64,000 nt of DNA, taken from positions 6,798,460 to 6,862,459 of the forward strand of contig NC_087083.1 in NCBI RefSeq assembly GCF_026151205.1, read 5' to 3'. The position numbers and the translations under genes were made by a program. This stretch comes from Bolinopsis microptera. Taxonomy: Eukaryota > Ctenophora > Tentaculata > Lobata > Bolinopsidae. A model generated the notes under the pieces. The model was given only the letters and a program-made list of their open reading frames with translations. It was not told the DNA's origin and ran no database searches. Positions 1-64,000 of the stretch are shown one piece after another; within the stretch, counting starts at the first letter, position 1, and every line of letters begins with the position of its first letter.

Positions 1-698
1 GTAGTTGAAATTGTAGTCTGCCACATCAACCGATTTCAAGACTTTTGCTCTGCTCAGAAATTCACGTACAATTTCAGGATCTCGCAAAGTAACTTTTATC
101 GGCCGTGATCGAGGGCTGTCAGACTTCTTTACTCCACTCTCTCAATGTTTGTTATAGTCGGCCTTCCAATGAACTTCATAAAACCCCAAATATCACCCAC
201 GAGATCCCGTTCGTTCATTTCTTGCTCTTCACATTCGAGCTGTTCTGGGGCCCCGAAGATGATAAAGTTTTTCGACCGATCATCTTCTGTAATCGCCGAT
301 TTCACAGCCATTTTGATTTTAGCTGGAGAGATATCAGAAGCTACGCTGTTATTCTTCACAACATCTGTAAACAGTTTCATTTCTGTTTTCACTGTCTCCT
401 TCACTGAAGCTAGTTTACCAGATTTGCATTGGATGAGCTCGTTCTGAGTTTTTATCTGTTCTGATTTCTGTTGGTCAAGCGTCTCTGCTGCTGATCTCAA
501 AACATTTCTCGATTTACATATCATAGACCCCATCTTCAAAACTATTTCGGTTATTACATCCTTTGTAACGCCTTTTGGCTTGAACAAGTCATGAGTGAGG
601 TCCTCTAGTTTCCTGCAATTAAGATTCGCTAAAACCGAGTCTGATAAGTCCTCAATCTGTTTCTCCAGTTCGTGAAGTGTACTGACCGAAAATTCCAT
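1..698 (-). pseudogene. LINE ORF1-like protein relic, frameshifted, running off the left edge
   Basis: Reading from ATG 698 on the minus strand, the frame encodes about 189 residues ending at a TAA at 129-131. The first half is heptad-like and rich in Leu, Lys and Glu (coiled-coil character). It is followed by a segment of the type DDRSKNFIIFG.PE, common in ORF1 (RNA-binding) proteins of animal non-LTR retrotransposons. Past the stop, the neighbouring frame from about 128 down to 1 continues with RPIKVTLRDPEIVREFLSRA, the expected next part of such a domain. A single-base deletion near 129-135 therefore explains the stop. The piece continues beyond base 1. Family assignment is inference from these motifs. 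A host gene with an LINE-derived domain is possible but less likely given the frameshift. Confidence 0.55.
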
Positions 699-1510
699 AT
701 TGTGTATACTTCGTGTATAGCAAAGCTGCACAGTAAAAGGCAGTGCAATTACCTATTTACTGATAAGAGACAACTGATATCAACTCACAAGCGAAAAGAT
801 TGATTGCACACTCGTAGAGCGTAATTACTAGAGCGTTACTTATACCTATCTTAAAGACGTTAGAAATATAACAGGTAACGTAATTGTAACAATAAAACCA
901 TTTTATAACAATAACGTTGCACATTTAATTTTAACGTCAGCATAAAGTATGAGGGCTAAGAGTGGATCAGTACAAACATATTATATTTGAGTATACGGTG
1001 CTTTACCAGGCAGTGGCTCACTCGCAAAATACGGTACTTTGTGTATCGCACCCAGGTGCCGAGCCCAATTACCGAAATCTTCTAATAATCCAGAAATGTA
1101 CAAGCTCTTATGTACACTGTCATGCTGGTGCAAGCTTGTTTTACAAGTTTATGTGCGCCCCGAGTGTACGAATAATCAATTAGTCAATAACTAGCCAGTA
1201 ATTTGGAAGGGATTGTTTATAAGCTGTGCCTAGAGGGGGTTCTGTATGTAAATATGTTAATTAAAGCTATTAATTCTAAGTGAGATTGTGTAGAGAATTG
1301 GACTATAAGCTAGCTAACAATTACCTATACTTACCTATGAAATAAGTAATGTAGAACAAGGACTAGTTACTAGGTAACTGTTATGTTACCTAGTAAGCAA
1401 TGTAGGACAGTGTATGTTAACAATTAGGGTTGCTACTATTTACTAAAATAGAAGCAGATTTAAGTGGGCACATATAGTATCAACTACAACAACACAAATG
1501 TAGCTGCAAG
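699..1510. other. Non-coding, AT-rich interval
   Basis: No convincing exon. Open frames are short and lack splice signals or protein-like composition. The sequence is rich in TTAC/GTAA words such as CTAGTTACTAGGTAAC. It holds no tandem array. Confidence 0.5.
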
Positions 1511-1540
1511 GCAATCAGCGAGCTTATGTCACAGTCAGGT

Positions 1541-1603
1541 CACGTGACAGAAACTCCGCAGTCACGTGGCTAACACGTGATAGACACGTGTTCTAGTCAT
1601 GTG
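1541..1603. promoter_or_regulatory. Cluster of five E-boxes
   Basis: CACGTG occurs at 1541, 1563, 1574 and 1585, and CATGTG at 1598. The successive offsets are 22, 11, 11 and 13 bp, so the sites lie roughly on one face of the helix. CACGTG is bound by bHLH-zip factors (USF, Myc/Max, MITF/TFE families); that is family knowledge. No gene start was identified close by, so promoter or enhancer function is inference. Confidence 0.45.
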
Positions 1604-1610
1604 ACTGATA

Positions 1611-2690
1611 CCATTGTGGTGCGTGCTGGTATCGGGGCTGAATCGTCCCAGCTAGTAAGGTATATTGCTCTCATTTCTAGTCACATATAGACATCTCACA
1701 TTGTGTGCAATAACGCTGCAATGAGGCAACTACCTTATCGGACCTTATTTGTAACTATATGTTACATACATTCCACTAGAAGAAGCCGACTCTCGTAGTT
1801 AGATACAATCAGGAGTAAACAACAGTCAGTCCTCTGCGGTGTTTAGCAGTCTAGCAGCACTGGGATTCGCAGGGCAGAATCGATTAGTTCAAACACAGTT
1901 AATTAGTGGGTGCTGAATATTTGAAATCACCGTGGGATTATGTGATCAGCTTTGGACAAGTATATTTTACCCCAGACTTCACATTCGACAAGTGGGAAGT
2001 GTTTTCTTGTAGAGCATATTGTAATCAACCCAGAATTTGTTTTGTAGGGCCAGCCTTGAGAATATACTACGGGTCATACTTAAAATTTATTCTTTATTCA
2101 ACTAAAACCTAAGTAAAAGAGAGTCACGCTAGAATAAAAGTGAATAGAAACGTTTTGAAGAAGCAATAAAGGGAGTCATCGGTTAAAGAAGAATCTGTTA
2201 AAGTACAGTACAACCCTAAAGTAGGGAGTTTTACTGTATAAACATAGTATATAGTAACACATAGTTCGGCTGTGGTAAAGCACTTTAATGGGACTAATTC
2301 GACGTTTAACAAGGGATTGTTTAACATGTTTCCAATGATCTAATTATCATCTGACTACTAGTTACTAGAGTACTAGTAGTACTAGTACTCTACTGTACAA
2401 GCTCCTACTTTTAAAGATTGAATACGAATCATGACGGGACAAGTTCCTCAATCTGTAGAGAACTACAAAATGTGGTGTAATAAAATCAGCAGTGTGCTGT
2501 TATAGCAACATGTTGTGGGGGCAAATCACATTTTGTTTTAACACGTGACAGCAACACGCTCAAATAATGTACCCAAAACAACAGTATTCTCACCATGTAA
2601 ACAACAACGCACAAGTTTACACATGTTTATTAGACCTTCCAGCCCTATTCTCACTCAGCCTGAACACTAATATCAATCAGCCGCTTCACT
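1611..2690. other. Non-coding interval
   Basis: No gene recognised. It contains an isolated CACGTG near 2543 and the usual AT-rich background. The open frames at 1906-2112 and 2124-2327 have no protein-like composition and no splice context. Confidence 0.45.
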
Positions 2691-2700
2691 GCAATCTCAA

Positions 2701-2772
2701 CCAATCAGAGCTCAGTATCAGTGTCACGTGACAAAGCTAGATTGTCACGTGACAATCTGGCTTTGTCACGTG
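2701..2772 (+). promoter_or_regulatory. CCAAT box plus three phased E-boxes
   Basis: CCAATCAGAG at 2701 is followed by CACGTG at 2725, 2746 and 2767, each inside GTCACGTGAC or a close variant. The CCAAT-to-first-E-box offset is 24 bp and the E-boxes repeat at exactly 21 bp, two helical turns. GTCACGTGAC is also the consensus of the TFEB/MITF-type CLEAR element. A TATA-like TTTATATG lies at about 2795. This looks like an upstream promoter region, but the transcript it would drive is not identified. Confidence 0.55.
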
Positions 2773-2988
2773 ACACGTAGACTTACACGTGGGTTTATAT
2801 GCAGATTAATAGGTTTGAAGCTGAACCTGTCTCATGTGAGTGTGTGACAGCTTGAGTTCATGATGTCTCTCTTATATCCACATTACGACTCATACAGTTC
2901 CTGAATTATTCATGTCACATGACTGAATTATGTACGTCGCGTGACTGAAATACTCGCGGCTGAGATCTCCTTCGCGTGGTGATCATAT

Positions 2989-3018
2989 CACGTGATGGCC
3001 ATATAAGGGTATGATTGG
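2989..3018 (-). promoter_or_regulatory. CCAAT - CArG/TATA - E-box composite
   Basis: Read on the minus strand: CCAAT at 3018-3014, CCTTATATGG at 3008-2999, a 4-base spacer, and CACGTG at 2994-2989. The offset from CCAAT to E-box is 24 bp, as in the CCAAT/E-box modules elsewhere. The CArG-to-E-box spacer is 4 bp, as in the CArG/E-box modules. It is the only copy seen with all three sites. On the plus strand the same bases read as E-box followed by a TATA box (CATATAAGG), with TTTCAGAAT about 30 bp further on. Confidence 0.5.
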
Positions 3019-4053
3019 TGTATATTAGTTTCAGAATAGTTACTAAACACGAAGGGTTTCATAAATGTCCTGGAAGCTCATAATGGCCAATAGAGCAATA
3101 AGGAGTATATATCATTTCTGGGCAGGCCAAACATAACAAATCACATTCATAAAAAAATAGATAGATTACATATTGTGAACCTAAAACAGAACGCTAGAAC
3201 AGGATTGTAAAATATAAAATGTAGTACTGTTACACTAAAAAGTGTTGTTATACGAAGTTACGATCGACACGAATGACGAAATATTCCGAGTAACTAAAAG
3301 GCTTCACACTTCAACAAAAACATTACGGTTGTCATAAATCAAGATAAAATAATGGTCAAAGATTGAAAAAGTTAACAATTGTGAGTGGTACAGAGGGCCA
3401 TTTACTAGCACACTATTTATATCTCTTGGGACAAAGTAATCAGTAGAACCGGATAAACGTAAGAACGATCATTTGGTTGGGGTGCAACATTTATGTAGGG
3501 CGGATGATGATAATCTATAATAATGATAGTTTACAAATGCAACATTATCTTTTTCTCTTCTCATGTTATGAGATAAGAAAAGATAAAGTTTCACTTGTAC
3601 TACTATCATGTAAGAAGTTTAGAATTTTCAGCCGGTGCTACAGTTTGTAACGTAAAAAGTGCGAGAATATTGTTACTGCGTCTGACACCGTTACTAAAGG
3701 TACACGTCTTGTGTGTGACACTGTTACGGTGTCAAAACCAGCTAATTTAATATACCACTGCAATGATCTAATATGTGAGTTATTATATCACTGCACTCTG
3801 CAGTCTGCAGTGATGTGACAACTCACCCCCCCCCCCCCCCTCCTCCTCCCCCTTATAACAACACTCCCTCACAGTGGCGTAACTCACTGACTGAGTAGTG
3901 ACAGTATTACTTAATCTCTAGTGGACTACAATCATGCAAACAATCAGGTATTGGACTGTGGGTTTTAAACCACGTGTGAAAATACCATTCTATAGTGGGC
4001 TGCAAATACACGATTCTCTCAGCAGTCAGCACCAATTAAGTCTAGACGGTGAA
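3019..4053. other. Non-coding interval with a poly-C run
   Basis: No gene seen. It includes 15 consecutive C at 3826-3840 followed by CT-rich sequence. A short inverted pair reading TCTTTTTCTCTTCTCAT / ATGAGATAAGAAAAGATA lies at about 3548-3587. Remaining sequence is AT-rich background. Confidence 0.4.
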
Positions 4054-4087
4054 TTACCATGGCAACCAAGCACTCAGCGTTACAATC
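4054..4087 (+). repeat. 34-bp direct duplicate (copy 1; copy 2 at 4971-5004)
   Basis: The stretch TTACCATGGCAACC to GTTACAATC is identical at 4054-4087 and 4971-5004, about 0.9 kb apart. It starts with an X-box-like half palindrome (TTACCATGGCAAC). Flanks differ, so this is a short dispersed duplication rather than a long one. Confidence 0.75.
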
Positions 4088-4116
4088 AACTAGGTGCGGC
4101 TAATCATTTTAATTAC

Positions 4117-4339
4117 ATGACTACACATAACGTTAACTCATATCACGTGACATGACTACACATAACATTAACTCATATCACGTGACATGACTACACATAA
4201 AGTTATAACTCATATCACGTGACATGACTACACATAACGTTGACTCATATCACGTGACATGACTACACATAACGTTAACTCATATCACGTGGCATGCCTA
4301 CACATAACGTTAACTCGTATCACGTGGCATGACTACACT
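4117..4339 (+). repeat. 35-bp minisatellite carrying an E-box in each unit
   Basis: About six copies of a 35-bp unit containing GACTACACATAACGTTAACT followed by CATATCACGTGACAT. CACGTG is kept in every copy although other positions vary (for example AACATT for AACGTT, and GGCATG at the last units). The array follows a single-copy CATGGCAACC stretch shared with 4971-5004. Confidence 0.8.
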
Positions 4340-5004
4340 ATCATGGTTATTTGCCTGATCGTCAACAGACAATTAATTGGTTGGCGGTTGCTCGGCCGTG
4401 TCTTTCACTGATTAAACTCTCTATACATTAATGCTTATTCAACTGGGGCGGGTTCATTAACTTTATTACCCAAGTAAAAATGGGAGAGTTTTGTGAATTC
4501 AACAATCAGACGCATCAAAAATGAAAAGAAAAGAAGGAATAATGGAAGTAACAATTTGACGGATGATAAAATGGTTCATAAGATATAACATTCCAATTAG
4601 GTTCCTTAAATTTGTTGTTAGTTTTGGAATCAATTAAATCCCGCCGTAATGGGGTAGCATTATCCGTGACCGGGGAGCTGGCTACGTCTACTGTTCATTG
4701 GGTTTCGTAGAATGAGCATTAGAAGACACAGTATAGTTTCAAAAGAAAAAGACAGCAATGTTAAAGTTCAAGATTCAGGATATAATTTGTTTGAACATAT
4801 TTCTTAGACTCACTTGTACGTTTTTGTAATCGAGCACGGCTCAGACTGTGAATATACAGTAATAAAAATCAGACAGTTTCGAGCAGCTGAATATTAACAT
4901 ATACCCGGTAGAACTTTGACCAAACTCGAACAATCCTGAAGTATTTGTGCATTCATTTTATTCTTGTTCGTTACCATGGCAACCAAGCACTCAGCGTTAC
5001 AATC

Positions 5005-6460
5005 GACTCTGTTCATGACACTAACGCCCACTTTTCACTAACGCCCACTTTCCCTCTACCAGTGCATTTGGCGTGGTACAAAACTTCATTTGACATTAAT
5101 GTGAGCGCTGTCATGATTGGTTTGAGAGAAAACGGTGAACACTGTTCAGGACAGTGAAAATTTTAATGAGTATCATGACTTTATTAAGTATTATTGAACT
5201 ATTGTAAGACGCATAGTATAGTGGGTAGGATATTGGGTTTAAGGAGAATTAATTTAAGGATCAACGAGTTGTTTGAATCTTTTAGATTTGTTCTAGCATA
5301 ATTAGCTTATCTAAATGTTAGTACAGAATGAAGAATTGGGTAAATTGATATCGTATTTTAGAGCTGTGTGCTGCCTATTTAAATTTATTGTTAAGTTAAA
5401 CCAGAATTCAAGATATTAATTTCTTTGAATAAAATGTCTGTTTGTTCTCCTTAACTGCTTGGCATATTTAGTCCTCATTGTTATAAGATTCACTACACAG
5501 TCAAAATTGCATGATAAATGAAAGGTAGTCATACTCGTTGTTGTGAAATTGCTTTCTATCTTTCAATTGTGATAAAAGGGACCGTGTCTCAATCTACAAG
5601 ACTATGCTAAACAGTGAATAATAACTTAAACTTAATTATAATAGTGTTACTAATAGTAGTCTGCAATATGCACAGGAGCAACTTGACCAATGGTTATTTA
5701 ACCTGCCCAAACGGTGCCAGAAAGTTGTAGCTTTACAAATTGTTTACGATAATATTTAAAATCCGTTTTTGCGTTCGTAACAACTAATAATTTATACACA
5801 GACCGGTAGCAGCAGCCACTAGTAACAACTAATAATTTTTCACACGTTTGACGGTGAGAAAGTGTTTTTGTCTGTCGTAATACGGTTTATTTTCACACTC
5901 ACAACCTTTCCTTTTTTTGCTGTATAATATATGATGTAAGCCATCATTAGGTTTTCTCTCTGATTTTCTTTCTGATTTCATTGTGCTGCTTTACATCTTT
6001 AAAAATTATATTACATTCCCTCTCAAGCCTGGACCCACTTAATTGAAACTAATCAAGATTCATTAGATTATATTAGAAACAATGTATAGTAGTTTTTATT
6101 GAGCCATTCGCCTATACGTAGCAAACACTTGCTATAAAGTTATTTACAAGTATAAAAACCGAGCACACACAATGTTTCATTTTAAGAAGGAAGCTGGAGG
6201 CTACTATGCAACTTTTTGTGTATGAACTAAGATTTCGAGAAATTAAATTTAATAAATCGACAAATTTTCATTTAAACCAATTTTAGCAACAATTTTATAG
6301 GACATTAAAACTATTCCATTGTTCAAGAAAGCACGAGGGATAATATGGGGCAGTATCCAGATAGCCCGACCCCTGTTCGCGAACAGGTGTTCGTGAACGA
6401 TTTATGACATGATGGTTATCAAATCATATGACTGCATAATAACAGTACACAGACTTGCTT
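5005..6460. other. Non-coding interval
   Basis: No exon with protein-like composition and splice sites was found. AT-rich. It includes a duplicated AACAACTAATAATTT phrase near 5780-5840 and an inverted pair TTCGCGAACAGGTGTTCG at about 6377. Confidence 0.4.
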
Positions 6461-6511
6461 CAAGGGGTTCACATCATCGCAAGCAATGCTTGCGATGATG
6501 TGAACCCCTTG
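6461..6511. repeat. Perfect 25-bp-arm palindrome
   Basis: The arm CAAGGGGTTCACATCATCGC continues for 5 more bases. It is followed by one A and then the exact reverse complement up to 6511. A third partial copy of the arm (GGGTTCACATCATCG) follows at about 6527-6542. The structure could extrude as a cruciform or fold as an RNA hairpin. Confidence 0.85.
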
Positions 6512-6542
6512 ACACTGAATCAAGCAGGGTTCACATCATCGT

Positions 6543-7142
6543 TCACATTATCGCACGCGAATTTCAATCAACGGTGTAAAGGCATTCTTTAAGGAGGCCG
6601 AGGGTCCATTAATACCGTATAGTAGACAGAAGAGTACCATGTCAGGAATTGGAATAGTTGTTGTTGTTGATGATGGCAACTGATAATACTCCACCAAAAG
6701 CGAACGACCTATATACCACATTTAAATCGTAATCATTTATTTCATTGAGCAATATACTATTACTACGCTACAATCAATGCTATTCGTAACCAATTATATC
6801 CGAGGGACCACATTTGAATCGTTATCAATGCCTAATATGGTGACTTGGACTATTGTGTACTCAAGTAAGTAAGTAGATTAAGATTAGTGCTGCAATTAAC
6901 GTGGATTGGACTATCAATTCAAAGAACGAAATAGCTTTAAAGAATCTATAGATAGTTTTGGAGGATCAGATAGCCAAATTTAACAAAAGGCTAAAAATAT
7001 AACTACAAGCAAAGAGCTGCAGTCTGCAGTCTGTTACCATGACTCTACTGCTAGTTTCCATAGAAGCATAGAAAACAGTCTGCAGTCCTATTGAGTACAC
7101 GGAAGGAGCTATGTAGTCCTTTACAAAAGATATCTTTAGCTC
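6543..7142. other. Non-coding interval
   Basis: No gene seen. CTGCAGTCTGCAGTC-type direct repeats occur around 7018-7090. The minus-strand open frame at 6966-7166 is not protein-like. Confidence 0.35.
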
Positions 7143-7456
7143 TACAAGTATACAACTATAGCACAATATTTTTAGCTCTACAAGGCTACAACTAGCACAA
7201 TATCTTTAGCTTTACAAGGCTACAACAAGTTCAATATCTTTAGCTTTACAAGGCTACAACTAGCACAATATCTTTAGCTATACAAGGCCACAACTAGTTC
7301 AATATCTTTAGCTTTACAAGGCTACAACTAGCACAATATCTTTAGCTCTACAAGGCTACAACTAGCACAATATCTTAAGCTATACAAGGCTACAACTAGT
7401 TCAATTTCTTTAGCTCTACAAGGCTACAACTAGCACAATATCTTAAGCTATACAAC
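7143..7456 (+). repeat. About 34-bp minisatellite
   Basis: About nine units of TTTAGCTCTACAAGGCTACA followed by ACTAGCACAATATC. Two main variants alternate (TAGCACAA and TAGTTCAA). Some units have TATACAAGG for CTACAAGG. Confidence 0.8.
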
Positions 7457-7780
7457 TCATACTGCTTGGACATTAAATCCACATTATGTTGCATTATGTT
7501 GACCAGTAACAGCTATTACCATTGGTTCGTATTCACTCAAAGACTTTAGAAATGTGCTGCATAATGCACATGAAAAAAAGCTTTTTACACGTTAATCCGG
7601 CCTAAATCCGACTTACATCCCGTAAATTCAGTTTTTTGTTTAAATAAATTCAACTATAAAATGCTAGTAAAACATCAAAAATGAGACACAAAATAAATTT
7701 TGTAAATGGATCTCATCCCCGAGAATAAAATCAAGCAATAGGAGCACATTAAGATAACAAATCGTTCACCATCGATCTTA

Positions 7781-7866
7781 GTTAACGATGATACTCGTAA
7801 CATATTTGTTTAAAATATTAAACGAGTCCAACTCGGCGCGCGTCTTGGTAGGTTATAAACCTACAA
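7781..7866 (-). mobile_element. Hairpin element, copy A (8-bp target duplication)
   Basis: An 86-bp copy of a short dispersed element. It is bounded by the direct repeat CGATCTTA (7773-7780 and 7867-7874), a clear 8-bp target-site duplication. One end carries the internal palindrome TAGGTTATAAACCTA. The middle has ACGAGTCCAACTCGGCGCGC and the other end has GATACTCGTAA. The two ends are not inverted repeats of each other. This copy has lost the GTCGAC core seen in the other three. Confidence 0.75.
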
Positions 7867-7874
7867 CGATCTTA

Positions 7875-9168
7875 GTGGCCATCCGCTCTGATGTTCATCT
7901 AACAACCCTAAATATGTTACAACTGATAGTAGGAGTGACAACCCTTGTAAAAATTACAACTGAGGTGTAACGCGGAAACGTCTCACAAAACACGTGCAGT
8001 TCTCTCATGAATCATCTGAGCAAGTGAGGCACTAGTGTGTAAGTGTGTGTCACACTGTCACAATATCATTTCATTGAGTTTGCTCTAAAGAGCATCGCGG
8101 AGTATGTTTTCCTTAAACTTACAACTTCTCAAGTCTTCTTATCCGGCATAATTTCCATAGATACCAGGATAGTTTCCGTAAATACCAGGATAGTTCCCGT
8201 GGAAATCAGAAAGCCGACAAATCAGTTAGTGGGAAAATAAGCCGCTCAAGTCCTCCCTTTCATCTTTATAAGAGTTATTGTTCTTCACCTAATCATCTCT
8301 ATAAGAGTTACTGTTCTTCGCCTACTTATCTTTATAAGAATTATTGTTCTTCACCTACTAACTTCTATAAGTGTTATTATAAGTGTTATTCCTCTTTAAT
8401 TGCCTATCCTAATTTCACTCTATCTGAATTAACAATAACATCCGAAGCCTTAAAGATTCGGATAAACTGGAATTGACTAATACTCGCACTCAACCTGCTA
8501 CTAGACTTACTCGCAAGAAATATAACGTTTACTGATAATTTACAGTCGTTCCATTGCATTTTATCCCTCGACACGACTACCCTTATAACAAAAGCTTAAA
8601 ATTACGGAGCAGACGTGTTGAAAAATGAAAGCTTTATAACATTTCTTGCCATAAATATATCTGTCCAATCGTCCAACGGTCATCTAATTCTATAACGAAT
8701 GAATTTTATCAACAGATTAAAATTACAATGCCAACCCAGTAATAAGTTATAAAAATATTGGAGCATATGATTGGAGATTCAGTTAGTTATACTTAAAGCA
8801 TAGGTTGAAACATCCACGATACCGGAACATTTACAACCATTAGGAAGCCTCGGCAACTATTCTACTGCAAGATTTACAACCCGCCAGGAAAACTTCTTTC
8901 AGTAACTAAAGAGTTGCGATCAGGAATGTTGCAAAAAAAAGTTATCTATCTTTTTTGCAGCAGAATGTGCAACAAATTAGTTTAACTCCTTATTAATTAT
9001 TTTCTGTGATTTCTCTCATGGTTTAGTTTTTCAAACAGTTTCGCTCAATTTTTGTGTTTTACTCCATATCGAACATGTTACGTTATAAATTCGCATTTCT
9101 TTCATTTATAACTCATTTTAATAGATCCCCTGCAGTTTTTTGCTCTATCAGTATGATTAATGGCCAGG
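7875..9168. other. Non-coding interval with short tandem repeats
   Basis: No gene recognised. Between about 8258 and 8395 there are four copies of a roughly 33-bp unit built on CTTTATAAGAGTTATTGTTC. At 8155-8205 there are three copies of ATACCAGGATAGTTTCCGT-type sequence. The rest is AT-rich. Confidence 0.45.
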
Positions 9169-9254
9169 TTGTAGGTTTATAACCTACCAAGACGCGCGCC
9201 GAGTTGGACTCGTCGACGGTCTTATTTAAAACAAATATTTTACGAGTATCACCC
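9169..9254 (+). mobile_element. Hairpin element, copy B
   Basis: Inverted relative to copy A: it begins TTGTAGGTTTATAACCTACC, continues through CGCGCGCCGAGTTGGACTCG and GTCGACGGTC, and ends TTTTACGAGTATCACCC. GCCAGG flanks both sides (9163-9168 and 9255-9260); a longer 7-8 bp duplication with one mismatch is possible. No coding capacity. Confidence 0.75.
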
Positions 9255-9726
9255 GCCAGGTCAAATTAACCTTTGTTTTATTAACTTTTGATTTATTAAT
9301 TACATACATTAATAAATTTATGTAGATTCTTGATTTACTTGTTTTACTTTTAGTTAATTAGTTTATTGTCAAGAAGTTAAATTATAATGACATTCTTCAT
9401 TATGATTAACAATCTACTTATTTTAAAAACTGTTTTACGTATAACTATATAATGAAAACAGGCGTGTTAACATTAATTTTCCTATTCGACTTTAGTTTAA
9501 TTCCTGTTTAATTCCTGGTTCATTGCTGTCGCGATTTACTAATGTTTTTTTAATGTTAGTTAAATCTGCTTTACTCTTTTTTATATTCATGTTCTTAATC
9601 TTATATTTTTGTTTTTATATTGACCACTGCATCTTCATAAGATGTAGCAGCCTAGTATGAAGGTGTGATGATCTTATTTTCAGTTTCGTTAAAAGAACAC
9701 TTCCTTTAACATGGTTATTATTCATA
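9255..9726. other. Very AT-rich non-coding interval
   Basis: No gene or array. Dominated by TTTAATT and TTAATTA words. Confidence 0.4.
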
Positions 9727-9983
9727 TTTGAATTATTTTTGTATGTTTTTTTAATTATTTCTGTATGTTTTTAATCATTTCTGTATGTTTTTTAATTATT
9801 TCTGTATGTTTTTTAATTATTTCTGTATGTTTTTTAATTATTTCTGTATGTTTTTTAATTATTTCTGTATGTTTTTTTAATTATTTCTGTAAGTTTTTTA
9901 ATTATTTCTGTATGTTTTTTAATTATTTCTGTATGTTTTTTTAATTATTTCTGTATGTTTTTTAATTATTTCTGTATGTTATG
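9727..9983 (+). repeat. 22-23 bp AT-rich minisatellite
   Basis: About eleven units of TTTTTTAATTATTTCTGTAT followed by GT, varying only in T-run length by one or two bases. Confidence 0.85.
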
Positions 9984-11368
9984 ACGAGGTCTTACAGCGA
10001 GTGTTATGTATGTTTTCCCCACATAATGAAGCTCGAATGTTGCTGATTGTTAGTCAGCGTGTCACTGTTATAGTCAGACAGTGAGATAGTTATTGATACC
10101 ATTGGTACATTATTTACGACAGTAGTTCAGCCCATACAGCTACTTTGTTAGTTACACAGTCTGTGTACAGTGAGTAGAACATGTGTGTTTTCATCACTCA
10201 GTCTTATTTACAGTTACTATAATATATCTCAGTCTTAATTACTTTCCTTACAGTAAATAAGTCTTCAGGAATTCATTGCACCACGGAAGTAATCTTAGTA
10301 AGTTATAGTACTCTTAATAAGTTATAGTAACCTTAGTAAGTTATAGTAATATTTAGTGTGTTGAACTAATAACGTCGAGTGATATTTTTCTGGAAAATCC
10401 TCAAAACCACGTTAATAATCCTTATTTTAGACGTGATCACATCTTTACATGTGCAGGTATAATTAAGATACACACAGCTGCTCCTTTATAAAGATTACCA
10501 GTCTGTTAATGGCCCCTCTGCACTGTATATTGTCATGGCGGCGTCTGATTACCATGGCAACTGATTACCGTGTTTTATCACTAGTTAACCTGACTACGTG
10601 GTCCCGTATAATTAGTGTAAACTAGGTGTGAGCCGGCTGTTTATCTCACGGGTTTTCTGGTATCTCAATAATAGATTTGTTGGAAGTTGTAGTAGTTGCT
10701 GGTAGTAGGCTATCGGTAACGCTGTGTGATCTCTTATTAGTGGGTATTAAACAGTAAACACCGTTTTATTATTTAACAGAGCGCTTTTTTTTGTTTTGTA
10801 GTTAACAAACTTGCGGGGAGAATAAACATGACTGTATTAGTTATCTTGAAAGATGTTGTTTGAACACACATATGACGAACATATCGTTTTTTTATTTTGA
10901 GACTTCAGTTTGCTAATCCTTAGAGTTTAACGAGGGTGGGAAGTTATTAAAGTCTAGAACTAGAAATATTTGCACTTTTCTTTACATGTGCTTTCGTAGC
11001 TTTACAACTTAACTTTGCAGTAAGTATCTAGAGGACAGATATTTTGAATAAGCTGAACGATTACCAGTTTTGCGGTAGCCGAAACATTTGAATTGTTATT
11101 TAATGGCTGCGCACTGCTAATTTTTATATTATAATTGCAACATTGATTGCAGCTAGTGTTAGGCTGCTCACTGCTCAGAGAGATTTACTTTTAAAATCAC
11201 TTGAAGTTTTCTCTTAAGTTTTAACACATAATAGTAATACCAAAGGCTGAGATCTTATGTCCGCTGAGAGAGATTAGTGCTCGAACACAAAATTACTGAC
11301 GACTCTATAAAGACACTGCTCCCCACTGTTTAACTAAACACACTTGCAAGGCACTGCTGTACTACTAC
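9984..11368. other. Non-coding interval
   Basis: No gene recognised. It contains short TAAGTTATAGTA direct repeats at about 10297-10350. X-box-like GATTACCATGGCAACTGATT lies at about 10549. The rest is AT-rich. Confidence 0.4.
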
Positions 11369-11481
11369 TACCATATAAAGTAATGTTACCATAGTAACAC
11401 TACCATATAAGGTAATGTTACCATAGTAACACTACCATATAAGGTAATGTTACCATAGTAACACTACCATATAAGGTAATG
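11369..11481 (+). repeat. 32-bp repeat with CArG and X-box motifs
   Basis: Three and a half copies of a 32-bp unit holding CCATATAAGG (a CArG box, CC(A/T)6GG) and GTTACCATAGTAAC (inverted repeat GTTAC-CATA-GTAAC, matching the RFX X-box pattern GTNRCC-AT-RGYAAC). The first unit has CCATATAAAG. Motif matches are seen; binding is not shown. Confidence 0.75.
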
Positions 11482-12492
11482 AAACACACCCAACCCACTA
11501 GCAGGGCACTACTTCACTACTATAACTCTGTTACGTTGTCACTAGTGTGTATCAGTGTGTTGTTCTGATGTGTAATAACTGAGGTCTATTGGGCACCAAC
11601 ATTCAACAACCTAGAACAAACCAAGAACTGATAATTGATAATAATTTAATAATTGACGCTGCAAAAATTGGAATTTTTGTAGGATTCTCCCAGCACAAAG
11701 CTGTAGTAATATCATGTTTGTATATTCGTGTGTTTCTGGTTAATTAGCTTACAACTTTAACTTGATTAGGATTACTGATAAGAGGATCATATTGTTCTGT
11801 AATTTCGTATCTTTCATTCATTTTGTTTGTTTTTTTAACAACAATTTGTGCTTTTGGCTTTTGTATTTCTTTTGTATGTGATATGTGAGACGTCAAAACG
11901 ATACATAAGGCAGCGTCAACAAGAAATCAGAATCGACTGTCACAGATTCAAGCTTGACACTGAAGTTAATGTATAACAAGTTTCGTTATTATTAGATTTA
12001 CTCTGCGAGTATAACAAAGCATTCTGTGAAAAGTACGGACTGCTTTTTTGGCGCCAAAACAAGCAGCCGGCACGTTTATTGAATGGCGATTAAAGTTATG
12101 TGGACAATTACCCCAGCCTAGGCATTCTATTCAGTTTTATCATCTCTGATGAAAGGTTTATTTGCAAACTTTTTCAAAATAAACTCGAAACGCTCGATTG
12201 ATTAATTTAGTGATCAATTCGATTACTTTTTCATTGCCCTACGTGCTTTACCTTTCTCAAAACATTCTTCACTCTTAAACTTTGTTTATATTTCAACTTA
12301 CAAGGTGTCTTATAGTTATAATAATTATTATAAGTAGTAAAAAGAAACAGAATGTTCTCCTTCGGAGGGGACACTAGAACTTGTACTGACAGAAACCCCA
12401 GAAAGAAAGAACAGAGAAGTAAAAGTAACAAGGACTCTATAAAGATAAAGGGACTGCTTTCTGCAGTGAGCGCTTCAGAGCCCCCAGTTAGG
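11482..12492. other. Non-coding interval
   Basis: No convincing gene. The open frames at 12231-12500 (-) and 12352-12555 (+) overlap the start of the next minisatellite and lack splice or start context. Confidence 0.4.
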
Positions 12493-12692
12493 ATACCCAC
12501 TACTACTGTAACAGGTACCCACTACTACTGTAACAGGTACCCACTACTACTGTAACAGGTACCCACTACTACTGTAACAGGTACCCACTACTACTGTAAC
12601 AGGTACCCACTACTACTGTAACAGGTACCCACTACTACTGTAACAGGTACCCACTACTACTGTAACAGGTACCCACTACTACTGTAACAGGT
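12493..12692 (+). repeat. 22-bp minisatellite
   Basis: About nine near-identical units of GTACCCACTACTACTGTAAC followed by AG. Homogeneous, so probably recently expanded. Confidence 0.9.
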
Positions 12693-12802
12693 AGGGAGTT
12701 GAGATGGGGCAAGGATGGGGTTGATAAGTTGATATGAGGCAGTGGGGTTGATAAGGGGTAAGGGGTAGGGGGGGGGGTAGGGGGGGGGGTAGGGGGGGGG
12801 TT
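12693..12802 (+). repeat. G-run tract with G-quadruplex potential
   Basis: Directly after the 22-bp array, G-rich phrases (GGGGTAAGGGGTA) lead into three runs of nine G separated by TA (about 12768-12800). Four or more G-tracts with one- to three-base loops satisfy the usual G-quadruplex pattern on the plus strand. Confidence 0.7.
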
Positions 12803-12970
12803 ATCGCCATCTAATTTTTCGGACTTCACAATTCTTGACCAGAAACATTATAAAACGTAAAATAACTAAGAAACTATTATCAAAAGCGAACTAACAAGAG
12901 TGTTAATAAACATATACAAGTTAATAATATCTATAGACACGTATCCTTTAAAAATATAAACGTCTCCACA

Positions 12971-13121
12971 GTTACCATAGTAACACGTTATCATAGTAAC
13001 AACGTCTCCACAGTTACCATAGTAACAAGTTACCATAGTAAAAAGTTACCATAGTAAAAAGTTACCATAGTAACAAGTTAACATAGTAACAAGTTACCAT
13101 AGTAACAAGTTACCAAGTAAC
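12971..13121. promoter_or_regulatory. Array of about nine X-box-like palindromes
   Basis: GTTACCATAGTAAC and close variants (GTTATCATAGTAAC, GTTAACATAGTAAC, GTTACCATAGTAAA, GTTACCAAGTAAC) recur roughly every 16 bp from 12971. The last copy ends one base before the ATG at 13122. The motif is an imperfect inverted repeat that fits the RFX X-box consensus. RFX factors commonly drive ciliary genes; linking this array to such a role is inference. It may equally be a neutral minisatellite. Confidence 0.55.
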
Positions 13122-13275
13122 ATGAACATATCTGCAGCACCCCCAGAACCGGACTTGTCCCGGATACACAGCGGGTTGATGACGCAGATACGAGTTGCTA
13201 ACGGGTCTGCAGTCAGATCACCCTTACTTCACAAACGATACAAAAACTTTGACGGAATTTCTGGAAAAGACGACA
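13122..13275 (+). CDS. Probable first coding exon of an unidentified gene
   Basis: ATG 13122 opens a 51-codon frame (starting MNISAAPPEPDLSRIHSGLM) that ends at a strong 5' splice site, A^GTAAGTAT, at 13275/13276 in phase 1. The encoded segment is polar, with Pro at the N terminus and several Arg/Lys, and no recognisable domain. It lies immediately after the X-box-like array, which may be its promoter or 5' leader. I could not identify the next exon: the candidate at 16705-16793 does not match the phase directly. Could be a chance open frame next to a chance donor. Confidence 0.4.
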
Positions 13276-14597
13276 GTAAGTATTTGTTTTTATACCGTCT
13301 ATTCATCTTTAGTAGTAGTGGTATTTTATTAATTAGATAGATATTTAACCGGAATACTACTATTACTGTTACCGGGATGTGGTGCGATTAGTTTAAACGA
13401 AGCCTACAACGCACCAAAACGGCAGCTTACCTCACAAACTTGAATTATATACGGTGAGAAATAATTATCATTTGCCAATCGAAATCAACCGATAATAACA
13501 TAATTCATTTTAAATTCATCAAAGTTCGAATTTCAAACGGTGGATCGAGGACACTAATGAATTAAAAGTAACTTGAAACCGGTGCACCAGCAAATACCTT
13601 ATCGGGTAAAATTAACAAAGTTAGAAAGTTGAAAATGAAAACCGTGTAATAGCTTTAAATAAGTTGTAGCATAAAGTAAAAACATTTTAAAGAGCTGATT
13701 TGTCGGTAAGCTGTGAGTTACCTGTCACGTTATGCCCATATAAGGAGTTGGGGCAGTTTCAGAATCGTTTCCGACAGCTTTAACAGTAATTGTTAAACCA
13801 TCTTCAATTCTAATTCTTAACATGTCTAGCTATCAGAATCCGACTCCAAAAGCCGAAATTATTGAAATTATTGAATAAAACCTTAAAATTCCACAAAGTT
13901 TCTCAAATTCTTATCTGAAATTGAACATTATGAGCTCTAGGTTTGGGGGCAAAACGTGTTGCGACCCCAATCCGAGATATATGACTTTATTCTTAAAGTT
14001 TCGATTATTTCAGGATTACTGATCATTCCAAATAGTGCGTCTTCTTTCAAAATTGTGATATTGCTGTACTACAGTGGAGAAAACCATAGTAACCAGTTAC
14101 CATAGTAACCACTACAATTAGATAGCCCCACCATTCCAGCCAGCCACAGTGAATATCTCCATCAGTAACCCCACGTTTAGAATAGTAGCCCCTGATATTC
14201 TGGTGTGGGCGTGGTAGTGTATTGTGTAGGTGTAGAGAACCAGTCCTAGTCCAATTGTTATCAATACTCCACCTGGGGGGAGAATTACTTAATTAATTTA
14301 ATTTTAAAGTGAATTGATATTTTATTCTGGTATTTGTTGGAATTCTGATTTGGTCGGGCCCTACCATAAATCTTTTTTTTTCGAAAGTGATCCGGTTCTG
14401 TAATGAAATTGGAGATAAGGTCGGCTCTAAGCAAACCCATAATATTGGAATGTAATACTAATATGTATATTTATTATTTACCCAGGGTTAGGAATATAAG
14501 GCAGCGCTGTCTACTTCTAACAGTCTCTTTTTCAACACATCTCTCAAACTGTTTTTTCATCTCATCGTCCATCTCCACTGCTATCTTCCCTGACTAA
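13276..14597. other. Non-coding interval (possible intron)
   Basis: No exon recognised. It contains one CArG/E-box module (13726-13745). An X-box-like pair lies near 14088-14110. Could be intron of the gene starting at 13122. Confidence 0.35.
13726..13745 (-). promoter_or_regulatory. CArG/TATA - E-box module
   Basis: Minus strand: CCTTATATGG (13745-13736), spacer GCAT, AACGTG (13731-13726). On the plus strand this is an E-box-like CACGTT followed by CATATAAGG, a TATA box, with TTTCAGAAT about 15 bp beyond. The same TTTCAGAAT follows the copy at 2989. Confidence 0.45.
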
Positions 14598-14722
14598 GTA
14601 CAGGGATTATCACACTAATATCACACATCACAATAATATCACACATCACACTAATATCACACATCACACTAATGTCACACATCACACTAATATCACACAT
14701 CACACTAATATTACACATCGTC
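14598..14722 (+). repeat. 18-bp minisatellite
   Basis: About seven units of CACACTAATATCACACAT with few substitutions. Confidence 0.85.
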
Positions 14723-14831
14723 CATTTAACAAAACCTTGGTACAGATCTTAGGTGCAGTGCAGATCTTGAATAAACGGTGCTGCTGATCAAACTAATAAA
14801 TTAGGGGACAAAGCCACTTACAACTCTACTA

Positions 14832-15688
14832 GTAGAGGCTCTTACGGGCATTACCTGTTCAATCCGCTAGGGACCCCAGATACACCTTACTAGACGTATT
14901 TTTGACCGTAGAATCGATTAAAAGTGGTTTCAGGACGATTGGACTGAGTTAGCGCGGTGAAAATCGCAAAAAACCGATTTTTGGGCCAAAAATAGGCCAA
15001 AAAACCATGTTTTTTGATAATTTGAGCAAGTTAATTTTGTTGGCATGTCGGAAAAACTTGCATGAAGATAGCTAAAAGACAGCCGCACAAGATGGTATAA
15101 AAATAAAACAAATCCCTCTATTTTAGCGCAGGTAAAAATCCAAAAAAGTGGTAAAAATTTTGACTTTTTTGCTTGAAGCTTGAATAATTTTTTGCAGTTG
15201 TATTAAATCCACCCAAAAATAGTCACATCGTGTTTGCCTAAATTTTTCCTTTCCGAGAAGTACCCACTTCATATACTTTATCGAAGTTTGAATATTGTCA
15301 CTCCGCAAGCGTTTTTGCCAAATTTTCGACGCGCACTACGCGCAAAAGCATTTAGTTGTTATCAATTGGCACCCGCGCGTTCATCATAAATTTCAAACAG
15401 CTATAACTCAGCGAGATTATGTCCGTTCTAGCTCATATTTTTACACCAAATAGAAAATAATGTGATCGTTATGCTGACAAAATATGAATATAATTACTTT
15501 ATTTGCCTTAGAGTAATAGACTGTCAAAGTTTAAAACGCGCATTGGTATAGCACGTGACTAATAAGGCCAAATTTATACTTCTTAACATATTATCGATCC
15601 TTAGACATCATACTATTGTGTCTAATTAGCGGTTAGGTCTCTAAACTCGTAGCAGAATACACGTCTTTTTGCCCGTAAGAGCCTCTAC
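14832..15688. mobile_element. 857-bp element with 20-bp terminal inverted repeats
   Basis: Begins GTAGAGGCTCTTACGGGCA and ends with the exact reverse complement. TA lies on both sides (14830-14831, 15689-15690), as expected for a Tc1/mariner-type target duplication. The interior is AT-rich with no long open frame, so this is a non-autonomous (MITE-like) element. Superfamily assignment rests only on the TA duplication. Confidence 0.75.
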
Positions 15689-15690
15689 TA

Positions 15691-16196
15691 TACAACTACT
15701 ACTAGTTTTCTAGTACTACTTCTCTAGCTCTACTTCATATTAGTTCTCAGAGTAACGGAGAAGCTAGGTGGTTTCAGAGTTTACAGTGAATTGTTTGCTC
15801 CCCCATTAGTACTAGTGGTGCAACACTTAATTAGCTTATTAGTAAGGTAACGTCACTGGGGACATGCCTTTACCTTTCTATCACGTCTCTAGGTGGCGTG
15901 GACTTGCTTACCCAACAGACTTAAGACAAATGCTCAAATGTTTAGACTGCTTAACATTTGCTTCGAAAATCATTTTCAAAATCGTAAGCTTGAGTTATAT
16001 AATTATATAATAATTAACCGAAGAAAATATCAAAATTTCCTACATGAGTTCCACACAATTTCCACTTTTGCCTCCACCCAGATATATATAAACTAATGAT
16101 ATATAAACACAGAGTGAAGCCTGAAGGTGCAAGGTACCAGATCCCTCTAACTGAAGCTAATGTCTCGTTTTAGTGAGACTACTCTAACCAGCTAAC
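15691..16196. other. Non-coding interval
   Basis: No gene supported. The open frame at 15893-16096 is AT-rich and not protein-like. Confidence 0.35.
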
Positions 16197-16275
16197 AACT
16201 TAATGCATGATATTACTCCTTCATAAACTTAATGCATGATATTACTCCTTCATAAACTTAATGCATGATATTAAT
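16197..16275 (+). repeat. 29-bp tandem repeat, about three copies
   Basis: Unit CTTAATGCATGATATTACTC followed by CTTCATAAA, repeated about 2.6 times. Confidence 0.8.
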
Positions 16276-16568
16276 CGGTTATACTCAAAGGCTAAGCAGT
16301 ATCACAAGCCGCGTTCCACAGATCTTTTAATGGCTATTTACTGAACCCTGAATCATTAATCTAATATAATGAGCTTGACTAATTACACTTCAGACATACA
16401 AATATGCTAAATTCAAAGCAATACTCCCATGCTCGTTGTATCTATTTGACCAGTGCGTTTAGTTTTGGATATGTACGGTGTAATATAAACAAGTTAGCCG
16501 TGTTAACATGACACAAGTATTGATGATCACTAGGTTAAAATTATACATGTGTATAATTTGTTGCATAT

Positions 16569-16660
16569 ACATTGTATAGTTATAATTTATATCATCAGAC
16601 CCTGTAACTAACTATAGGTAGTTACAGGGTCTGATGATATAAATTATAACTATACAATGT
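16569..16660. repeat. Perfect hairpin: 42-bp arms, 8-base loop
   Basis: The left arm starts ACATTGTATAGTTATAATTT and runs to 16610. The loop is ACTATAGG, and the right arm (16619-16660) is its exact reverse complement. No target duplication was recognised around it. It may be a fold-back element, a recent inverted duplication or a hairpin RNA source. Confidence 0.9.
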
Positions 16661-16704
16661 TTAACACGTCATGTTGTAACTGAAAACCGATGAATATGTT
16701 CTAG

Positions 16705-16793
16705 TTTGGTAACATTTTGGATAATGATGAGGAGAGTGCCAAGATACAAATTGAGAAAGCGTCGAGCAGCAAAAGCAGAGCATTACATTCAAG
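16705..16793 (+). CDS. Weak candidate internal exon
   Basis: After a 3' splice-like TTCTAG, an 89-bp frame encodes 29 residues of exon-like composition (contains DNDEESAKIQIEKASSSKSR) and ends at AAG^GTTAGG in phase 2. It could belong to the plus-strand gene beginning at 13122 only if another exon corrects the phase. There is no homology to support it. Confidence 0.2.
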
Positions 16794-17081
16794 GTTAGGA
16801 AGGTGAACAGCATACTAATAATTTAAACTGTAAACTGTAAAGTGTAAACACTTATTAGTAATTTTCATCTCAAAAACTGAAATTTTCAAAATGTCAGCCG
16901 GTGTAACTGTAAGAATAAGATATGTTAAAATAAAATGTGATGTTATAAAACGAACGATATGCAGATCTCCATACATCTGATATAGTTAGTTACTGACAAA
17001 ATACTAACTATATTAAGTACTATAAGTGTACAAATTACTGACATGTCTGAGATGCACGTATCGGGCCGCTAGTTTACTTAC

Positions 17082-17309
17082 ATTGAACTTCTCGAAGGCC
17101 TCTTTTCTCCTGTAAGTAACGTTAGTCTGATTGAAGTAGCCCTCCAGCTCCTCAAACCTCTGAGAACTCATCTCCTCCACTTTCTCTTCTGCCACTGTGG
17201 TAGGTTTATCTTCAACAGTGTCCTTTGTTATGTCCACTTGCAGAGGCTGCTTGTCAAATATAGTGGTCTTCCAGTTTTCATCGTCTTTGTTTTCCTGATA
17301 TAGAGCCAT
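17082..17309 (-). CDS. Probable first coding exon, acidic protein of unknown function
   Basis: ATG 17309 opens 76 codons ending at AAT^GTAAGTAAAC, a near-ideal 5' splice site (exon end 17082, phase 0). The peptide starts MALYQENKDDENWKTTIFDK. It is rich in Glu, Asp, Lys and Thr and holds a helical-looking stretch (VEEMSSQRFEELEGYFNQ). No domain was recognised. Downstream exons on the minus strand were not identified, so the gene is incomplete here. The region upstream carries GCGTTATAACGA-type repeats and a SINE. Confidence 0.5.
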
Positions 17310-17590
17310 TGGTAAGCAAGTGAACTGCAGATATACCCCGCTATAACACGAATCGAGGAAGGAAACAATTAGCCAAATAAAACCGCGTTATAACGAAGTC
17401 TTTGTTATAACGACTCGCATTATAACGAGTTACTGTGAGAAGAATTGTAATTTATTTTGAATTGGTTCAGTTTAGTCGTCCATAGGTCATCTGATGAGAT
17501 TGTAATTTGCATAATACCTTATAGCTGAAATAAATAACACTGAGCTGTGAAAATTTGGCAAATGAAAAATGTTACAATGACACTCAAACG

Positions 17591-17931
17591 GCCAGGTAGC
17601 GCAGTTGGTTAGAACGCCTGTCTTACAATCGTTAGGTTGCGAGTTCGAAACCCACTGACTGCCTGGTCGTGGGGTGAGCGTCGTCGACGTTCAGCTAAGG
17701 ATCATGAGTGGTCTATGCAGCCCCCCGGTCTACTCAGCCGAATACTCGAGAAATCGGGTGTGAGGGTTAAATGAGGAGCTGCACATTGCAGCAAAGTCTC
17801 GGACGAAGAAAGTATGGTACACACTACCTTAACCGTCACTGGCCAAAAAGATCCTTCGGCTTCCTGTAATTGGCTGGTTGCACTTGTGTAACATTACACC
17901 GAAGTAAAATAAGTGTCTAGATAAAAAAAAA
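17591..17931 (+). mobile_element. tRNA-derived SINE (Val-like head)
   Basis: The head at about 17591-17668 has an exact box A (TAGCGCAGTTGG) and a box B-like GAGTTCGAAACCC. A CCAGG/CCTGG acceptor-like pairing and an anticodon-loop-like CTTACAA (UAC, valine) complete a tRNA-like shape. A non-tRNA body of about 260 bp follows and ends in eight A after GTGTCTAGAT. Head plus body plus A-tail is the SINE layout. It would be transcribed by RNA polymerase III and moved by a partner LINE (family knowledge). Mismatches argue against a working tRNA gene. Confidence 0.7.
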
Positions 17932-18114
17932 CTACATAAAAAGCGCATTATAACGAGGTATGTGTTGTAATGACACTAACCATCCAATGAGCCTTGCAGA
18001 TTACATCAGCCACGTCAAATCTAGGAGCTGTCTTACTGATGGTGGTGAGGCTCTTCTCAGTCGAGTCCGGGTGAGAGGCTCTGTGGGGGAAGGAGGGTGT
18101 TATAAATTCATACT

Positions 18115-18134
18115 CCTTTTATGGTCATCACGTG
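18115..18134 (+). promoter_or_regulatory. CArG - E-box module
   Basis: CCTTTTATGG, spacer TCAT, CACGTG, followed at once by a second E-box (GGTCACGTG). About 800 bp upstream of the 585-residue gene. Confidence 0.5.
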
Positions 18135-18336
18135 GTCACGTGTTAGCTAGGAGGGTGTTATAAAGATGACCGTTGATCTTAATCTCTTGATTAAGCCGTT
18201 CTTAAATTACCCACACGCACACGCACACATTTATTGAGATTATTACTATAGATGAGAGGAGAGATGTTGGAGAAAAGAGGCAAATCATTATCAAGATGAT
18301 TATGAAGATAGTTGGACATAGAAGTAAGAATGGACT

Positions 18337-18356
18337 CCTTATATGGTCATAACGTG
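18337..18356 (+). promoter_or_regulatory. CArG - E-box module
   Basis: CCTTATATGG, spacer TCAT, AACGTG, again followed by GGTCACGTG. The shared downstream GGTCACGTGTTAG shows that the two modules at 18115 and 18337 are duplicates about 220 bp apart. Confidence 0.5.
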
Positions 18357-18929
18357 GTCACGTGTTAGAAGTAAGACTCACATTAATCCTTCGTTAACAT
18401 CACTTATCTCATTGTCAGTGATATTTTCTGTATCTGACATCCTAAAAGAGCCGTACTTCATGTATAGTCGGTCAACTAATACCTCCAATAAACTAGGCAT
18501 TGCAACAAAACTATAAGCAAATAGTACAAGCAAATGCTACAAGCAAATACTACAAGCAAATACTAATCTCTGACACCGTTTAGACTTAAGAACAACCAAA
18601 TCGTCTCTTTTTGCAGTTAATTAATCTGCAGCATCTAATAATCAGATAATCTGCTGGGCCAGCCAAATCTATAGATAGTTGGTTACTATGGTTACTGTTT
18701 CTATAGATCCCAAAATAAAACATAAAAATCAGACCACCGCTCATCTAAGCAGCTAAATGGAGTTAATCAATACTAATTATGAGCCACCTAATAGCCACCT
18801 TTATTTACTAATTATACCTTTATTTAAACTCGACATGTCTCCTCACCGCACGTTTAATTAGCAGCCGGGGCAGGTAGATTATGAATCCGGCTTAGTTTCG
18901 TTGTAATTCTTAGTTTTGTAGAGTGAACT

Positions 18930-20687
18930 ATGGCACAAAGGACTGAGTTTGAGAAGTTGGATTTCCACCCTGCTGAAATAGGGGTGTCGGATGAGTCTAC
19001 ACCAGTAAATTACCTTGAGAACTGGATATCAGAATCAGTTGTGTTGGATATGGAACCTCTAGGATCACGTGACGAAGGAGATGAGAACCTAACAACCCTC
19101 TCATCTGAGTCACGTGATGTAGTCTATCACACTTTTACAGTTCCCCCAGCTAAACAAGACAGGAGCAACTCTCTGAGAAGTGAAACAAGTTCCTGCTGTC
19201 TGGAGGTGATAGAGGAATCACCACAGGTAACACCTGAAGAGTCACCACAGGTAACACCCGAAAAGTCACCACAGGTAACACCTGAGGAGTCCCCCAACTC
19301 TTCCTCAGAAAGGTCACCAGTTGAAGCTCCCTCGGCCTCGCCTCAACTTAAACATTGTTCAGGAGATGAAGTGTCTTCTCAGCACACTTCCCTAGATATT
19401 GAAGACATAACAGATGTAACCAGACTGTCTGTTCAGAGCGTGTCTCCGAGCAACTCTTTGTTCTTTACAGGACATACTCCAGACAGTGATAATCATAATG
19501 AAGAACCAGACCAGCCTGATGCAGAAACAGAAAGTTGTAAGTCCTCTGAAGTTTCTGACACGGTTGCCGGATACGCTGACTTCGACCCCAACATGTTCAA
19601 CAAGATGTTCTCAATCCCAGACACCCAATACCCAACCTCACCACAGTTAGTAGCAGTGAAATCTATAGTCAGTATCTCAGAATCAGAGGATGAGCCCTGT
19701 AAAGAGGAAGATGTTTACATCTCACCCATCCCAACCCCTCGTCCCTCGTCCCACCAGGGCTCACTGAAGGAGCTCCAGGAGAGGAGGATGGCGAAGCAGA
19801 GACTCCGCTCTTCCAGTGGTAGTCCAGCAGATAACACCACTTCTAGAGTTTCACGCGTTTCAGAGAGCTACTCACCTAACATCCCTCGGAGACTGTCTCT
19901 TGATGTTCCGGATCTGTCTCACAGCGCTAGGAGGTCCCCAGGTAGTTCCCCTATCTCATCCCCAGTGCGGTCCAACAGGCAGATGTCAGACTCGTCCCCC
20001 CTGCCTGAGCAGTCCGCATCAGCTAGATCTACTGTTGAGAGCATGTTAACCAGTCCCAACTCCAGACGGCGTCTCTCCACACAGGTTCGGAGAAGCAAGG
20101 CTTTTGCTACCTTCTTCGGATCACAGCCAGATGGGGACGAGAGCCCGGTGATGAAGCCTAAGAGTAGAAGAATGTCCTTAGCTCAGCAGATACCCTCCTC
20201 TAGAAAGCGCTCTTCAGTGAGCCAGCCTAAACAAAAGCGGAGGTCAACACTTACAAAGATCGCAGATGCGGTAATTTCAGCTTTTATGAAGAAATCCGCT
20301 GACGAGGACGAATCTGCCAAACGGCCGAAAAGGGAGAAAGTCGCCCAAAGCACGGTTAACAGGCAAATCTCTCAGCCAATGGAAACTCCCTCCTTTCTAA
20401 TAGACGAGTTATCCCCTGATCAGGAAGAAGCAGTTATCCAGTCCCTGCCTGCCCAGATAATCGCACCTCCTCTTGTTAGGATGGGGAGGGGGAGAAGGAA
20501 CTCTATAATGCCTGGAGCAGATCCCACTCAGGTTGTCATGAGGAAGATGGATGCTAGCAAGACCAAGGAGAGACCGAAGAGCGGGGGGCCTAAAATAGAT
20601 GACGTGGTGTTCACTGTTAACACTAAGGGGGAGATGGAGATGTTTGAGGTGGTGCCTGTTGTTCAGCCAACTGTTATAACTGGTTAG
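18930..20687 (+). CDS. 585-residue Ser/Pro-rich disordered protein, unknown function
   Basis: A single uninterrupted frame from ATG 18930 to TAG 20685-20687. No globular domain, signal peptide or membrane segment is visible. Residues 1-75 are acidic. Residues about 94-121 hold three tandem copies of ESPQVTPE. Residues 265-440 are rich in SP/TP sites and in basophilic kinase-type sites: RRLS (320), RRLS (380), RRMS (413), KRRST (436) and RRNS (522). A basic cluster KRPKREK at 464-470 could be a nuclear signal. The C terminus (residues 557-575, DDVVFTVNTKGEMEMFEVV) looks more ordered. I infer a heavily phosphorylated nuclear or scaffold protein. I do not recognise the family. Codon composition and lack of stops make it a real gene. 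The stop codon lies in the first unit of a short minisatellite. Confidence 0.8.
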   Translation: MAQRTEFEKLDFHPAEIGVSDESTPVNYLENWISESVVLDMEPLGSRDEGDENLTTLSSESRDVVYHTFTVPPAKQDRSNSLRSETSSCCLEVIEESPQVTPEESPQVTPEKSPQVTPEESPNSSSERSPVEAPSASPQLKHCSGDEVSSQHTSLDIEDITDVTRLSVQSVSPSNSLFFTGHTPDSDNHNEEPDQPDAETESCKSSEVSDTVAGYADFDPNMFNKMFSIPDTQYPTSPQLVAVKSIVSISESEDEPCKEEDVYISPIPTPRPSSHQGSLKELQERRMAKQRLRSSSGSPADNTTSRVSRVSESYSPNIPRRLSLDVPDLSHSARRSPGSSPISSPVRSNRQMSDSSPLPEQSASARSTVESMLTSPNSRRRLSTQVRRSKAFATFFGSQPDGDESPVMKPKSRRMSLAQQIPSSRKRSSVSQPKQKRRSTLTKIADAVISAFMKKSADEDESAKRPKREKVAQSTVNRQISQPMETPSFLIDELSPDQEEAVIQSLPAQIIAPPLVRMGRGRRNSIMPGADPTQVVMRKMDASKTKERPKSGGPKIDDVVFTVNTKGEMEMFEVVPVVQPTVITG

Positions 20688-20777
20688 TTGGTTACTATGG
20701 TTACTGTTCCTACTGGTTAGTTGGTTACTGTTCCTACTGGTTAGTTGGTTACTATGGTTACTTTTCTTACTGGTTAG
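20678..20777 (+). repeat. Minisatellite seeded on the stop codon of the 585-residue gene
   Basis: The coding end ACTGGTTAG is the start of a 26-35 bp unit (CTGGTTAGTTGGTTACTATG followed by GTTACTGTTCCTA) repeated about three times into the 3' UTR. Each unit repeats the in-frame-looking GGT TAG. Confidence 0.75.
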
Positions 20778-21598
20778 TAAATTGAGTCAGCAGATAGTTG
20801 GTTGTTATTCTACTGGGACGCTAGCTTTTCATCGGGCTTGTGACTAACACAAGATTTAGAATTAGTGTCGTTGTCGGAGTATCAGACCTAACAATTACCG
20901 ACTAAATTACACGACTATAAACACGATTGATAAGAATTACAGAAACAAAGCTAAACTAGTGTATAATGAGCAGTATAAATAGAAGCTGCATACAAAGTAA
21001 GGTTAGGCGAGGATAATGTACAATTACAGCTTCCGTGTTCCAACTACAAGTCAGCTCGGTGTTATTCCGCAAATTAATATTGTCTCCAGATTGCGCGGAT
21101 CTAACAATAAAAGCTTGTTAAAATAAAAAATATATCTAACGAAGAAAAGTACGACGTGGTCGTTTAGATTCTTTTTGGTTCTTAATTTTATTACTCGTTC
21201 GCTCACTAATACCTAACTGTCATAGTTCAACCCAAGTTTCGCTAAGGATTTTTCTGTGTACGTTGAGAATTGAAAGGTTTGATGATATCCTTACATCACC
21301 TGTTTTGAAGCTTTGAGTATAAGCGCCAAGTTTTGTGAAAAGATCCAAACAGCTAATTTTCCATAGTTGATAACGTATTTTAGCTTTCCCCATTTTACCA
21401 TTTGGAGACGAACTTATATTTTTTAGGGAGTAAAAATTTACAACCTTGTGATCCTCCCTGCGTGTTACTTGCCGGGCCGTGTCTAGCTAGACACGCAGGG
21501 AAACACAAAATATGAGGCTTGAATTCTTCGTAAAACTACATCACGAGAGCGTCAAATTATAAGAAAATATTAAAATTCCCTCTAATTAGTTGGTTACT
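20778..21598. other. Intergenic interval
   Basis: No gene. An inverted pair GTGTCTAGCTAGACAC and CTGCGTG/CACGCAG lies around 21456-21500. The copy of TAGTTGGTTACTATGGTTAC at 21588 ends at the thioredoxin-like start codon. Confidence 0.4.
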
Positions 21599-22308
21599 AT
21601 GGTTACCACACTCTCCACAGGTCGGATAAAGGATGTGGACTCAATGGAACAGTTCAAGAGAGCCGTCCTCTCCGCTCACGACTCCCTGGTCTGTGTCACC
21701 TTCAGTGCTAAGTGGTGCGGACCGTGGAGGATGATAAAACCTGATGTTCACAGACTCAGTCACATTCACGGAGACGTTATCTTTTACGAGGTTAATTCTT
21801 TCACCTTATTGGAGGCCCTGGCGTTCATTTTAATGTCCGTTCAATCAAATTTCTACAAGATAGTTAATTTAAACTCATTAAATTATTATTAATGCCTTCG
21901 AGCGTTGATGTCCGTTCACGCATGACGCAATTTCCGGTAAAATAACATCCGATAAGATAGGTATATCTGAATGGTACAGTGCTGTGCACCCTTTTCCTTT
22001 ATAAAGCTTTAAAGTAAAAGCTCCTGCTTTACTTTTTAGAATAAATCATACCAATCCAGGTAGATGTAAATGATAATCTACCAATAATCCAGGTAGATGT
22101 AGATGATAACGAAGAGATTGCAGCAGCTCGGCGAGTTGTGTGCATGCCAACATTCCAGTTTTTCAAATGCGGTTACATGCTAGACAAGTTCGCTGAGCCG
22201 AACAGGATAAAATTGGACGAGACAATAAGGAAGTTAAGGAGGCTGGAAGTAAAGGAGGACGAGTACAGATTCGAGCGGTTCCCGCCTGTCATCTCAAGCA
22301 GAGGTTAA
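21599..22308 (+). CDS. Thioredoxin-like protein with WCGPW active site (two exons)
   Basis: Exon 1 (21599-21790, 64 codons) gives FSAKWCGPWRMIKPDVHRLS. Exon 2 (22093-22308) continues VDVDDNEEIAAARRVVCMPT, FQFF, and a basic tail to TAA 22306-22308; total 135 residues. The fold order is that of thioredoxin: WCGPx motif after the central strand, a D-V-D strand, then the cis-proline MPT. The second active-site Cys is Trp (C40-G-P-W43), so classical dithiol reductase activity is unlikely; a monothiol or binding role is inference. The intron is phase 0: GAG^GTTAAT donor (weak) and CCAG^GTA acceptor. The tail of about 20 residues beyond the fold is unusual. ATG 21599 is the first in frame; an alternative is that exon 1 begins at the acceptor-like CTCCACAG before 21621. 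Confidence 0.75.
21815..21958. mobile_element. Degenerate TIR-element relic in the thioredoxin-like intron
   Basis: Contains GGAGGCCCTGGCGTTCATTT and TAATGTCCGTTCAA near the left, and CCGGTAAAATAACATCCGAT then AAG at the right. These are the marker phrases of the family defined by the intact copy at 22330-22501. Ends are worn and no clean target duplication remains. Confidence 0.5.
22058..22113 (+). repeat. 33-bp tandem duplication of the exon 2 splice acceptor
   Basis: CCAG|GTAGATGTA occurs at 22056-22068 and again at 22089-22101, exactly 33 bp apart. The upstream AG (22058-22059) is followed by an open frame that joins the known exon in phase (VDVNDNLPIIQ then VDVDDNEE). Either acceptor would give a full-length product, one 11 residues longer. 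Confidence 0.7.
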
Positions 22309-22329
22309 CACCTGACACAAACACACATA

Positions 22330-22501
22330 CCTTTTCGGACTTTACTTGAACGGACATTAACTGGACGCTAGAGGCCCTACCGTTCATTTTTATGTCCCTT
22401 CATTTTAATGTCTGTTAAAATTTTGGCGGACGCCCTAAGTAGATGGCCGTTCAAAATCATTTCCGTTCACACAATGTCCGGTCAAATAAGTTCCGATAAG
22501 G
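22330..22501. mobile_element. 172-bp MITE with about 30-bp terminal inverted repeats
   Basis: The left end is CCTTTTCGGACTTTACTTGA plus ACGGACATT. The right end, reversed, is CCTTATCGGAACTTATTTGA plus CCGGACATT. TA flanks both sides (22328-22329, 22502-22503). The interior has GAGGCCCTACCGTTCAT-type sequence and no coding capacity. Related ends occur at 42782/43918, around 45170-45240 and at 48441. TA duplication suggests a Tc1/mariner-type mobilising transposase (inference). Confidence 0.75.
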
Positions 22502-22887
22502 TACTCACACTCACACATAATCACATACACGTGATTAGGACTTTAACATAAAGTGGCAAGTTCAAATGCTGTAAAGTCGCTATAAAGTTGTTGTAAGAAC
22601 TCAAGATAGTCTAACACTGATACGGTTATATTAAAAAGATGTTACGAGTGATTGATAAGAGCAGCTTACATCTTTTTAATTTGAGACAAGGGCTAAAATT
22701 GAGACACACTTTAAATTTTAATTTTTCACGGCAAAAAGTAATCAATTTATGTTTGACAGTTGTTTATTTTTTTAATTCTGTTTTTATAAATATTTATTGT
22801 GGAACAAACTTATTTGTTTGATTGAATTCTGAATTCATTTACTGAAAATCTTTTCTTTTTTTTCTTAGGAAGAGAATGATAAAATTC

Positions 22888-22985
22888 TTGTAGGTTTACA
22901 ACCTACCAAGACGCGCGCCGAGTTGGACTCGTCGACGGTCCAATTCAATATATGGAACAAATATTTTACGAGTATCACCCGTTAA
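22888..22985 (+). mobile_element. Hairpin element, copy C
   Basis: Same orientation as copy B: TTGTAGGTTTACAACCTACC, CGCGCGCCGAGTTGGACTCG, GTCGACGGTCC, then TTTTACGAGTATCACCCGTT. The flanks show only a partial direct repeat (AGAAT.AAA), so the target duplication is eroded. Confidence 0.75.
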
Positions 22986-23328
22986 AGAATAAATCGAATA
23001 ATTTTTATAGTCTGAATCTGAAATATTTTTTAAAATACTGGTGTTATTGAGTTAAACTATAAACTCTAATTGAGGCCCCTTCCAGCCATTGGCACCTGCC
23101 ATCTAATATGGCAGGTTTTGCAGTAAGGCTGATAATCAATTTAAAGCCTTAATCAGATTTCTGCAAAATTAGCCGCCATTCCGCCAATCCTGCTTATTTA
23201 TTTTACTTGCACAGACACGAAACCCACGTGATTGTTTAATTGAGTTGTTGTTCGTTAGAAAAGTATGCAAAATTATTTAAAAAAACATGCATTATCTTAC
23301 TACCACCCATAGCAGAAATGATATTGCG

Positions 23329-23544
23329 CTATCTTACTATATGTAAAGCGAGACGATATATATATTTATATCCGTACCATTTTACTGACACCACGGCATC
23401 ATTAACGGGTGATACTCGTAAAATATCTGTTCCATATAATTATATTGGACCGTCGACGAGTCCAACTCGGTGCGCGTCTTGGTAGGTTGTAAACCTACAA
23501 CGGCATCAACTTTAACAAGACTTTCTGCAAAAACCGTAAAAAAG
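23329..23544 (+). mobile_element. Dispersed repeat X, copy 1, split by hairpin element D
   Basis: Starts CTATCTTACTATATGTAAAG, CGAGACGATATATATA, continues through CCATTTTACTGACACCACGG and ends near GCAAAAACCGTAAAA. A second copy flanks the LINE at 55.5/60.7 kb. The start CTATCTTACTATATATAAA resembles the AT-rich 5' ends of some Helitrons, but neither the 3' hairpin nor CTRR was verified, so class is open. The copy is interrupted at its CGGCATCA by an 8-bp duplication and a hairpin element. Confidence 0.6.
23402..23500 (-). mobile_element. Hairpin element, copy D, nested in repeat X
   Basis: 99 bp from TTAACGGGTGATACTCG to AAACCTACAA, flanked by CGGCATCA on both sides (23394-23401, 23501-23508). 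The uninterrupted sequence exists at about 60741, giving an empty site. The element carries GGACCGTCGACGAGTCC and a TAGGTTGTAAACCTA hairpin; its ends are not inverted repeats. Confidence 0.85.
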
Positions 23545-24514
23545 GAAACAGCAGTAAAAATAAACTGCAGGCGTAAGGCGTTCCCGCGCTCACCGAGCTA
23601 ACGTGATAAGCTGACCAATCAAGTAATGTTCCCCCTGTCATGTGACGGTAGACCTACCAATCACACGTGCGCACGACTGGCGTCCTGCTAATCTTATGTT
23701 ATGATTTCTTATCTAATAGGAGATTAAGTTTAACTGTTCATTGAAATAAAGGTGCTACTGATTATATGACTGGGCAAGGAAACTCTGTTCTACCGCGTAC
23801 AACCCTAGGAGGCTGCCTGATGAGGCTGCCTGATGTATTTGAACCACCATTATTAATATTCCACGGTCCATCAATTTGCCACCTCAGGTATTTTAACTAA
23901 TTTTATCGAACTGGAAACACTTATCTGGTGACTTTGTAACTATCGCTAAAATAATTCACAAGTTCCTTTCTTGTTTGACAGTAAACTAGGGGTCTCTATT
24001 TCGCGTTGGAATAATAACCAAACAACACACTCTTAAGTCTTAACTTTAGAACATAAGATAAAATATTACATCACAATTATTTCATGGCATCATATAGCTG
24101 AGTATAATGAAATAATACAATTCAAAAGCTTATTTAATATGAGGGCTATGAAAAGGAGCAAATCCATTATATCGGAAACAGATGCACGAAAATAAGTTAA
24201 TATTAATAAAGGCAAATATAAGTTTTGGTTGCTCCCCAATGAGTATCTATCTGTTACTGAACGCTTACAAATCTAGTTGCTTATTTATCATTCTAAATAC
24301 ATACTAATTTACATCCACACTTGTTTTATAACTGCAGACTTTAAAATCACATATCATATCACTATCACGTGACTTTAAAATCACATATCATGTCAGTGTC
24401 AAACTCAAACTGATTGTTAACCTGTATGGTATTCAATATGAAGCTATTATGACATTTTTCAGTTTTATAGTAACAACTTAAATACTACATCCTCCCCTCT
24501 CAGTCGACCAAAAG
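23545..24514. other. Non-coding interval with one CCAAT/E-box module
   Basis: No exon recognised. The regulatory module is at 23615-23644. A duplicated ATCACATATCAT phrase lies around 24350-24392. It ends at the 3' UTR of the neurogranin-like gene. Confidence 0.4.
23615..23644 (+). promoter_or_regulatory. CCAAT - E-box module (24-bp offset)
   Basis: CCAATCAAG at 23615 and CATGTG at 23639 (TGTCATGTGAC), start-to-start 24 bp. A second CCAATCACACGTG follows at 23656. Confidence 0.5.
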
Positions 24515-25026
24515 TTATTGACCTGCGGCTTTGGCGTCCTTCTTCATCTTACGTCTCAAAAAGTTTCCTTGTATTTTAGCAGCTGCAGCCTTTACTTCGG
24601 GATCCTCCAGATCAATATCTGAAACGATTTAATTTAATATTATTAACATATTATTATGGATGTTCATGTTACTGGTTTCCCAATCATTTAGTACAGTCAA
24701 ATTCTGCTAACTTGTGCCTGCCCTAACCAGTCCGAGCATTTTCCCAGCCCAAATGTTCTTAGCCGACATTGATTTCATTCAAGTTTCCTTGTTGTGTGTT
24801 TTTGTATTATTTTATTCAAGTTTCAAATCAAATTAAATCAGACTTAAAAGTTAAAACCCTTTAAAATCCTTTTATTTACAGATTTGTGCGAGATAAAATA
24901 TGAATAAATAAAATATGAAGAAGAGCGCAAAGTGCATACACTTCATAAAGTAAACTGACCAACTACTTCCTCCTCTGCAGCAGGGTTGGCAGGTGGGGCA
25001 GGTGGGGCTTCGGCTGAATCAGACAT
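24515..25026 (-). CDS. Neurogranin/PEP-19-like small IQ protein (two exons)
   Basis: Exon 1 is 25026-24960 (22 codons plus one base, MSDSAEAPPAPPANPAAEEE then VV). Its donor is G^GTCAGT. Exon 2 is 24618-24515, after acceptor GTTTCAG. The phase-1 junction forms Asp, and the product has 56 residues ending AKAAGQ. The second half reads DIDLEDPEVKAAAAKIQGNF, then LRRKMKKDAK. An acidic D-x-D/P-L-x-D-P lead followed by AAAAKIQ is the arrangement of vertebrate neurogranin and, more loosely, PCP4/PEP-19. These small cytosolic proteins bind calcium-free calmodulin through the IQ motif (family knowledge). The Ser that protein kinase C modifies in neurogranin is Asn here, and the IQ motif is incomplete (Leu-Arg-Arg where RG is usual). 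The intron is about 340 bp. No other domain fits in 56 residues. Confidence 0.75.
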
Positions 25027-27327
25027 ATCTTCAGAGACCTGGCATAATTTTGTGTAAAGGTAATGTCTTCCTGGGAGGTCAAACCTGATCTATACATCAT
25101 CGCAATGACAGATATGCAGACGGTGGGAGAACAAGCTATTATATAAAAACGTATCTCATCACATAACGAACAGAAGCTAACGTTTGTCACCCAGGGAAGA
25201 TTAGTACTCCGCAAGCAATCCAGAATACCCATTTTCTAGTTAACTAGGTAGGCCAATACACGGAACAGTTGTGTCCGGGATCATTAGAACTAATTAATAA
25301 TGTATATTCTGCTGCAGAACTAATTACAACAATCAGTTATATTCTGCTGCAGAATTAATTACAATAATCAGTTATATTTTCCTGTAATTGTTCACCAGAC
25401 ATTGGCTTTCGTCAATTGCAATTGCAGCAGTGAACGAATGGAAACATATAGTAAAGTAGTAAAGTATAGTGCAATGTTTACAGTACACTACAATAGTTGT
25501 CAGATAATAAAACTTATACACCAACAAAGTAAATCATAATATATCTTCAACAGAACCGGTTTTAAACTGTGAACACTAAATGTTGAAGATCAAAGAGCGC
25601 TGTATTATCATACTATTATAGTACGACTTATGACGAGGAGCCCAACATGACGGCAGAGCTTACAGCAGTACACCTAAAGTTATAACAGTTTATTGAATAT
25701 TGGGTATTTAAAGGTAATCAGACACCTTCTCCGCGAAATCAGGGTTGTACTCCGCAAGCGATCGCTGGGTAGTTGCAACATCTGTTACAAACAGCCAATT
25801 ACCACCGGATAAATGTTGGACTCTACCTCTAAACCCAGGAGATGTCGGAGATGCTTAACAGTATCATTAGATCTATTTGTTTACAAATTAGTACGATCGA
25901 TGGAAGTAAAGGGCGTTGTGGTTAACTTTACGCATGTATTCTTAAGCTAAACACCGTGCAAACTATGAATGAGTAGCAGTTCAATATAAGTTGCAGCGGT
26001 AATGATTGAAGCGAAACAGAGAAAAGTAAATGATTTGTCCATTTTGTTTCATTGCAGCGACCGCATCAATGTGTAATGTGCCTTGTAGAGGAGGAAAAAC
26101 AAAACATAAACACGTTTGCGAATAATTGGCGTTTATTTGGCTCTTATTTCTTTCTTTGATCTTAGTTTAAAAACAGAATTGCCGCGACAGAAACTAAACG
26201 TCAAACAACACAAAAGTTGGAACTGAAGTTTGATAAAAGTTTACTCCTTCATAAATGTAAGAGTTTGCCAAGGTTGAAGTTGACTAATTGGATTTCGCTA
26301 TAGAACTGAACTTTGTCATGATCATGATGTGTCAATAGTATTGCATGTTCTCGAGAAGTCAAGAGAGCAACAAATCATTGCTCCCAACAAAACACTATTG
26401 TAAGAACCTCCAAATGTCCGATGCCACTGTATTTCTTGTATTAAAGCTCTTGAGTAATCCATCCTTATCTCACAGCCGTAATAAATGGGTTTATTATCGG
26501 ATTAACTTTATTTATTATTAACTTATATTTATTATTATTCGATAAACTAGGAGCTATTGTAGAATGTAGATCTCACTCCTTCCCCACTCCTTCCCACCGA
26601 GACGAACAATTAAAATCACCTCTGCGTGCTGGAGGCAATCAAGTGAACTAAGACTGATAAGGAGGCGAAAGCTTTAGATATCGAAGTGTCACGATCTGCG
26701 CCAACAATAACGTCAGGGACTCAGTAACAAAGAGCCCCACAGACCCCGCTATGAGCTATCCACAATAATTCCACATACCCCGCTATGAGCTATCCACAGA
26801 CCCCGCTATGAGCTATCCGCAGACCCTGCTGTCCGTTTTTTTCTCACGTTTATGACAATAAACGAAAACAAATAGATCTTACGACGAGGAGGATTCACAA
26901 AATGAGACCCAAGATCAGACGACCAGGTGTTAAGGATTAACACGTAGCAGTTGAGGAAGGACCTTTGCTATTTTGGAGTTCAAACCCAAACGGACACTGA
27001 TCCTTTCCTGTTAAATTACTTCTGTCCTACGACCTACAAATAACAAACCGCTCGGGTTAGTACTCCTAAGGGACTATCACATCTTACATTGTAGGCTATT
27101 GTATTTGTAAGTACCATTATTTAGTAACAAAGGATCACCAGCCAGGAGCCATTCTGAGCTGTATTGTCATTGAAATTGTGCTTGAAAGTCTAACGACTAA
27201 CCTTGCCTACTGTATCCTCACAGTAACCTTGCCTACTGTATTCTAACGGCGATAATTCCCTTTCAAGTGTCAAGTGTTACTATATACCTATACTAGTGAA
27301 ACGTTACGGATCCAAAACCCTGGAGGA
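25027..27327. other. Non-coding interval
   Basis: No gene recognised. Short repeats: TATATTCTGCTGCAGAA near 25300-25350, and three to four copies of CCCCGCTATGAGCTATCCAC at about 26744-26830. GTAACCTTGCCTACTGTAT is duplicated near 27200-27245. Confidence 0.4.
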
Positions 27328-27648
27328 ACCTAAAGGAGGACATGACCAGAAGGAAGTGTGAACCCACTTCCCAGCTGATCGGGATAAGTCATGTTCCGGG
27401 AGCCGTTGGAAGGGTCCCGTGAAGCCCTATAATAAAGTTCTTCTCCAAATTCAACCATGCGATATTTAGGTCCACTTTGTAGTGTCGGGCATTTTCCATC
27501 AGTAGTCCGGTTCTTACAACCACTAGGCAGTTCATAAAACAATTTGCAAGATAGGAAAGCTCTCTGGCAGACACATCCCGTAATAACGGTTACAAAAAGG
27601 AGACTATTGCATGGAACCTCTACACTGTAGAGTCTACAGCGTTCCTAA
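27328..27648 (-). CDS. Candidate terminal exon, cysteine-rich secreted-type segment
   Basis: After an acceptor-like GGCTTAG, the minus-strand frame runs about 106 codons to TAG near 27328. It has seven to eight Cys, including GCVCQ, LSCK, SGCKN and GKCP, and sequons NRT, NGS and NMT, which suggest an extracellular protein. No family was recognised and no upstream exon was found. A chance open frame of this length is possible. Confidence 0.25.
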
Positions 27649-27676
27649 GCCATGTACATAATGATAAACGTCGTTA

Positions 27677-27719
27677 ATACAATAGCATTAGTGTTTATTA
27701 AACGCTAATACTATTGTAT
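27677..27719. repeat. Imperfect inverted repeat
   Basis: ATACAATAGCATTAGTGTTTA and its near reverse complement TAAACGCTAATACTATTGTAT (split here at the TTA centre), arms about 20 bp with two or three mismatches. Confidence 0.7.
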
Positions 27720-28572
27720 CACAATTTAGTTGTACACACACAAACTACGGTCGATGGTCGGAGGTTATAGTCACGAAGATTAAAAGTGAGTTTCAAGGTT
27801 TTTCAGTTCCTCAATTTTCATGCGTGCGTGCATATTATTTTTATTCTGAGATTATGGATGGAAAGCTTTTATCTATGGACTCATTCTGGAGAATAGAATT
27901 AAATTATTTTCGGATTTATATCTCGCTTATCTGACATTACAGTATTGCAGTAAAGATCATAATTTTAAATATGGAAGTATTACATCCTCATATTGGCAAA
28001 TTGTTTAAATAAGGGCTGATTACGAGTTTTATTGTTCATTAGCAATTTTATTAGAGTTTTAAGAATAAATATATAAATATAAAATATAAAATTAAACTAA
28101 AACGGTGATGTCACCATCGCTGGGCTCTCATGTTGTAATGGCTAACTCGCAATGAGTTACATCACTCTTTATTGTTTTTTCTACCTTCAACACGGAGATA
28201 CATCGACAACATTTGCTCCAGGCAATCTGGAATCTTTAACAAATGGAACATGGAAGCTTATTTCTCACTATGTTCTCTCTTTGACGAAGATCCTATCCAT
28301 TTGTAAGACAAATGTCCAAAGGAACACCAAGGAATACAAAACAAGTACCAGAGTGTTAGAATCAGCTAGACTCAGATGAAATTAACAATTCAACCCAAAT
28401 TAACCAAGTCACACCCAGCTGAAAAGTCATGTTTATAATTGAGCTTAGACAGGTCTATTTAGACTAATTGGCGGAGAGAGGAGAGAAGGACAAAAGAGGA
28501 GGAGATTTTATCGAATCTGCAATTAGTTATTTCCTTATTTGGGCATCACGTGGTTCTTCCTGTCAAATTTGG
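27720..28572. other. Non-coding interval with a CArG/E-box module
   Basis: No gene supported. The open frame at 28152-28379 begins with a possible signal-like hydrophobic stretch but lacks start and splice context. CCTTATTTGG, GCAT, CACGTG lies at 28533-28552. Confidence 0.35.
28533..28552 (+). promoter_or_regulatory. CArG - E-box module
   Basis: CCTTATTTGG, spacer GCAT, CACGTG, followed by GTTCTT. The copy at 29418 is nearly identical on both sides (TTCCTTATTTGGGCATCACG). Confidence 0.5.
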
Positions 28573-28892
28573 ATTACTAACCTACTAACCTACTAACCTA
28601 CTAACCTACTAACCTACTAACCTACTAACCTACTAACCTACTAACCTACTAACCTACTAACCTACTAACCTACTAACCTACTAACCTACTAACCTACTAA
28701 CCTACTAACCTACTAACCTACTAACCTACTAACCTACTAACCTACTAACCTACTAACCTACTAACCTACTAACCTACTAACCTACTAACCTACTAACCTA
28801 CTAACCTACTAACCTACTAACCTACTAACCTACTAACCTACTAACCTACTAACCTACTAACCTATTAACCTACTAACCTACTAACCTACATT
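28573..28892 (+). repeat. 8-bp satellite (CCTACTAA)n
   Basis: About 39 near-perfect units of CCTACTAA with one CCTATTAA. It fades into ACCTACCTACCT at the right. TACTAAC, the yeast-type branch-point consensus, occurs in each unit on this strand. Confidence 0.9.
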
Positions 28893-30536
28893 CTACCTCC
28901 CTATCTACCTACCTACCTACCTTGCTTACTTAGACAAAGCTTCAGACAAAACGTACGCTCGGAGCTTAATGTAACATATAAGAAATTGCTTTGACTGTTT
29001 ATGTTAAAGAGTGGTCCTGGCTAAAATCAATTATCTCGACTAAACACACTGGTACGAACCTGGTGGTAACCATGGAAACTAGGTGGTACTAAGTGGTAAC
29101 CATGGAAACTAAGTGGTACTAGGTGGTACTAGTTAAAAGAGACTATTATAAAACAACAGGGAATGAGCTGCTAGCAGGTATGTGAGGTGAGTACTTGCTC
29201 GCATACCTAGGTGAGTACCTGTTATACTCACCAGTCACCTAGGTATGTGAAGTATGATAATTACATTGTCTTAATGCTCTGTGTTGTCTAATGTTATAGT
29301 GTCTGGTACTGACTATAGATTATAGCACAAAAGATTATAACACAAAAGTTGGTACTTCTAATGCGATGTTTTGACAGATGAGCTGGGATCTTCAAACCAT
29401 TAACACAAAATATACTTCCTTATTTGGGCATCACGTGGTTCTTTCAGTCTAAATATATGGCCACTCACGATAATAATAAACGGCCGAAAAGATCACAACA
29501 GTTGAAGTCTGAAGAGAACAGTTAGGTGGCACTAGGTGGTACAGCGAGTGACAATAATAATTGAGAAAGAGATAACTAGATTTGTTCAGGCTGACCGTAT
29601 AATAGTCAAACACTGTTACAAGTTTAAACACAGGGGAGAGATTACCGTAAACAATAATCACAGTTACCAGGGTCTCCCGCTTTCAACACTACATTACACA
29701 ACAAACACAATGTTTGGAGGATTAATTAAATAATTAAACTATTATTAGACATAATTTAGGAGTAATTAGGAGCAATTACCATGGTCCAAGTTTAGTAATT
29801 ACAGTAAAGTCTGCTGTATGAGGTCTGTCATGCTAGGAGACAGGGACAAATGTAATAGTAGGTAAAGGTAAGACAGGTTGGTCAATAGGTCAATAGTCCA
29901 TTAATAAATATCGTTCTATTATATTCAAGATACGCAACAACATCCAGCTAATATAATACAATGGCATTATGATATCAGACTATTGGTATACAACAAATAT
30001 TTAAATATTGGTACTGGGTACACAAATACTAGTCTATTGGACAGATGGTACCCAACAAATATAAATATTCAAACATTGGAACACAGCAAATATAAATATT
30101 CAAATATTGGTACACAGCAAATATAAACAGAACAAAGCTTACAAGTCCAATAAATGGCTCCCCTAGAAGTATATAGTACAGGTGTCCAGCAGTTGGAGAG
30201 GTATGAACAAAACAGGGCGTTGATTGTCTTAATACAAAAATATTCTGAACAATGGACGAAAGAACAAAAAGAAAGAAAAATGCAAAAAAACTGCAAAGAA
30301 AACGTACAAAAGCGGAATCTTTTCACTATTATATTACTAGACTATTAGTATTCACAAGTCTATTATAATGCCTTATCCCATTTTATTTTTAAAATGTTAA
30401 TTGCTTTTTTGGATTAGTCGTAGTGATACTGAACGTGGAGCAGTGGTTAAACACTTGCTGGGAATTCACGTACTGCTATTTAAAAGAAAGAACACACAGA
30501 ATACCTTCATTAACTTGACAGTATTTGACAAAACAC
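28893..30536. other. Non-coding interval
   Basis: No gene supported. GGTGGTAACCATGGAAACTA repeats lie at 29060-29125 and a CArG/E-box module at 29418. Loose TTGGTACACAGCAAATATAA repeats lie at 29990-30130. Small open frames at 29449-29733 and 30069-30348 overlap on both strands and are not protein-like. Confidence 0.4.
29418..29437 (+). promoter_or_regulatory. CArG - E-box module
   Basis: CCTTATTTGG, spacer GCAT, CACGTG. Same extended core as at 28533 and 32384. Confidence 0.5.
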
Positions 30537-30850
30537 ACAGAGTGTATCGCAGTGTATTGCAGTGTGTCTCAGTGTATCGCAATGTGTCGCAATGTGTCGC
30601 AGTGTGTCGCAATGTGTCGCAGTGTGTCGCACTATGTCGCAGTGTGTCGCAATGTGTCGCAGTGTGTCGCAGTGTGTCGCAGTGTGTCGCAGTGTGTCGC
30701 AGTGTGTCGCAGTGTGTCGCAGTGTGTCGCATTGTATCGCAGTGTATCGCAATGTGTCGCAATGAGTCGCATTGTATCGTAGTGTATCGCATTGTGTCGC
30801 AAAATGTCGCAGTGTGTCGCAGTGTGTCGCAATGTGTCGCAAAATGCCGC
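30537..30850 (+). repeat. 10-bp satellite (GTGTCGCAGT)n
   Basis: About 31 units of GTGTCGCAGT or GTGTCGCAAT. The unit length is not a multiple of three and contains no stop in any register. All six frames are therefore open and give 10-residue periodic peptides (CRSVSQCVAV forward, CDTLRHTATH reverse). I treat these open frames as non-coding by-products. Confidence 0.9.
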
Positions 30851-32574
30851 GTGCCAATCAACTGCTGTCAACAAATCTTATAACCAAATAAAACCATACT
30901 TTTCTCTACTCGTGACGTCTCCCAGGCCAATCATGATGACACTTTATTAAATAATAAGCTATGCCTATAGTAAAACGGCGAGTTGTAAAGCTATAAAAAG
31001 AACTAACTGACAATTTGAACTGACATTGACATCAAGATCCAGCAAATACTGAAAATTACTGTAAAATTGATGAAATGCTGCACATTCCTTACTTTCCTGT
31101 GTGCAGAGACATTTGTACGTAAAATAAAAAGGTTTTTAAAAAAGACTTTAGATACACGTACATAAATGTCTCTGTCCACCACAAGTATTTCTGCCGGCCC
31201 TGCGGTTGACGTTACGTCGGGTACAGATCTTTAAATCCTATGAAATTAAATTAAATAGCCGCTTCTTAATATGTTGACACAGTGTGACAGTGACATCAGA
31301 CATTTCACAACACTACAACAGTGACAAGTTGTAATCAGCAGGTAATATCAAGGTTTATACCACTAGTTACCATAGTTACACTACTAGTTACCATAGTTAC
31401 ACTACTAGTGTAGTTACTACTACAAAGTGGCGGATTTATGAATGGCTTAAAAACGATTCTCATCAAAAAATATGTGATCCAATAATGAAGATGAGCTTTG
31501 ATAAATGTTATAACACTAATCTAGCACAGTAAATATCCTATTAGCACATCACTATTGTTACCAGTTACTATGGTGACCAGTTACCATAGTAATTGTGGTT
31601 ACTATAGTTTCTGTACACTCTCTTCGAACTGATTGACAAGAAACGAAAAGCAACTGAAAAGCAAAAGTGGCACAATGATACATTACCTTAACATAATATG
31701 TGATTAAGCTGCTGGAGACGAACAGAAGAAAAAAACCGGACCAAAATTCGACCTTGTGTTCCTAAATATCGCACACAAAACTTTGAGGTGTAGCTGTAAT
31801 AACTAGTAAATTCTGGAACTTAAAACAGCTCTTAACTTTTTTGACCTCTCGGTTCCTTAATTTAGAAAAACCTGATCTCGAGGTTACTGTTTACTTTTAT
31901 ACCTATAGGTGGTAACTTAGACAATTATCTAGGAGAGTGGTGTAGTGATTTAAGTGCCACGTATACTAGAGCGGGTAAAGAACAGTAAAATGTTAAAGTC
32001 AGGATGAGACTGACTTCGTGGATTTTAGGTATGTACGTGCTTTATTCGGTTAGTTTCCATGACAATCAACACTCCTCATAATAGAACTCTATACAATGTA
32101 CATCAGCTGAATTAGTTAAAAGTTGCGGGAGCTCTGTAATTATTGTCTGAATTAACTTACAATAGAGTAAATGTTGAATACAATGTTCCAATCTGGTTAA
32201 TGTAGAGTTTGAAAATTTTTAACTATCACTGTAGACTGTAGAGTCTTTGTTTGAGAATCTTTATCTTTGAGTGATTTAATTGGAGATTAAACGAAGATAA
32301 ACAGATTTGAAAAGCAAAAACTATAAATATTCCGAAACTTTTAGCGTTAAACAGAAAAGCTGGCGTTTACTGATGAAACATAACCTTATTTGGGCATCAC
32401 GTGTCACATATACTACAGCGTTTACTGATGAGAACTAACAGCACTCCCGTAAAGACACAGAACTTTCCTCCGCTACAAGTTATACTTAAAGTCCTCCTCT
32501 ATAATAACCACACACTAGCTATCAAATTAATCACAGTTTGAGGGGTCACAGGTCAGTGATAGAGCTCTTCTCCA
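30851..32574. other. Non-coding interval
   Basis: No gene. X-box-like GTTACCATAGTTACACTACT repeats lie at about 31367-31410 and a CArG/E-box module at 32384. The rest is AT-rich. Confidence 0.4.
32384..32403 (+). promoter_or_regulatory. CArG - E-box module
   Basis: CCTTATTTGG, spacer GCAT, CACGTG, next to a repeated GCGTTTACTGATGA phrase. Confidence 0.5.
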
Positions 32575-35455
32575 ACACTGTCAGTACTACTCCTCCTCCA
32601 ACCACTAATACTAATAATACTAACTACTACCTCCTACTCCTCCTCCTACTCCTCCTACCACTAATACTAATAGTACTAACTACTACCTCCTACTCCTACT
32701 CCTACTCCTACCACTAATACTAATAGTACTAACTACTACCTCCTACTCCTCCTACTCCTCCTACCACTAATAGTACTAACTAATACTTCCTACTCCTACT
32801 CCTACCACTAATACTAATAGTACTAACTACTACCTCCTACTCCTCCTACTCCTCCTTCCACTAATACTAATAGTACTAACTACTACCTCCTCCTCCTCCT
32901 ACTCCTCCTACCACTAATACTAACTACTACCTCCTACTCCTCCTACTCCTCCTATCACTAATACTTATAGTACTAACTACTACCTCCTACTCCTCCTACC
33001 ACTAATACTAATAGTACTAACTACTACCTCCTACTCCTCCTACCACTAATAGTACTAACTACTACCTCCTCCTACTCCTACTCCTCCTACCACTAATAGT
33101 ACTAACTACTACCTCCTACTCCTCAGTCCTCCTACTCCTATCACTAATACAAATAGTACTAACTACTTCCTCCTACTCCTCCTACTCCTCCTACTCCTAC
33201 TCCTACCACTAATACTAATAGTACTAACTACTACCTCCTACTCCTCAGTCCTCCTACTCCTATCACTAATACAAATAGTACTAACTACTTCCTCCTACTC
33301 CTCCTACTCCTCCTACTCCTCCTACTCCTACTCCTCCTACCACTAATAGTACTAACTACTACCTCATACTCCTACTCCTACTCCTACTCCTCCTATCACT
33401 AATAATTATAGTACTAACTAATACTTCCTACTCCTACTCCTCCTACCACTAATAGTACTAACTACTACCTCCTACTCCTCCTACCACTTATACTAATAGT
33501 ACTAACTACTACCTCCTACTCCTACTCCTCCTACTCCTATCACTAATACTAATAGTACTAACTACTACCTCCTACTCCTCCTACCACTTATACTAATAGT
33601 ACTAACTACTACCTCCTACTCCTCCTACCACTAATACTAATAGTACTAACTACTACCTCCTACTCCTCCTACCACTAATACTAATAATACTAACTACTAC
33701 CTCCTACTCCTCCTCCTACTCCTCCTACCACTAATACTAATAATACTAACTACTACCTCCTACTCCTACTCCTCCTCCTACTCCTCCTACCACTAATACT
33801 AATAGTACTAACTACTACCTCCTACTCCTCCTACCACTAATACTAATAGTACTAACTACTACCTCCTACTCCTCCTACCACTAATACTAATAATACTAAC
33901 TACTACCTCCTACTCCTCCTCCTACTCCTCCTACCACTAATACTAATAGTACTAACTACTACCTCCTACTCCTCCTACTCCTACTCCTACCACTAATACT
34001 AATAGTACTAACTACTACCTCCTACTCCTCCTCCTACTCCTCCTACCACTAATACTAATAGTACTAACTACTACCTCCTACTCCTCCTACTCCTACTCCT
34101 ACCACTAATACTAATAGTACTAACTACTACCTCCTACTCCTCCTACCACTAATACTAATAGTACTAACTACTACCTCCTACTCCTCCTACCACTAATACT
34201 AATAATACTAACTACTACCTCCTACTCCTCCTCCTACTCCTCCTACCACTAATACTAATAGTACTAACTACTACCTCCTACTCCTCCTCCTACTCCTCCT
34301 ACCACTAATACTAATAGTACTAACTACTACCTCCTACTCCTCCTACTCCTCCTACCACTAATACTAATAGTACTAACTACTACCTCCTACTCCTCCTACC
34401 ACTAATACTAATAGTACTAACTACTACCTCCTACTCCTCCTACCACTAATACTAATAATACTAACTACTACCTCCTACTCCTCCTCCTACTCCTCCTACC
34501 ACTAATACTAATAGTACTAACTACTACCTCCTACTCCTCCTCCTACTCCTCCTACCACTAATACTAATAGTACTAACTACTACCTCCTACTCCTCCTCCT
34601 ACTCCTCCTACCACTAATACTAATAGTACTAACTACTACCTCCTACTCCTCCTACCACTAATACTAATAATACTAACTACTACCTCCTACTCCTCCTCCT
34701 ACTCCTCCTACCACTAATACTAATAATACTAACTACTACCTCCTACTCCTCCTACTCCTCCTACCACTAATACTAATAGTACTAACTACTACCTCCTACT
34801 CCTCCTATCACTAATACTAATAGTACTAACTACTACCTCCTACTCCTCCTACTCCTACTCCTACCACTAATACTAATAATACTAACTACTACCTCCTACT
34901 CCTCCTACTCCTCCTTCCACTAATACTAATAGTACTAACTACTACCTCCTACTCCTCCTACTCCTCCTTCCACTAATACTAATAGTACTAACTACTACCT
35001 CCTACTCCTACTCCTCCTCCTACTCCTCCTACCACTAATACTAATAGTACTAACTACGTCCTACTCCTCCTACTCCTCCTACCACTAATACTAATAATAC
35101 TAACTACTACCTCCTACTCCTCCTACTCCTCCTACCACTAATACTAATAATACTAACTACTACCTCCTACTCCTCCTACTCCTCCTTCCACTAATACTAA
35201 TAGTACTAACTACGTCCTACTCCTCCTACTCCTCCTACCACTAATACTAATAATACTAACTACTACCTCCTACTCCTCCTACTCCTCCTACCACTAATAC
35301 TAATAATACTAACTACTACCTCCTACTCCTCCTACTCCTCCTTCCACTAATACTAATAGTACTAACTACTACCTCCTACTCCTACTCCTCCTCCTACTCC
35401 TCCTACCACTAATACTAATAGTACTAACTACTACCTCCTACTCCTCCTACCACTG
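32575..35455 (+). repeat. Composite satellite, left block (2.9 kb)
   Basis: Alternates a pyrimidine segment, (CTACTCCTC)n and CTACCTCCTACTCCTCCTAC, with a TA segment CACTAATACTAATAGTACTA. The basic cycle is about 41 bp and lengthens by 9- or 12-bp insertions of CTCCTACTC. Stops (TAA, TAG) in every cycle rule out a protein repeat on this strand. From about 33.9 kb the order of variant cycles is repeated in the right block. Confidence 0.9.
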
Positions 35456-35897
35456 GTGAACGGACCGAATCACTACATGACTGAATCCCTAACGGACTGA
35501 ATCACTACCAATCACTATTGGTAGGGATTGAGGTATACTTTCGGACTGAATCACTACCGGACTAAATCACTACCGCTAATATCGAGCATGTGAAGGTTCA
35601 CATCACTGTATTGTCGTATAGCAGGTCATTATGGATGACTTGATCCGAACCAGTTCTCGTTAGGGCTCCTCGTTGCGTACGTAAGTCTGTGGATCACATG
35701 TCTGCCAGGCCCCATAGCAAGCACTCCATGAGAGCCCCGGCTCAGATCACGTCATGATATTAGAACTAGTGAACTAAGATCATCTGGTAGGGATTGAGGT
35801 ATATTTTCGGACTGAATCTCTACCGGACTAAATCACTACCAGTAGTGATATTTGGGTGGTAGTGATTCCGTCCGGCAGGGATTCAGTCCTACAATCC
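35456..35897. mobile_element. 442-bp non-satellite island inside the satellite
   Basis: Built from repeats of GGACTGAATCACTACC in both orientations near its ends, plus a 60-bp direct repeat (GGTAGGGATTGAGGTATA, then TTTCGGACTGAATC) at about 35519-35578 and 35788-35848. The middle (35580-35785) is unique. TACCACT borders both sides, but that is also satellite sequence, so a target duplication cannot be claimed. Subterminal inverted repeats suggest a fold-back-like DNA element. Confidence 0.45.
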
Positions 35898-37430
35898 CTA
35901 CCACTAATACTAATAATACTAACTACTACCTCCTACTCCTCCTCCTACTCCTCCTACCACTAATACTAATAGTACTAACTACTACCTCCTACTCCTCCTA
36001 CTCCTACTCCTACCACTAATACTAATAGTACTAACTACTACCTCCTACTCCTCCTACCACTAATACTAATAGTACTAACTACTACCTCCTACTCCTCCTA
36101 CCACTAATACTAATAATACTAACTACTACCTCCTACTCCTCCTCCTACTCCTCCTACCACTAATACTAATAGTACTAACTACTACCTCCTACTCCTCCTC
36201 CTACTCCTCCTACCACTAATACTAATAGTACTAACTACTACCTCCTACTCCTCCTCCTACTCCTCCTACCACTAATACTAATAGTACTAACTACTACCTC
36301 CTACTCCTCCTACCACTAATACTAATAGTACTAACTACTACCTCCTACTCCTCCTACCACTAATACTAATAATACTAACTACTACCTCCTACTCCTCCTC
36401 CTACTCCTCCTACCACTAATACTAATAGTACTAACTACTACCTCCTACTCCTCCTCCTACTCCTCCTACCACTAATAGTACTAACTACTACCTCCTACTC
36501 CTCCTCCTACTCCTCCTACCACTAATACTAATAGTACTAACTACTACCTCCTACTCCTCCTACCACTAATACTAATAATACTAACTACTACCTCCTACTC
36601 CTCCTCCTACTCCTCCTACCACTAATACTAATAATACTAACTACTACCTCCTACTCCTCCTACTCCTCCTACCACTAATACTAATAGTACTAACTACTAC
36701 CTCCTACTCCTCCTATCACTAATACTAATAGTACTAACTACTACCTCCTACTCCTCCTACTCCTACTCCTACCACTAATACTAATAATACTAACTACTAC
36801 CTCCTACTCCTCCTACTCCTCCTTCCACTAATACTAATAGTACTAACTACTACCTCCTACTCCTCCTACTCCTACTCCTACCACTAATACTAATAATACT
36901 AACTACTACCTCCTACTCCTCCTACTCCTCCTTCCACTAATACTAATAGTACTAACTACTACCTCCTACTCCTACTCCTCCTCCTACTCCTCCTACCACT
37001 AATACTAATAGTACTAACTACGTCCTACTCCTCCTACTCCTCCTACCACTAATACTAATAATACTAACTACTACCTCCTACTCCTCCTACTCCTCCTACC
37101 ACTAATACTAATAATACTAACTACTACCTCCTACTCCTCCTACTCCTCCTTCCACTAATACTAATAGTACTAACTACGTCCTACTCCTCCTACTCCTCCT
37201 ACCACTAATACTAATAATACTAACTACTACCTCCTACTCCTCCTACTCCTCCTACCACTAATACTAATAATACTAACTACTACCTCCTACTCCTCCTACT
37301 CCTCCTTCCACTAATACTAATAGTACTAACTACTACCTCCTACTCCTACTCCTCCTCCTACTCCTCCTACCACTAATACTAATAGTACTAACTACTACCT
37401 CCAACTCTTCCTACTCCTATTCCTCCTCCT
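35898..37430 (+). repeat. Composite satellite, right block (1.5 kb)
   Basis: Same cycles as the left block. Matching runs of variants (AATAATACTAAC cycles, TTCCACTAAT cycles, the rare CTAACTACGTCCTACTCC) recur in the same order as in 33.9-35.45 kb. This indicates a block duplication of about 1.5 kb on either side of the island. Confidence 0.85.
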
Positions 37431-37535
37431 ACATGGTATTACTCATAATAATACAGACATAATGGTACACACAGTGACACATCAGCAATACAGTGATTGA
37501 ATGAATACTACAGCTACCAGTAGTTAATACCACAG

Positions 37536-38391
<856 letters not shown>

Positions 38392-39476
38392 TTACTTTGT
38401 ATCTGTAGTCATTATCTTTATAAACTCTTTGAGGTTAATCTTCCCGTCCCCGTCCAAGTCTGCGTACGCTATCATGTCTCTTAATTGCTCATCCGAGAGG
38501 GGCTGTCCTAGAGATAACATGACACTCCTAAGCTCATCCTGAAATCAATACTGTTCAGTTATTAGAGAGGCTGTCCTGGAATCAATACTGTTCAGTTATT
38601 AGAGAGGCTGTCCTGGAATCAATACTGTTCAGTTATTAGAGAGGCTGTCCTGAAATCAATACTGTTCAGTTATTAGAGAGGCTGTCCTGGAATCAATACT
38701 GTTCAGTTATTAGAGAGGCTGTCCTGGAATCAGTACTGTTCAGTTATTAGAGAGGCTGTCCTGGAATCAGTACTGTTCAGTTATTAGAGAGGCTGTCCTG
38801 GAATCAGTACTGTTCAGTTATTAGAGAGGCTCATCCTGGAATCAGTACTGTTCAGTTATCAGAGAGGCTCATCCTGGAATCAGTACTGTTCAGTTATCAG
38901 AGAGGCTCATCCTGGAATCAGTACTGTTCAGTTATTAGAGAGGCTGTCCTGGAATCAGTACTGTTCAGTTATTAGAGAGGCTGTCCTATGAACAACATGA
39001 CATGATTTTAATTTTAAAGCGAATTTAAATACTTCCAACGGGATTCTGTCGAGCAGAAGATTCTACAGCCCCTGGGGCCTGGATGTCCTCAATAATCTCT
39101 AATTTCAAAAACTGCTTGCTGGAGTTCAACCATACAAGTTTAATGACAGTTTCAAAAGGTAGTAAGTTGTGCCCAATTTAAGGTTAAGACAGGATCTGGA
39201 AGAGCCATTTTAACTTGACACTCCTTAGCTAGTCCTGTTAGTCATAATCATGGGTTTTTTTGCCATGTTGAAAGAACACATTTTAAAATTAAAACATTTG
39301 TGATTATAAAGTCTCGGCTCATGGAAAACTAACACACTGAATTATAAAGTTAGGCTCTGTTGATCACCACATTGACCTGGGTGATATATTCCGTTCAGGC
39401 CCTTCACAATTTGTTTCTGTCTAGTTCTAATTTACCGTCACAATAGTGACTTTAATATACAGTATACAGTATACAA

Positions 39477-39518
<42 letters not shown>

Positions 39519-42088
39519 TCTCTCAAATACTAACCTTGGTTATATACCCACCCCCCCTCCCCCTCTCACACTAACCTTGGTTATATACCCACTCCCCCCC
39601 CCCTCTCCCTCACACACTAACCTGGGTGATGTACCCACTTCTGTCCTTGTCGAAAAGTCTGAACACCTCAGCTAGCTGCTGTTCAGGGTCCACCCCGGGG
39701 TTGCTGTGCCGGGACATCATCTTCAGGAACTCACAGAAGTCTATAATTCCGTCCCCATTACAATCTACCTCCGCTATCATTTCCTGGAAGAGTTGTCCGG
39801 GAGTTGTTTCTCTGTTTATTACGGTGTTTTTAAGTTTATTCTTATTTTCTTGTGCAATTCCTTTTTGACTTTGGGTATGCGAACATGAAACTCGTCAACA
39901 ATTTGATAACTAGATTACCTGTATTTCCTTATGGGAAGGGTTTAATCCAATGCTTCTCAGCATGGCTCCCAGTTCTACAGTTGTTATCACTCCGTCTCCG
40001 TTTATATCAAACTGTTTAAACGCACATTCGTACTCTTCCACCTAAAATACAATTCAGATATTGTCCTGTCTATATAATATGCCCTTTAGGAACTGAATAA
40101 TATATCATTAACGATTTATAAGATAGTATTTGCTAAATTAAAAAAGTACCTGCTCAACAGAAAGAGTTATTGGAGTAGGCTTCCCGTTTTTTCTTTTGTA
40201 AAAACCTGGGGGGAAAATATGTAGAATCCTTTTAAAAACACCAAGACAGCAAATGTTACATTTTATAGACAAATAGTGTTAATGTTATACTGGATCGTTA
40301 AATGAGACGGTCTGACATCTCCTTATATGGGAATAACGTGACATCACCTTATATGGGAACAACATGACATCTCCTTATACGGGCATCCCGTGGCATCTCC
40401 TTATATGGGAATAACGTGGTGTACTACTTACCCACCAACTCAGACTTGGTTAACGGTATCGGTCTCCTTTTTGGATACCAGTTTTTTATCATTATAGATT
40501 TATTTCTAGCCCTGAACGACATTCTTGCAGAGAGCTTACACAGGATGAACCGAGGGAGAGAGAGGGTGGTTATCAACAACAAAACTAAAAGCGTGTAGAG
40601 TTTATCAGGGTGTATAGACTCCAGTCTTATTAGGTTAATTATTAACAAAGTCCTACTTAGTCGACTAAAATTATAGACTAAAGGAATAGACTGTTGGTAA
40701 TCTGCTGCTAGGCCCTGTAGGCTGTTTGGATTGGTAATCTCCTGGCCCCTGGAGGACTTGAAATGGGAGTTCTCATTAATATGATTGTTCTCCGACTAAC
40801 CACCCTCTTTTTCTTAGACTTGCTTATTTTAAATCTTCTTCTGCATTATTAGAGCCAGAGTGCTAGCTAATCCGAGTTAAGGATTTAATTTAATGTGAAG
40901 CTTTGTAGGATGGCTGACGGTGGAAAATCAGATATGTGCTGTTTCTAAAGTAGTTAATGTTATCAAAATACTTCACAGGCACCAACGAGGACTCCACTGA
41001 CTAATTAAAAAACCTACAGAAATTTTGTTAGATAATTGAAATTATTTCAAACTTTGGCATAATTATATTGTTGATTATGACTTCACTCCTGCTTCAACTA
41101 TCATTTTCATCTTCATTTTCTCATTCAAACTAAAAATATCAAAAAAGGACAATCGGGCAACATGCAGTACAATTTAAAGCAGAATGTGGATGGCTTCTTT
41201 TTTAATTATATTTATCGTCTCATTGCTTACCCGGTTTCATTGTTGTAACATTTAGAATATCTGAAATAAAAAGATCTACGACAAACGTATATCGTCGGTA
41301 ACAAATCCATCTTCTCTATTTGTCTCCGTGGAAACAATGGAACTCATTAATAATGCAGGGTTTTGTATAATTCTTATTATAATCAGGGAAGCACACTAAT
41401 TCTAATTGGCCTGATATAATTTAATTATAAGTCTCATATAAACCTTTGTGTAGGATAAATGACTATTAGATATGAAATTATTCGAGATTATTAGTCGCAG
41501 AAATAGCCTGATATAAACAATCTCTGGGTAGTTAAACAACCTAATGACCATAACATACCTGCTTTTTGAAAATTGCAAAGCCAAATACCGCAAAGTATTT
41601 TTCTTTAATTTTTTAATTAACTATGTTTTTCTTGCGAAAGGGCAAAAATTACCCCCCCCCCCCCCCCCCTCTTTCAAAAAACATCACTTACCTCCACTGT
41701 TCTTTAAGATACTCCCGATTTGCTGTATGTTGAAGTTTCCCCGCTCCTTCTTGACATTCCTCACCTCACATCTCAACCTACTCTCCTCCACCTGCTCGCA
41801 TATCTCCTCTTCACCATGGTTATCTGGCTCCTCCTTCTTGTTACCATGGCCACCTGACCTCTTCTTCACTTTCATGTCATGTCTCTGAGATGATGAGGGT
41901 GAGGGTATCCTCATGATACCGGGGTCGTATATGTCTGCGTCTGAGATGAGAGTACAGGGGTGGTACCTAATAGTAGGTTTCCGCCTGGTGTCTGCAGTTC
42001 GACTGTGAGGGTTCATCTGCTGACGGAGTATAGCCGTGATGCGGGGTGGAGGAGGAGGACTCCCCTTCTTAACACCTCCTCGCAGCAT
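38392..42088 (-). CDS. Calmodulin-like four-EF-hand protein, two alternative first exons
   Basis: Minus-strand exons: A 42088-41692 (132 codons, phase 1 end) or B 40522-40432 (30 codons, phase 1 end); C 40205-40150; D 40041-39919; E 39783-39622; F 38538-38392, ending TAA. All junctions keep frame; A and B donors are both G^GTAAGT. Products: 294 residues from A, 192 from B. Calcium loops are all canonical: DINGDGVITTVE, DCNGDGIIDFCE, DKDRSGYITQDE (across the E/F junction) and DLDGDGKINLKE. The core is calmodulin/troponin C-like. Form A adds a basic, proline-rich extension (PPPPPRITAILRQQM) and an acidic/basic stretch. Form B adds a short basic leader (MSFRARNKSIMIKNWYPKRR). Such proteins are calcium sensors (family knowledge); targets unknown. 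If the TATA-like motif abutting ATG 42088 is used, translation of A may start lower, at the Met in RQQMNPH. The E-F intron ends are embedded in tandem duplications of the splice sites. Confidence 0.85.
38539..38978 (-). repeat. 37-bp minisatellite seeded on the 3' splice site of exon F
   Basis: About twelve units of (minus strand) ACTGAACAGTATTGATTCCA followed by GGACAGCCTCTCTAATA. Each keeps the intron end and AG of the true junction TATTGATTTCAG^GATGAGC. Three units keep the exon start too (CCAG^GATGAGCC). The right-most unit retains more exon-like sequence (GGCTGTCCTATGAACAACAT against exon GGCTGTCCTAGAGATAACAT). All decoys lie 5' of the real acceptor. Confidence 0.85.
39484..39517 (+). 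repeat. (CT)n microsatellite in the E-F intron
   Basis: About 34 bp of CTCTCT, next to C-rich tracts at 39550-39605. On the transcribed strand it is a GA tract. Confidence 0.9.
39530..39640 (-). repeat. Triplicated 5' splice site of exon E
   Basis: On the minus strand the true exon end GTGGGTACATCACCCAG^GTTAGT is followed by two copies of GTGGGTATATAACCAAG^GTTAGT, spaced about 45-65 bp by G/A-rich sequence. The copies still encode Gly-Tyr-Ile-Thr-Lys in place of Gly-Tyr-Ile-Thr-Gln. Read-through to a downstream donor meets an in-frame TGA soon after the first donor. Confidence 0.75.
40321..40418 (+). promoter_or_regulatory. Four tandem CArG - E-box modules
   Basis: CCTTATATGG at 40321, 40347 and 40399 and CCTTATACGG at 40373, each followed by four bases and a site of the form AACGTG, AACATG, CCCGTG or AACGTG. 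The spacing is 26 bp. They sit in the intron just 3' of alternative exon B and 5' of exon C of the calmodulin-like gene. On the gene's strand each reads as E-box then CATATAAGG (TATA-like), so an internal promoter is conceivable. Confidence 0.55.
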
Positions 42089-42090
42089 CT

Positions 42091-42110
42091 CCTTATATGG
42101 GTATCACGTG
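42091..42110 (+). promoter_or_regulatory. CArG - E-box module abutting the exon A start codon
   Basis: CCTTATATGG, spacer GTAT, CACGTG. On the gene's strand: CACGTG, four bases, CCATATAAGG, AG, ATG. The ATG lies only two bases past the TATA-like element, so this is either a promoter with the true start codon further in or a regulatory site inside the leader. Confidence 0.55.
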
Positions 42111-42781
42111 GTCAGACCAGGGACACTTCACACAAATCAGGGTTTAGAGGAGACGATTGAGCGAGGATAAGTCTCGGGAAGGTAGTGACAGCAGGATTGT
42201 AACTGTGGAGAGAGCAGCAGAGCCAGCTATTGGTGATCCAGACCTTGGAGCTGAGCTGGTGGTAATTCTGAGCTGGACATTAACCTGCTGAACTCATTGT
42301 GCTCTGGACAATAGATACCAAGCACGTGACAACATGACAACATGGTCATGGCAACGGCCGTTCACATGGCAACCTGGTCATGGCAACGGCCGTTCACATG
42401 GCAACCTGGTCCTGACGTCTGTTTTATAATTCTACTGTGCTCGGTTCTGCCAGATTAATTAGTTGCTTAAACGTCAGAACAATAAGCAAAAGTTAAAGAA
42501 ACTCCTTATTGATGGGCTGGTGGACAGAGTCACTTTTAGTTGCATGGTACGATGGTACATGGTTCTACTGCACGTACAGTTCTACTGCACAGCCGGTTAT
42601 ATTTATACTGGATGGGGGAATGTAATATTTGTTCTGTCTGGAGAGAGATGAAATCAGGGGCATGAGACGAGGCATCTCTTGAGCAGATTGTTGAGGAGCA
42701 TCGTACATTGTACGATGTACAATGAACGGAGATTAAAAATTAACGCTCAAAGGCATTTAATTAATGTATTTAATGTAACTA
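42111..42781. other. Upstream flank of the calmodulin-like gene
   Basis: No exon. It contains a 36-bp direct repeat of CATGGTCATGGCAACGGCCG at 42341-42400 and a CATTGTACGATGTACAATG palindrome at about 42705. A worn relic (AACGCTCAAAGGCATTTAA) of the family of the next element lies at about 42742. Confidence 0.4.
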
Positions 42782-43918
42782 CCTTGTCGGAATTTATTTG
42801 AACGGAAATTAAAATGAACGTACCACAGGGTACAGTTTTGGGCCCGCTGCTTTTCATTTTGTTCATTAATGACATTTTGAGGCACATCTATACACTTGAA
42901 GATGCAAGTATAATGCAAAATGATCTCAACTCTGTCCATGTCATCGACTGGGCAAGATGCAATAACATTAACATGTCATTGCATGAGGGTAAATTTTAGT
43001 TACTCGTGCACAAACACTGTCCCCGAAACAGCTTGCAAGACCTTCCGTTTGCCATCCTGACGCAAACTTATCGAGTTTTGCATGGTAACACAATGTACCC
43101 TACGGATGCAGTCAAAGACCTGGGGGTTTTGATCTCGGCTGACTTGTCTTGGAGCTCCCATGTTACTATGATAACAGATCGTCCCCGTAAAGTTGCTTCT
43201 TGGGTTCTGAGCGCTTTTAGATCGAGAAACAAAATCACTATGCTGACCCACTACAAGTCATTAGTCAGAAGCCATCTCGAGTACTGTTGTCCCCTCTGGA
43301 ATTCAACTAAGCAAGCTGATATCGCTGAGCTAGAGGGAGTACAACGAACATTTACGTCCAAAATACATGGTGTGCAACATCTGAACTATTGGCAGAGACT
43401 GAAGGCCTTAAAATTGATGTCACTTCAACGGAGGAGAGAACGTTACACTATCATTCATAGGAAGATTCTACACAAGAAGTGTCCTAATGATGTCAACGTT
43501 CAGTTTACAGATACACTCCGAAATGGCCAGAAAGCAGTAGTCGCTAGCTTGTCAACGTCCAGTAGCCAAAGGAATCAAACGATCATTGACAGCTCATTTG
43601 CAGTGATGGGGCCTCGATTGTGGAACATCATTCCCGCAAACCTGCACCTTATCGAGGACCCCGTACGCTTCAAGTCATTGTTGACGGAGTTTGTTACATT
43701 TATTCCGGACGAACCTCCTGTTACTGGATATTGTTGCCAGAACGGGGATTCGTTATTGAACTGGAGCGCAGAAAAGACAGCGACTTCGCTGCACGGGTGG
43801 TCAGCCGTTCTGATGACCCGATAGAGGATCTATGAAGCAACCCCAGGTAACCCAAGTAAGTAGAACGCTAGGGCCTCCAGCGTCCAATTAATATACGTTA
43901 AAATATAGTCCAATAAGG
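42782..43918. mobile_element. TIR element 1 (1.14 kb) carrying a LINE fragment
   Basis: The left end CCTTGTCGGAATTTATTTGA matches, in inverted form, the right end CCTTATTGGACTATATTTTA. TA lies on each side (42780-42781, 43919-43920). Ends belong to the family of the 172-bp MITE at 22330. The interior is almost entirely a truncated reverse-transcriptase gene, so a LINE copy inserted into the MITE or was captured by it. Confidence 0.6.
42814..43824 (+). pseudogene. 5'-truncated LINE reverse transcriptase, catalytic motif deleted
   Basis: The frame starts at NVPQGTVLGPLLFILFINDI, the RT block before the catalytic loop. The expected F/Y-A-D-D block is missing: the text jumps from NDILRHI to YTLEDASIMQNDL. 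A TAG at 42997-42999 interrupts the same frame, which then continues for 270 codons. These include AVKDLGVLISADLSWSSHV, LVRSHLEYCCPLWN and GPRLWNIIPANL, typical C-terminal blocks of CR1/Rex/L2-like animal LINEs. Inactive for three reasons: 5' truncation, deletion and stop. It is a different family from the LINE at 56-60 kb. Confidence 0.75.
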
Positions 43919-44109
43919 TAATACAAAATTTAAATGATCGATAGTCGCAAATTCAGGTATATCTTGCAGCAGCTAATCTCGATCATTATAATCCAGTCTT
44001 GAATCTTGATATTAGCTTCACAAACAAAAACCTAAATTAACGAGAATGAAAGTCGAAATTAAACATAAACTAGTTGATACTGTTAACCTTTACCTTGCAA
44101 TGATGACTA

Positions 44110-44995
44110 CCTTACTCGGGATTATTATAACCGGGATAAAGTGGTGGGTTTTGGAAGATTCCGCCATATTTTTCCCGGTCAAAAATTTTACCAGTCATAA
44201 AAAAACCCGCCGACTCAGATTATGGGGTTCCAAGGGGGTGGTGATCATCATATTTTACCTGAAGTCTCATATGTGCTAGAGAAGACTTTTGAAGCAGTGG
44301 TTGGAGGGCTGTAACTTTATTGGCGGTTGCTACCATAATTTCGTTATAAAAATCACAATTTGGTTATAGAAATCAGATTTCAGGGTGGACCGTGATTCTC
44401 ACTTTTCTTGCCCATGAAGTGAGTAAACTGTGCCACTATTTCATGGTCCACGGTGGATTGATTACTGGAGCAGTTGAAGATGCAAAGCCATGACGTTCCC
44501 CAATACCAAGCGGTGGGCAGGAAATTAAGCTCCGGCTGACCTTCAGAGCAGTAGCCCCATTAGCGGACAAAATGAAAGTCTTGTTAAGACAACAATACAA
44601 CTTCGAATTTGACGGTCAGCAGCAGGGGGATATCAATAATGATAATGGAGGGGACATTAGCGATAATGAGAATGAGAATACGCTTTATATTATTTATTAA
44701 TGAAGATTTGACTTATTATTGCTATAGATTTATTTTCCTTTAAATACTAGACGTGTCTTTTTTTCTATTTCTGAGTAATATCAGTAACTGTAAATTGAAA
44801 TAACTTCTTTAAAGTAACAAAAACAGAAATTTCGGTTGAAAATTTGTTGACCTCTGAAAAAAAACTTGAAAGGTCGGCCACCGGTAAATACATGACCGGG
44901 ATAATTTGGCGGGTTTTGGGAAATTCCGCCATATTTTTCCCGGTTATTAATTTTCCCAGTCATAAATTAACCCGCTATAATATTCCCGAGTAAGG
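44110..44995. mobile_element. TIR element 2 (886 bp)
   Basis: Left end CCTTACTCGGGATTATTATA; right end reversed CCTTACTCGGGAATATTATA. TA lies on both sides (44108-44109, 44996-44997). Inner copies of GGCGGGTTTTGG and TTCCGCCATATTTTTCCCGG lie inverted near each end. A central stretch (about 44510-44700) has a short open segment, RLTFRAVAPLADKMKVLLRQ, with an acidic Asn-rich tail. It could be the C terminus of a lost transposase, though no family was recognised. Confidence 0.75.
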
Positions 44996-44997
44996 TA

Positions 44998-45954
44998 CAT
45001 AAGTAAAACTAAAATGATTCGGGGGTATCTCGGTATCTGCCTGCATATCTAAAAGCAGTTACAGTCCTCATTAACTTTAAGATCTTGTGTTCTCTTACCA
45101 CGGGTAAAGTTTAATACTTGCCAGTAATTCTTATCAGTACCGCAACTATACACTACCTATAATCAATAATTGGACGCTGGAACTTGGAAGCCCTAGCGTT
45201 CATTTTAATGCCAGTTCAAATAAAGTCTGCCCGTTCAAATATTTTCCCAAAAGTATTCCACGATGATGTGCTATTGTTAGACCTTAGAGTTTGATCCGAG
45301 TGTTTATTCAGCTGGACATTCCTTCTGGAATCTGGAGGGCTAAACCGCACGCTGTGTAAATCAAGATTATATCGATTGACGATATATAAATAAGCGCCTT
45401 GAGGGAGCGAATCAGAGAGCGCGCAGCATGTCACGTGATAACAGACTGACCAATTGAACGAGGCCTAGCGCATGTAGCGAAGCGCGTTTGAGGCCGTTTT
45501 CTGTTATCAGTTTGCAGTTACATACGCACATTGTTTCAGTATACATTCTTGTTTAAATCGTTATAGCTGCACGGAACGTGGTGTTACTATCTTGATATGA
45601 AGGTCGTTGAATCATCAGTGTTAGGTATGTTCTGGGTCAAACCTTTCAATTTGTTGGCTCTCAAAGTCAAATATGTTTTTGTTTGCAGATTAAATTCGCC
45701 CCGTGTTTAATTGTGCAAACTACACGATAAATCGTGCCAAATCCTTTAAAATTGATGTGATTTTTAATTTTCAGAATTTCAGAGGTACTTCGTAAAAATG
45801 TATTTGCCTCCACTTATAAACATGGACGTATTTTATGAAATCTGATTTTATTTTTATCTGATATGATTCAGCTGCTTCAACTACCTTCAAGCGGAAAACA
45901 TGATCAAGTTTTTCGGCAACTCGTATTTTAGTGCATATGTTGCTTCATAAGCTA
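44998..45954. other. Spacer between TIR elements
   Basis: No gene. A worn piece of the 22330-type MITE lies at about 45170-45245 (GGAAGCCCTAGCGTTCATTT, TAATGCCAGTTCAAATAAAG). At 45428-45520 there is TCACGTGATAACAGACTGAC with a facing CTGTTATCAG. Confidence 0.45.
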
Positions 45955-46751
45955 CCTTAATTCCCAAAAATTTGGGCGACAAAAAATTTGAGCGGGCCTC
46001 TCGCTCAAATTTTTTGCAGACCAAATTAATTGCGTAAATCTTTTCCGTCTGCTAAATTTGTTGCTAACCAAACTTTTGGTATTTGGCCTGTGGCCCTGAA
46101 ATCTATAAAAAGATGGCTTTTTCTTCATATCCAAGTGAAATAATATTTGAAATTTTAGTTTTCTAATCTGTCATTCATGGCTTGACCAATTAAAAAGGCT
46201 TATATTTTAAATGAATAGAAATTACTGGAATAGCTAACAGCTACTAATAAAACAAATGGCTAGAGGTACGGATAGCTAGAGATTTAAACAAGATCTGCAA
46301 ATGGATTATCATCCACCGTAAAGTCTGATCTACAAGCATCAGTTATACCCGACTTCTCAAAGCCTTTCCTTATGTCATCTGGTCTCCCTTTTAAATATAC
46401 TATCTGATTGAGAGACTAAATATCACTATTGTATATCTATCATTTTGTACTGTGCCATCATCACTGTATTTTTTAGTAGTTACTGGGCAGATCGTAAATT
46501 TTATAATGTGATACAACTCAGACTACCACCTACATGCTTAAAATTGAAAGCAAAATGACTGGAATAATAAGGAATAATAATGAACTAAGGCAAATATCTA
46601 ACTGAAATTTTAGTGGAAAATCGTTCATTTTTCGAAGAATTTGTGCCCAAATTTTTGGTCGCCCAAATGAGTTCAAATTTTTTGCCCAAATTTTTCGGGC
46701 TCAAATAAATTGTGCTCAATTTAATGGCACACAAATTTTTGGGAACTAAGG
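45955..46751. mobile_element. TIR element 3 (797 bp)
   Basis: Left end CCTTAATTCCCAAAAATTTG; right end reversed CCTTAGTTCCCAAAAATTTG. TA lies on both sides (45953-45954, 46752-46753). Subterminal AAATTTGAGC/GCTCAAATTT repeats. No open frame of note. Confidence 0.75.
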
Positions 46752-46810
46752 TATGTACCCTATGTAAATATTATAGTCATTGCGAACATTTTGCACAATT
46801 CTGGTTTTAT

Positions 46811-48000
46811 ATTACGGGTATATGCCTCACAGAATGGCCAAAAAAAGGAAGGTCTCTCAAAATCACAAAACACACTTTATTCCAGTTTTTATCTCATAAG
46901 AAGCTAAGTTGACACTCATATTTTTCTTCCCGGGGGTTCATTTAATCTCATAACCATTTTTTCTTTGAGAAAAATTGGCCGGAAAATCTTCCTCCAAAAA
47001 AACATGCCTCACAGAATGGCCAAATCTGAATTTCTATAATTTTTTGATAGAGATACTTTTTAAATTTCTATCACCACACGTTGTTAGAAAACCTATTAAG
47101 GAATGGGGTAATAACCTAAAACTCACGAAAAAACTGAGCTGTGAAAAATTATTTCACAAAAAAGAAAAAATGCCTCACAAAATGGCAACAAAAAAAAAAC
47201 GAGAAAATTTTATTTTTCTAAAACCTTTGGCTCTTGTTTCAGGCATGCTGCTGGTATTAATATGCCTTGTTAACACCCCCATATAGGTGAAATTTCTTAT
47301 AACTGAATAAAAAGGGCATAATTTCCTACACCAAAAATGGCCATTTTGTGTGGCGTTGTTCATATTCCCTGATTTCATGATTTATAACCTTCATTCGGCT
47401 GTAAAAACACTCCATCTGGGGTGTTATTGTATGATAAATAGCTTGTGATTACTTTAGACTTATTGTTTCATTGAATAAAAGGAGTTTTAAATTTTGGCCA
47501 TTTTGTGAGGCATATTTTGGCCATTTTGTGAGGCGTTTAGCCATTTTAGCATTTTTTTTTCTTCCTATATTGAACAATGTTCGTTTTGTTTGATGAATAC
47601 TATTCTTTAAACATCTTCTGTCATACTGGTGCCAGAAGTTCTCACCAAAATGCAAACTTAGTTCAAAAATTTGAAAACAAATTTTGTGAGGCATATTTTG
47701 GCCATTTTGTGAGGCGTGTAGCCATTTTAGCATTTTTTTCTTCCTATATTGAACAATGTTCGTTTTGTTTGATGAATACTATTCTTTAAACATCTTCTGT
47801 CATACTGGTGCCAGAAGTTCTCACCAAAATGTAAACTTAGTTCAAAAATTTGAAAACAAATTTTCAGTGCTCAAAATTTCTTTTGTTTCATATGGTATCC
47901 ACAAAACCTACCAGTCTTATATAAAAAATTAGTTACAAAAACATTTACAAATTTGGCCATTCTGTGAGGCTAGCCATTCTGTGAGGCATTTACCCGTAAT
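46811..48000. mobile_element. TIR element 4 (1.19 kb)
   Basis: Left end ATTACGGGTATATGCCTCAC AGAATGGCC; right end reversed ATTACGGGTAAATGCCTCAC AGAATGGC. TAT borders both sides (46808-46810, 48001-48003), consistent with a 3-bp duplication as in PIF/Harbinger-type elements, but the assignment is tentative. The terminal core GCCTCACAGAATGGCC (or GCCTCACAAAATGGCC) recurs about nine times inside in both orientations. A segment of about 185 bp is duplicated in tandem at about 47495-47870. Confidence 0.7.
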
Positions 48001-48677
48001 TATGCTTATTGTTATTATCCCTAACTATAATTATAAACTTAAAAATAAGATGTAGCTGCATAAATATTTCAATTATGGGAAGCTAAGCATTGATTGGTTT
48101 GATCTCAATTAGATTCCCAGGTTTGACCTCAATTCTGTATATTCTTATCGGTAATTGTCATCAGCGCACAACTAACTGGAAACTTACTCTCCAGTTGTTT
48201 ATGTCAAACTGTCGGCGTATGTCTGTTTGTAAAAAGTGAGATAAAGAAATAAAGATAAGGTCCTCTCAAGTTATTATACAGGTAATTAAGGTTTTGAAGT
48301 TGATTTTAAATAATTTCAAAATATTTTTAATTTTACAATCCCCCAATTTATTCTTTTCAGTTTTTGCTTACCTAAACTTTAATTTTCGATTAGTCTGCTA
48401 AGCTTTCATAATTCTTATACTGATTAACACAAGGGGACCCTTAGATAACCTTATCGAACATAATTTTAAACAGAAATTAAAATGAACGCTCAAAGGTATT
48501 CAAAGCCATTATAAATCCAACATTTTTTCATATTTTTGAGCGTTTTAAAAATAATTAACCAGAGACCACCTGTCTGGTTTAAGTGTTGTTTAATTACACG
48601 CTGTAAGGCTATTTTACTACATATGGTCTCCAGTAGGGGAGTCCAACCAACTTATGTAGACATGTAGTAATAGAAAC
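48001..48677. other. Spacer between TIR elements
   Basis: No gene. A solo end of the 22330-type family lies at about 48439-48500 (ACCTTATCGAACATAATTTT, AATTAAAATGAACGCTCAAA). Confidence 0.4.
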
Positions 48678-49320
48678 CAAGGTCAAAAGGAAATCGCAGC
48701 ACGTGCGGAATCGCGATTTTTCCCATTCTCCGCGAAAAATCGCGATTTTTGACGTTTGCCTTCCGAATGTATAAGTACGGACTTTAGAAGACCGAAAAAT
48801 ATTTTCAGCTCATAATGATCAGGGTAGCATGAAACATGAACAAAAGTAGTTTCCAGAAAAACTTTGAAAAAATTTCGACTTAGAAAATGTTCGGTCCGAG
48901 TCATTCTCGATAAGTACTTCGATGGCAGAGCTCCTGCTTCCGAGCTCGTATTGCAAAGGGGTTAAGCCTGCTTTCCAAGATCGCATTATAATTATACGTA
49001 TGTGATGTAAAATGTGTTAGGCATATAATAATAATATATAATAATAATAAGGTTCGTTAGCACTTAGCAGGTAAACTATTCAGTGAGATTTGGGACAATG
49101 ATCTGAGAACATTGACCTTAAGACAATTAATCTACATTATAACTTTATAACATACCTTTGCGAACACAATATGGACAAAAACTCATGAGGGTAAAGGAAA
49201 TATTTCTACGAACATAGTGATAGTGAAAAACTTATACAAAGGATGCCACAATGCTGAGAACATGCCGCCACCTCTAAGTCGCTTTTTGGCCTAAATAATC
49301 GCGATTTTCTTTTGTCCTTG
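48678..49320. mobile_element. hAT-like non-autonomous element (643 bp)
   Basis: Left end CAAGGTCAAAAGGAAATCGC; right end reversed CAAGGACAAAAGAAAATCGC. It is flanked by ATAGAAAC (48670-48677) and ATATAAAC (49321-49328), an 8-bp duplication with one mismatch. Short TIRs starting CA and an 8-bp duplication are hAT hallmarks. Subterminal CGCGATTTT repeats. No long open frame. Confidence 0.7.
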
Positions 49321-49406
49321 ATATAAACTAACAATTAATTTTAACATTCAAGGTTACGTGGATTCGAAAAAAATATGACAACCCTTTGAAATTGATGAAA
49401 CTTTTA

Positions 49407-49482
49407 AGTGGCTTAGTGGCTTAGACGGTCGATGAACCTATTGTCTAGCTGCGAAGTTGTGAGTTCGAACCCCGGTCGAGCT
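49407..49482 (+). mobile_element. tRNA-like SINE head
   Basis: Box A-like TGGCTTAGTGGCTTAGACGG and box B-like GAGTTCGAACCCCGG are correctly spaced for a Pol III promoter. The acceptor stem does not pair, so this is not a tRNA gene. A body of unknown length follows (to about 49600) without a clear A-tail. Confidence 0.5.
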
Positions 49483-49730
49483 TGAATCTTGCAGCTAAAG
49501 TACACCCGTCACTTACCACACTTACTTACACTACCATACTTACAACAGCTGTGTCTCACCAATAAACCAGGTTTTGTAATAGATTCCTGTGAGTGTGAGA
49601 ACAACCACTTAACTAGCTAGTTTCCTTGTAAACCCTTTAAGTAACATGGACAGTCTTAATTCGAGCAATTTCCCCTACAAGTAATGCTTTCAGCACCACG
49701 TACTAGTGTTGTTCATTCTGTACAGTAATC

Positions 49731-49757
49731 CGGGGGGGGGGGGGGGGAGGGGGGGTA
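49731..49757 (+). repeat. Poly-G tract
   Basis: A run of about 16 G, then A, then seven G. It can form G-quadruplex and is a likely assembly-length uncertainty. Confidence 0.8.
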
Positions 49758-49827
49758 CACTACACTTTTTTATCTCGTCAAAATGTTAATTGAGCTTAAA
49801 CACGTATGTTTTTACTTTACCACGTGT

Positions 49828-50204
49828 AATGTAATGTTAGCACTCACTTTACAACGTGTAATATAATGTTAGCGCTCACTTTACCACGTGTAATGTAATG
49901 TTAGCACTCACTTTACCACGTGTAATGTAATGTTAGCGCTCACTTTACCACGTGTAATGTAATATTAGCACTCACTTTACCACGTGTAATATCAGCACTC
50001 ACTTTACCACGTGTAATGTAATGTTAGCACTCACTTTACCACGTGTAATATAATGTTAGCACTCACTTTACCACGTGTAATGTTACCACTCACTTTACCA
50101 CGTGTAATGTTAGCACTCACTTTACCACGTGTAATGTTAGCACTCACTTTACCACGTGTAATGTTAGCACTCACTTTACCACGTGTAATGTTAGCACTCA
50201 CTTT
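49828..50204 (+). repeat. 27/32-bp minisatellite with an E-box in each unit
   Basis: About thirteen units of CACTTTACCACGTGTAATGT with AATGTTAGCACT or TAGCACT. The two lengths differ by one extra GTAAT. CACGTG is kept in nearly all units (one has AACGTG). The open frames across it are by-products. Confidence 0.85.
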
Positions 50205-50374
50205 GAAAGTCAGCCCTCTTCGCCACATGAGCAATGTTTATGATTGGTTTCTGATGAAACCCTTTCTTTCTCTGATACGTTTTTGAGTTGGAGCGAGTCT
50301 GCCATATCGTGTACATCTGCTTCATACCAGCAGGGGGAGTCCGTCCGTCCGGCAGGGAGGGAAGGTTCGGCCTA

Positions 50375-50404
50375 CCAATCAGAGAGCAGTATTTCAGTCA
50401 CGTG
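50375..50404 (+). promoter_or_regulatory. CCAAT - E-box module (24-bp offset)
   Basis: CCAATCAGAGAGCAGT at 50375, then ATTTCAGT, and CACGTG at 50399. It is followed by ACACAAAG. This is the copy closest to the unit of the satellite at 62.9-63.7 kb (four differences over the first 26 bases). Confidence 0.6.
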
Positions 50405-50415
50405 ACACAAAGTAG

Positions 50416-50445
50416 CCGATCAGAGAGCAGTTCTCTGGTCACATG
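50416..50445 (+). promoter_or_regulatory. CCAAT - E-box module, variant
   Basis: CCGATCAGAGAGCAGT at 50416 and CACATG at 50440, offset 24 bp, 41 bp after the previous module. Two further ACACGTGGGCA sites follow at about 50447 and 50467. A tandem duplicate of the preceding module. Confidence 0.5.
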
Positions 50446-50467
50446 ACACGTGGGCAAAGTCACATGA

Positions 50468-51292
50468 CACGTGGGCACAAGGTAGAGAAGAAAAGAACAC
50501 CCGCATGATAGAAGGCAGGTATTGAAGAGTGATAGAAGATATGTTAATGATTGGTGTACAGGGTGATGATTGCAAAGTTACAGGGGCTAATAGCAAAATA
50601 TAGAAACCCTTATTATGTGCCCTTACTCGCGTGTAACAAGCTTAACATTGTGCTATAGTTATGATAAGGAGGAGGAGGAAAAGGGCCAAAGTAGGAGAAG
50701 GAGGAGGGGTGGGATATAGAAACCCGTAATATAAGAATATATGCCCCTCACTCGCGTGTACTGTGTAGCTAGCTGTTTAGTTATTAAGGGGCCGGAGGTA
50801 GAGAAGGAAGAGGTGGAGTATGAGGGGTGGCTGAGGAGGGCTTGGGAGATGAAGGGCCGGAAAATGGAGCCGTAGGAGGTCAGGAGGCGCAGAGTGGTGA
50901 TGAGACTCCTTTCACAAATAACACTGAATACAGAGACTAACTGCAAAACACCATTGACAATATCCCTAGCGAGACAATCACTTGCTACACAGATGGTCAC
51001 GCGCAGACTTAGGAAGAGGGCTGGTTATATCATCACCACTGACAATAATAGTACTACTCTACAGAAAACATCCTGACTATAGCTCTGTTTATTGCACCCG
51101 AGGAACTGGATCAGACCGGAGTAACCGAATGCTTATTCTATGGTTATTATCCTAACGAAATTCGGGCATTTATTAATTCTTCCTCATTCCACTTGCTACT
51201 TTACCTCCCTCATCTTCACATAGATTTCCCCGACATATTTTTCCTATAGGGTTGCCCCAGAGGCAAGCATAGCATCTTGGGTCCTTGTTACT
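50468..51292. other. Non-coding interval with a weak open frame
   Basis: A partly duplicated segment (ATATAGAAACCC then CACTCGCGTGTA) lies at 50600-50760. From 50780 to 51076 both strands have open frames of 60-110 codons; the minus frame (50659-51000) is longest. Neither has a convincing start, splice site or domain, so I do not call a gene. The two preceding CCAAT/E-box modules could be its promoter. Confidence 0.35.
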
Positions 51293-51972
51293 AGGCACTA
51301 ACTCACTACAGGATACAATATAACACGTACTAACTCACTACAGGATACAATATAACACGTACTAACTCACTACAGGAAACAGTATAACACGTACTGACTC
51401 ACTACAGGATACAATATAACTCGTACTAAATCACTACAGGATACAATATAACACGTACTAACTCACTACAGGATACAATATAACACGTACTAACTCACTA
51501 CAGGATACAATATAACACGTACTAACTCACTACAGGATACAATATAACACGTACTAACTCACTACAGGATACAATATAACACGTACTAACTCACTACAGG
51601 ATACAATATAACACGTACTAAATCACTACACGATACAATATAACACGTACTAACTCACTACAGGATACAATATAACAAGAACTAAATCACTACAGGATAC
51701 AATATAACACGTACTAAATCACTACAGGATACAATATAACACGTACTAACTCACTACAGGATACAATATAACACGTACTAACTCACTACAGGATACAATA
51801 TAACACGTACTAACTCACTACAGGATACAATATAACACGTACTAACTCACTACAGGATACAATATAACACGTACTACCTCACTACAGGATACAATATAAC
51901 ACGTACTAAATCACTACAGGATACAATATAACACGTACTAAATCACTACAGGATACAATATAACACGTTCTA
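51293..51972 (+). repeat. 32-bp minisatellite
   Basis: About 21 units of ACTAACTCACTACAGGATAC followed by AATATAACACGT, highly homogeneous. Confidence 0.9.
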
Positions 51973-52423
51973 ACGCACTACAGAGGCACGCAGAGCATCT
52001 TCATGGTACCATAGTTACCATAGTAGTTATCTCATTGTGGGTCAACTAGATCCTTGTAACTAGGTCCCCTGTAAAATAATGAAAAATAAGAGTGGTCAGA
52101 GGAGGAAGGGGTTGCGAAAAATCTGCATTTCTTGTTTTTTCAACTTTTAATTTGAAAAGAATACCTGAGATATACCGGAACAGTTATATTAAGTTTAATA
52201 ACACAACATTCAACATCATGAAAGCATGTCTTTTACACTCCAACTCTTCAACACGATGTATAAACAATAAATCTAGCTTACTCAATCTCTTGATTATGAT
52301 GTAAACTTAAACAATAGCTTTAACAATAACTTTAGTGTACAAATAAAGTCGGCCATCTCGTCTCAAACACCCCATTAACCCCACTGTCCTCTGTGAGATA
52401 TTAGCAAGCACAACCTCCATCAC
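51973..52423. other. Intergenic interval
   Basis: X-box-like ACCATAGTTACCATAGTAGT near 52009. The open frame at 52092-52304 is not protein-like. Confidence 0.35.
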
Positions 52424-52453
52424 CCCATCAGAACGCAGTATTTGAACCACGTG
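52424..52453 (+). promoter_or_regulatory. CCAAT-like - E-box module of the lectin gene
   Basis: CCCATCAGAACGCAGTATTT at 52424 and CACGTG at 52448, offset 24 bp; 206 bp upstream of the lectin ATG. Confidence 0.55.
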
Positions 52454-52461
52454 ACTCAAAG

Positions 52462-52491
52462 CCAATCACAACTAAATATTCGAAGCACGTG
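52462..52491 (+). promoter_or_regulatory. CCAAT - E-box module of the lectin gene
   Basis: CCAATCACAAC at 52462 and CACGTG at 52486, offset 24 bp; 168 bp upstream of the lectin ATG. Two modules 38 bp apart immediately upstream of a complete gene are the best evidence that the module is promoter-proximal. Confidence 0.6.
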
Positions 52492-52629
52492 ACCCAGAGT
52501 ACCAGAATCAAGAGACTGATCTTGATGCGGAGGACGCGGAGGACGCGAACGAGCGCTCCAACTTAGCACCTCACTACCTTACAAGCTCAGTAACTTACTT
52601 GCCACATATCGTTTAACTCCAGTTTGAGG

Positions 52630-53667
52630 ATGATTAAGAACATTCTTGTGCTGCTAGTAGTAGCAGTGGGATTCTCTAATGGGGGGATCCAACGTGCTGT
52701 CAGCATGAAACAGATCAAGGGTCTCAAGAAACTGCTGAAGGGACTTGGAGATGGAATCTTCGTCACTTGCAACATAGTACTGTTCTCTGAAATGGTTAAC
52801 TACGATGAAGCCGACCTTAGGTGCAGGAACTTCGATATTGGCTCGGGAGTAGGAGAAGAGGGAAATTTGGTTACAGTAAATGACGAGGAAAAGAACAAGG
52901 ATCTCGGAATCCTCTTGGAAATGGCCTATCCAGAAGAAGCCCAGCCAGCTAACAAGTGGACCAACACAAAATGGGTCTGGGCTGGTCTCAGAAAAGTAAA
53001 GAATAACGGTTATACGAAGAAAGCTCCAACTTACAACGGAGCAGATTGGAACTGGGCCGATGGGTCAAACCCAAAAGAGTTCAAAAAGTGGATGAAAAAC
53101 CAGCCTGATCAAAACAACCTCAAGAAAGGTAAGAAGGGTTGTGATCAGCCACAGTGTCTCCAGAACCAAATGAGGATCAACCACCACGGACAATGGGACG
53201 ACACCTATAAGTTCAAGTTACACCCTTACGCCTGTGACTACAAGGGTAAATACATCCTTTCTAGCGAACCTAAGACTTGGGAGTCTGCTTTAGCAGCTTG
53301 CTCTGATGCTGGACTTAATCTTGCCAAGGTTAGAAGCGGTGTAGAGGTTGATGAGATGAAGGTCGCCATGGATTACTTCTTGGGAGAAGTTAGCCCCACC
53401 TGGAAGACCTGGAATAATAACAACTGGGTCTGGCTCGGAGGAAGTGACCAGAACGAGGAAGGACTATGGAAGTGGTTGGATGGAGAGTTGGTTGAGGATT
53501 GGAACGTTCCATGGAGACCAAAGGCAGGAAAGGATGACGCCGAGTACCTTCCTGGTGCTGACGGACAACATGCTCTAGCCATCTCCAGATGGGGACAGTT
53601 CGATGACTCCTTCCAAGATAGCAAACAGAGGAAGCGACCATTCGCCTGCCAGTGCCCCGGATCTTAG
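52630..53667 (+). CDS. Secreted protein with two C-type lectin domains
   Basis: Intronless, 345 residues. ATG 52630 is the first in frame and opens a classical signal peptide (MIKNILVLLVVAVGFSNG). Domain 1 (about residues 45-205) has WVWAGL, a QPD sugar-specificity motif (MKNQPDQNN; QPD is the galactose-type signature), and QWDD in the place of the WND calcium site. Domain 2 (about 210-345) has WVWLGG and WKWLDG, but no EPN/QPD. It has FDD for WND and lacks the usual inner Cys before that site (QHALAI), so sugar binding by domain 2 is doubtful. Such proteins act in recognition, adhesion or biomineral matrices (family knowledge). Lack of introns may mean a retrocopy. A second, broken copy of domain 2 lies at 61.2-61.4 kb. 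Two CCAAT/E-box modules lie upstream. Confidence 0.85.
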   Translation: MIKNILVLLVVAVGFSNGGIQRAVSMKQIKGLKKLLKGLGDGIFVTCNIVLFSEMVNYDEADLRCRNFDIGSGVGEEGNLVTVNDEEKNKDLGILLEMAYPEEAQPANKWTNTKWVWAGLRKVKNNGYTKKAPTYNGADWNWADGSNPKEFKKWMKNQPDQNNLKKGKKGCDQPQCLQNQMRINHHGQWDDTYKFKLHPYACDYKGKYILSSEPKTWESALAACSDAGLNLAKVRSGVEVDEMKVAMDYFLGEVSPTWKTWNNNNWVWLGGSDQNEEGLWKWLDGELVEDWNVPWRPKAGKDDAEYLPGADGQHALAISRWGQFDDSFQDSKQRKRPFACQCPGS

Positions 53668-53987
53668 ATGACCGAACTGTTAGAAACCACGGTTGCTTAT
53701 CAGCTGAAATACAATAGTTTACGAGTTTAGACAATGAGTTTTGGATTTTATTTTTGCCTAATTTTTTGATAAGCGTGAAAAGTTTGCTCATCATTCCTAT
53801 GTAATTGCAAATGTAGTGGTTTGTTATTGAATTAAATGTATTATCGGCTAAAAATATTGTTCTCTCTTTGAACGATTGTAAAATGATGTCACCATTGTAT
53901 CAAAAATCGTGATCGAATAATTTTCTCTGATCCTGATTAGAATACCGGTACTCTAATATTGTCCTCAAGTGAATAGTTCTGGTACTC
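53668..53987. other. 3' flank of the lectin gene
   Basis: AT-rich. ATTAAA at about 53831 could serve as a polyadenylation signal. No other gene. Confidence 0.4.
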
Positions 53988-54870
53988 TTTTGTACTCAAG
54001 TGAATAGATCTGGTACTTTAATATTCTCAGAGAATGGTTCTGGTACTTTACTGTTCTCCAGAGAATGGTTCTGGTACTTTACTGTTCTCCAGAAAATGAT
54101 TCTGGTACTTTATTGTTCTCCAGAGAATGGATCTGGTACTTTACTGTTCTCCAGAAAATGGTTCTGGTACTTTACTGTTCTCCAGAGAATGGTTCTGGTA
54201 CTTTACTGTTCTCCAGAGAATGGTTTTGGTACTTTAATATTCTCAGAGAATGGTTCTGGTACTTTACTGTTCTCCAGAAAATGGTTCTGGTACTTTACTG
54301 TTCTCCAGAGAATGGTTCTGGTACTTTGATATTCTCAGAGAATGGTTCTGGTACTTTACTGTTCTCCAGAGAATGGTTCTGGTACTTTACTGTTCTCCAA
54401 AGAATGGTTCTGGTACTTTATTGTTCTCCAGATAATGGTTCTGGTACTTTACTGTTCTCCAGAGAATGGTTCTGGTACTTTACTGTTCTCCAGAGAATGG
54501 TTCTGGTACTTTACTGTTCTCCAGAGAATGGTTCTGGTACTTTACTGTTCTCCAGAGAATGGTTCTGGTACTTTACTGTTCTCCAGAGAATGGTTCTGGT
54601 ACTTTACTGTTCTCCAGAGAATGGTTCTGGTACTTTACTGTTCTCCAGAGAATGGTTCTGGTACTTTACTGTTCTCCAGAGAATGGTTCTGGTACTTTAC
54701 TGTTCTCCAGAGAATGGTTCTGGTACTTTACTGTTCTCCAGAGAATGGTTCTGGTACTTTACTGTTCTCCAGGGAATGGTTCTGGTACTTTACTGTTCTC
54801 CAGAGAATGGTTCTGGTACTTTACTGTTCTCCAGAGAATGGTTCTGGTACTTTATTGTTCTCAAGAGAAT
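53988..54870 (+). repeat. 31-bp minisatellite
   Basis: About 28 units of TCTCCAGAGAATGGTTCTGG followed by TACTTTACTGT, with a few 30-bp TCTCAGAGAATGG variants. Because 31 is not a multiple of three and no register has a stop, all three plus frames are open over hundreds of codons and give the same 31-residue cycle. Not treated as genes. Confidence 0.9.
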
Positions 54871-55520
54871 AATGTGCTCTTGTACTTGTTTGCCGGTAGT
54901 TCTGATGACCAATTTACAAAAAATATCAAGTCATGTACATAATTATATAGTTGACATTAGAATTAATATGATTGAAAGCCCTGGAGTGTGTATACGTCAT
55001 CAGCTAAAAATATATATTGTTTACATTATAATCAGTTTAAAAATGATGCCCTCGCTGGGCACTCCTGAAAAACATAACTTCTAGAAGAAAAAATATCAAA
55101 ATGAAGTCAAATGTGATAAATCTTAACAAATGTAGTCGATGGTATATTAATTTTAATAGGTGCACGGCAAATTATAAAATGATCTAGGAAAGTTTTGTTT
55201 TCATATTACACTTACAACGAGTTCAGTTACAAGGCGTGAAAAACTTTAAATTATAAACATAGCATTGATTTGGTTAGGTATATAGTAATAGAGCAACAGG
55301 ATTCAGGAATTGAAAAACAACTTAACTCTATACATTAATTCATTGAGCAGCGAAACAGTTACGATTTTTTTAAACCTCGGAAAGCCGCTGATTTCGTGAA
55401 TGAGAAATTTACTCGAGGAGCAATCATTTACATTATAAACACCCTTCCGCAGCTTCAGAATTCTTATTTTGCATTGTGATTTGAACGCATTCAAATTTTG
55501 GCATGGCAGTGGTTGAATAC
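54871..55520. other. Non-coding interval
   Basis: No gene supported. AT-rich flank between the minisatellite and repeat X copy 2. Confidence 0.35.
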
Positions 55521-55523
55521 TTC

Positions 55524-55582
55524 GTCTATCTTACTATATATAAAGCGAGACGATATATATATATGGATCCGTGCCATTTTAC
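55524..55582 (+). mobile_element. Dispersed repeat X, copy 2, left part
   Basis: CTATCTTACTATATATAAAG, CGAGACGATATATATA, CCGTGCCATTTTAC. It matches 23329-23387 and breaks off at TTTTAC, where the LINE begins. The right part resumes at 60729. Confidence 0.75.
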
Positions 55583-56476
55583 ATTTTTTTGAACATTTAA
55601 AATATAATTTGGAACATTACAGTAACGTTATTCAAATCTTAAACAGAAAAAAGTATATTTCAAAGCTTTGTGTTTTGATCATATGATTATGGGTGAATAG
55701 TGATTTTGATTGCATAAATTTGATTGGGCAGTGATGGTGAGTGAGAAGATGATGGGAGTGCCAGCCAGTAACTCTGTCAAATGAACAGCCCACTGAGGAG
55801 TGGGTGAGCGCAAGCGCGAGAACGGCAGAGAGGGTGGCATAAAACGGAATACACGGCCACAGAAAAGACACAGAAACTAAACCGTGCGCGGTAAGTTAGC
55901 CAGTGTCTGAGAGCTAGTGTTGCCCGGCTGGAGGCATCCAAAAGAGGTGCCGTGGTGAACTGTGGAGGCAAAGTTCGAATGCAAGGCGAAGCAACTCAAA
56001 CTGATGATGAAGAGGTAGACTGAACGGGAAGTAAAGAAAAAGGAAGGATCCAGCTGAGGTCTGGCTCATGTCAGGAAGTGATGAAAAGCTCACAGACAAA
56101 ATCATCCGTGGCTGTCTACCCCGTACGTAGGCAGTGTCCGAAATTTCAGGCATCAGGATACACTGAAACAGTGCAGAGCTGATTACGACCAGGGTCCTCA
56201 CGGATACCCCGCCTCGGAGGTCGAGCCAATGCCCTGCTTTCGATACTTATGTCTACTGGTGGAACCTTCATATTTTCTCTACTAGCAGTCACTGTAACCC
56301 TATCACTCGGAAGGCCCCACAGCTCCTACATGGACGCACGGCCGGGAGCCCATGTAGGGATAAAAGTGAACGCAAGCCTTCCATCACATCCATCACAGAT
56401 TCAAAGCTGGGAGGAAAAAAGGGAGGAGAGGAAAAAAGAAGAAAGAATACAAAAATAGAAAACTGAGAAAGGAAAG

Positions 56477-59400
56477 CTAATTATCCGCTTTCAGACTGTC
56501 TTTGAAGTTGAGGGTTAGTCTGTAGATCTTGTTAATGGTGCTGGTTGAGAGTTTGATCAAACTTACGTCCTCATCACTGGGAGTATCCTTGCAATCAGAC
56601 TGCGACATGAACGTGGAGGCAAGATTGAAGCTACCATTGCCAACATTGTTGAGTAGGTTTCCACTGAGATTTTGAAATTTGTCCCTAGGACCTTTCCCTA
56701 GGGGGCAGAAATGGAGCATATGATTCTCGTCCTCGATGAATAGCTGGTTGGTGTTAAGCTCGCAATAGTTGCAGGTCCTTTCATCAATTGGAGTTTTGTC
56801 ATATCTCCCCCTTTCAATTCTAAGGTGATGAGAACTGGACCGAATCTGTGTGGTTGCCCTTCTGTCCTGAAAAGACCTAGCATAGGTTAGATATGGCTCC
56901 CATGCAAATTCTGTTTTGACTTCACTGTAGAATGATAGCTTTCTAGAATCTTTCACAAGAGAACCCCAGGAATCGCGGAACTGTTTTTTCAGGTTCTCTG
57001 TGATTAATTCAGGGCTGCAGGAGTCTGCGAGTGAGGTTGCGTTCAACAGCGACGATGAATTCCTTTCAAGAAGGTCGATGTTGTTGAATGATTTGATGAT
57101 TGATTCAATGCCTACAAACCATGACAATTTGAGGTTAATCTGCTCAGTCATTGCAGCTTTGACTAGTTGTGTGGAGGGGAGGCTCATAACTCTTTTGAAA
57201 TATTTAGTACTCAGTTTCAACATTTCAATAATGATTGGGTATGAGCCAGTTTCTCCCCAGGCTGTAGCATTGACTGCCCTTCTGTTTATACCAAGAAGGT
57301 ATTTTAGGTGTCGTAGATGCACTTGCTCAAGTTGCTGTTTAGCGATGTGAGAGACCGCATGATCAAGATTGTGAAACTTGCTGAAGCTAGAGAGGACCTT
57401 ATTGACGGTGGGTAGAACCGGGGCCCAGACTTGACAGCCGTAAAGTAGAATTGGCTTAACAAGGGTGTTAAATAATTTGTTAAGGCAGGATGCATCAACA
57501 AATCTCCGGTCTATAGTGCTTCTCAAGCTGAAGTAAGCTCCAAGTCCTTTACGGTATAGGGAGTCAGTTGCTTGCCGAAATTTCCCTGTGCTGCTTATAA
57601 TAATCCCAAGATAGCAGTAGCTGGAGACCATCTCGATATCTCTTTCGTGAATGGAAGGACGCCAATTTGGAATGTCTGGTCCTTTGCCATTGAAGACCAT
57701 GAATTTGGTTTTGGAGATATTGATTTCCAGACCCCATTCGTTACAGTAATCCCCAATAATCGTAAGCAACTTTTGGAGAGACTCAGGATCTAGGCCGAGG
57801 ATTACTAGATCATCAGCCCACGCTAGGTGAGTCACTGAAAGTCCAGCGAGTGTCGGACAGTTCGCAGTAGCTTCGTTAAGGAGGTCAGAAAGCTTTTTAA
57901 AGTAAACTTTGAAAAACTCGGGGCTAAGTGGGTGTCCTTGTTCAGTTCCTTTAAGGATCTTGAATGCTTCACTGATTTTACCATTCATCTTGATATGACC
58001 CTCTGATTTGCTGTACATGTCTTTGATGATGTCGTAGTAGCCACCATTGACACCATAGCAGGCTAGTTTGAACATGAGAGCTTGTCTGCAGACTAGATCG
58101 AAAGCTTTGCGAAGATCAATGAACACTGCATATATTTTACTTTTGACTTTCTTGTATTTTTCTATGGTGGACATCAGCGTAAATATATGGTCATTGCATT
58201 GACTTCCTTTGGTAAAGCCTGCTTGGTTGGGTGGATCAGGATGTGAGATTTGGCGGTGATTAACGAGCCGAGATAGCAGCATCGTAGAGAGCAGTTTTCC
58301 GATACAGCTACAGACTGCTATTGCTCTATAGTTGTCAGGGTTCCTGATGCACCCTTTTTTGTGAATTGGTGTGATCACACTTTTACTCCAGAGGTAGACT
58401 CCTGTCTCCAGGCACAAATTGAAGAGTTTGAGGAGGAGCGACCTCATATTCATGCTCAGACCCCGGAGCATTTCGTTGCTGATGTGGTCAAAAGAAGATG
58501 CTTTGCCCGATTTGAGTTCGCCTAGCGCAGCGTTCAGCTCATCCGATGTAAATGGGCTGTTCAGTGACTCATTAGGGGCAGATCCCTCGGATAGGGCGTT
58601 GGCTTCTTCGAGGAGAGCTCTTTTAGTGAGAGTGTCTACGGTTGGATGATTGTCAGAATATAGCTCAGAGTAGAACTGATGGAAAGAGTTGAGTTGCTCC
58701 GTTTCAGTTTGGACTTCTTCCTTCTTGTAGTTCTTAAGCTTCTTGAAATCTCTCCAGGAAATAGTTTTACCGTTTTTAATCTTCTTGTTAAGGCTATTGA
58801 AGAAGTCATCCCTTTTCTTATTGACAATCTTTCGATATCCTCTAGAGTTGGCGCGATGCCGTGTTTTGATTCTCTGGTTATCAGGATTATTGTCGACAAT
58901 TTTTATTGACCGTTTGAAAAGGCGTCGTGCAGTGTGACACTTGCCGTCAAACCATGAGGCGAACTTAGGTTTTGGATTCTTAGTTTGTTTAGAGATATCG
59001 AACTCTTTTTTAGCGACATCGTTTATGAGTTCTGTAATATGCTTATTCAGTGCTTCAACTGCCTCATGAGTTTTTGGAGTGGATTCGACATCTTTGGTCA
59101 GTTGGGAGATTCTTTGAATGAACTCAGGCTGTTCAAATGATTTTGTGAAGTTGGCTAAACTCTCTTCTGTGATCTTGTATCGAAAGGGAGCTTCCTCGTA
59201 GATACTGGTGGGAGCTTGACTATTCCTTTGAGGGGCCCTTCGTCTATGCCAAAGGCTGAGTAAGATTGGATTGTGGTCGGAGAACAGAGTGTGCTCACCC
59301 ACTGAGAGGCTCTTGACACGGTGAAGAAAGGATGTTGATGCAATGAAGTAGTCCACTACGCTGTTTCCGTTCCACTTGTAGCATGTGTATTTTCCAGCAG

Positions 59401-60103
59401 AGTCACCGATGGTACGTCCATTAAGGATCAGGAGGTTTTGTGATCCACAGAGGTCAAGCAAAAGGTTTTTGTGTCTATTGGTAATTTTGTCCTGGCTGTT
59501 CCTATTTTGAGATATAGGTGCCACGTCAGGTATAACCATGAAGTCGGTAGACCTGCCAGTTTCTGGAAAGAGCTCGAATTCGTCCGCTCTGTCATACACA
59601 TGAAAATCTGGAGCTACTCCTATCCTGGCATTAAGGTCACCAAGAAGTAATAGCTCATCACTGGGGTTATTCTTGATGCTGGTTATTTTTTCCTGAAGGG
59701 CATCAAAGTTTGCCTCGGAGCAGTTAGTGCGGTTTTTCTGTTTGCTATTTGTAGGTGGGATGTAGCTATTGACAACAAAGGTGTTGAGATTGCTGTCGGG
59801 ATCAGTAATTTTAACAATGACAATATTCATTGTATGGTCCGCAGTGAGTGTGCATTTATCCAGAGAGCAATATTCCACAATTGTGTTCCTAACCAAAGTG
59901 GTTACTCCTCCTCCTTTACCTGATTTGCGGATGTCACTATAGGATTTGTATCCTTTCAGGGAAACTTCGCATCCGGTTTCTTGGAGGCAGATTATATCAT
60001 TTGGACTGATGATTTTGACAAATTCGGGATCCTCAACTTTGTTTCCGAGCAAGCCATGAATGTTTGCAACATTCCAGGAAATTATACCGTTGACGATGTT
60101 CAT
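56477..60103 (-). CDS. LINE ORF2: AP endonuclease plus reverse transcriptase, 1208 residues
   Basis: Uninterrupted. Endonuclease (about residues 1-285) with SWNV (9), CLQET (about 40-44, catalytic Glu), GDLNARIG (about 155) and FSDHNPI (about 275). These are the expected metal and catalytic residues of an APE-type nickase. Reverse transcriptase (about 560-830) with motif A FIDLRKAFD (about 663) and motif C AWADD (about 764), with Trp where Tyr or Phe is usual. The C-terminal region has a Cys/His cluster CNYCEL...HMLHFCPLG (about 1112-1137), a probable zinc knuckle. The protein nicks target DNA and copies its own RNA there (target-primed reverse transcription). It starts at ATG 60103, 91 bp after the ORF1 stop. 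Confidence 0.9.
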   Translation of the reverse strand: MNIVNGIISWNVANIHGLLGNKVEDPEFVKIISPNDIICLQETGCEVSLKGYKSYSDIRKSGKGGGVTTLVRNTIVEYCSLDKCTLTADHTMNIVIVKITDPDSNLNTFVVNSYIPPTNSKQKNRTNCSEANFDALQEKITSIKNNPSDELLLLGDLNARIGVAPDFHVYDRADEFELFPETGRSTDFMVIPDVAPISQNRNSQDKITNRHKNLLLDLCGSQNLLILNGRTIGDSAGKYTCYKWNGNSVVDYFIASTSFLHRVKSLSVGEHTLFSDHNPILLSLWHRRRAPQRNSQAPTSIYEEAPFRYKITEESLANFTKSFEQPEFIQRISQLTKDVESTPKTHEAVEALNKHITELINDVAKKEFDISKQTKNPKPKFASWFDGKCHTARRLFKRSIKIVDNNPDNQRIKTRHRANSRGYRKIVNKKRDDFFNSLNKKIKNGKTISWRDFKKLKNYKKEEVQTETEQLNSFHQFYSELYSDNHPTVDTLTKRALLEEANALSEGSAPNESLNSPFTSDELNAALGELKSGKASSFDHISNEMLRGLSMNMRSLLLKLFNLCLETGVYLWSKSVITPIHKKGCIRNPDNYRAIAVCSCIGKLLSTMLLSRLVNHRQISHPDPPNQAGFTKGSQCNDHIFTLMSTIEKYKKVKSKIYAVFIDLRKAFDLVCRQALMFKLACYGVNGGYYDIIKDMYSKSEGHIKMNGKISEAFKILKGTEQGHPLSPEFFKVYFKKLSDLLNEATANCPTLAGLSVTHLAWADDLVILGLDPESLQKLLTIIGDYCNEWGLEINISKTKFMVFNGKGPDIPNWRPSIHERDIEMVSSYCYLGIIISSTGKFRQATDSLYRKGLGAYFSLRSTIDRRFVDASCLNKLFNTLVKPILLYGCQVWAPVLPTVNKVLSSFSKFHNLDHAVSHIAKQQLEQVHLRHLKYLLGINRRAVNATAWGETGSYPIIIEMLKLSTKYFKRVMSLPSTQLVKAAMTEQINLKLSWFVGIESIIKSFNNIDLLERNSSSLLNATSLADSCSPELITENLKKQFRDSWGSLVKDSRKLSFYSEVKTEFAWEPYLTYARSFQDRRATTQIRSSSHHLRIERGRYDKTPIDERTCNYCELNTNQLFIEDENHMLHFCPLGKGPRDKFQNLSGNLLNNVGNGSFNLASTFMSQSDCKDTPSDEDVSLIKLSTSTINKIYRLTLNFKDSLKADN

Positions 60104-60194
60104 CAGTCAGGTATAGAAGATGAGAGAGGCAAGAGGAGAGGAGGAAAGAAGAAGAGAACTCGGAAGACTTGGAGGAGCTGAGAATGACTAGAAT

Positions 60195-60728
60195 TCAAGT
60201 GCGGTCCCTGCTAAATGTACTATTGAGACTTGTCTTGAAGTTTCCCATGATTACTCTGATACCTCTGTCATTTAGATGAGGTTGATCTGGGACAAACAGA
60301 TAGTCGTGTGGGATATCTGATCCCCCCGGGTAGAAGTTTTTGTTTCTGTTTTCTCTCGATCTCATCCAGAAATCAGCCTTTTCACTGTCATCTTTAAGAT
60401 TTCTGATTGCCTCTGTGATGAGTCGACTATTCTTACCCCATTCCTCTCCAGGATGGTCGCGGAGAAAGGGGTGAGATATGAATATTTGGCAGTGTTGTGA
60501 GGTCTGTCTAAGAATCTTTTCAGTAGACTTAATTAATGACCCCACCACAATATCAGCCTTGTTGCCTTCCAGGATGTCCCGAGTACCAAGGTGAATGTAC
60601 ACTGCATCTGGATTGAGGTTTGAGATCTCTTCTACTGTTCGTTCGAGGCACGAGTCAAGTTCTTTCAAACTTGGCCTGTATATTACAGAGACATTGTACC
60701 TCTTTGGAAACTCGTCAGGTTTAAAGCT
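60195..60728 (-). pseudogene. LINE ORF1 C-terminal fragment, SGNH/GDSL esterase-like
   Basis: Open from the 5' junction (60728) to the stop at 60195, about 177 codons; the N-terminal part is lost by 5' truncation. VYIHLGTRDI carries the Gly-x-Asx block and PHLNDRG the His block of the SGNH hydrolase fold, found in ORF1 of CR1/L2-type LINEs. The segment before it, DEFPKRYNVSVIYRP, is consistent with the same domain. The catalytic Ser block is not visible, being beyond the truncation. Confidence 0.7.
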
Positions 60729-60785
60729 TTTACTGACACCACGGCATCAACTTTAACGCGAGATTCCGCAAAAACCGTAAAAGAT
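60729..60785 (+). mobile_element. Dispersed repeat X, copy 2, right part
   Basis: TTTTACTGACACCACGGCAT, CAACTTTAACGCGAG, CCGCAAAAACCGTAAAA. This is the uninterrupted (empty) version of the site where hairpin element D sits in copy 1. Confidence 0.75.
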
Positions 60786-61142
60786 ATACAACTGAAACTT
60801 TTTTGACTGTGTCAAATGCGTTTATGCTTTTCAAATCAGCATGAAAAAATAAAAAATTTGCCAAGGAATTGGAGTTTTAAAGCCCAAAATTTGGACCCCC
60901 AAGTGGTGTCAAAAACGCGAATTAAATAGGTAATAAATATTTAGTCTCTTGAGTCTTGACACCATTTTAGGGTTATACGGGTTCCTGCTAGTTGTAATTA
61001 ATGGGGCTAGAAACAAAAATGTACCGGCCCTTGAAAAATACTGAATTTCTATGTTTGGCAGTGTTTTAACAGTTGAATTACCATTCTGGGATTACTCGTG
61101 AAGTTCGAGGGGGCACATTTTCATGTATTGTTTTTGCGACGG
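60786..61142. other. Non-coding interval
   Basis: Nothing recognised. Possibly the interior of repeat X, as no second copy of this part was found. Confidence 0.3.
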
Positions 61143-61435
61143 GCAGGGGTAGCTGATTAGGGAAGTGGACTTCATGGCTAGAGCATGTTGTCCGTCAGAA
61201 CCAGAAAGGTACTCGGCGTTATCCTTTCCTGCCTGTGGTCTCCAATCTCCATGGAACATTCCAATCCTCCACCGCCTGCAAATCCAGCCACTTCCACGTT
61301 CCTTCCTCGTTCAAATCATCGCCACCAAGCCAGATCCAGTTGCTATTATTCCAGGTTTTCCAGGTGGGGTCAACTGCTCCCAAGAAGTAATCCATGCCGT
61401 TCTTCATTTCCTCCTCTTTGGCTCAAGGATTAAAT
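61143..61435 (-). pseudogene. C-type lectin domain fragment (relic of a second lectin copy)
   Basis: Minus strand: KNGMDYFLGAVDPTWKTWNN, then SNWIWLGG and WKWLDLQ...EDWNVPWR match domain 2 of the lectin at 52630-53667 almost residue for residue. A 7-base duplication (TTGGAGA) shifts the frame just after NVPWR. The homologous text continues in the other frame (AGKDNAEYLSGSDGQHALAM) and then diverges. No upstream domain or start was found; the frame meets a stop just before the fragment. A non-functional partial copy. Confidence 0.75.
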
Positions 61436-62859
61436 ATTGATAATTGTTATTTGAAAGATCTGATAAGTATAAAAATAGAAATCTTCAAGCTACGCTACTC
61501 TGTACTCGCTTAACTCATTATCACTTTTTCTTTTTTATTTCTTTTTTTCTTTCAAACATTCCATTATATTGTGCAAAAAGTTGATGATTTAAAATTTGAA
61601 AGCATGTAGGGAGAAATCTGATATCGATCGTAAATACTAAAAATACTCTAGCACAATTGTTAATTGTAACTGCAGTTTTACAGAACTCTAAATGCTTGAT
61701 GAACACACTTGCAGGTACCACCCGTATTCACACTCAGAACTGAGTTGAGTCATTTTCCGATAAGAGATTGGGGTCGGGTTCTATAAACAAACAAACAAAC
61801 AAGTATAAAAATAAATAAATCGTCGATTTTATTATTGATGGAAAATCGTGGAAAAACGTTACGGTTGTGATACTTACATGTACAATTCTGCATTCTTCAG
61901 GTGACAGACTAATAAAAAACAATTAGCACACACTGTATTTATCTTCCAGGATTACTATTTGGTAACTATGTTAACTATGGTAACTATAAGTATGGTAACT
62001 ATGGCATTAGCGTAACAGTTAGCGGTCCGATTAAGCACGCGAAATATGTAATATGCGGTAATATCTTGGTGTTTAATCAGCGTAGAATAATTATATGGGT
62101 TACAACAAAAAGCTGTCAGGGGTTTCCAAAAGTACAATAGCAGTACAAAATTGGAGGACGAATAATTTCACGTTTCTACAATGTAGAATCTACATTTACA
62201 TTTTAACTCACTTTAATGTTCTTTTTCACCTATTTTTCTTCCTTTCTCCTTATCATTCCGATTATCATTCTTATTTTTCTCAAATTTTGCTTTCCACTTG
62301 TCCTCCAACTCGTTCTCTAACTTAGACAGGAATTCTTCACCAGTACTTTAAAAGAAGTTTAGAGTGTCATCGCCAGGCAGAAGGCTAAATAGAGTAACTG
62401 CGCGGCGACCTGGACAAAACGTTCAGTGAATAGCATGTCCAGCGACAAAGTTAGCGCTCGTTTCTTACTTTAGCATTGCGTCTAACTTATGAGAGTGTAC
62501 TATTCTCGGTACTGACTTACAAGGGAGATATTAGTATTTTAGTTATGTGATTATAGATTATATATAGTTATATAGTTAGATATAAACTTACAAATCAGAG
62601 ACATATCTTCACTTTCAAGTTTCACTTTCTCCTCGAGTAATAGTTTTACTTTTTATAACCCCAAACACTCAGACCGAAGGAAATTTGTAATTCGACGGCT
62701 CTAATTATAGGCTGGCCTGATTATGAACGATATTCTCAGGTTTTGAAAAACATCAGTTCTTGCTAGAACGTTAATTTAAGGTTTTCTGAGTTTTTAATGT
62801 GAAATAAACTAAACTCGTTGTAGATGTGGACATACGTGCTCCTTGGGTGTTCTAAGTAG
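61436..62859. other. Non-coding interval
   Basis: No gene supported. GGTAACTATG repeats lie at 61960-62000 (TATGGTAACTATGGTAACTA type) and an AAACAAACAAAC microsatellite at about 61787. The open frames at 61734-62325 are short and overlapping. Confidence 0.4.
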
Positions 62860-63752
62860 TTTTCTAGTCACTAACCAATCAGAGGGCTGTATTTTAGTCA
62901 CTAACCAATCAGATTGCTGTATTCTAGTCACTAACCAATTAAAGGGCTGTATTTTAGTCACTAACCAATCAGAGGGCTGTATTTTAGTCACTAATCAACC
63001 AGAGGGCTGTATTCTAGTCAATAACCAATCAGAGGGCTGTATTTTAGTCACTAACCAATCAGAGGGCTTTATTTTAGTCACTCGCCAATCAGAGGGCTGT
63101 TTTCTAGTCACTAACTAATCAGAGGGCTGTATTCTAGTCACTAACTAATTAGAGGGCTGTTTTCTAGTCACTAACCAATCAGAGGGCTGTATTCTAGTCA
63201 CTAACCAATCAGAGGGCTGTATTCTAGTCACTAACCAATCAGAGGGCTGTTTTCTAGTCACTAACCAATCAGAGGGCTGTATTCTAGTCACTAACCAACC
63301 AGAGGGCTGTATTCTAGTCAATAACCAATCAGAGGGCTGTATTTTAGTCACTAACCAATCAGAGGGCTGTATTTTAGTCACTCGCCAATCAGAGGGCTGT
63401 TTTCTAGTCACTAACTAATCAGAGGGCTGTATTCTAGTCACTAACTAATTAGAGGGCTGTTTTCTAGTCACTAACCAATCAGAGGGCTGTATTCTAGTCA
63501 CTAACCAATCAGAGGGCTGTATTCTAGTCACTAACCAATCAGAGGGCTGTTTTCTAGTCACTAACCAATCAGAGGGCTGTATTCTAGTCACTAACCAACC
63601 AGAGGGCTGTATTATAGTCACTAACCAATCAGAGGGCTGTATTCTAGTCACTAACCAATCAGAGGGCTGTATTCTAGTCACTAACCAATCAGAGGGCTGT
63701 ATTCTAGTCACTAACCAACCAGAGGGCTGTATTTTACTCACTAACCAATCAG
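62860..63752 (+). repeat. 30-bp satellite built on a CCAAT box
   Basis: About 29 units of CCAATCAGAGGGCTGTATTC followed by TAGTCACTAA. Variants (CTCGCCAATC, ATAACCAATC, CTAACTAATT) recur with a 10-unit period: 63011-63310 and 63311-63610 match unit for unit, so there is a 300-bp higher-order repeat. The CCAATCAG core is kept in most units. Open frames on both strands result from the 30-bp period. Confidence 0.9.
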
Positions 63753-64000
63753 CTAATAGTAGGTTTTCTGTCTTGACATAATTTGGACGGCATGTTGTCT
63801 GGCCTGGCTAATGTTTTATCAGTTTATCATAAACTCTAACCCGTCTACAGTATAGTACTGTAGAATATTTGGCACGCGACTAAACCTTGAATTTCTTTGT
63901 AATTGGAAAACACTTGAGGTTGATGTGATTTTCAGTTTATATTTTGACGAAACGGCACCCAAACTCATCCCCCACGTGTCCCTTATTCAATGGTACGAGT

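What the first reader, a model, noticed from the sequence alone, without database searches (positions are those of the whole stretch)
2701..52491. CCAAT box and E-box locked at a 24-bp offset, seven copies
Seen directly: CCAAT(or close variant)-to-CACGTG/CATGTG/CACATG start-to-start distance is 24 bp at 2701/2725, 23615/23639, 50375/50399, 50416/50440, 52424/52448 and 52462/52486 on the + strand, and at 3018/2994 on the - strand. Two copies lie 206 and 168 bp upstream of the lectin start codon. Intervening bases are only partly similar between copies (for example AGAGAGCAGT against ACAACTAAAT), so constant spacing rather than recent copying seems to be kept in some. NF-Y and bHLH-zip factors (USF, TFE) are known to cooperate on mammalian promoters; a rigid 24-bp geometry as a genome-wide promoter code would be new.
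Basis: partly seen in the sequence, partly recalled or inferred. Interest (0 to 1): 0.85.

Follow-up and report, generated by a model that had tools for sequence, protein, structure and literature searches.

The report
Fixed-spacing CCAAT and E-box regulatory grammar
In this comb-jelly genome, two common gene-switch words, CCAAT and CACGTG, recur at fixed distances that look set by how their binding proteins pack side by side on DNA; part of the same spacing is known from human cells, which hints at a very old animal gene-control rule.

Summary
CCAATCA and CACGTG occur 1880 times at exactly 24 bp start to start; the reversed pattern matches 3 times and about 14 are expected by chance. The distance histogram is sharp (24, then 23). 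Flanks of copies picked for distinct spacers do not align, so this is not one transposon family, although 39 of 100 listed copies have near-identical spacers (repeats, arrays).

On the other side CACGTG precedes CCAATCA by 17 bp (1949 copies, control 1). The halves join as CCAAT-24-E-box-17-CCAAT, a 41-bp unit (1474 matches, control 3). CCAAT-CCAAT spacings peak at 30-31 and 41-42 bp, like human NF-Y. Human USF1/2 sits 10-12 bp 5' of CCAAT, which equals the 17-bp half; I found no rule published for the 24-bp half. With published NF-Y contacts (-7 to +17), the E-box falls in the middle of the 16-bp gap between two NF-Ys 41 bp apart.

The genome is a ctenophore and encodes NF-YA and a USF-like protein. 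Binding, activity and promoter position are inferred: three recognisable genes have a copy upstream on their own strand, one on the opposite strand.

The parts
2701..2730 (+). CCAATCAGAG-to-CACGTG element, 24 bp; followed by further E-boxes at 2746 and 2767 (21-bp steps)
2989..3018 (-). CCAATCA-to-CACGTG element, 24 bp, minus strand
23615..23644 (+). CCAATCA-to-CATGTG element, 24 bp; a second CCAATCA at 23657 directly abuts a CACGTG at 23664
50375..50404 (+). CCAATCAGAG-to-CACGTG element, 24 bp; its E-box (50399) is 17 bp before the next CC(G)AT at 50416, so a 41-bp step
50416..50445 (+). CCGATCAGAG-to-CACATG element, 24 bp; second unit of the 41-bp pair
52424..52453 (+). CCCATCAGAA-to-CACGTG element, 24 bp, 206 bp upstream of the lectin ATG (52630), same strand
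52462..52491 (+). CCAATCACAA-to-CACGTG element, 24 bp, 168 bp upstream of the lectin ATG, same strand; 38 bp after the previous unit
52630..53667 (+). C-type lectin reading frame downstream of the two elements (context, not part of the element)
   Evidence: frame; Pfam PF00059, E 1e-05

Best explanation
The pairs are composite binding sites for NF-Y (on CCAATCAG) and a USF-type bHLH-zip dimer (on RTCACGTGAC) whose spacing is set by how the two proteins pack on DNA. NF-Y contacts reach -7 to +17 from the first C (published). An E-box starting at +24 or at -17 lies 6 or 4 bp outside that footprint; its centre is 20.5 bp, about two helical turns, on either side of a point 1 bp from the footprint centre. 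Two NF-Ys 41 bp apart (four turns) leave a 16-bp linker and the E-box sits in its middle, giving an NF-Y / bHLH-zip / NF-Y sandwich on one face of the helix. Tandem 41-bp arrays repeat it; 30-31-bp NF-Y pairs leave no room for an E-box between them. The module most likely acts as an activating promoter-proximal element that recruits both factors cooperatively. Shown: motifs, spacings, counts, diversity of spacers and of sampled flanks, presence of the factor genes. Inferred: occupancy, cooperativity, activation, promoter location in general.
For: Sharp spacing peaks: 24 bp 1880 vs control 3, 29 of 69 clusters at 24 and 11 at 23; 17 bp 1949 vs control 1, 14 of 49 spacer families at 17 and 6 at 16. 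Joined unit CCAATN{19}CACGTGN{0,30}CCAAT 1474 vs 3; of the 100 listed hits 95 have total length 45-47 (76 are 46), and by 1-kb cluster 48 of 53 entries in 52 clusters. CCAAT pairs at 30-31 and 41-42 bp and, upstream of the element, at 21, 29-32 and 41. An upstream CCAAT at -29 to -32 on the same strand in 11 of 26 sampled loci. Of 13 contig-C1 loci with CCAATCA pairs at 41 or 42 bp, 6 carry CACGTG at exactly +24 (my comparison of the lists). 61 of 100 listed spacers have no relative within 3 mismatches of 17. Conserved bases extend the known cores: GA at positions 8-9 after CCAATCA, and RT before CACGTG. NF-YA domain at three loci; USF-like bHLH-zip at C7. Human (passages only): series 31/41/52/63 and NF-Y contacts -7..+17 (PMC4982600); USF1/2 and MITF 10-12 bp 5' of CCAAT (PMC7793273); 17 or 18 bp in most NF-YB/USF1 peaks (PMC7046753); USF2 silencing lowers three USF2-NFYA targets (PMC5223348).
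Against: No binding or expression data. Gene context is thin: the element is upstream on the coding strand for lectin, a homeobox gene and Sec24, but on the opposite strand for a C2H2 gene; only 6 frames from 4 of the 13 two-kb loci were scanned for families. A good part of the copies sits in repeats: 39 of 100 listed copies fall in spacer clusters, and column-shuffled spacers give 99.6 singletons against 61 seen, so relatedness is real; the 17-bp list is dominated by a few families. Spacer positions 11, 13 and 15 show a base preference (C, C, G) that two factors alone do not explain. Human papers also cut against a simple promoter reading: sites shared by NF-Y and USF include HERV repeats, mostly in inactive chromatin (PMC7793273); the 41-bp CCAAT spacing is also an LTR12 feature (PMC4982600); NF-Y and USF promoter clusters are called almost mutually exclusive (PMC6238301). 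The 24-bp half is not given as a rule in the human passages seen.
Confidence: 0.7

Rival explanations
1. Shared descent: an old short repeat or 41-bp minisatellite unit spread through the genome; the fixed spacing is inherited, not selected.
For: 41-bp arrays (C1:12028576.., C2:10945048.., C2:10991166.., C2:22904538..); a common consensus in part of the spacers; element arrays on both sides of a reverse-transcriptase frame in L063; a repeat family holding the whole unit in paired opposite orientations; human NF-Y/USF sites also lie partly in LTR repeats.
Against: With 150-bp flanks, only the duplicated locus L005/L006/L007 aligns well beyond the element among 28 loci; 20 of these were picked for distinct spacers. 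36 of 52 hand-taken spacers are 10-15 mismatches from the array consensus where 12.7 is random, while the spacing stays at 24/23. The 17-bp spacing recurs in 14 spacer families, 10 of them singletons in the list. Human NF-Y/USF shows the same 17-bp half.
Confidence: 0.22
2. The geometry is right but the E-box factor is not USF: MITF/TFE, MAX or another bHLH-zip protein, perhaps different ones at different genes.
For: Human MITF has the same spacing to CCAAT as USF (PMC7793273 passages); the protein search gave four hits, not one.
Against: Among bHLH proteins the published strong NF-Y partners are USF1/2; MYC shows no fixed distance. The best hit keeps the zipper end NLLLRNQLQNHGIEP, close to the USF fragment used as query.
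Confidence: 0.3
3. CCAATCA is read by a TALE homeodomain (its reverse TGATTGG resembles PBX sites) and not by NF-Y.
For: PBX2 motif and CCAAT overlap in human data (PMC7046753 passages).
Against: CCAAT-CCAAT spacings follow the human NF-Y series 31/41; CCAAT with other 3' bases also joins in the 41-bp units (listed hits).
Confidence: 0.07
4. Chance in an E-box-rich window.
For: The window has 106 CACGTG counts over both strands (53 sites) and tandem repeats with E-boxes.
Against: Genome-wide 1880 against about 14 expected from sampled motif frequencies.
Confidence: 0.01

Closest known systems
Human NF-Y/USF1-USF2 (and MITF) composite sites
   Same: Same motifs, same relative orientation and spacing for the E-box 5' of CCAAT: 10-12 bp gap in human (PMC7793273, passages) against a gap of 11, also 10, here
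   Different: Here an equally frequent E-box on the 3' side (24 bp start to start, gap 19, also 18) and an E-box between two CCAATs 41 bp apart. The passages seen give neither as a rule; one human promoter, HOXB7, is listed with a 21-bp USF2-NFYA motif spacing, side not stated (PMC5223348), which could be a case of the 3' side
Human tandem CCAAT (NF-Y dimer) promoters, PMC4982600
   Same: Direct repeats at 31 and 41 bp, in 10-11-bp steps
   Different: In human linked to FOS recruitment, and 41 bp also to LTR12; here part of the 41-bp pairs hold CACGTG at +24
E-box (G-box-like) motif of Amphimedon promoters, PMC4773876
   Same: E-box enriched near transcription starts in an early-branching animal
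   Different: No CCAAT in that paper's text (0 occurrences); no spacing rule in the passages seen
Mouse Miwi promoter, NF-Y plus USF, PMC3355075
   Same: CCAAT and E-box both needed, bound by NF-Y and USF (passages)
   Different: CCAAT at -97 and E2 at -82, so 15 bp start to start

Membership tests
NF-Y/USF composite element as in human | CCAAT with NF-Y flanks (CCAATCAG) | tested here: met
   G at +8 in 20 of 29 and A at +9 in 22 of 29 cluster representatives at 24 bp; that NF-Y prefers CAG is recalled
NF-Y/USF composite element as in human | E-box CACGTG 10-12 bp 5' of CCAAT | tested here: met
   1949 at gap 11, control 1; peak at 17 and 16 start to start
NF-Y/USF composite element as in human | NF-Y and USF genes present | tested here: met
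   PF02045 (NF-YA) at three loci, best E 5.9e-24; USF-fragment hit E 1.8e-15, 44% over 103 aa; NF-YB and NF-YC not searched
NF-Y/USF composite element as in human | Co-occupancy by NF-Y and USF | not testable with these tools
   needs ChIP or CUT&RUN
NF-Y/USF composite element as in human | E-box 3' of CCAAT at 24 bp | tested here: inconclusive
   strong here; no such rule in the human passages seen, but HOXB7 at 21 bp motif spacing; supplements not read
Tandem CCAAT (NF-Y dimer) promoter | Direct repeats at 31 bp and +10-bp steps | tested here: met
   per-cluster entries: 30-31 bp 24, 41-42 bp 13, other distances up to 3 each; 58 clusters from the first 100 hits
Single transposon family | All copies with alignable flanks | tested here: not met
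   only L005/L006/L007 align well beyond the element among 28 loci, 20 of them picked for distinct spacers
Core promoter element | Fixed distance to transcription start | not tested
   no transcription-start data; three genes on the same strand, one opposite

The most novel reading that the evidence does not exclude
Animal promoters carry an ancestral 'two-turn ladder': NF-Y and a USF-type dimer can alternate about every 20.5 bp along one face of DNA, with NF-Y pairs 41 bp apart holding one bHLH-zip dimer in the linker. The ctenophore keeps the full ladder (1474 matches, arrays included) and has amplified it into 41-bp arrays, also inside repeat families; human retains the 5' half and the 31/41-bp NF-Y pairs. 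The rule would then date to the last common ancestor of ctenophores and other animals.
Probability: 0.38. Interest if true: 0.87.

Novelty: new variant of a known kind. Interest (0 to 1): 0.74.

Why it matters
Fixed transcription-factor spacing is often assumed to be loose and fast-evolving. If the spacing rules of NF-Y and USF agree between a ctenophore and human to within about 1 bp, they are set by protein geometry and are among the oldest readable rules of animal gene control. The 24-bp side and the 41-bp sandwich are precise, testable predictions for human and other genomes. The ctenophore supplies over a thousand natural copies, which makes cooperativity and spacing measurable.

Tried and rejected
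Chance: rejected. One transposon family: rejected for the whole set, kept for a part. Sponge origin: my first guess; a silicatein-like query gave 146 hits, best 46%, read as cathepsin-like proteases (residues not inspected). Miwi spacing (15 bp) does not match. GEM spacing paper PMC3415389: no NF-Y in the text. PMC2570694 (E-boxes of ribosome-biogenesis genes): no CCAAT in the text. PMC4082612: passages show NFYB homotypic clustering, no USF. PMC3039062 and PMC3730095 are not held. A 2021 paper on the USF1 USR domain and NF-Y (10/12-bp alignment) is recalled only and was not read. The reversed-pattern control (10622 matches against 3463) is not usable as a control, since the reversed word is commoner than the motif; I used only the spacing histogram. 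Gene-context test by open frames: weak. One search scanned 6 frames from 4 of the 13 two-kb loci plus 4 frames from 3 other loci; the homeobox frame's SIX N-terminal match is below Pfam's cut-off. The 20 loci were picked by me from the list for distinct spacers, so they do not estimate the repeat fraction. One search used 52 of the 100 listed spacers, taken by hand; one search used 47 hits reduced by hand from the 100 listed. Searches used hit lists copied by hand from the search outputs (first 100 hits, contigs C1 and C2 only). The search tool says its counts are lower bounds for repeats.
Full report
Observation. In the window, CCNATCA with three E-box forms gives 7 pairs at 24 bp against 0.06 expected per distance, and no other distance within 200 bp has more than 2. 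Two pairs of copies are local near-duplicates, so about five loci are independent.

Genome-wide test. The window lies in a 264.65-Mb genome of 232 contigs. CCAATCAGAGN{10,20}TCACGTGA matches 158 times, reversed control 0. CCAATCAN{2,32}CACGTG matches 2986 times, control 154. The first 100 listed hits, all on contig C1, one per 1-kb cluster (n=69), fall at 24 bp (29) and 23 bp (11), all other distances at most 2. Exactly 24 bp: 1880, control 3. From motif frequencies in 200 kb sampled at 20 places (27 CCAATCA and 156 CACGTG counts over 400 kb of strand, the latter raised by a tandem array) about 14 would be expected per distance genome-wide. The other 30 distances share 1106 hits, about 37 each.

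The other half. CACGTGN{2,32}CCAATCA matches 4607 times, control 149. Of 100 listed hits 37 are at 17 bp and 18 at 16 bp; by spacer family 14 and 6 of 49. Exactly 17 bp: 1949, control 1. Several repeat families carry it, but 10 of the 14 families at 17 bp are singletons in that list.

The 41-bp unit. CCAATN{19}CACGTGN{0,30}CCAAT matches 1474 times, control 3. Of the 100 listed hits 76 have total length 46, 16 have 47, 3 have 45, and 5 have 48-64: CCAAT-24-E-box-17-CCAAT, plus or minus 1; by 1-kb cluster, 48 of 53 entries in 52 clusters are 45-47. CCAATN{10,40}CCAATCAN{17}CACGTG matches 926 times, control 0. CCAAT-CCAAT distances there, in my hand reduction to 47 hits, are 21 (10, mostly similar sequences), 29-32 (18), 41 (12) and 7 others. 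For CCAATCA pairs in general, per cluster, 30-31 bp (24) and 41-42 bp (13) stand out (the reversed control is not usable). Of the 13 C1 loci at 41-42 bp, 6 also appear in the list, that is with CACGTG at +24; 7 do not. Tandem 41-bp arrays occur at C1:12028576, C2:10945048, C2:10991166 and C2:22904538.

Copying or convergence. In 28 loci (8 brought, 20 chosen by me for distinct spacers), compared with 150-bp flanks, only L005/L006/L007, one duplicated locus, align well beyond the element; the other matches, of 35-57 bp, cover the element and up to about 20 bp next to it. Of 100 listed spacers 61 have no relative within 3 of 17 mismatches, against 99.6 for column-shuffled spacers, so a repeat component is real. 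Of 52 hand-taken spacers 36 are 10-15 mismatches from the array consensus, where 12.7 is random, and 16 are nearer. Spacer drift with kept spacing argues for a constraint on distance. Of 26 loci, 11 have another CCAAT 29-32 bp upstream on the same strand.

Factors and organism. NF-YA domains are found at three loci and a USF-like bHLH-zip frame at C7:4445589. A photoprotein gene is 155 of 174 identical to mnemiopsin 1 and 156 of 174 to berovin, so the genome is a ctenophore; species not established.

Gene context. Lectin: elements 206 and 168 bp before the ATG, same strand (Pfam). Homeobox gene (homeodomain E 6.3e-12; SIX N-terminal domain E 0.0018, below cut-off): element (23-bp form) on the coding strand, 313 bp before the first methionine of an upstream open frame, start not proven; five such elements at 2.8-2.9-kb steps on C9. 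Sec24: one of two divergent elements lies on its strand about 440 bp before the open frame that holds the Sec23/Sec24 trunk match. C2H2 gene: opposite strand. This is too few for a general statement.

Mechanism. Published human data (passages only): CCAAT direct repeats at 31 bp, then 41, 52, 63; NF-Y contacts from -7 to +17 (PMC4982600); USF1/2 and MITF 10-12 bp 5' of CCAAT, MYC without fixed distance (PMC7793273); 17 or 18 bp in most NF-YB/USF1 peaks (PMC7046753). With first C as 0, the E-box centre is at +26.5 (24-bp half) or -14.5 (17-bp half): symmetric about +6, against a footprint centre of +5. In a 41-bp pair the free linker is 18..33, centre 25.5; the E-box centre is 26.5. So one bHLH-zip dimer fits midway between two NF-Ys, two helical turns from each. 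This is my inference from spacings plus the published footprint.

Known and new. The 17-bp half and the 31/41-bp pairs match human rules. I found no report of the 24-bp half as a rule, or of the sandwich, in the library searches (listings) or in the passages read; subscription papers and supplements were not seen. One possible human case: HOXB7, with a 21-bp USF2-NFYA motif spacing, side not stated, against 9 or 10 bp elsewhere (PMC5223348). Against a plain promoter reading, human NF-Y/USF sites include HERV repeats mostly in inactive chromatin, 41-bp CCAAT pairs are also an LTR12 trait, and NF-Y and USF promoter classes are described as almost mutually exclusive (PMC6238301). Amphimedon promoters are reported rich in E-boxes, CCAAT unmentioned (PMC4773876).

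Verdict. A real, genome-wide, spacing-locked composite element; partly dispersed by repeats; best read as an NF-Y/USF-type regulatory module. Binding and function remain to be shown.

Noticed in passing
window 62862-63752: About 30 tandem copies of a 30-bp unit holding CCAATCAGAG, a CCAAT array at about three helical turns.
   Followed up: partly
window 2725, 2746, 2767; also 50438 and 50459: E-boxes repeated at 21-bp steps, two helical turns.
   Followed up: no
G000 C1:13370222/13371559, C1:20772418/20773303, C1:20844159/20844668, C2:14519713/14520598: Near-identical copies of CCAAT-24-E-box-18-CCAAT in opposite orientation 0.5-1.3 kb apart, like the terminal inverted repeats of a DNA transposon that carries the module.
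   Followed up: no
L063 7-2218: Element arrays with 41-bp steps on both sides of a reverse-transcriptase open frame, perhaps promoter monomers of a retroelement.
   Followed up: no
G000 C9:1547484-1559009, L062: Five element copies at 2.8-2.9-kb steps; the first unit holds a homeodomain gene with a weak SIX-domain match, so probably a tandem homeobox array.
   Followed up: partly
G000 C7:5786332, C11:8466648, C4:10257949: Three NF-YA loci; the C7 copy has no intron where the other two do, so probably a retrocopy of the C11 gene.
   Followed up: partly
G000 C4:10254858 and C4:10257949: A strict element lies about 3.1 kb upstream of an NF-YA exon on the same strand; possible self-regulation.
   Followed up: no
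G000 C13:11082451-11094340, C5:17012730-17026401, C1:21999412-22006929, C3:3415490-3427363: Tandem arrays of photoprotein genes at about 1-kb steps, 55 matches in all across the genome.
   Followed up: partly
G000, many places: 146 papain-family-like protease matches, many with a single long open frame.
   Followed up: no
window 56477-60746, minus strand: Non-LTR retrotransposon with endonuclease and reverse-transcriptase domains and an upstream GDSL-like frame below Pfam's cut-off.
   Followed up: no
window 12959-13122, 11367-11481, 31355-31409: Repeated GTTACCATAGTAAC-like palindromes, similar to RFX X-boxes (similarity recalled).
   Followed up: no
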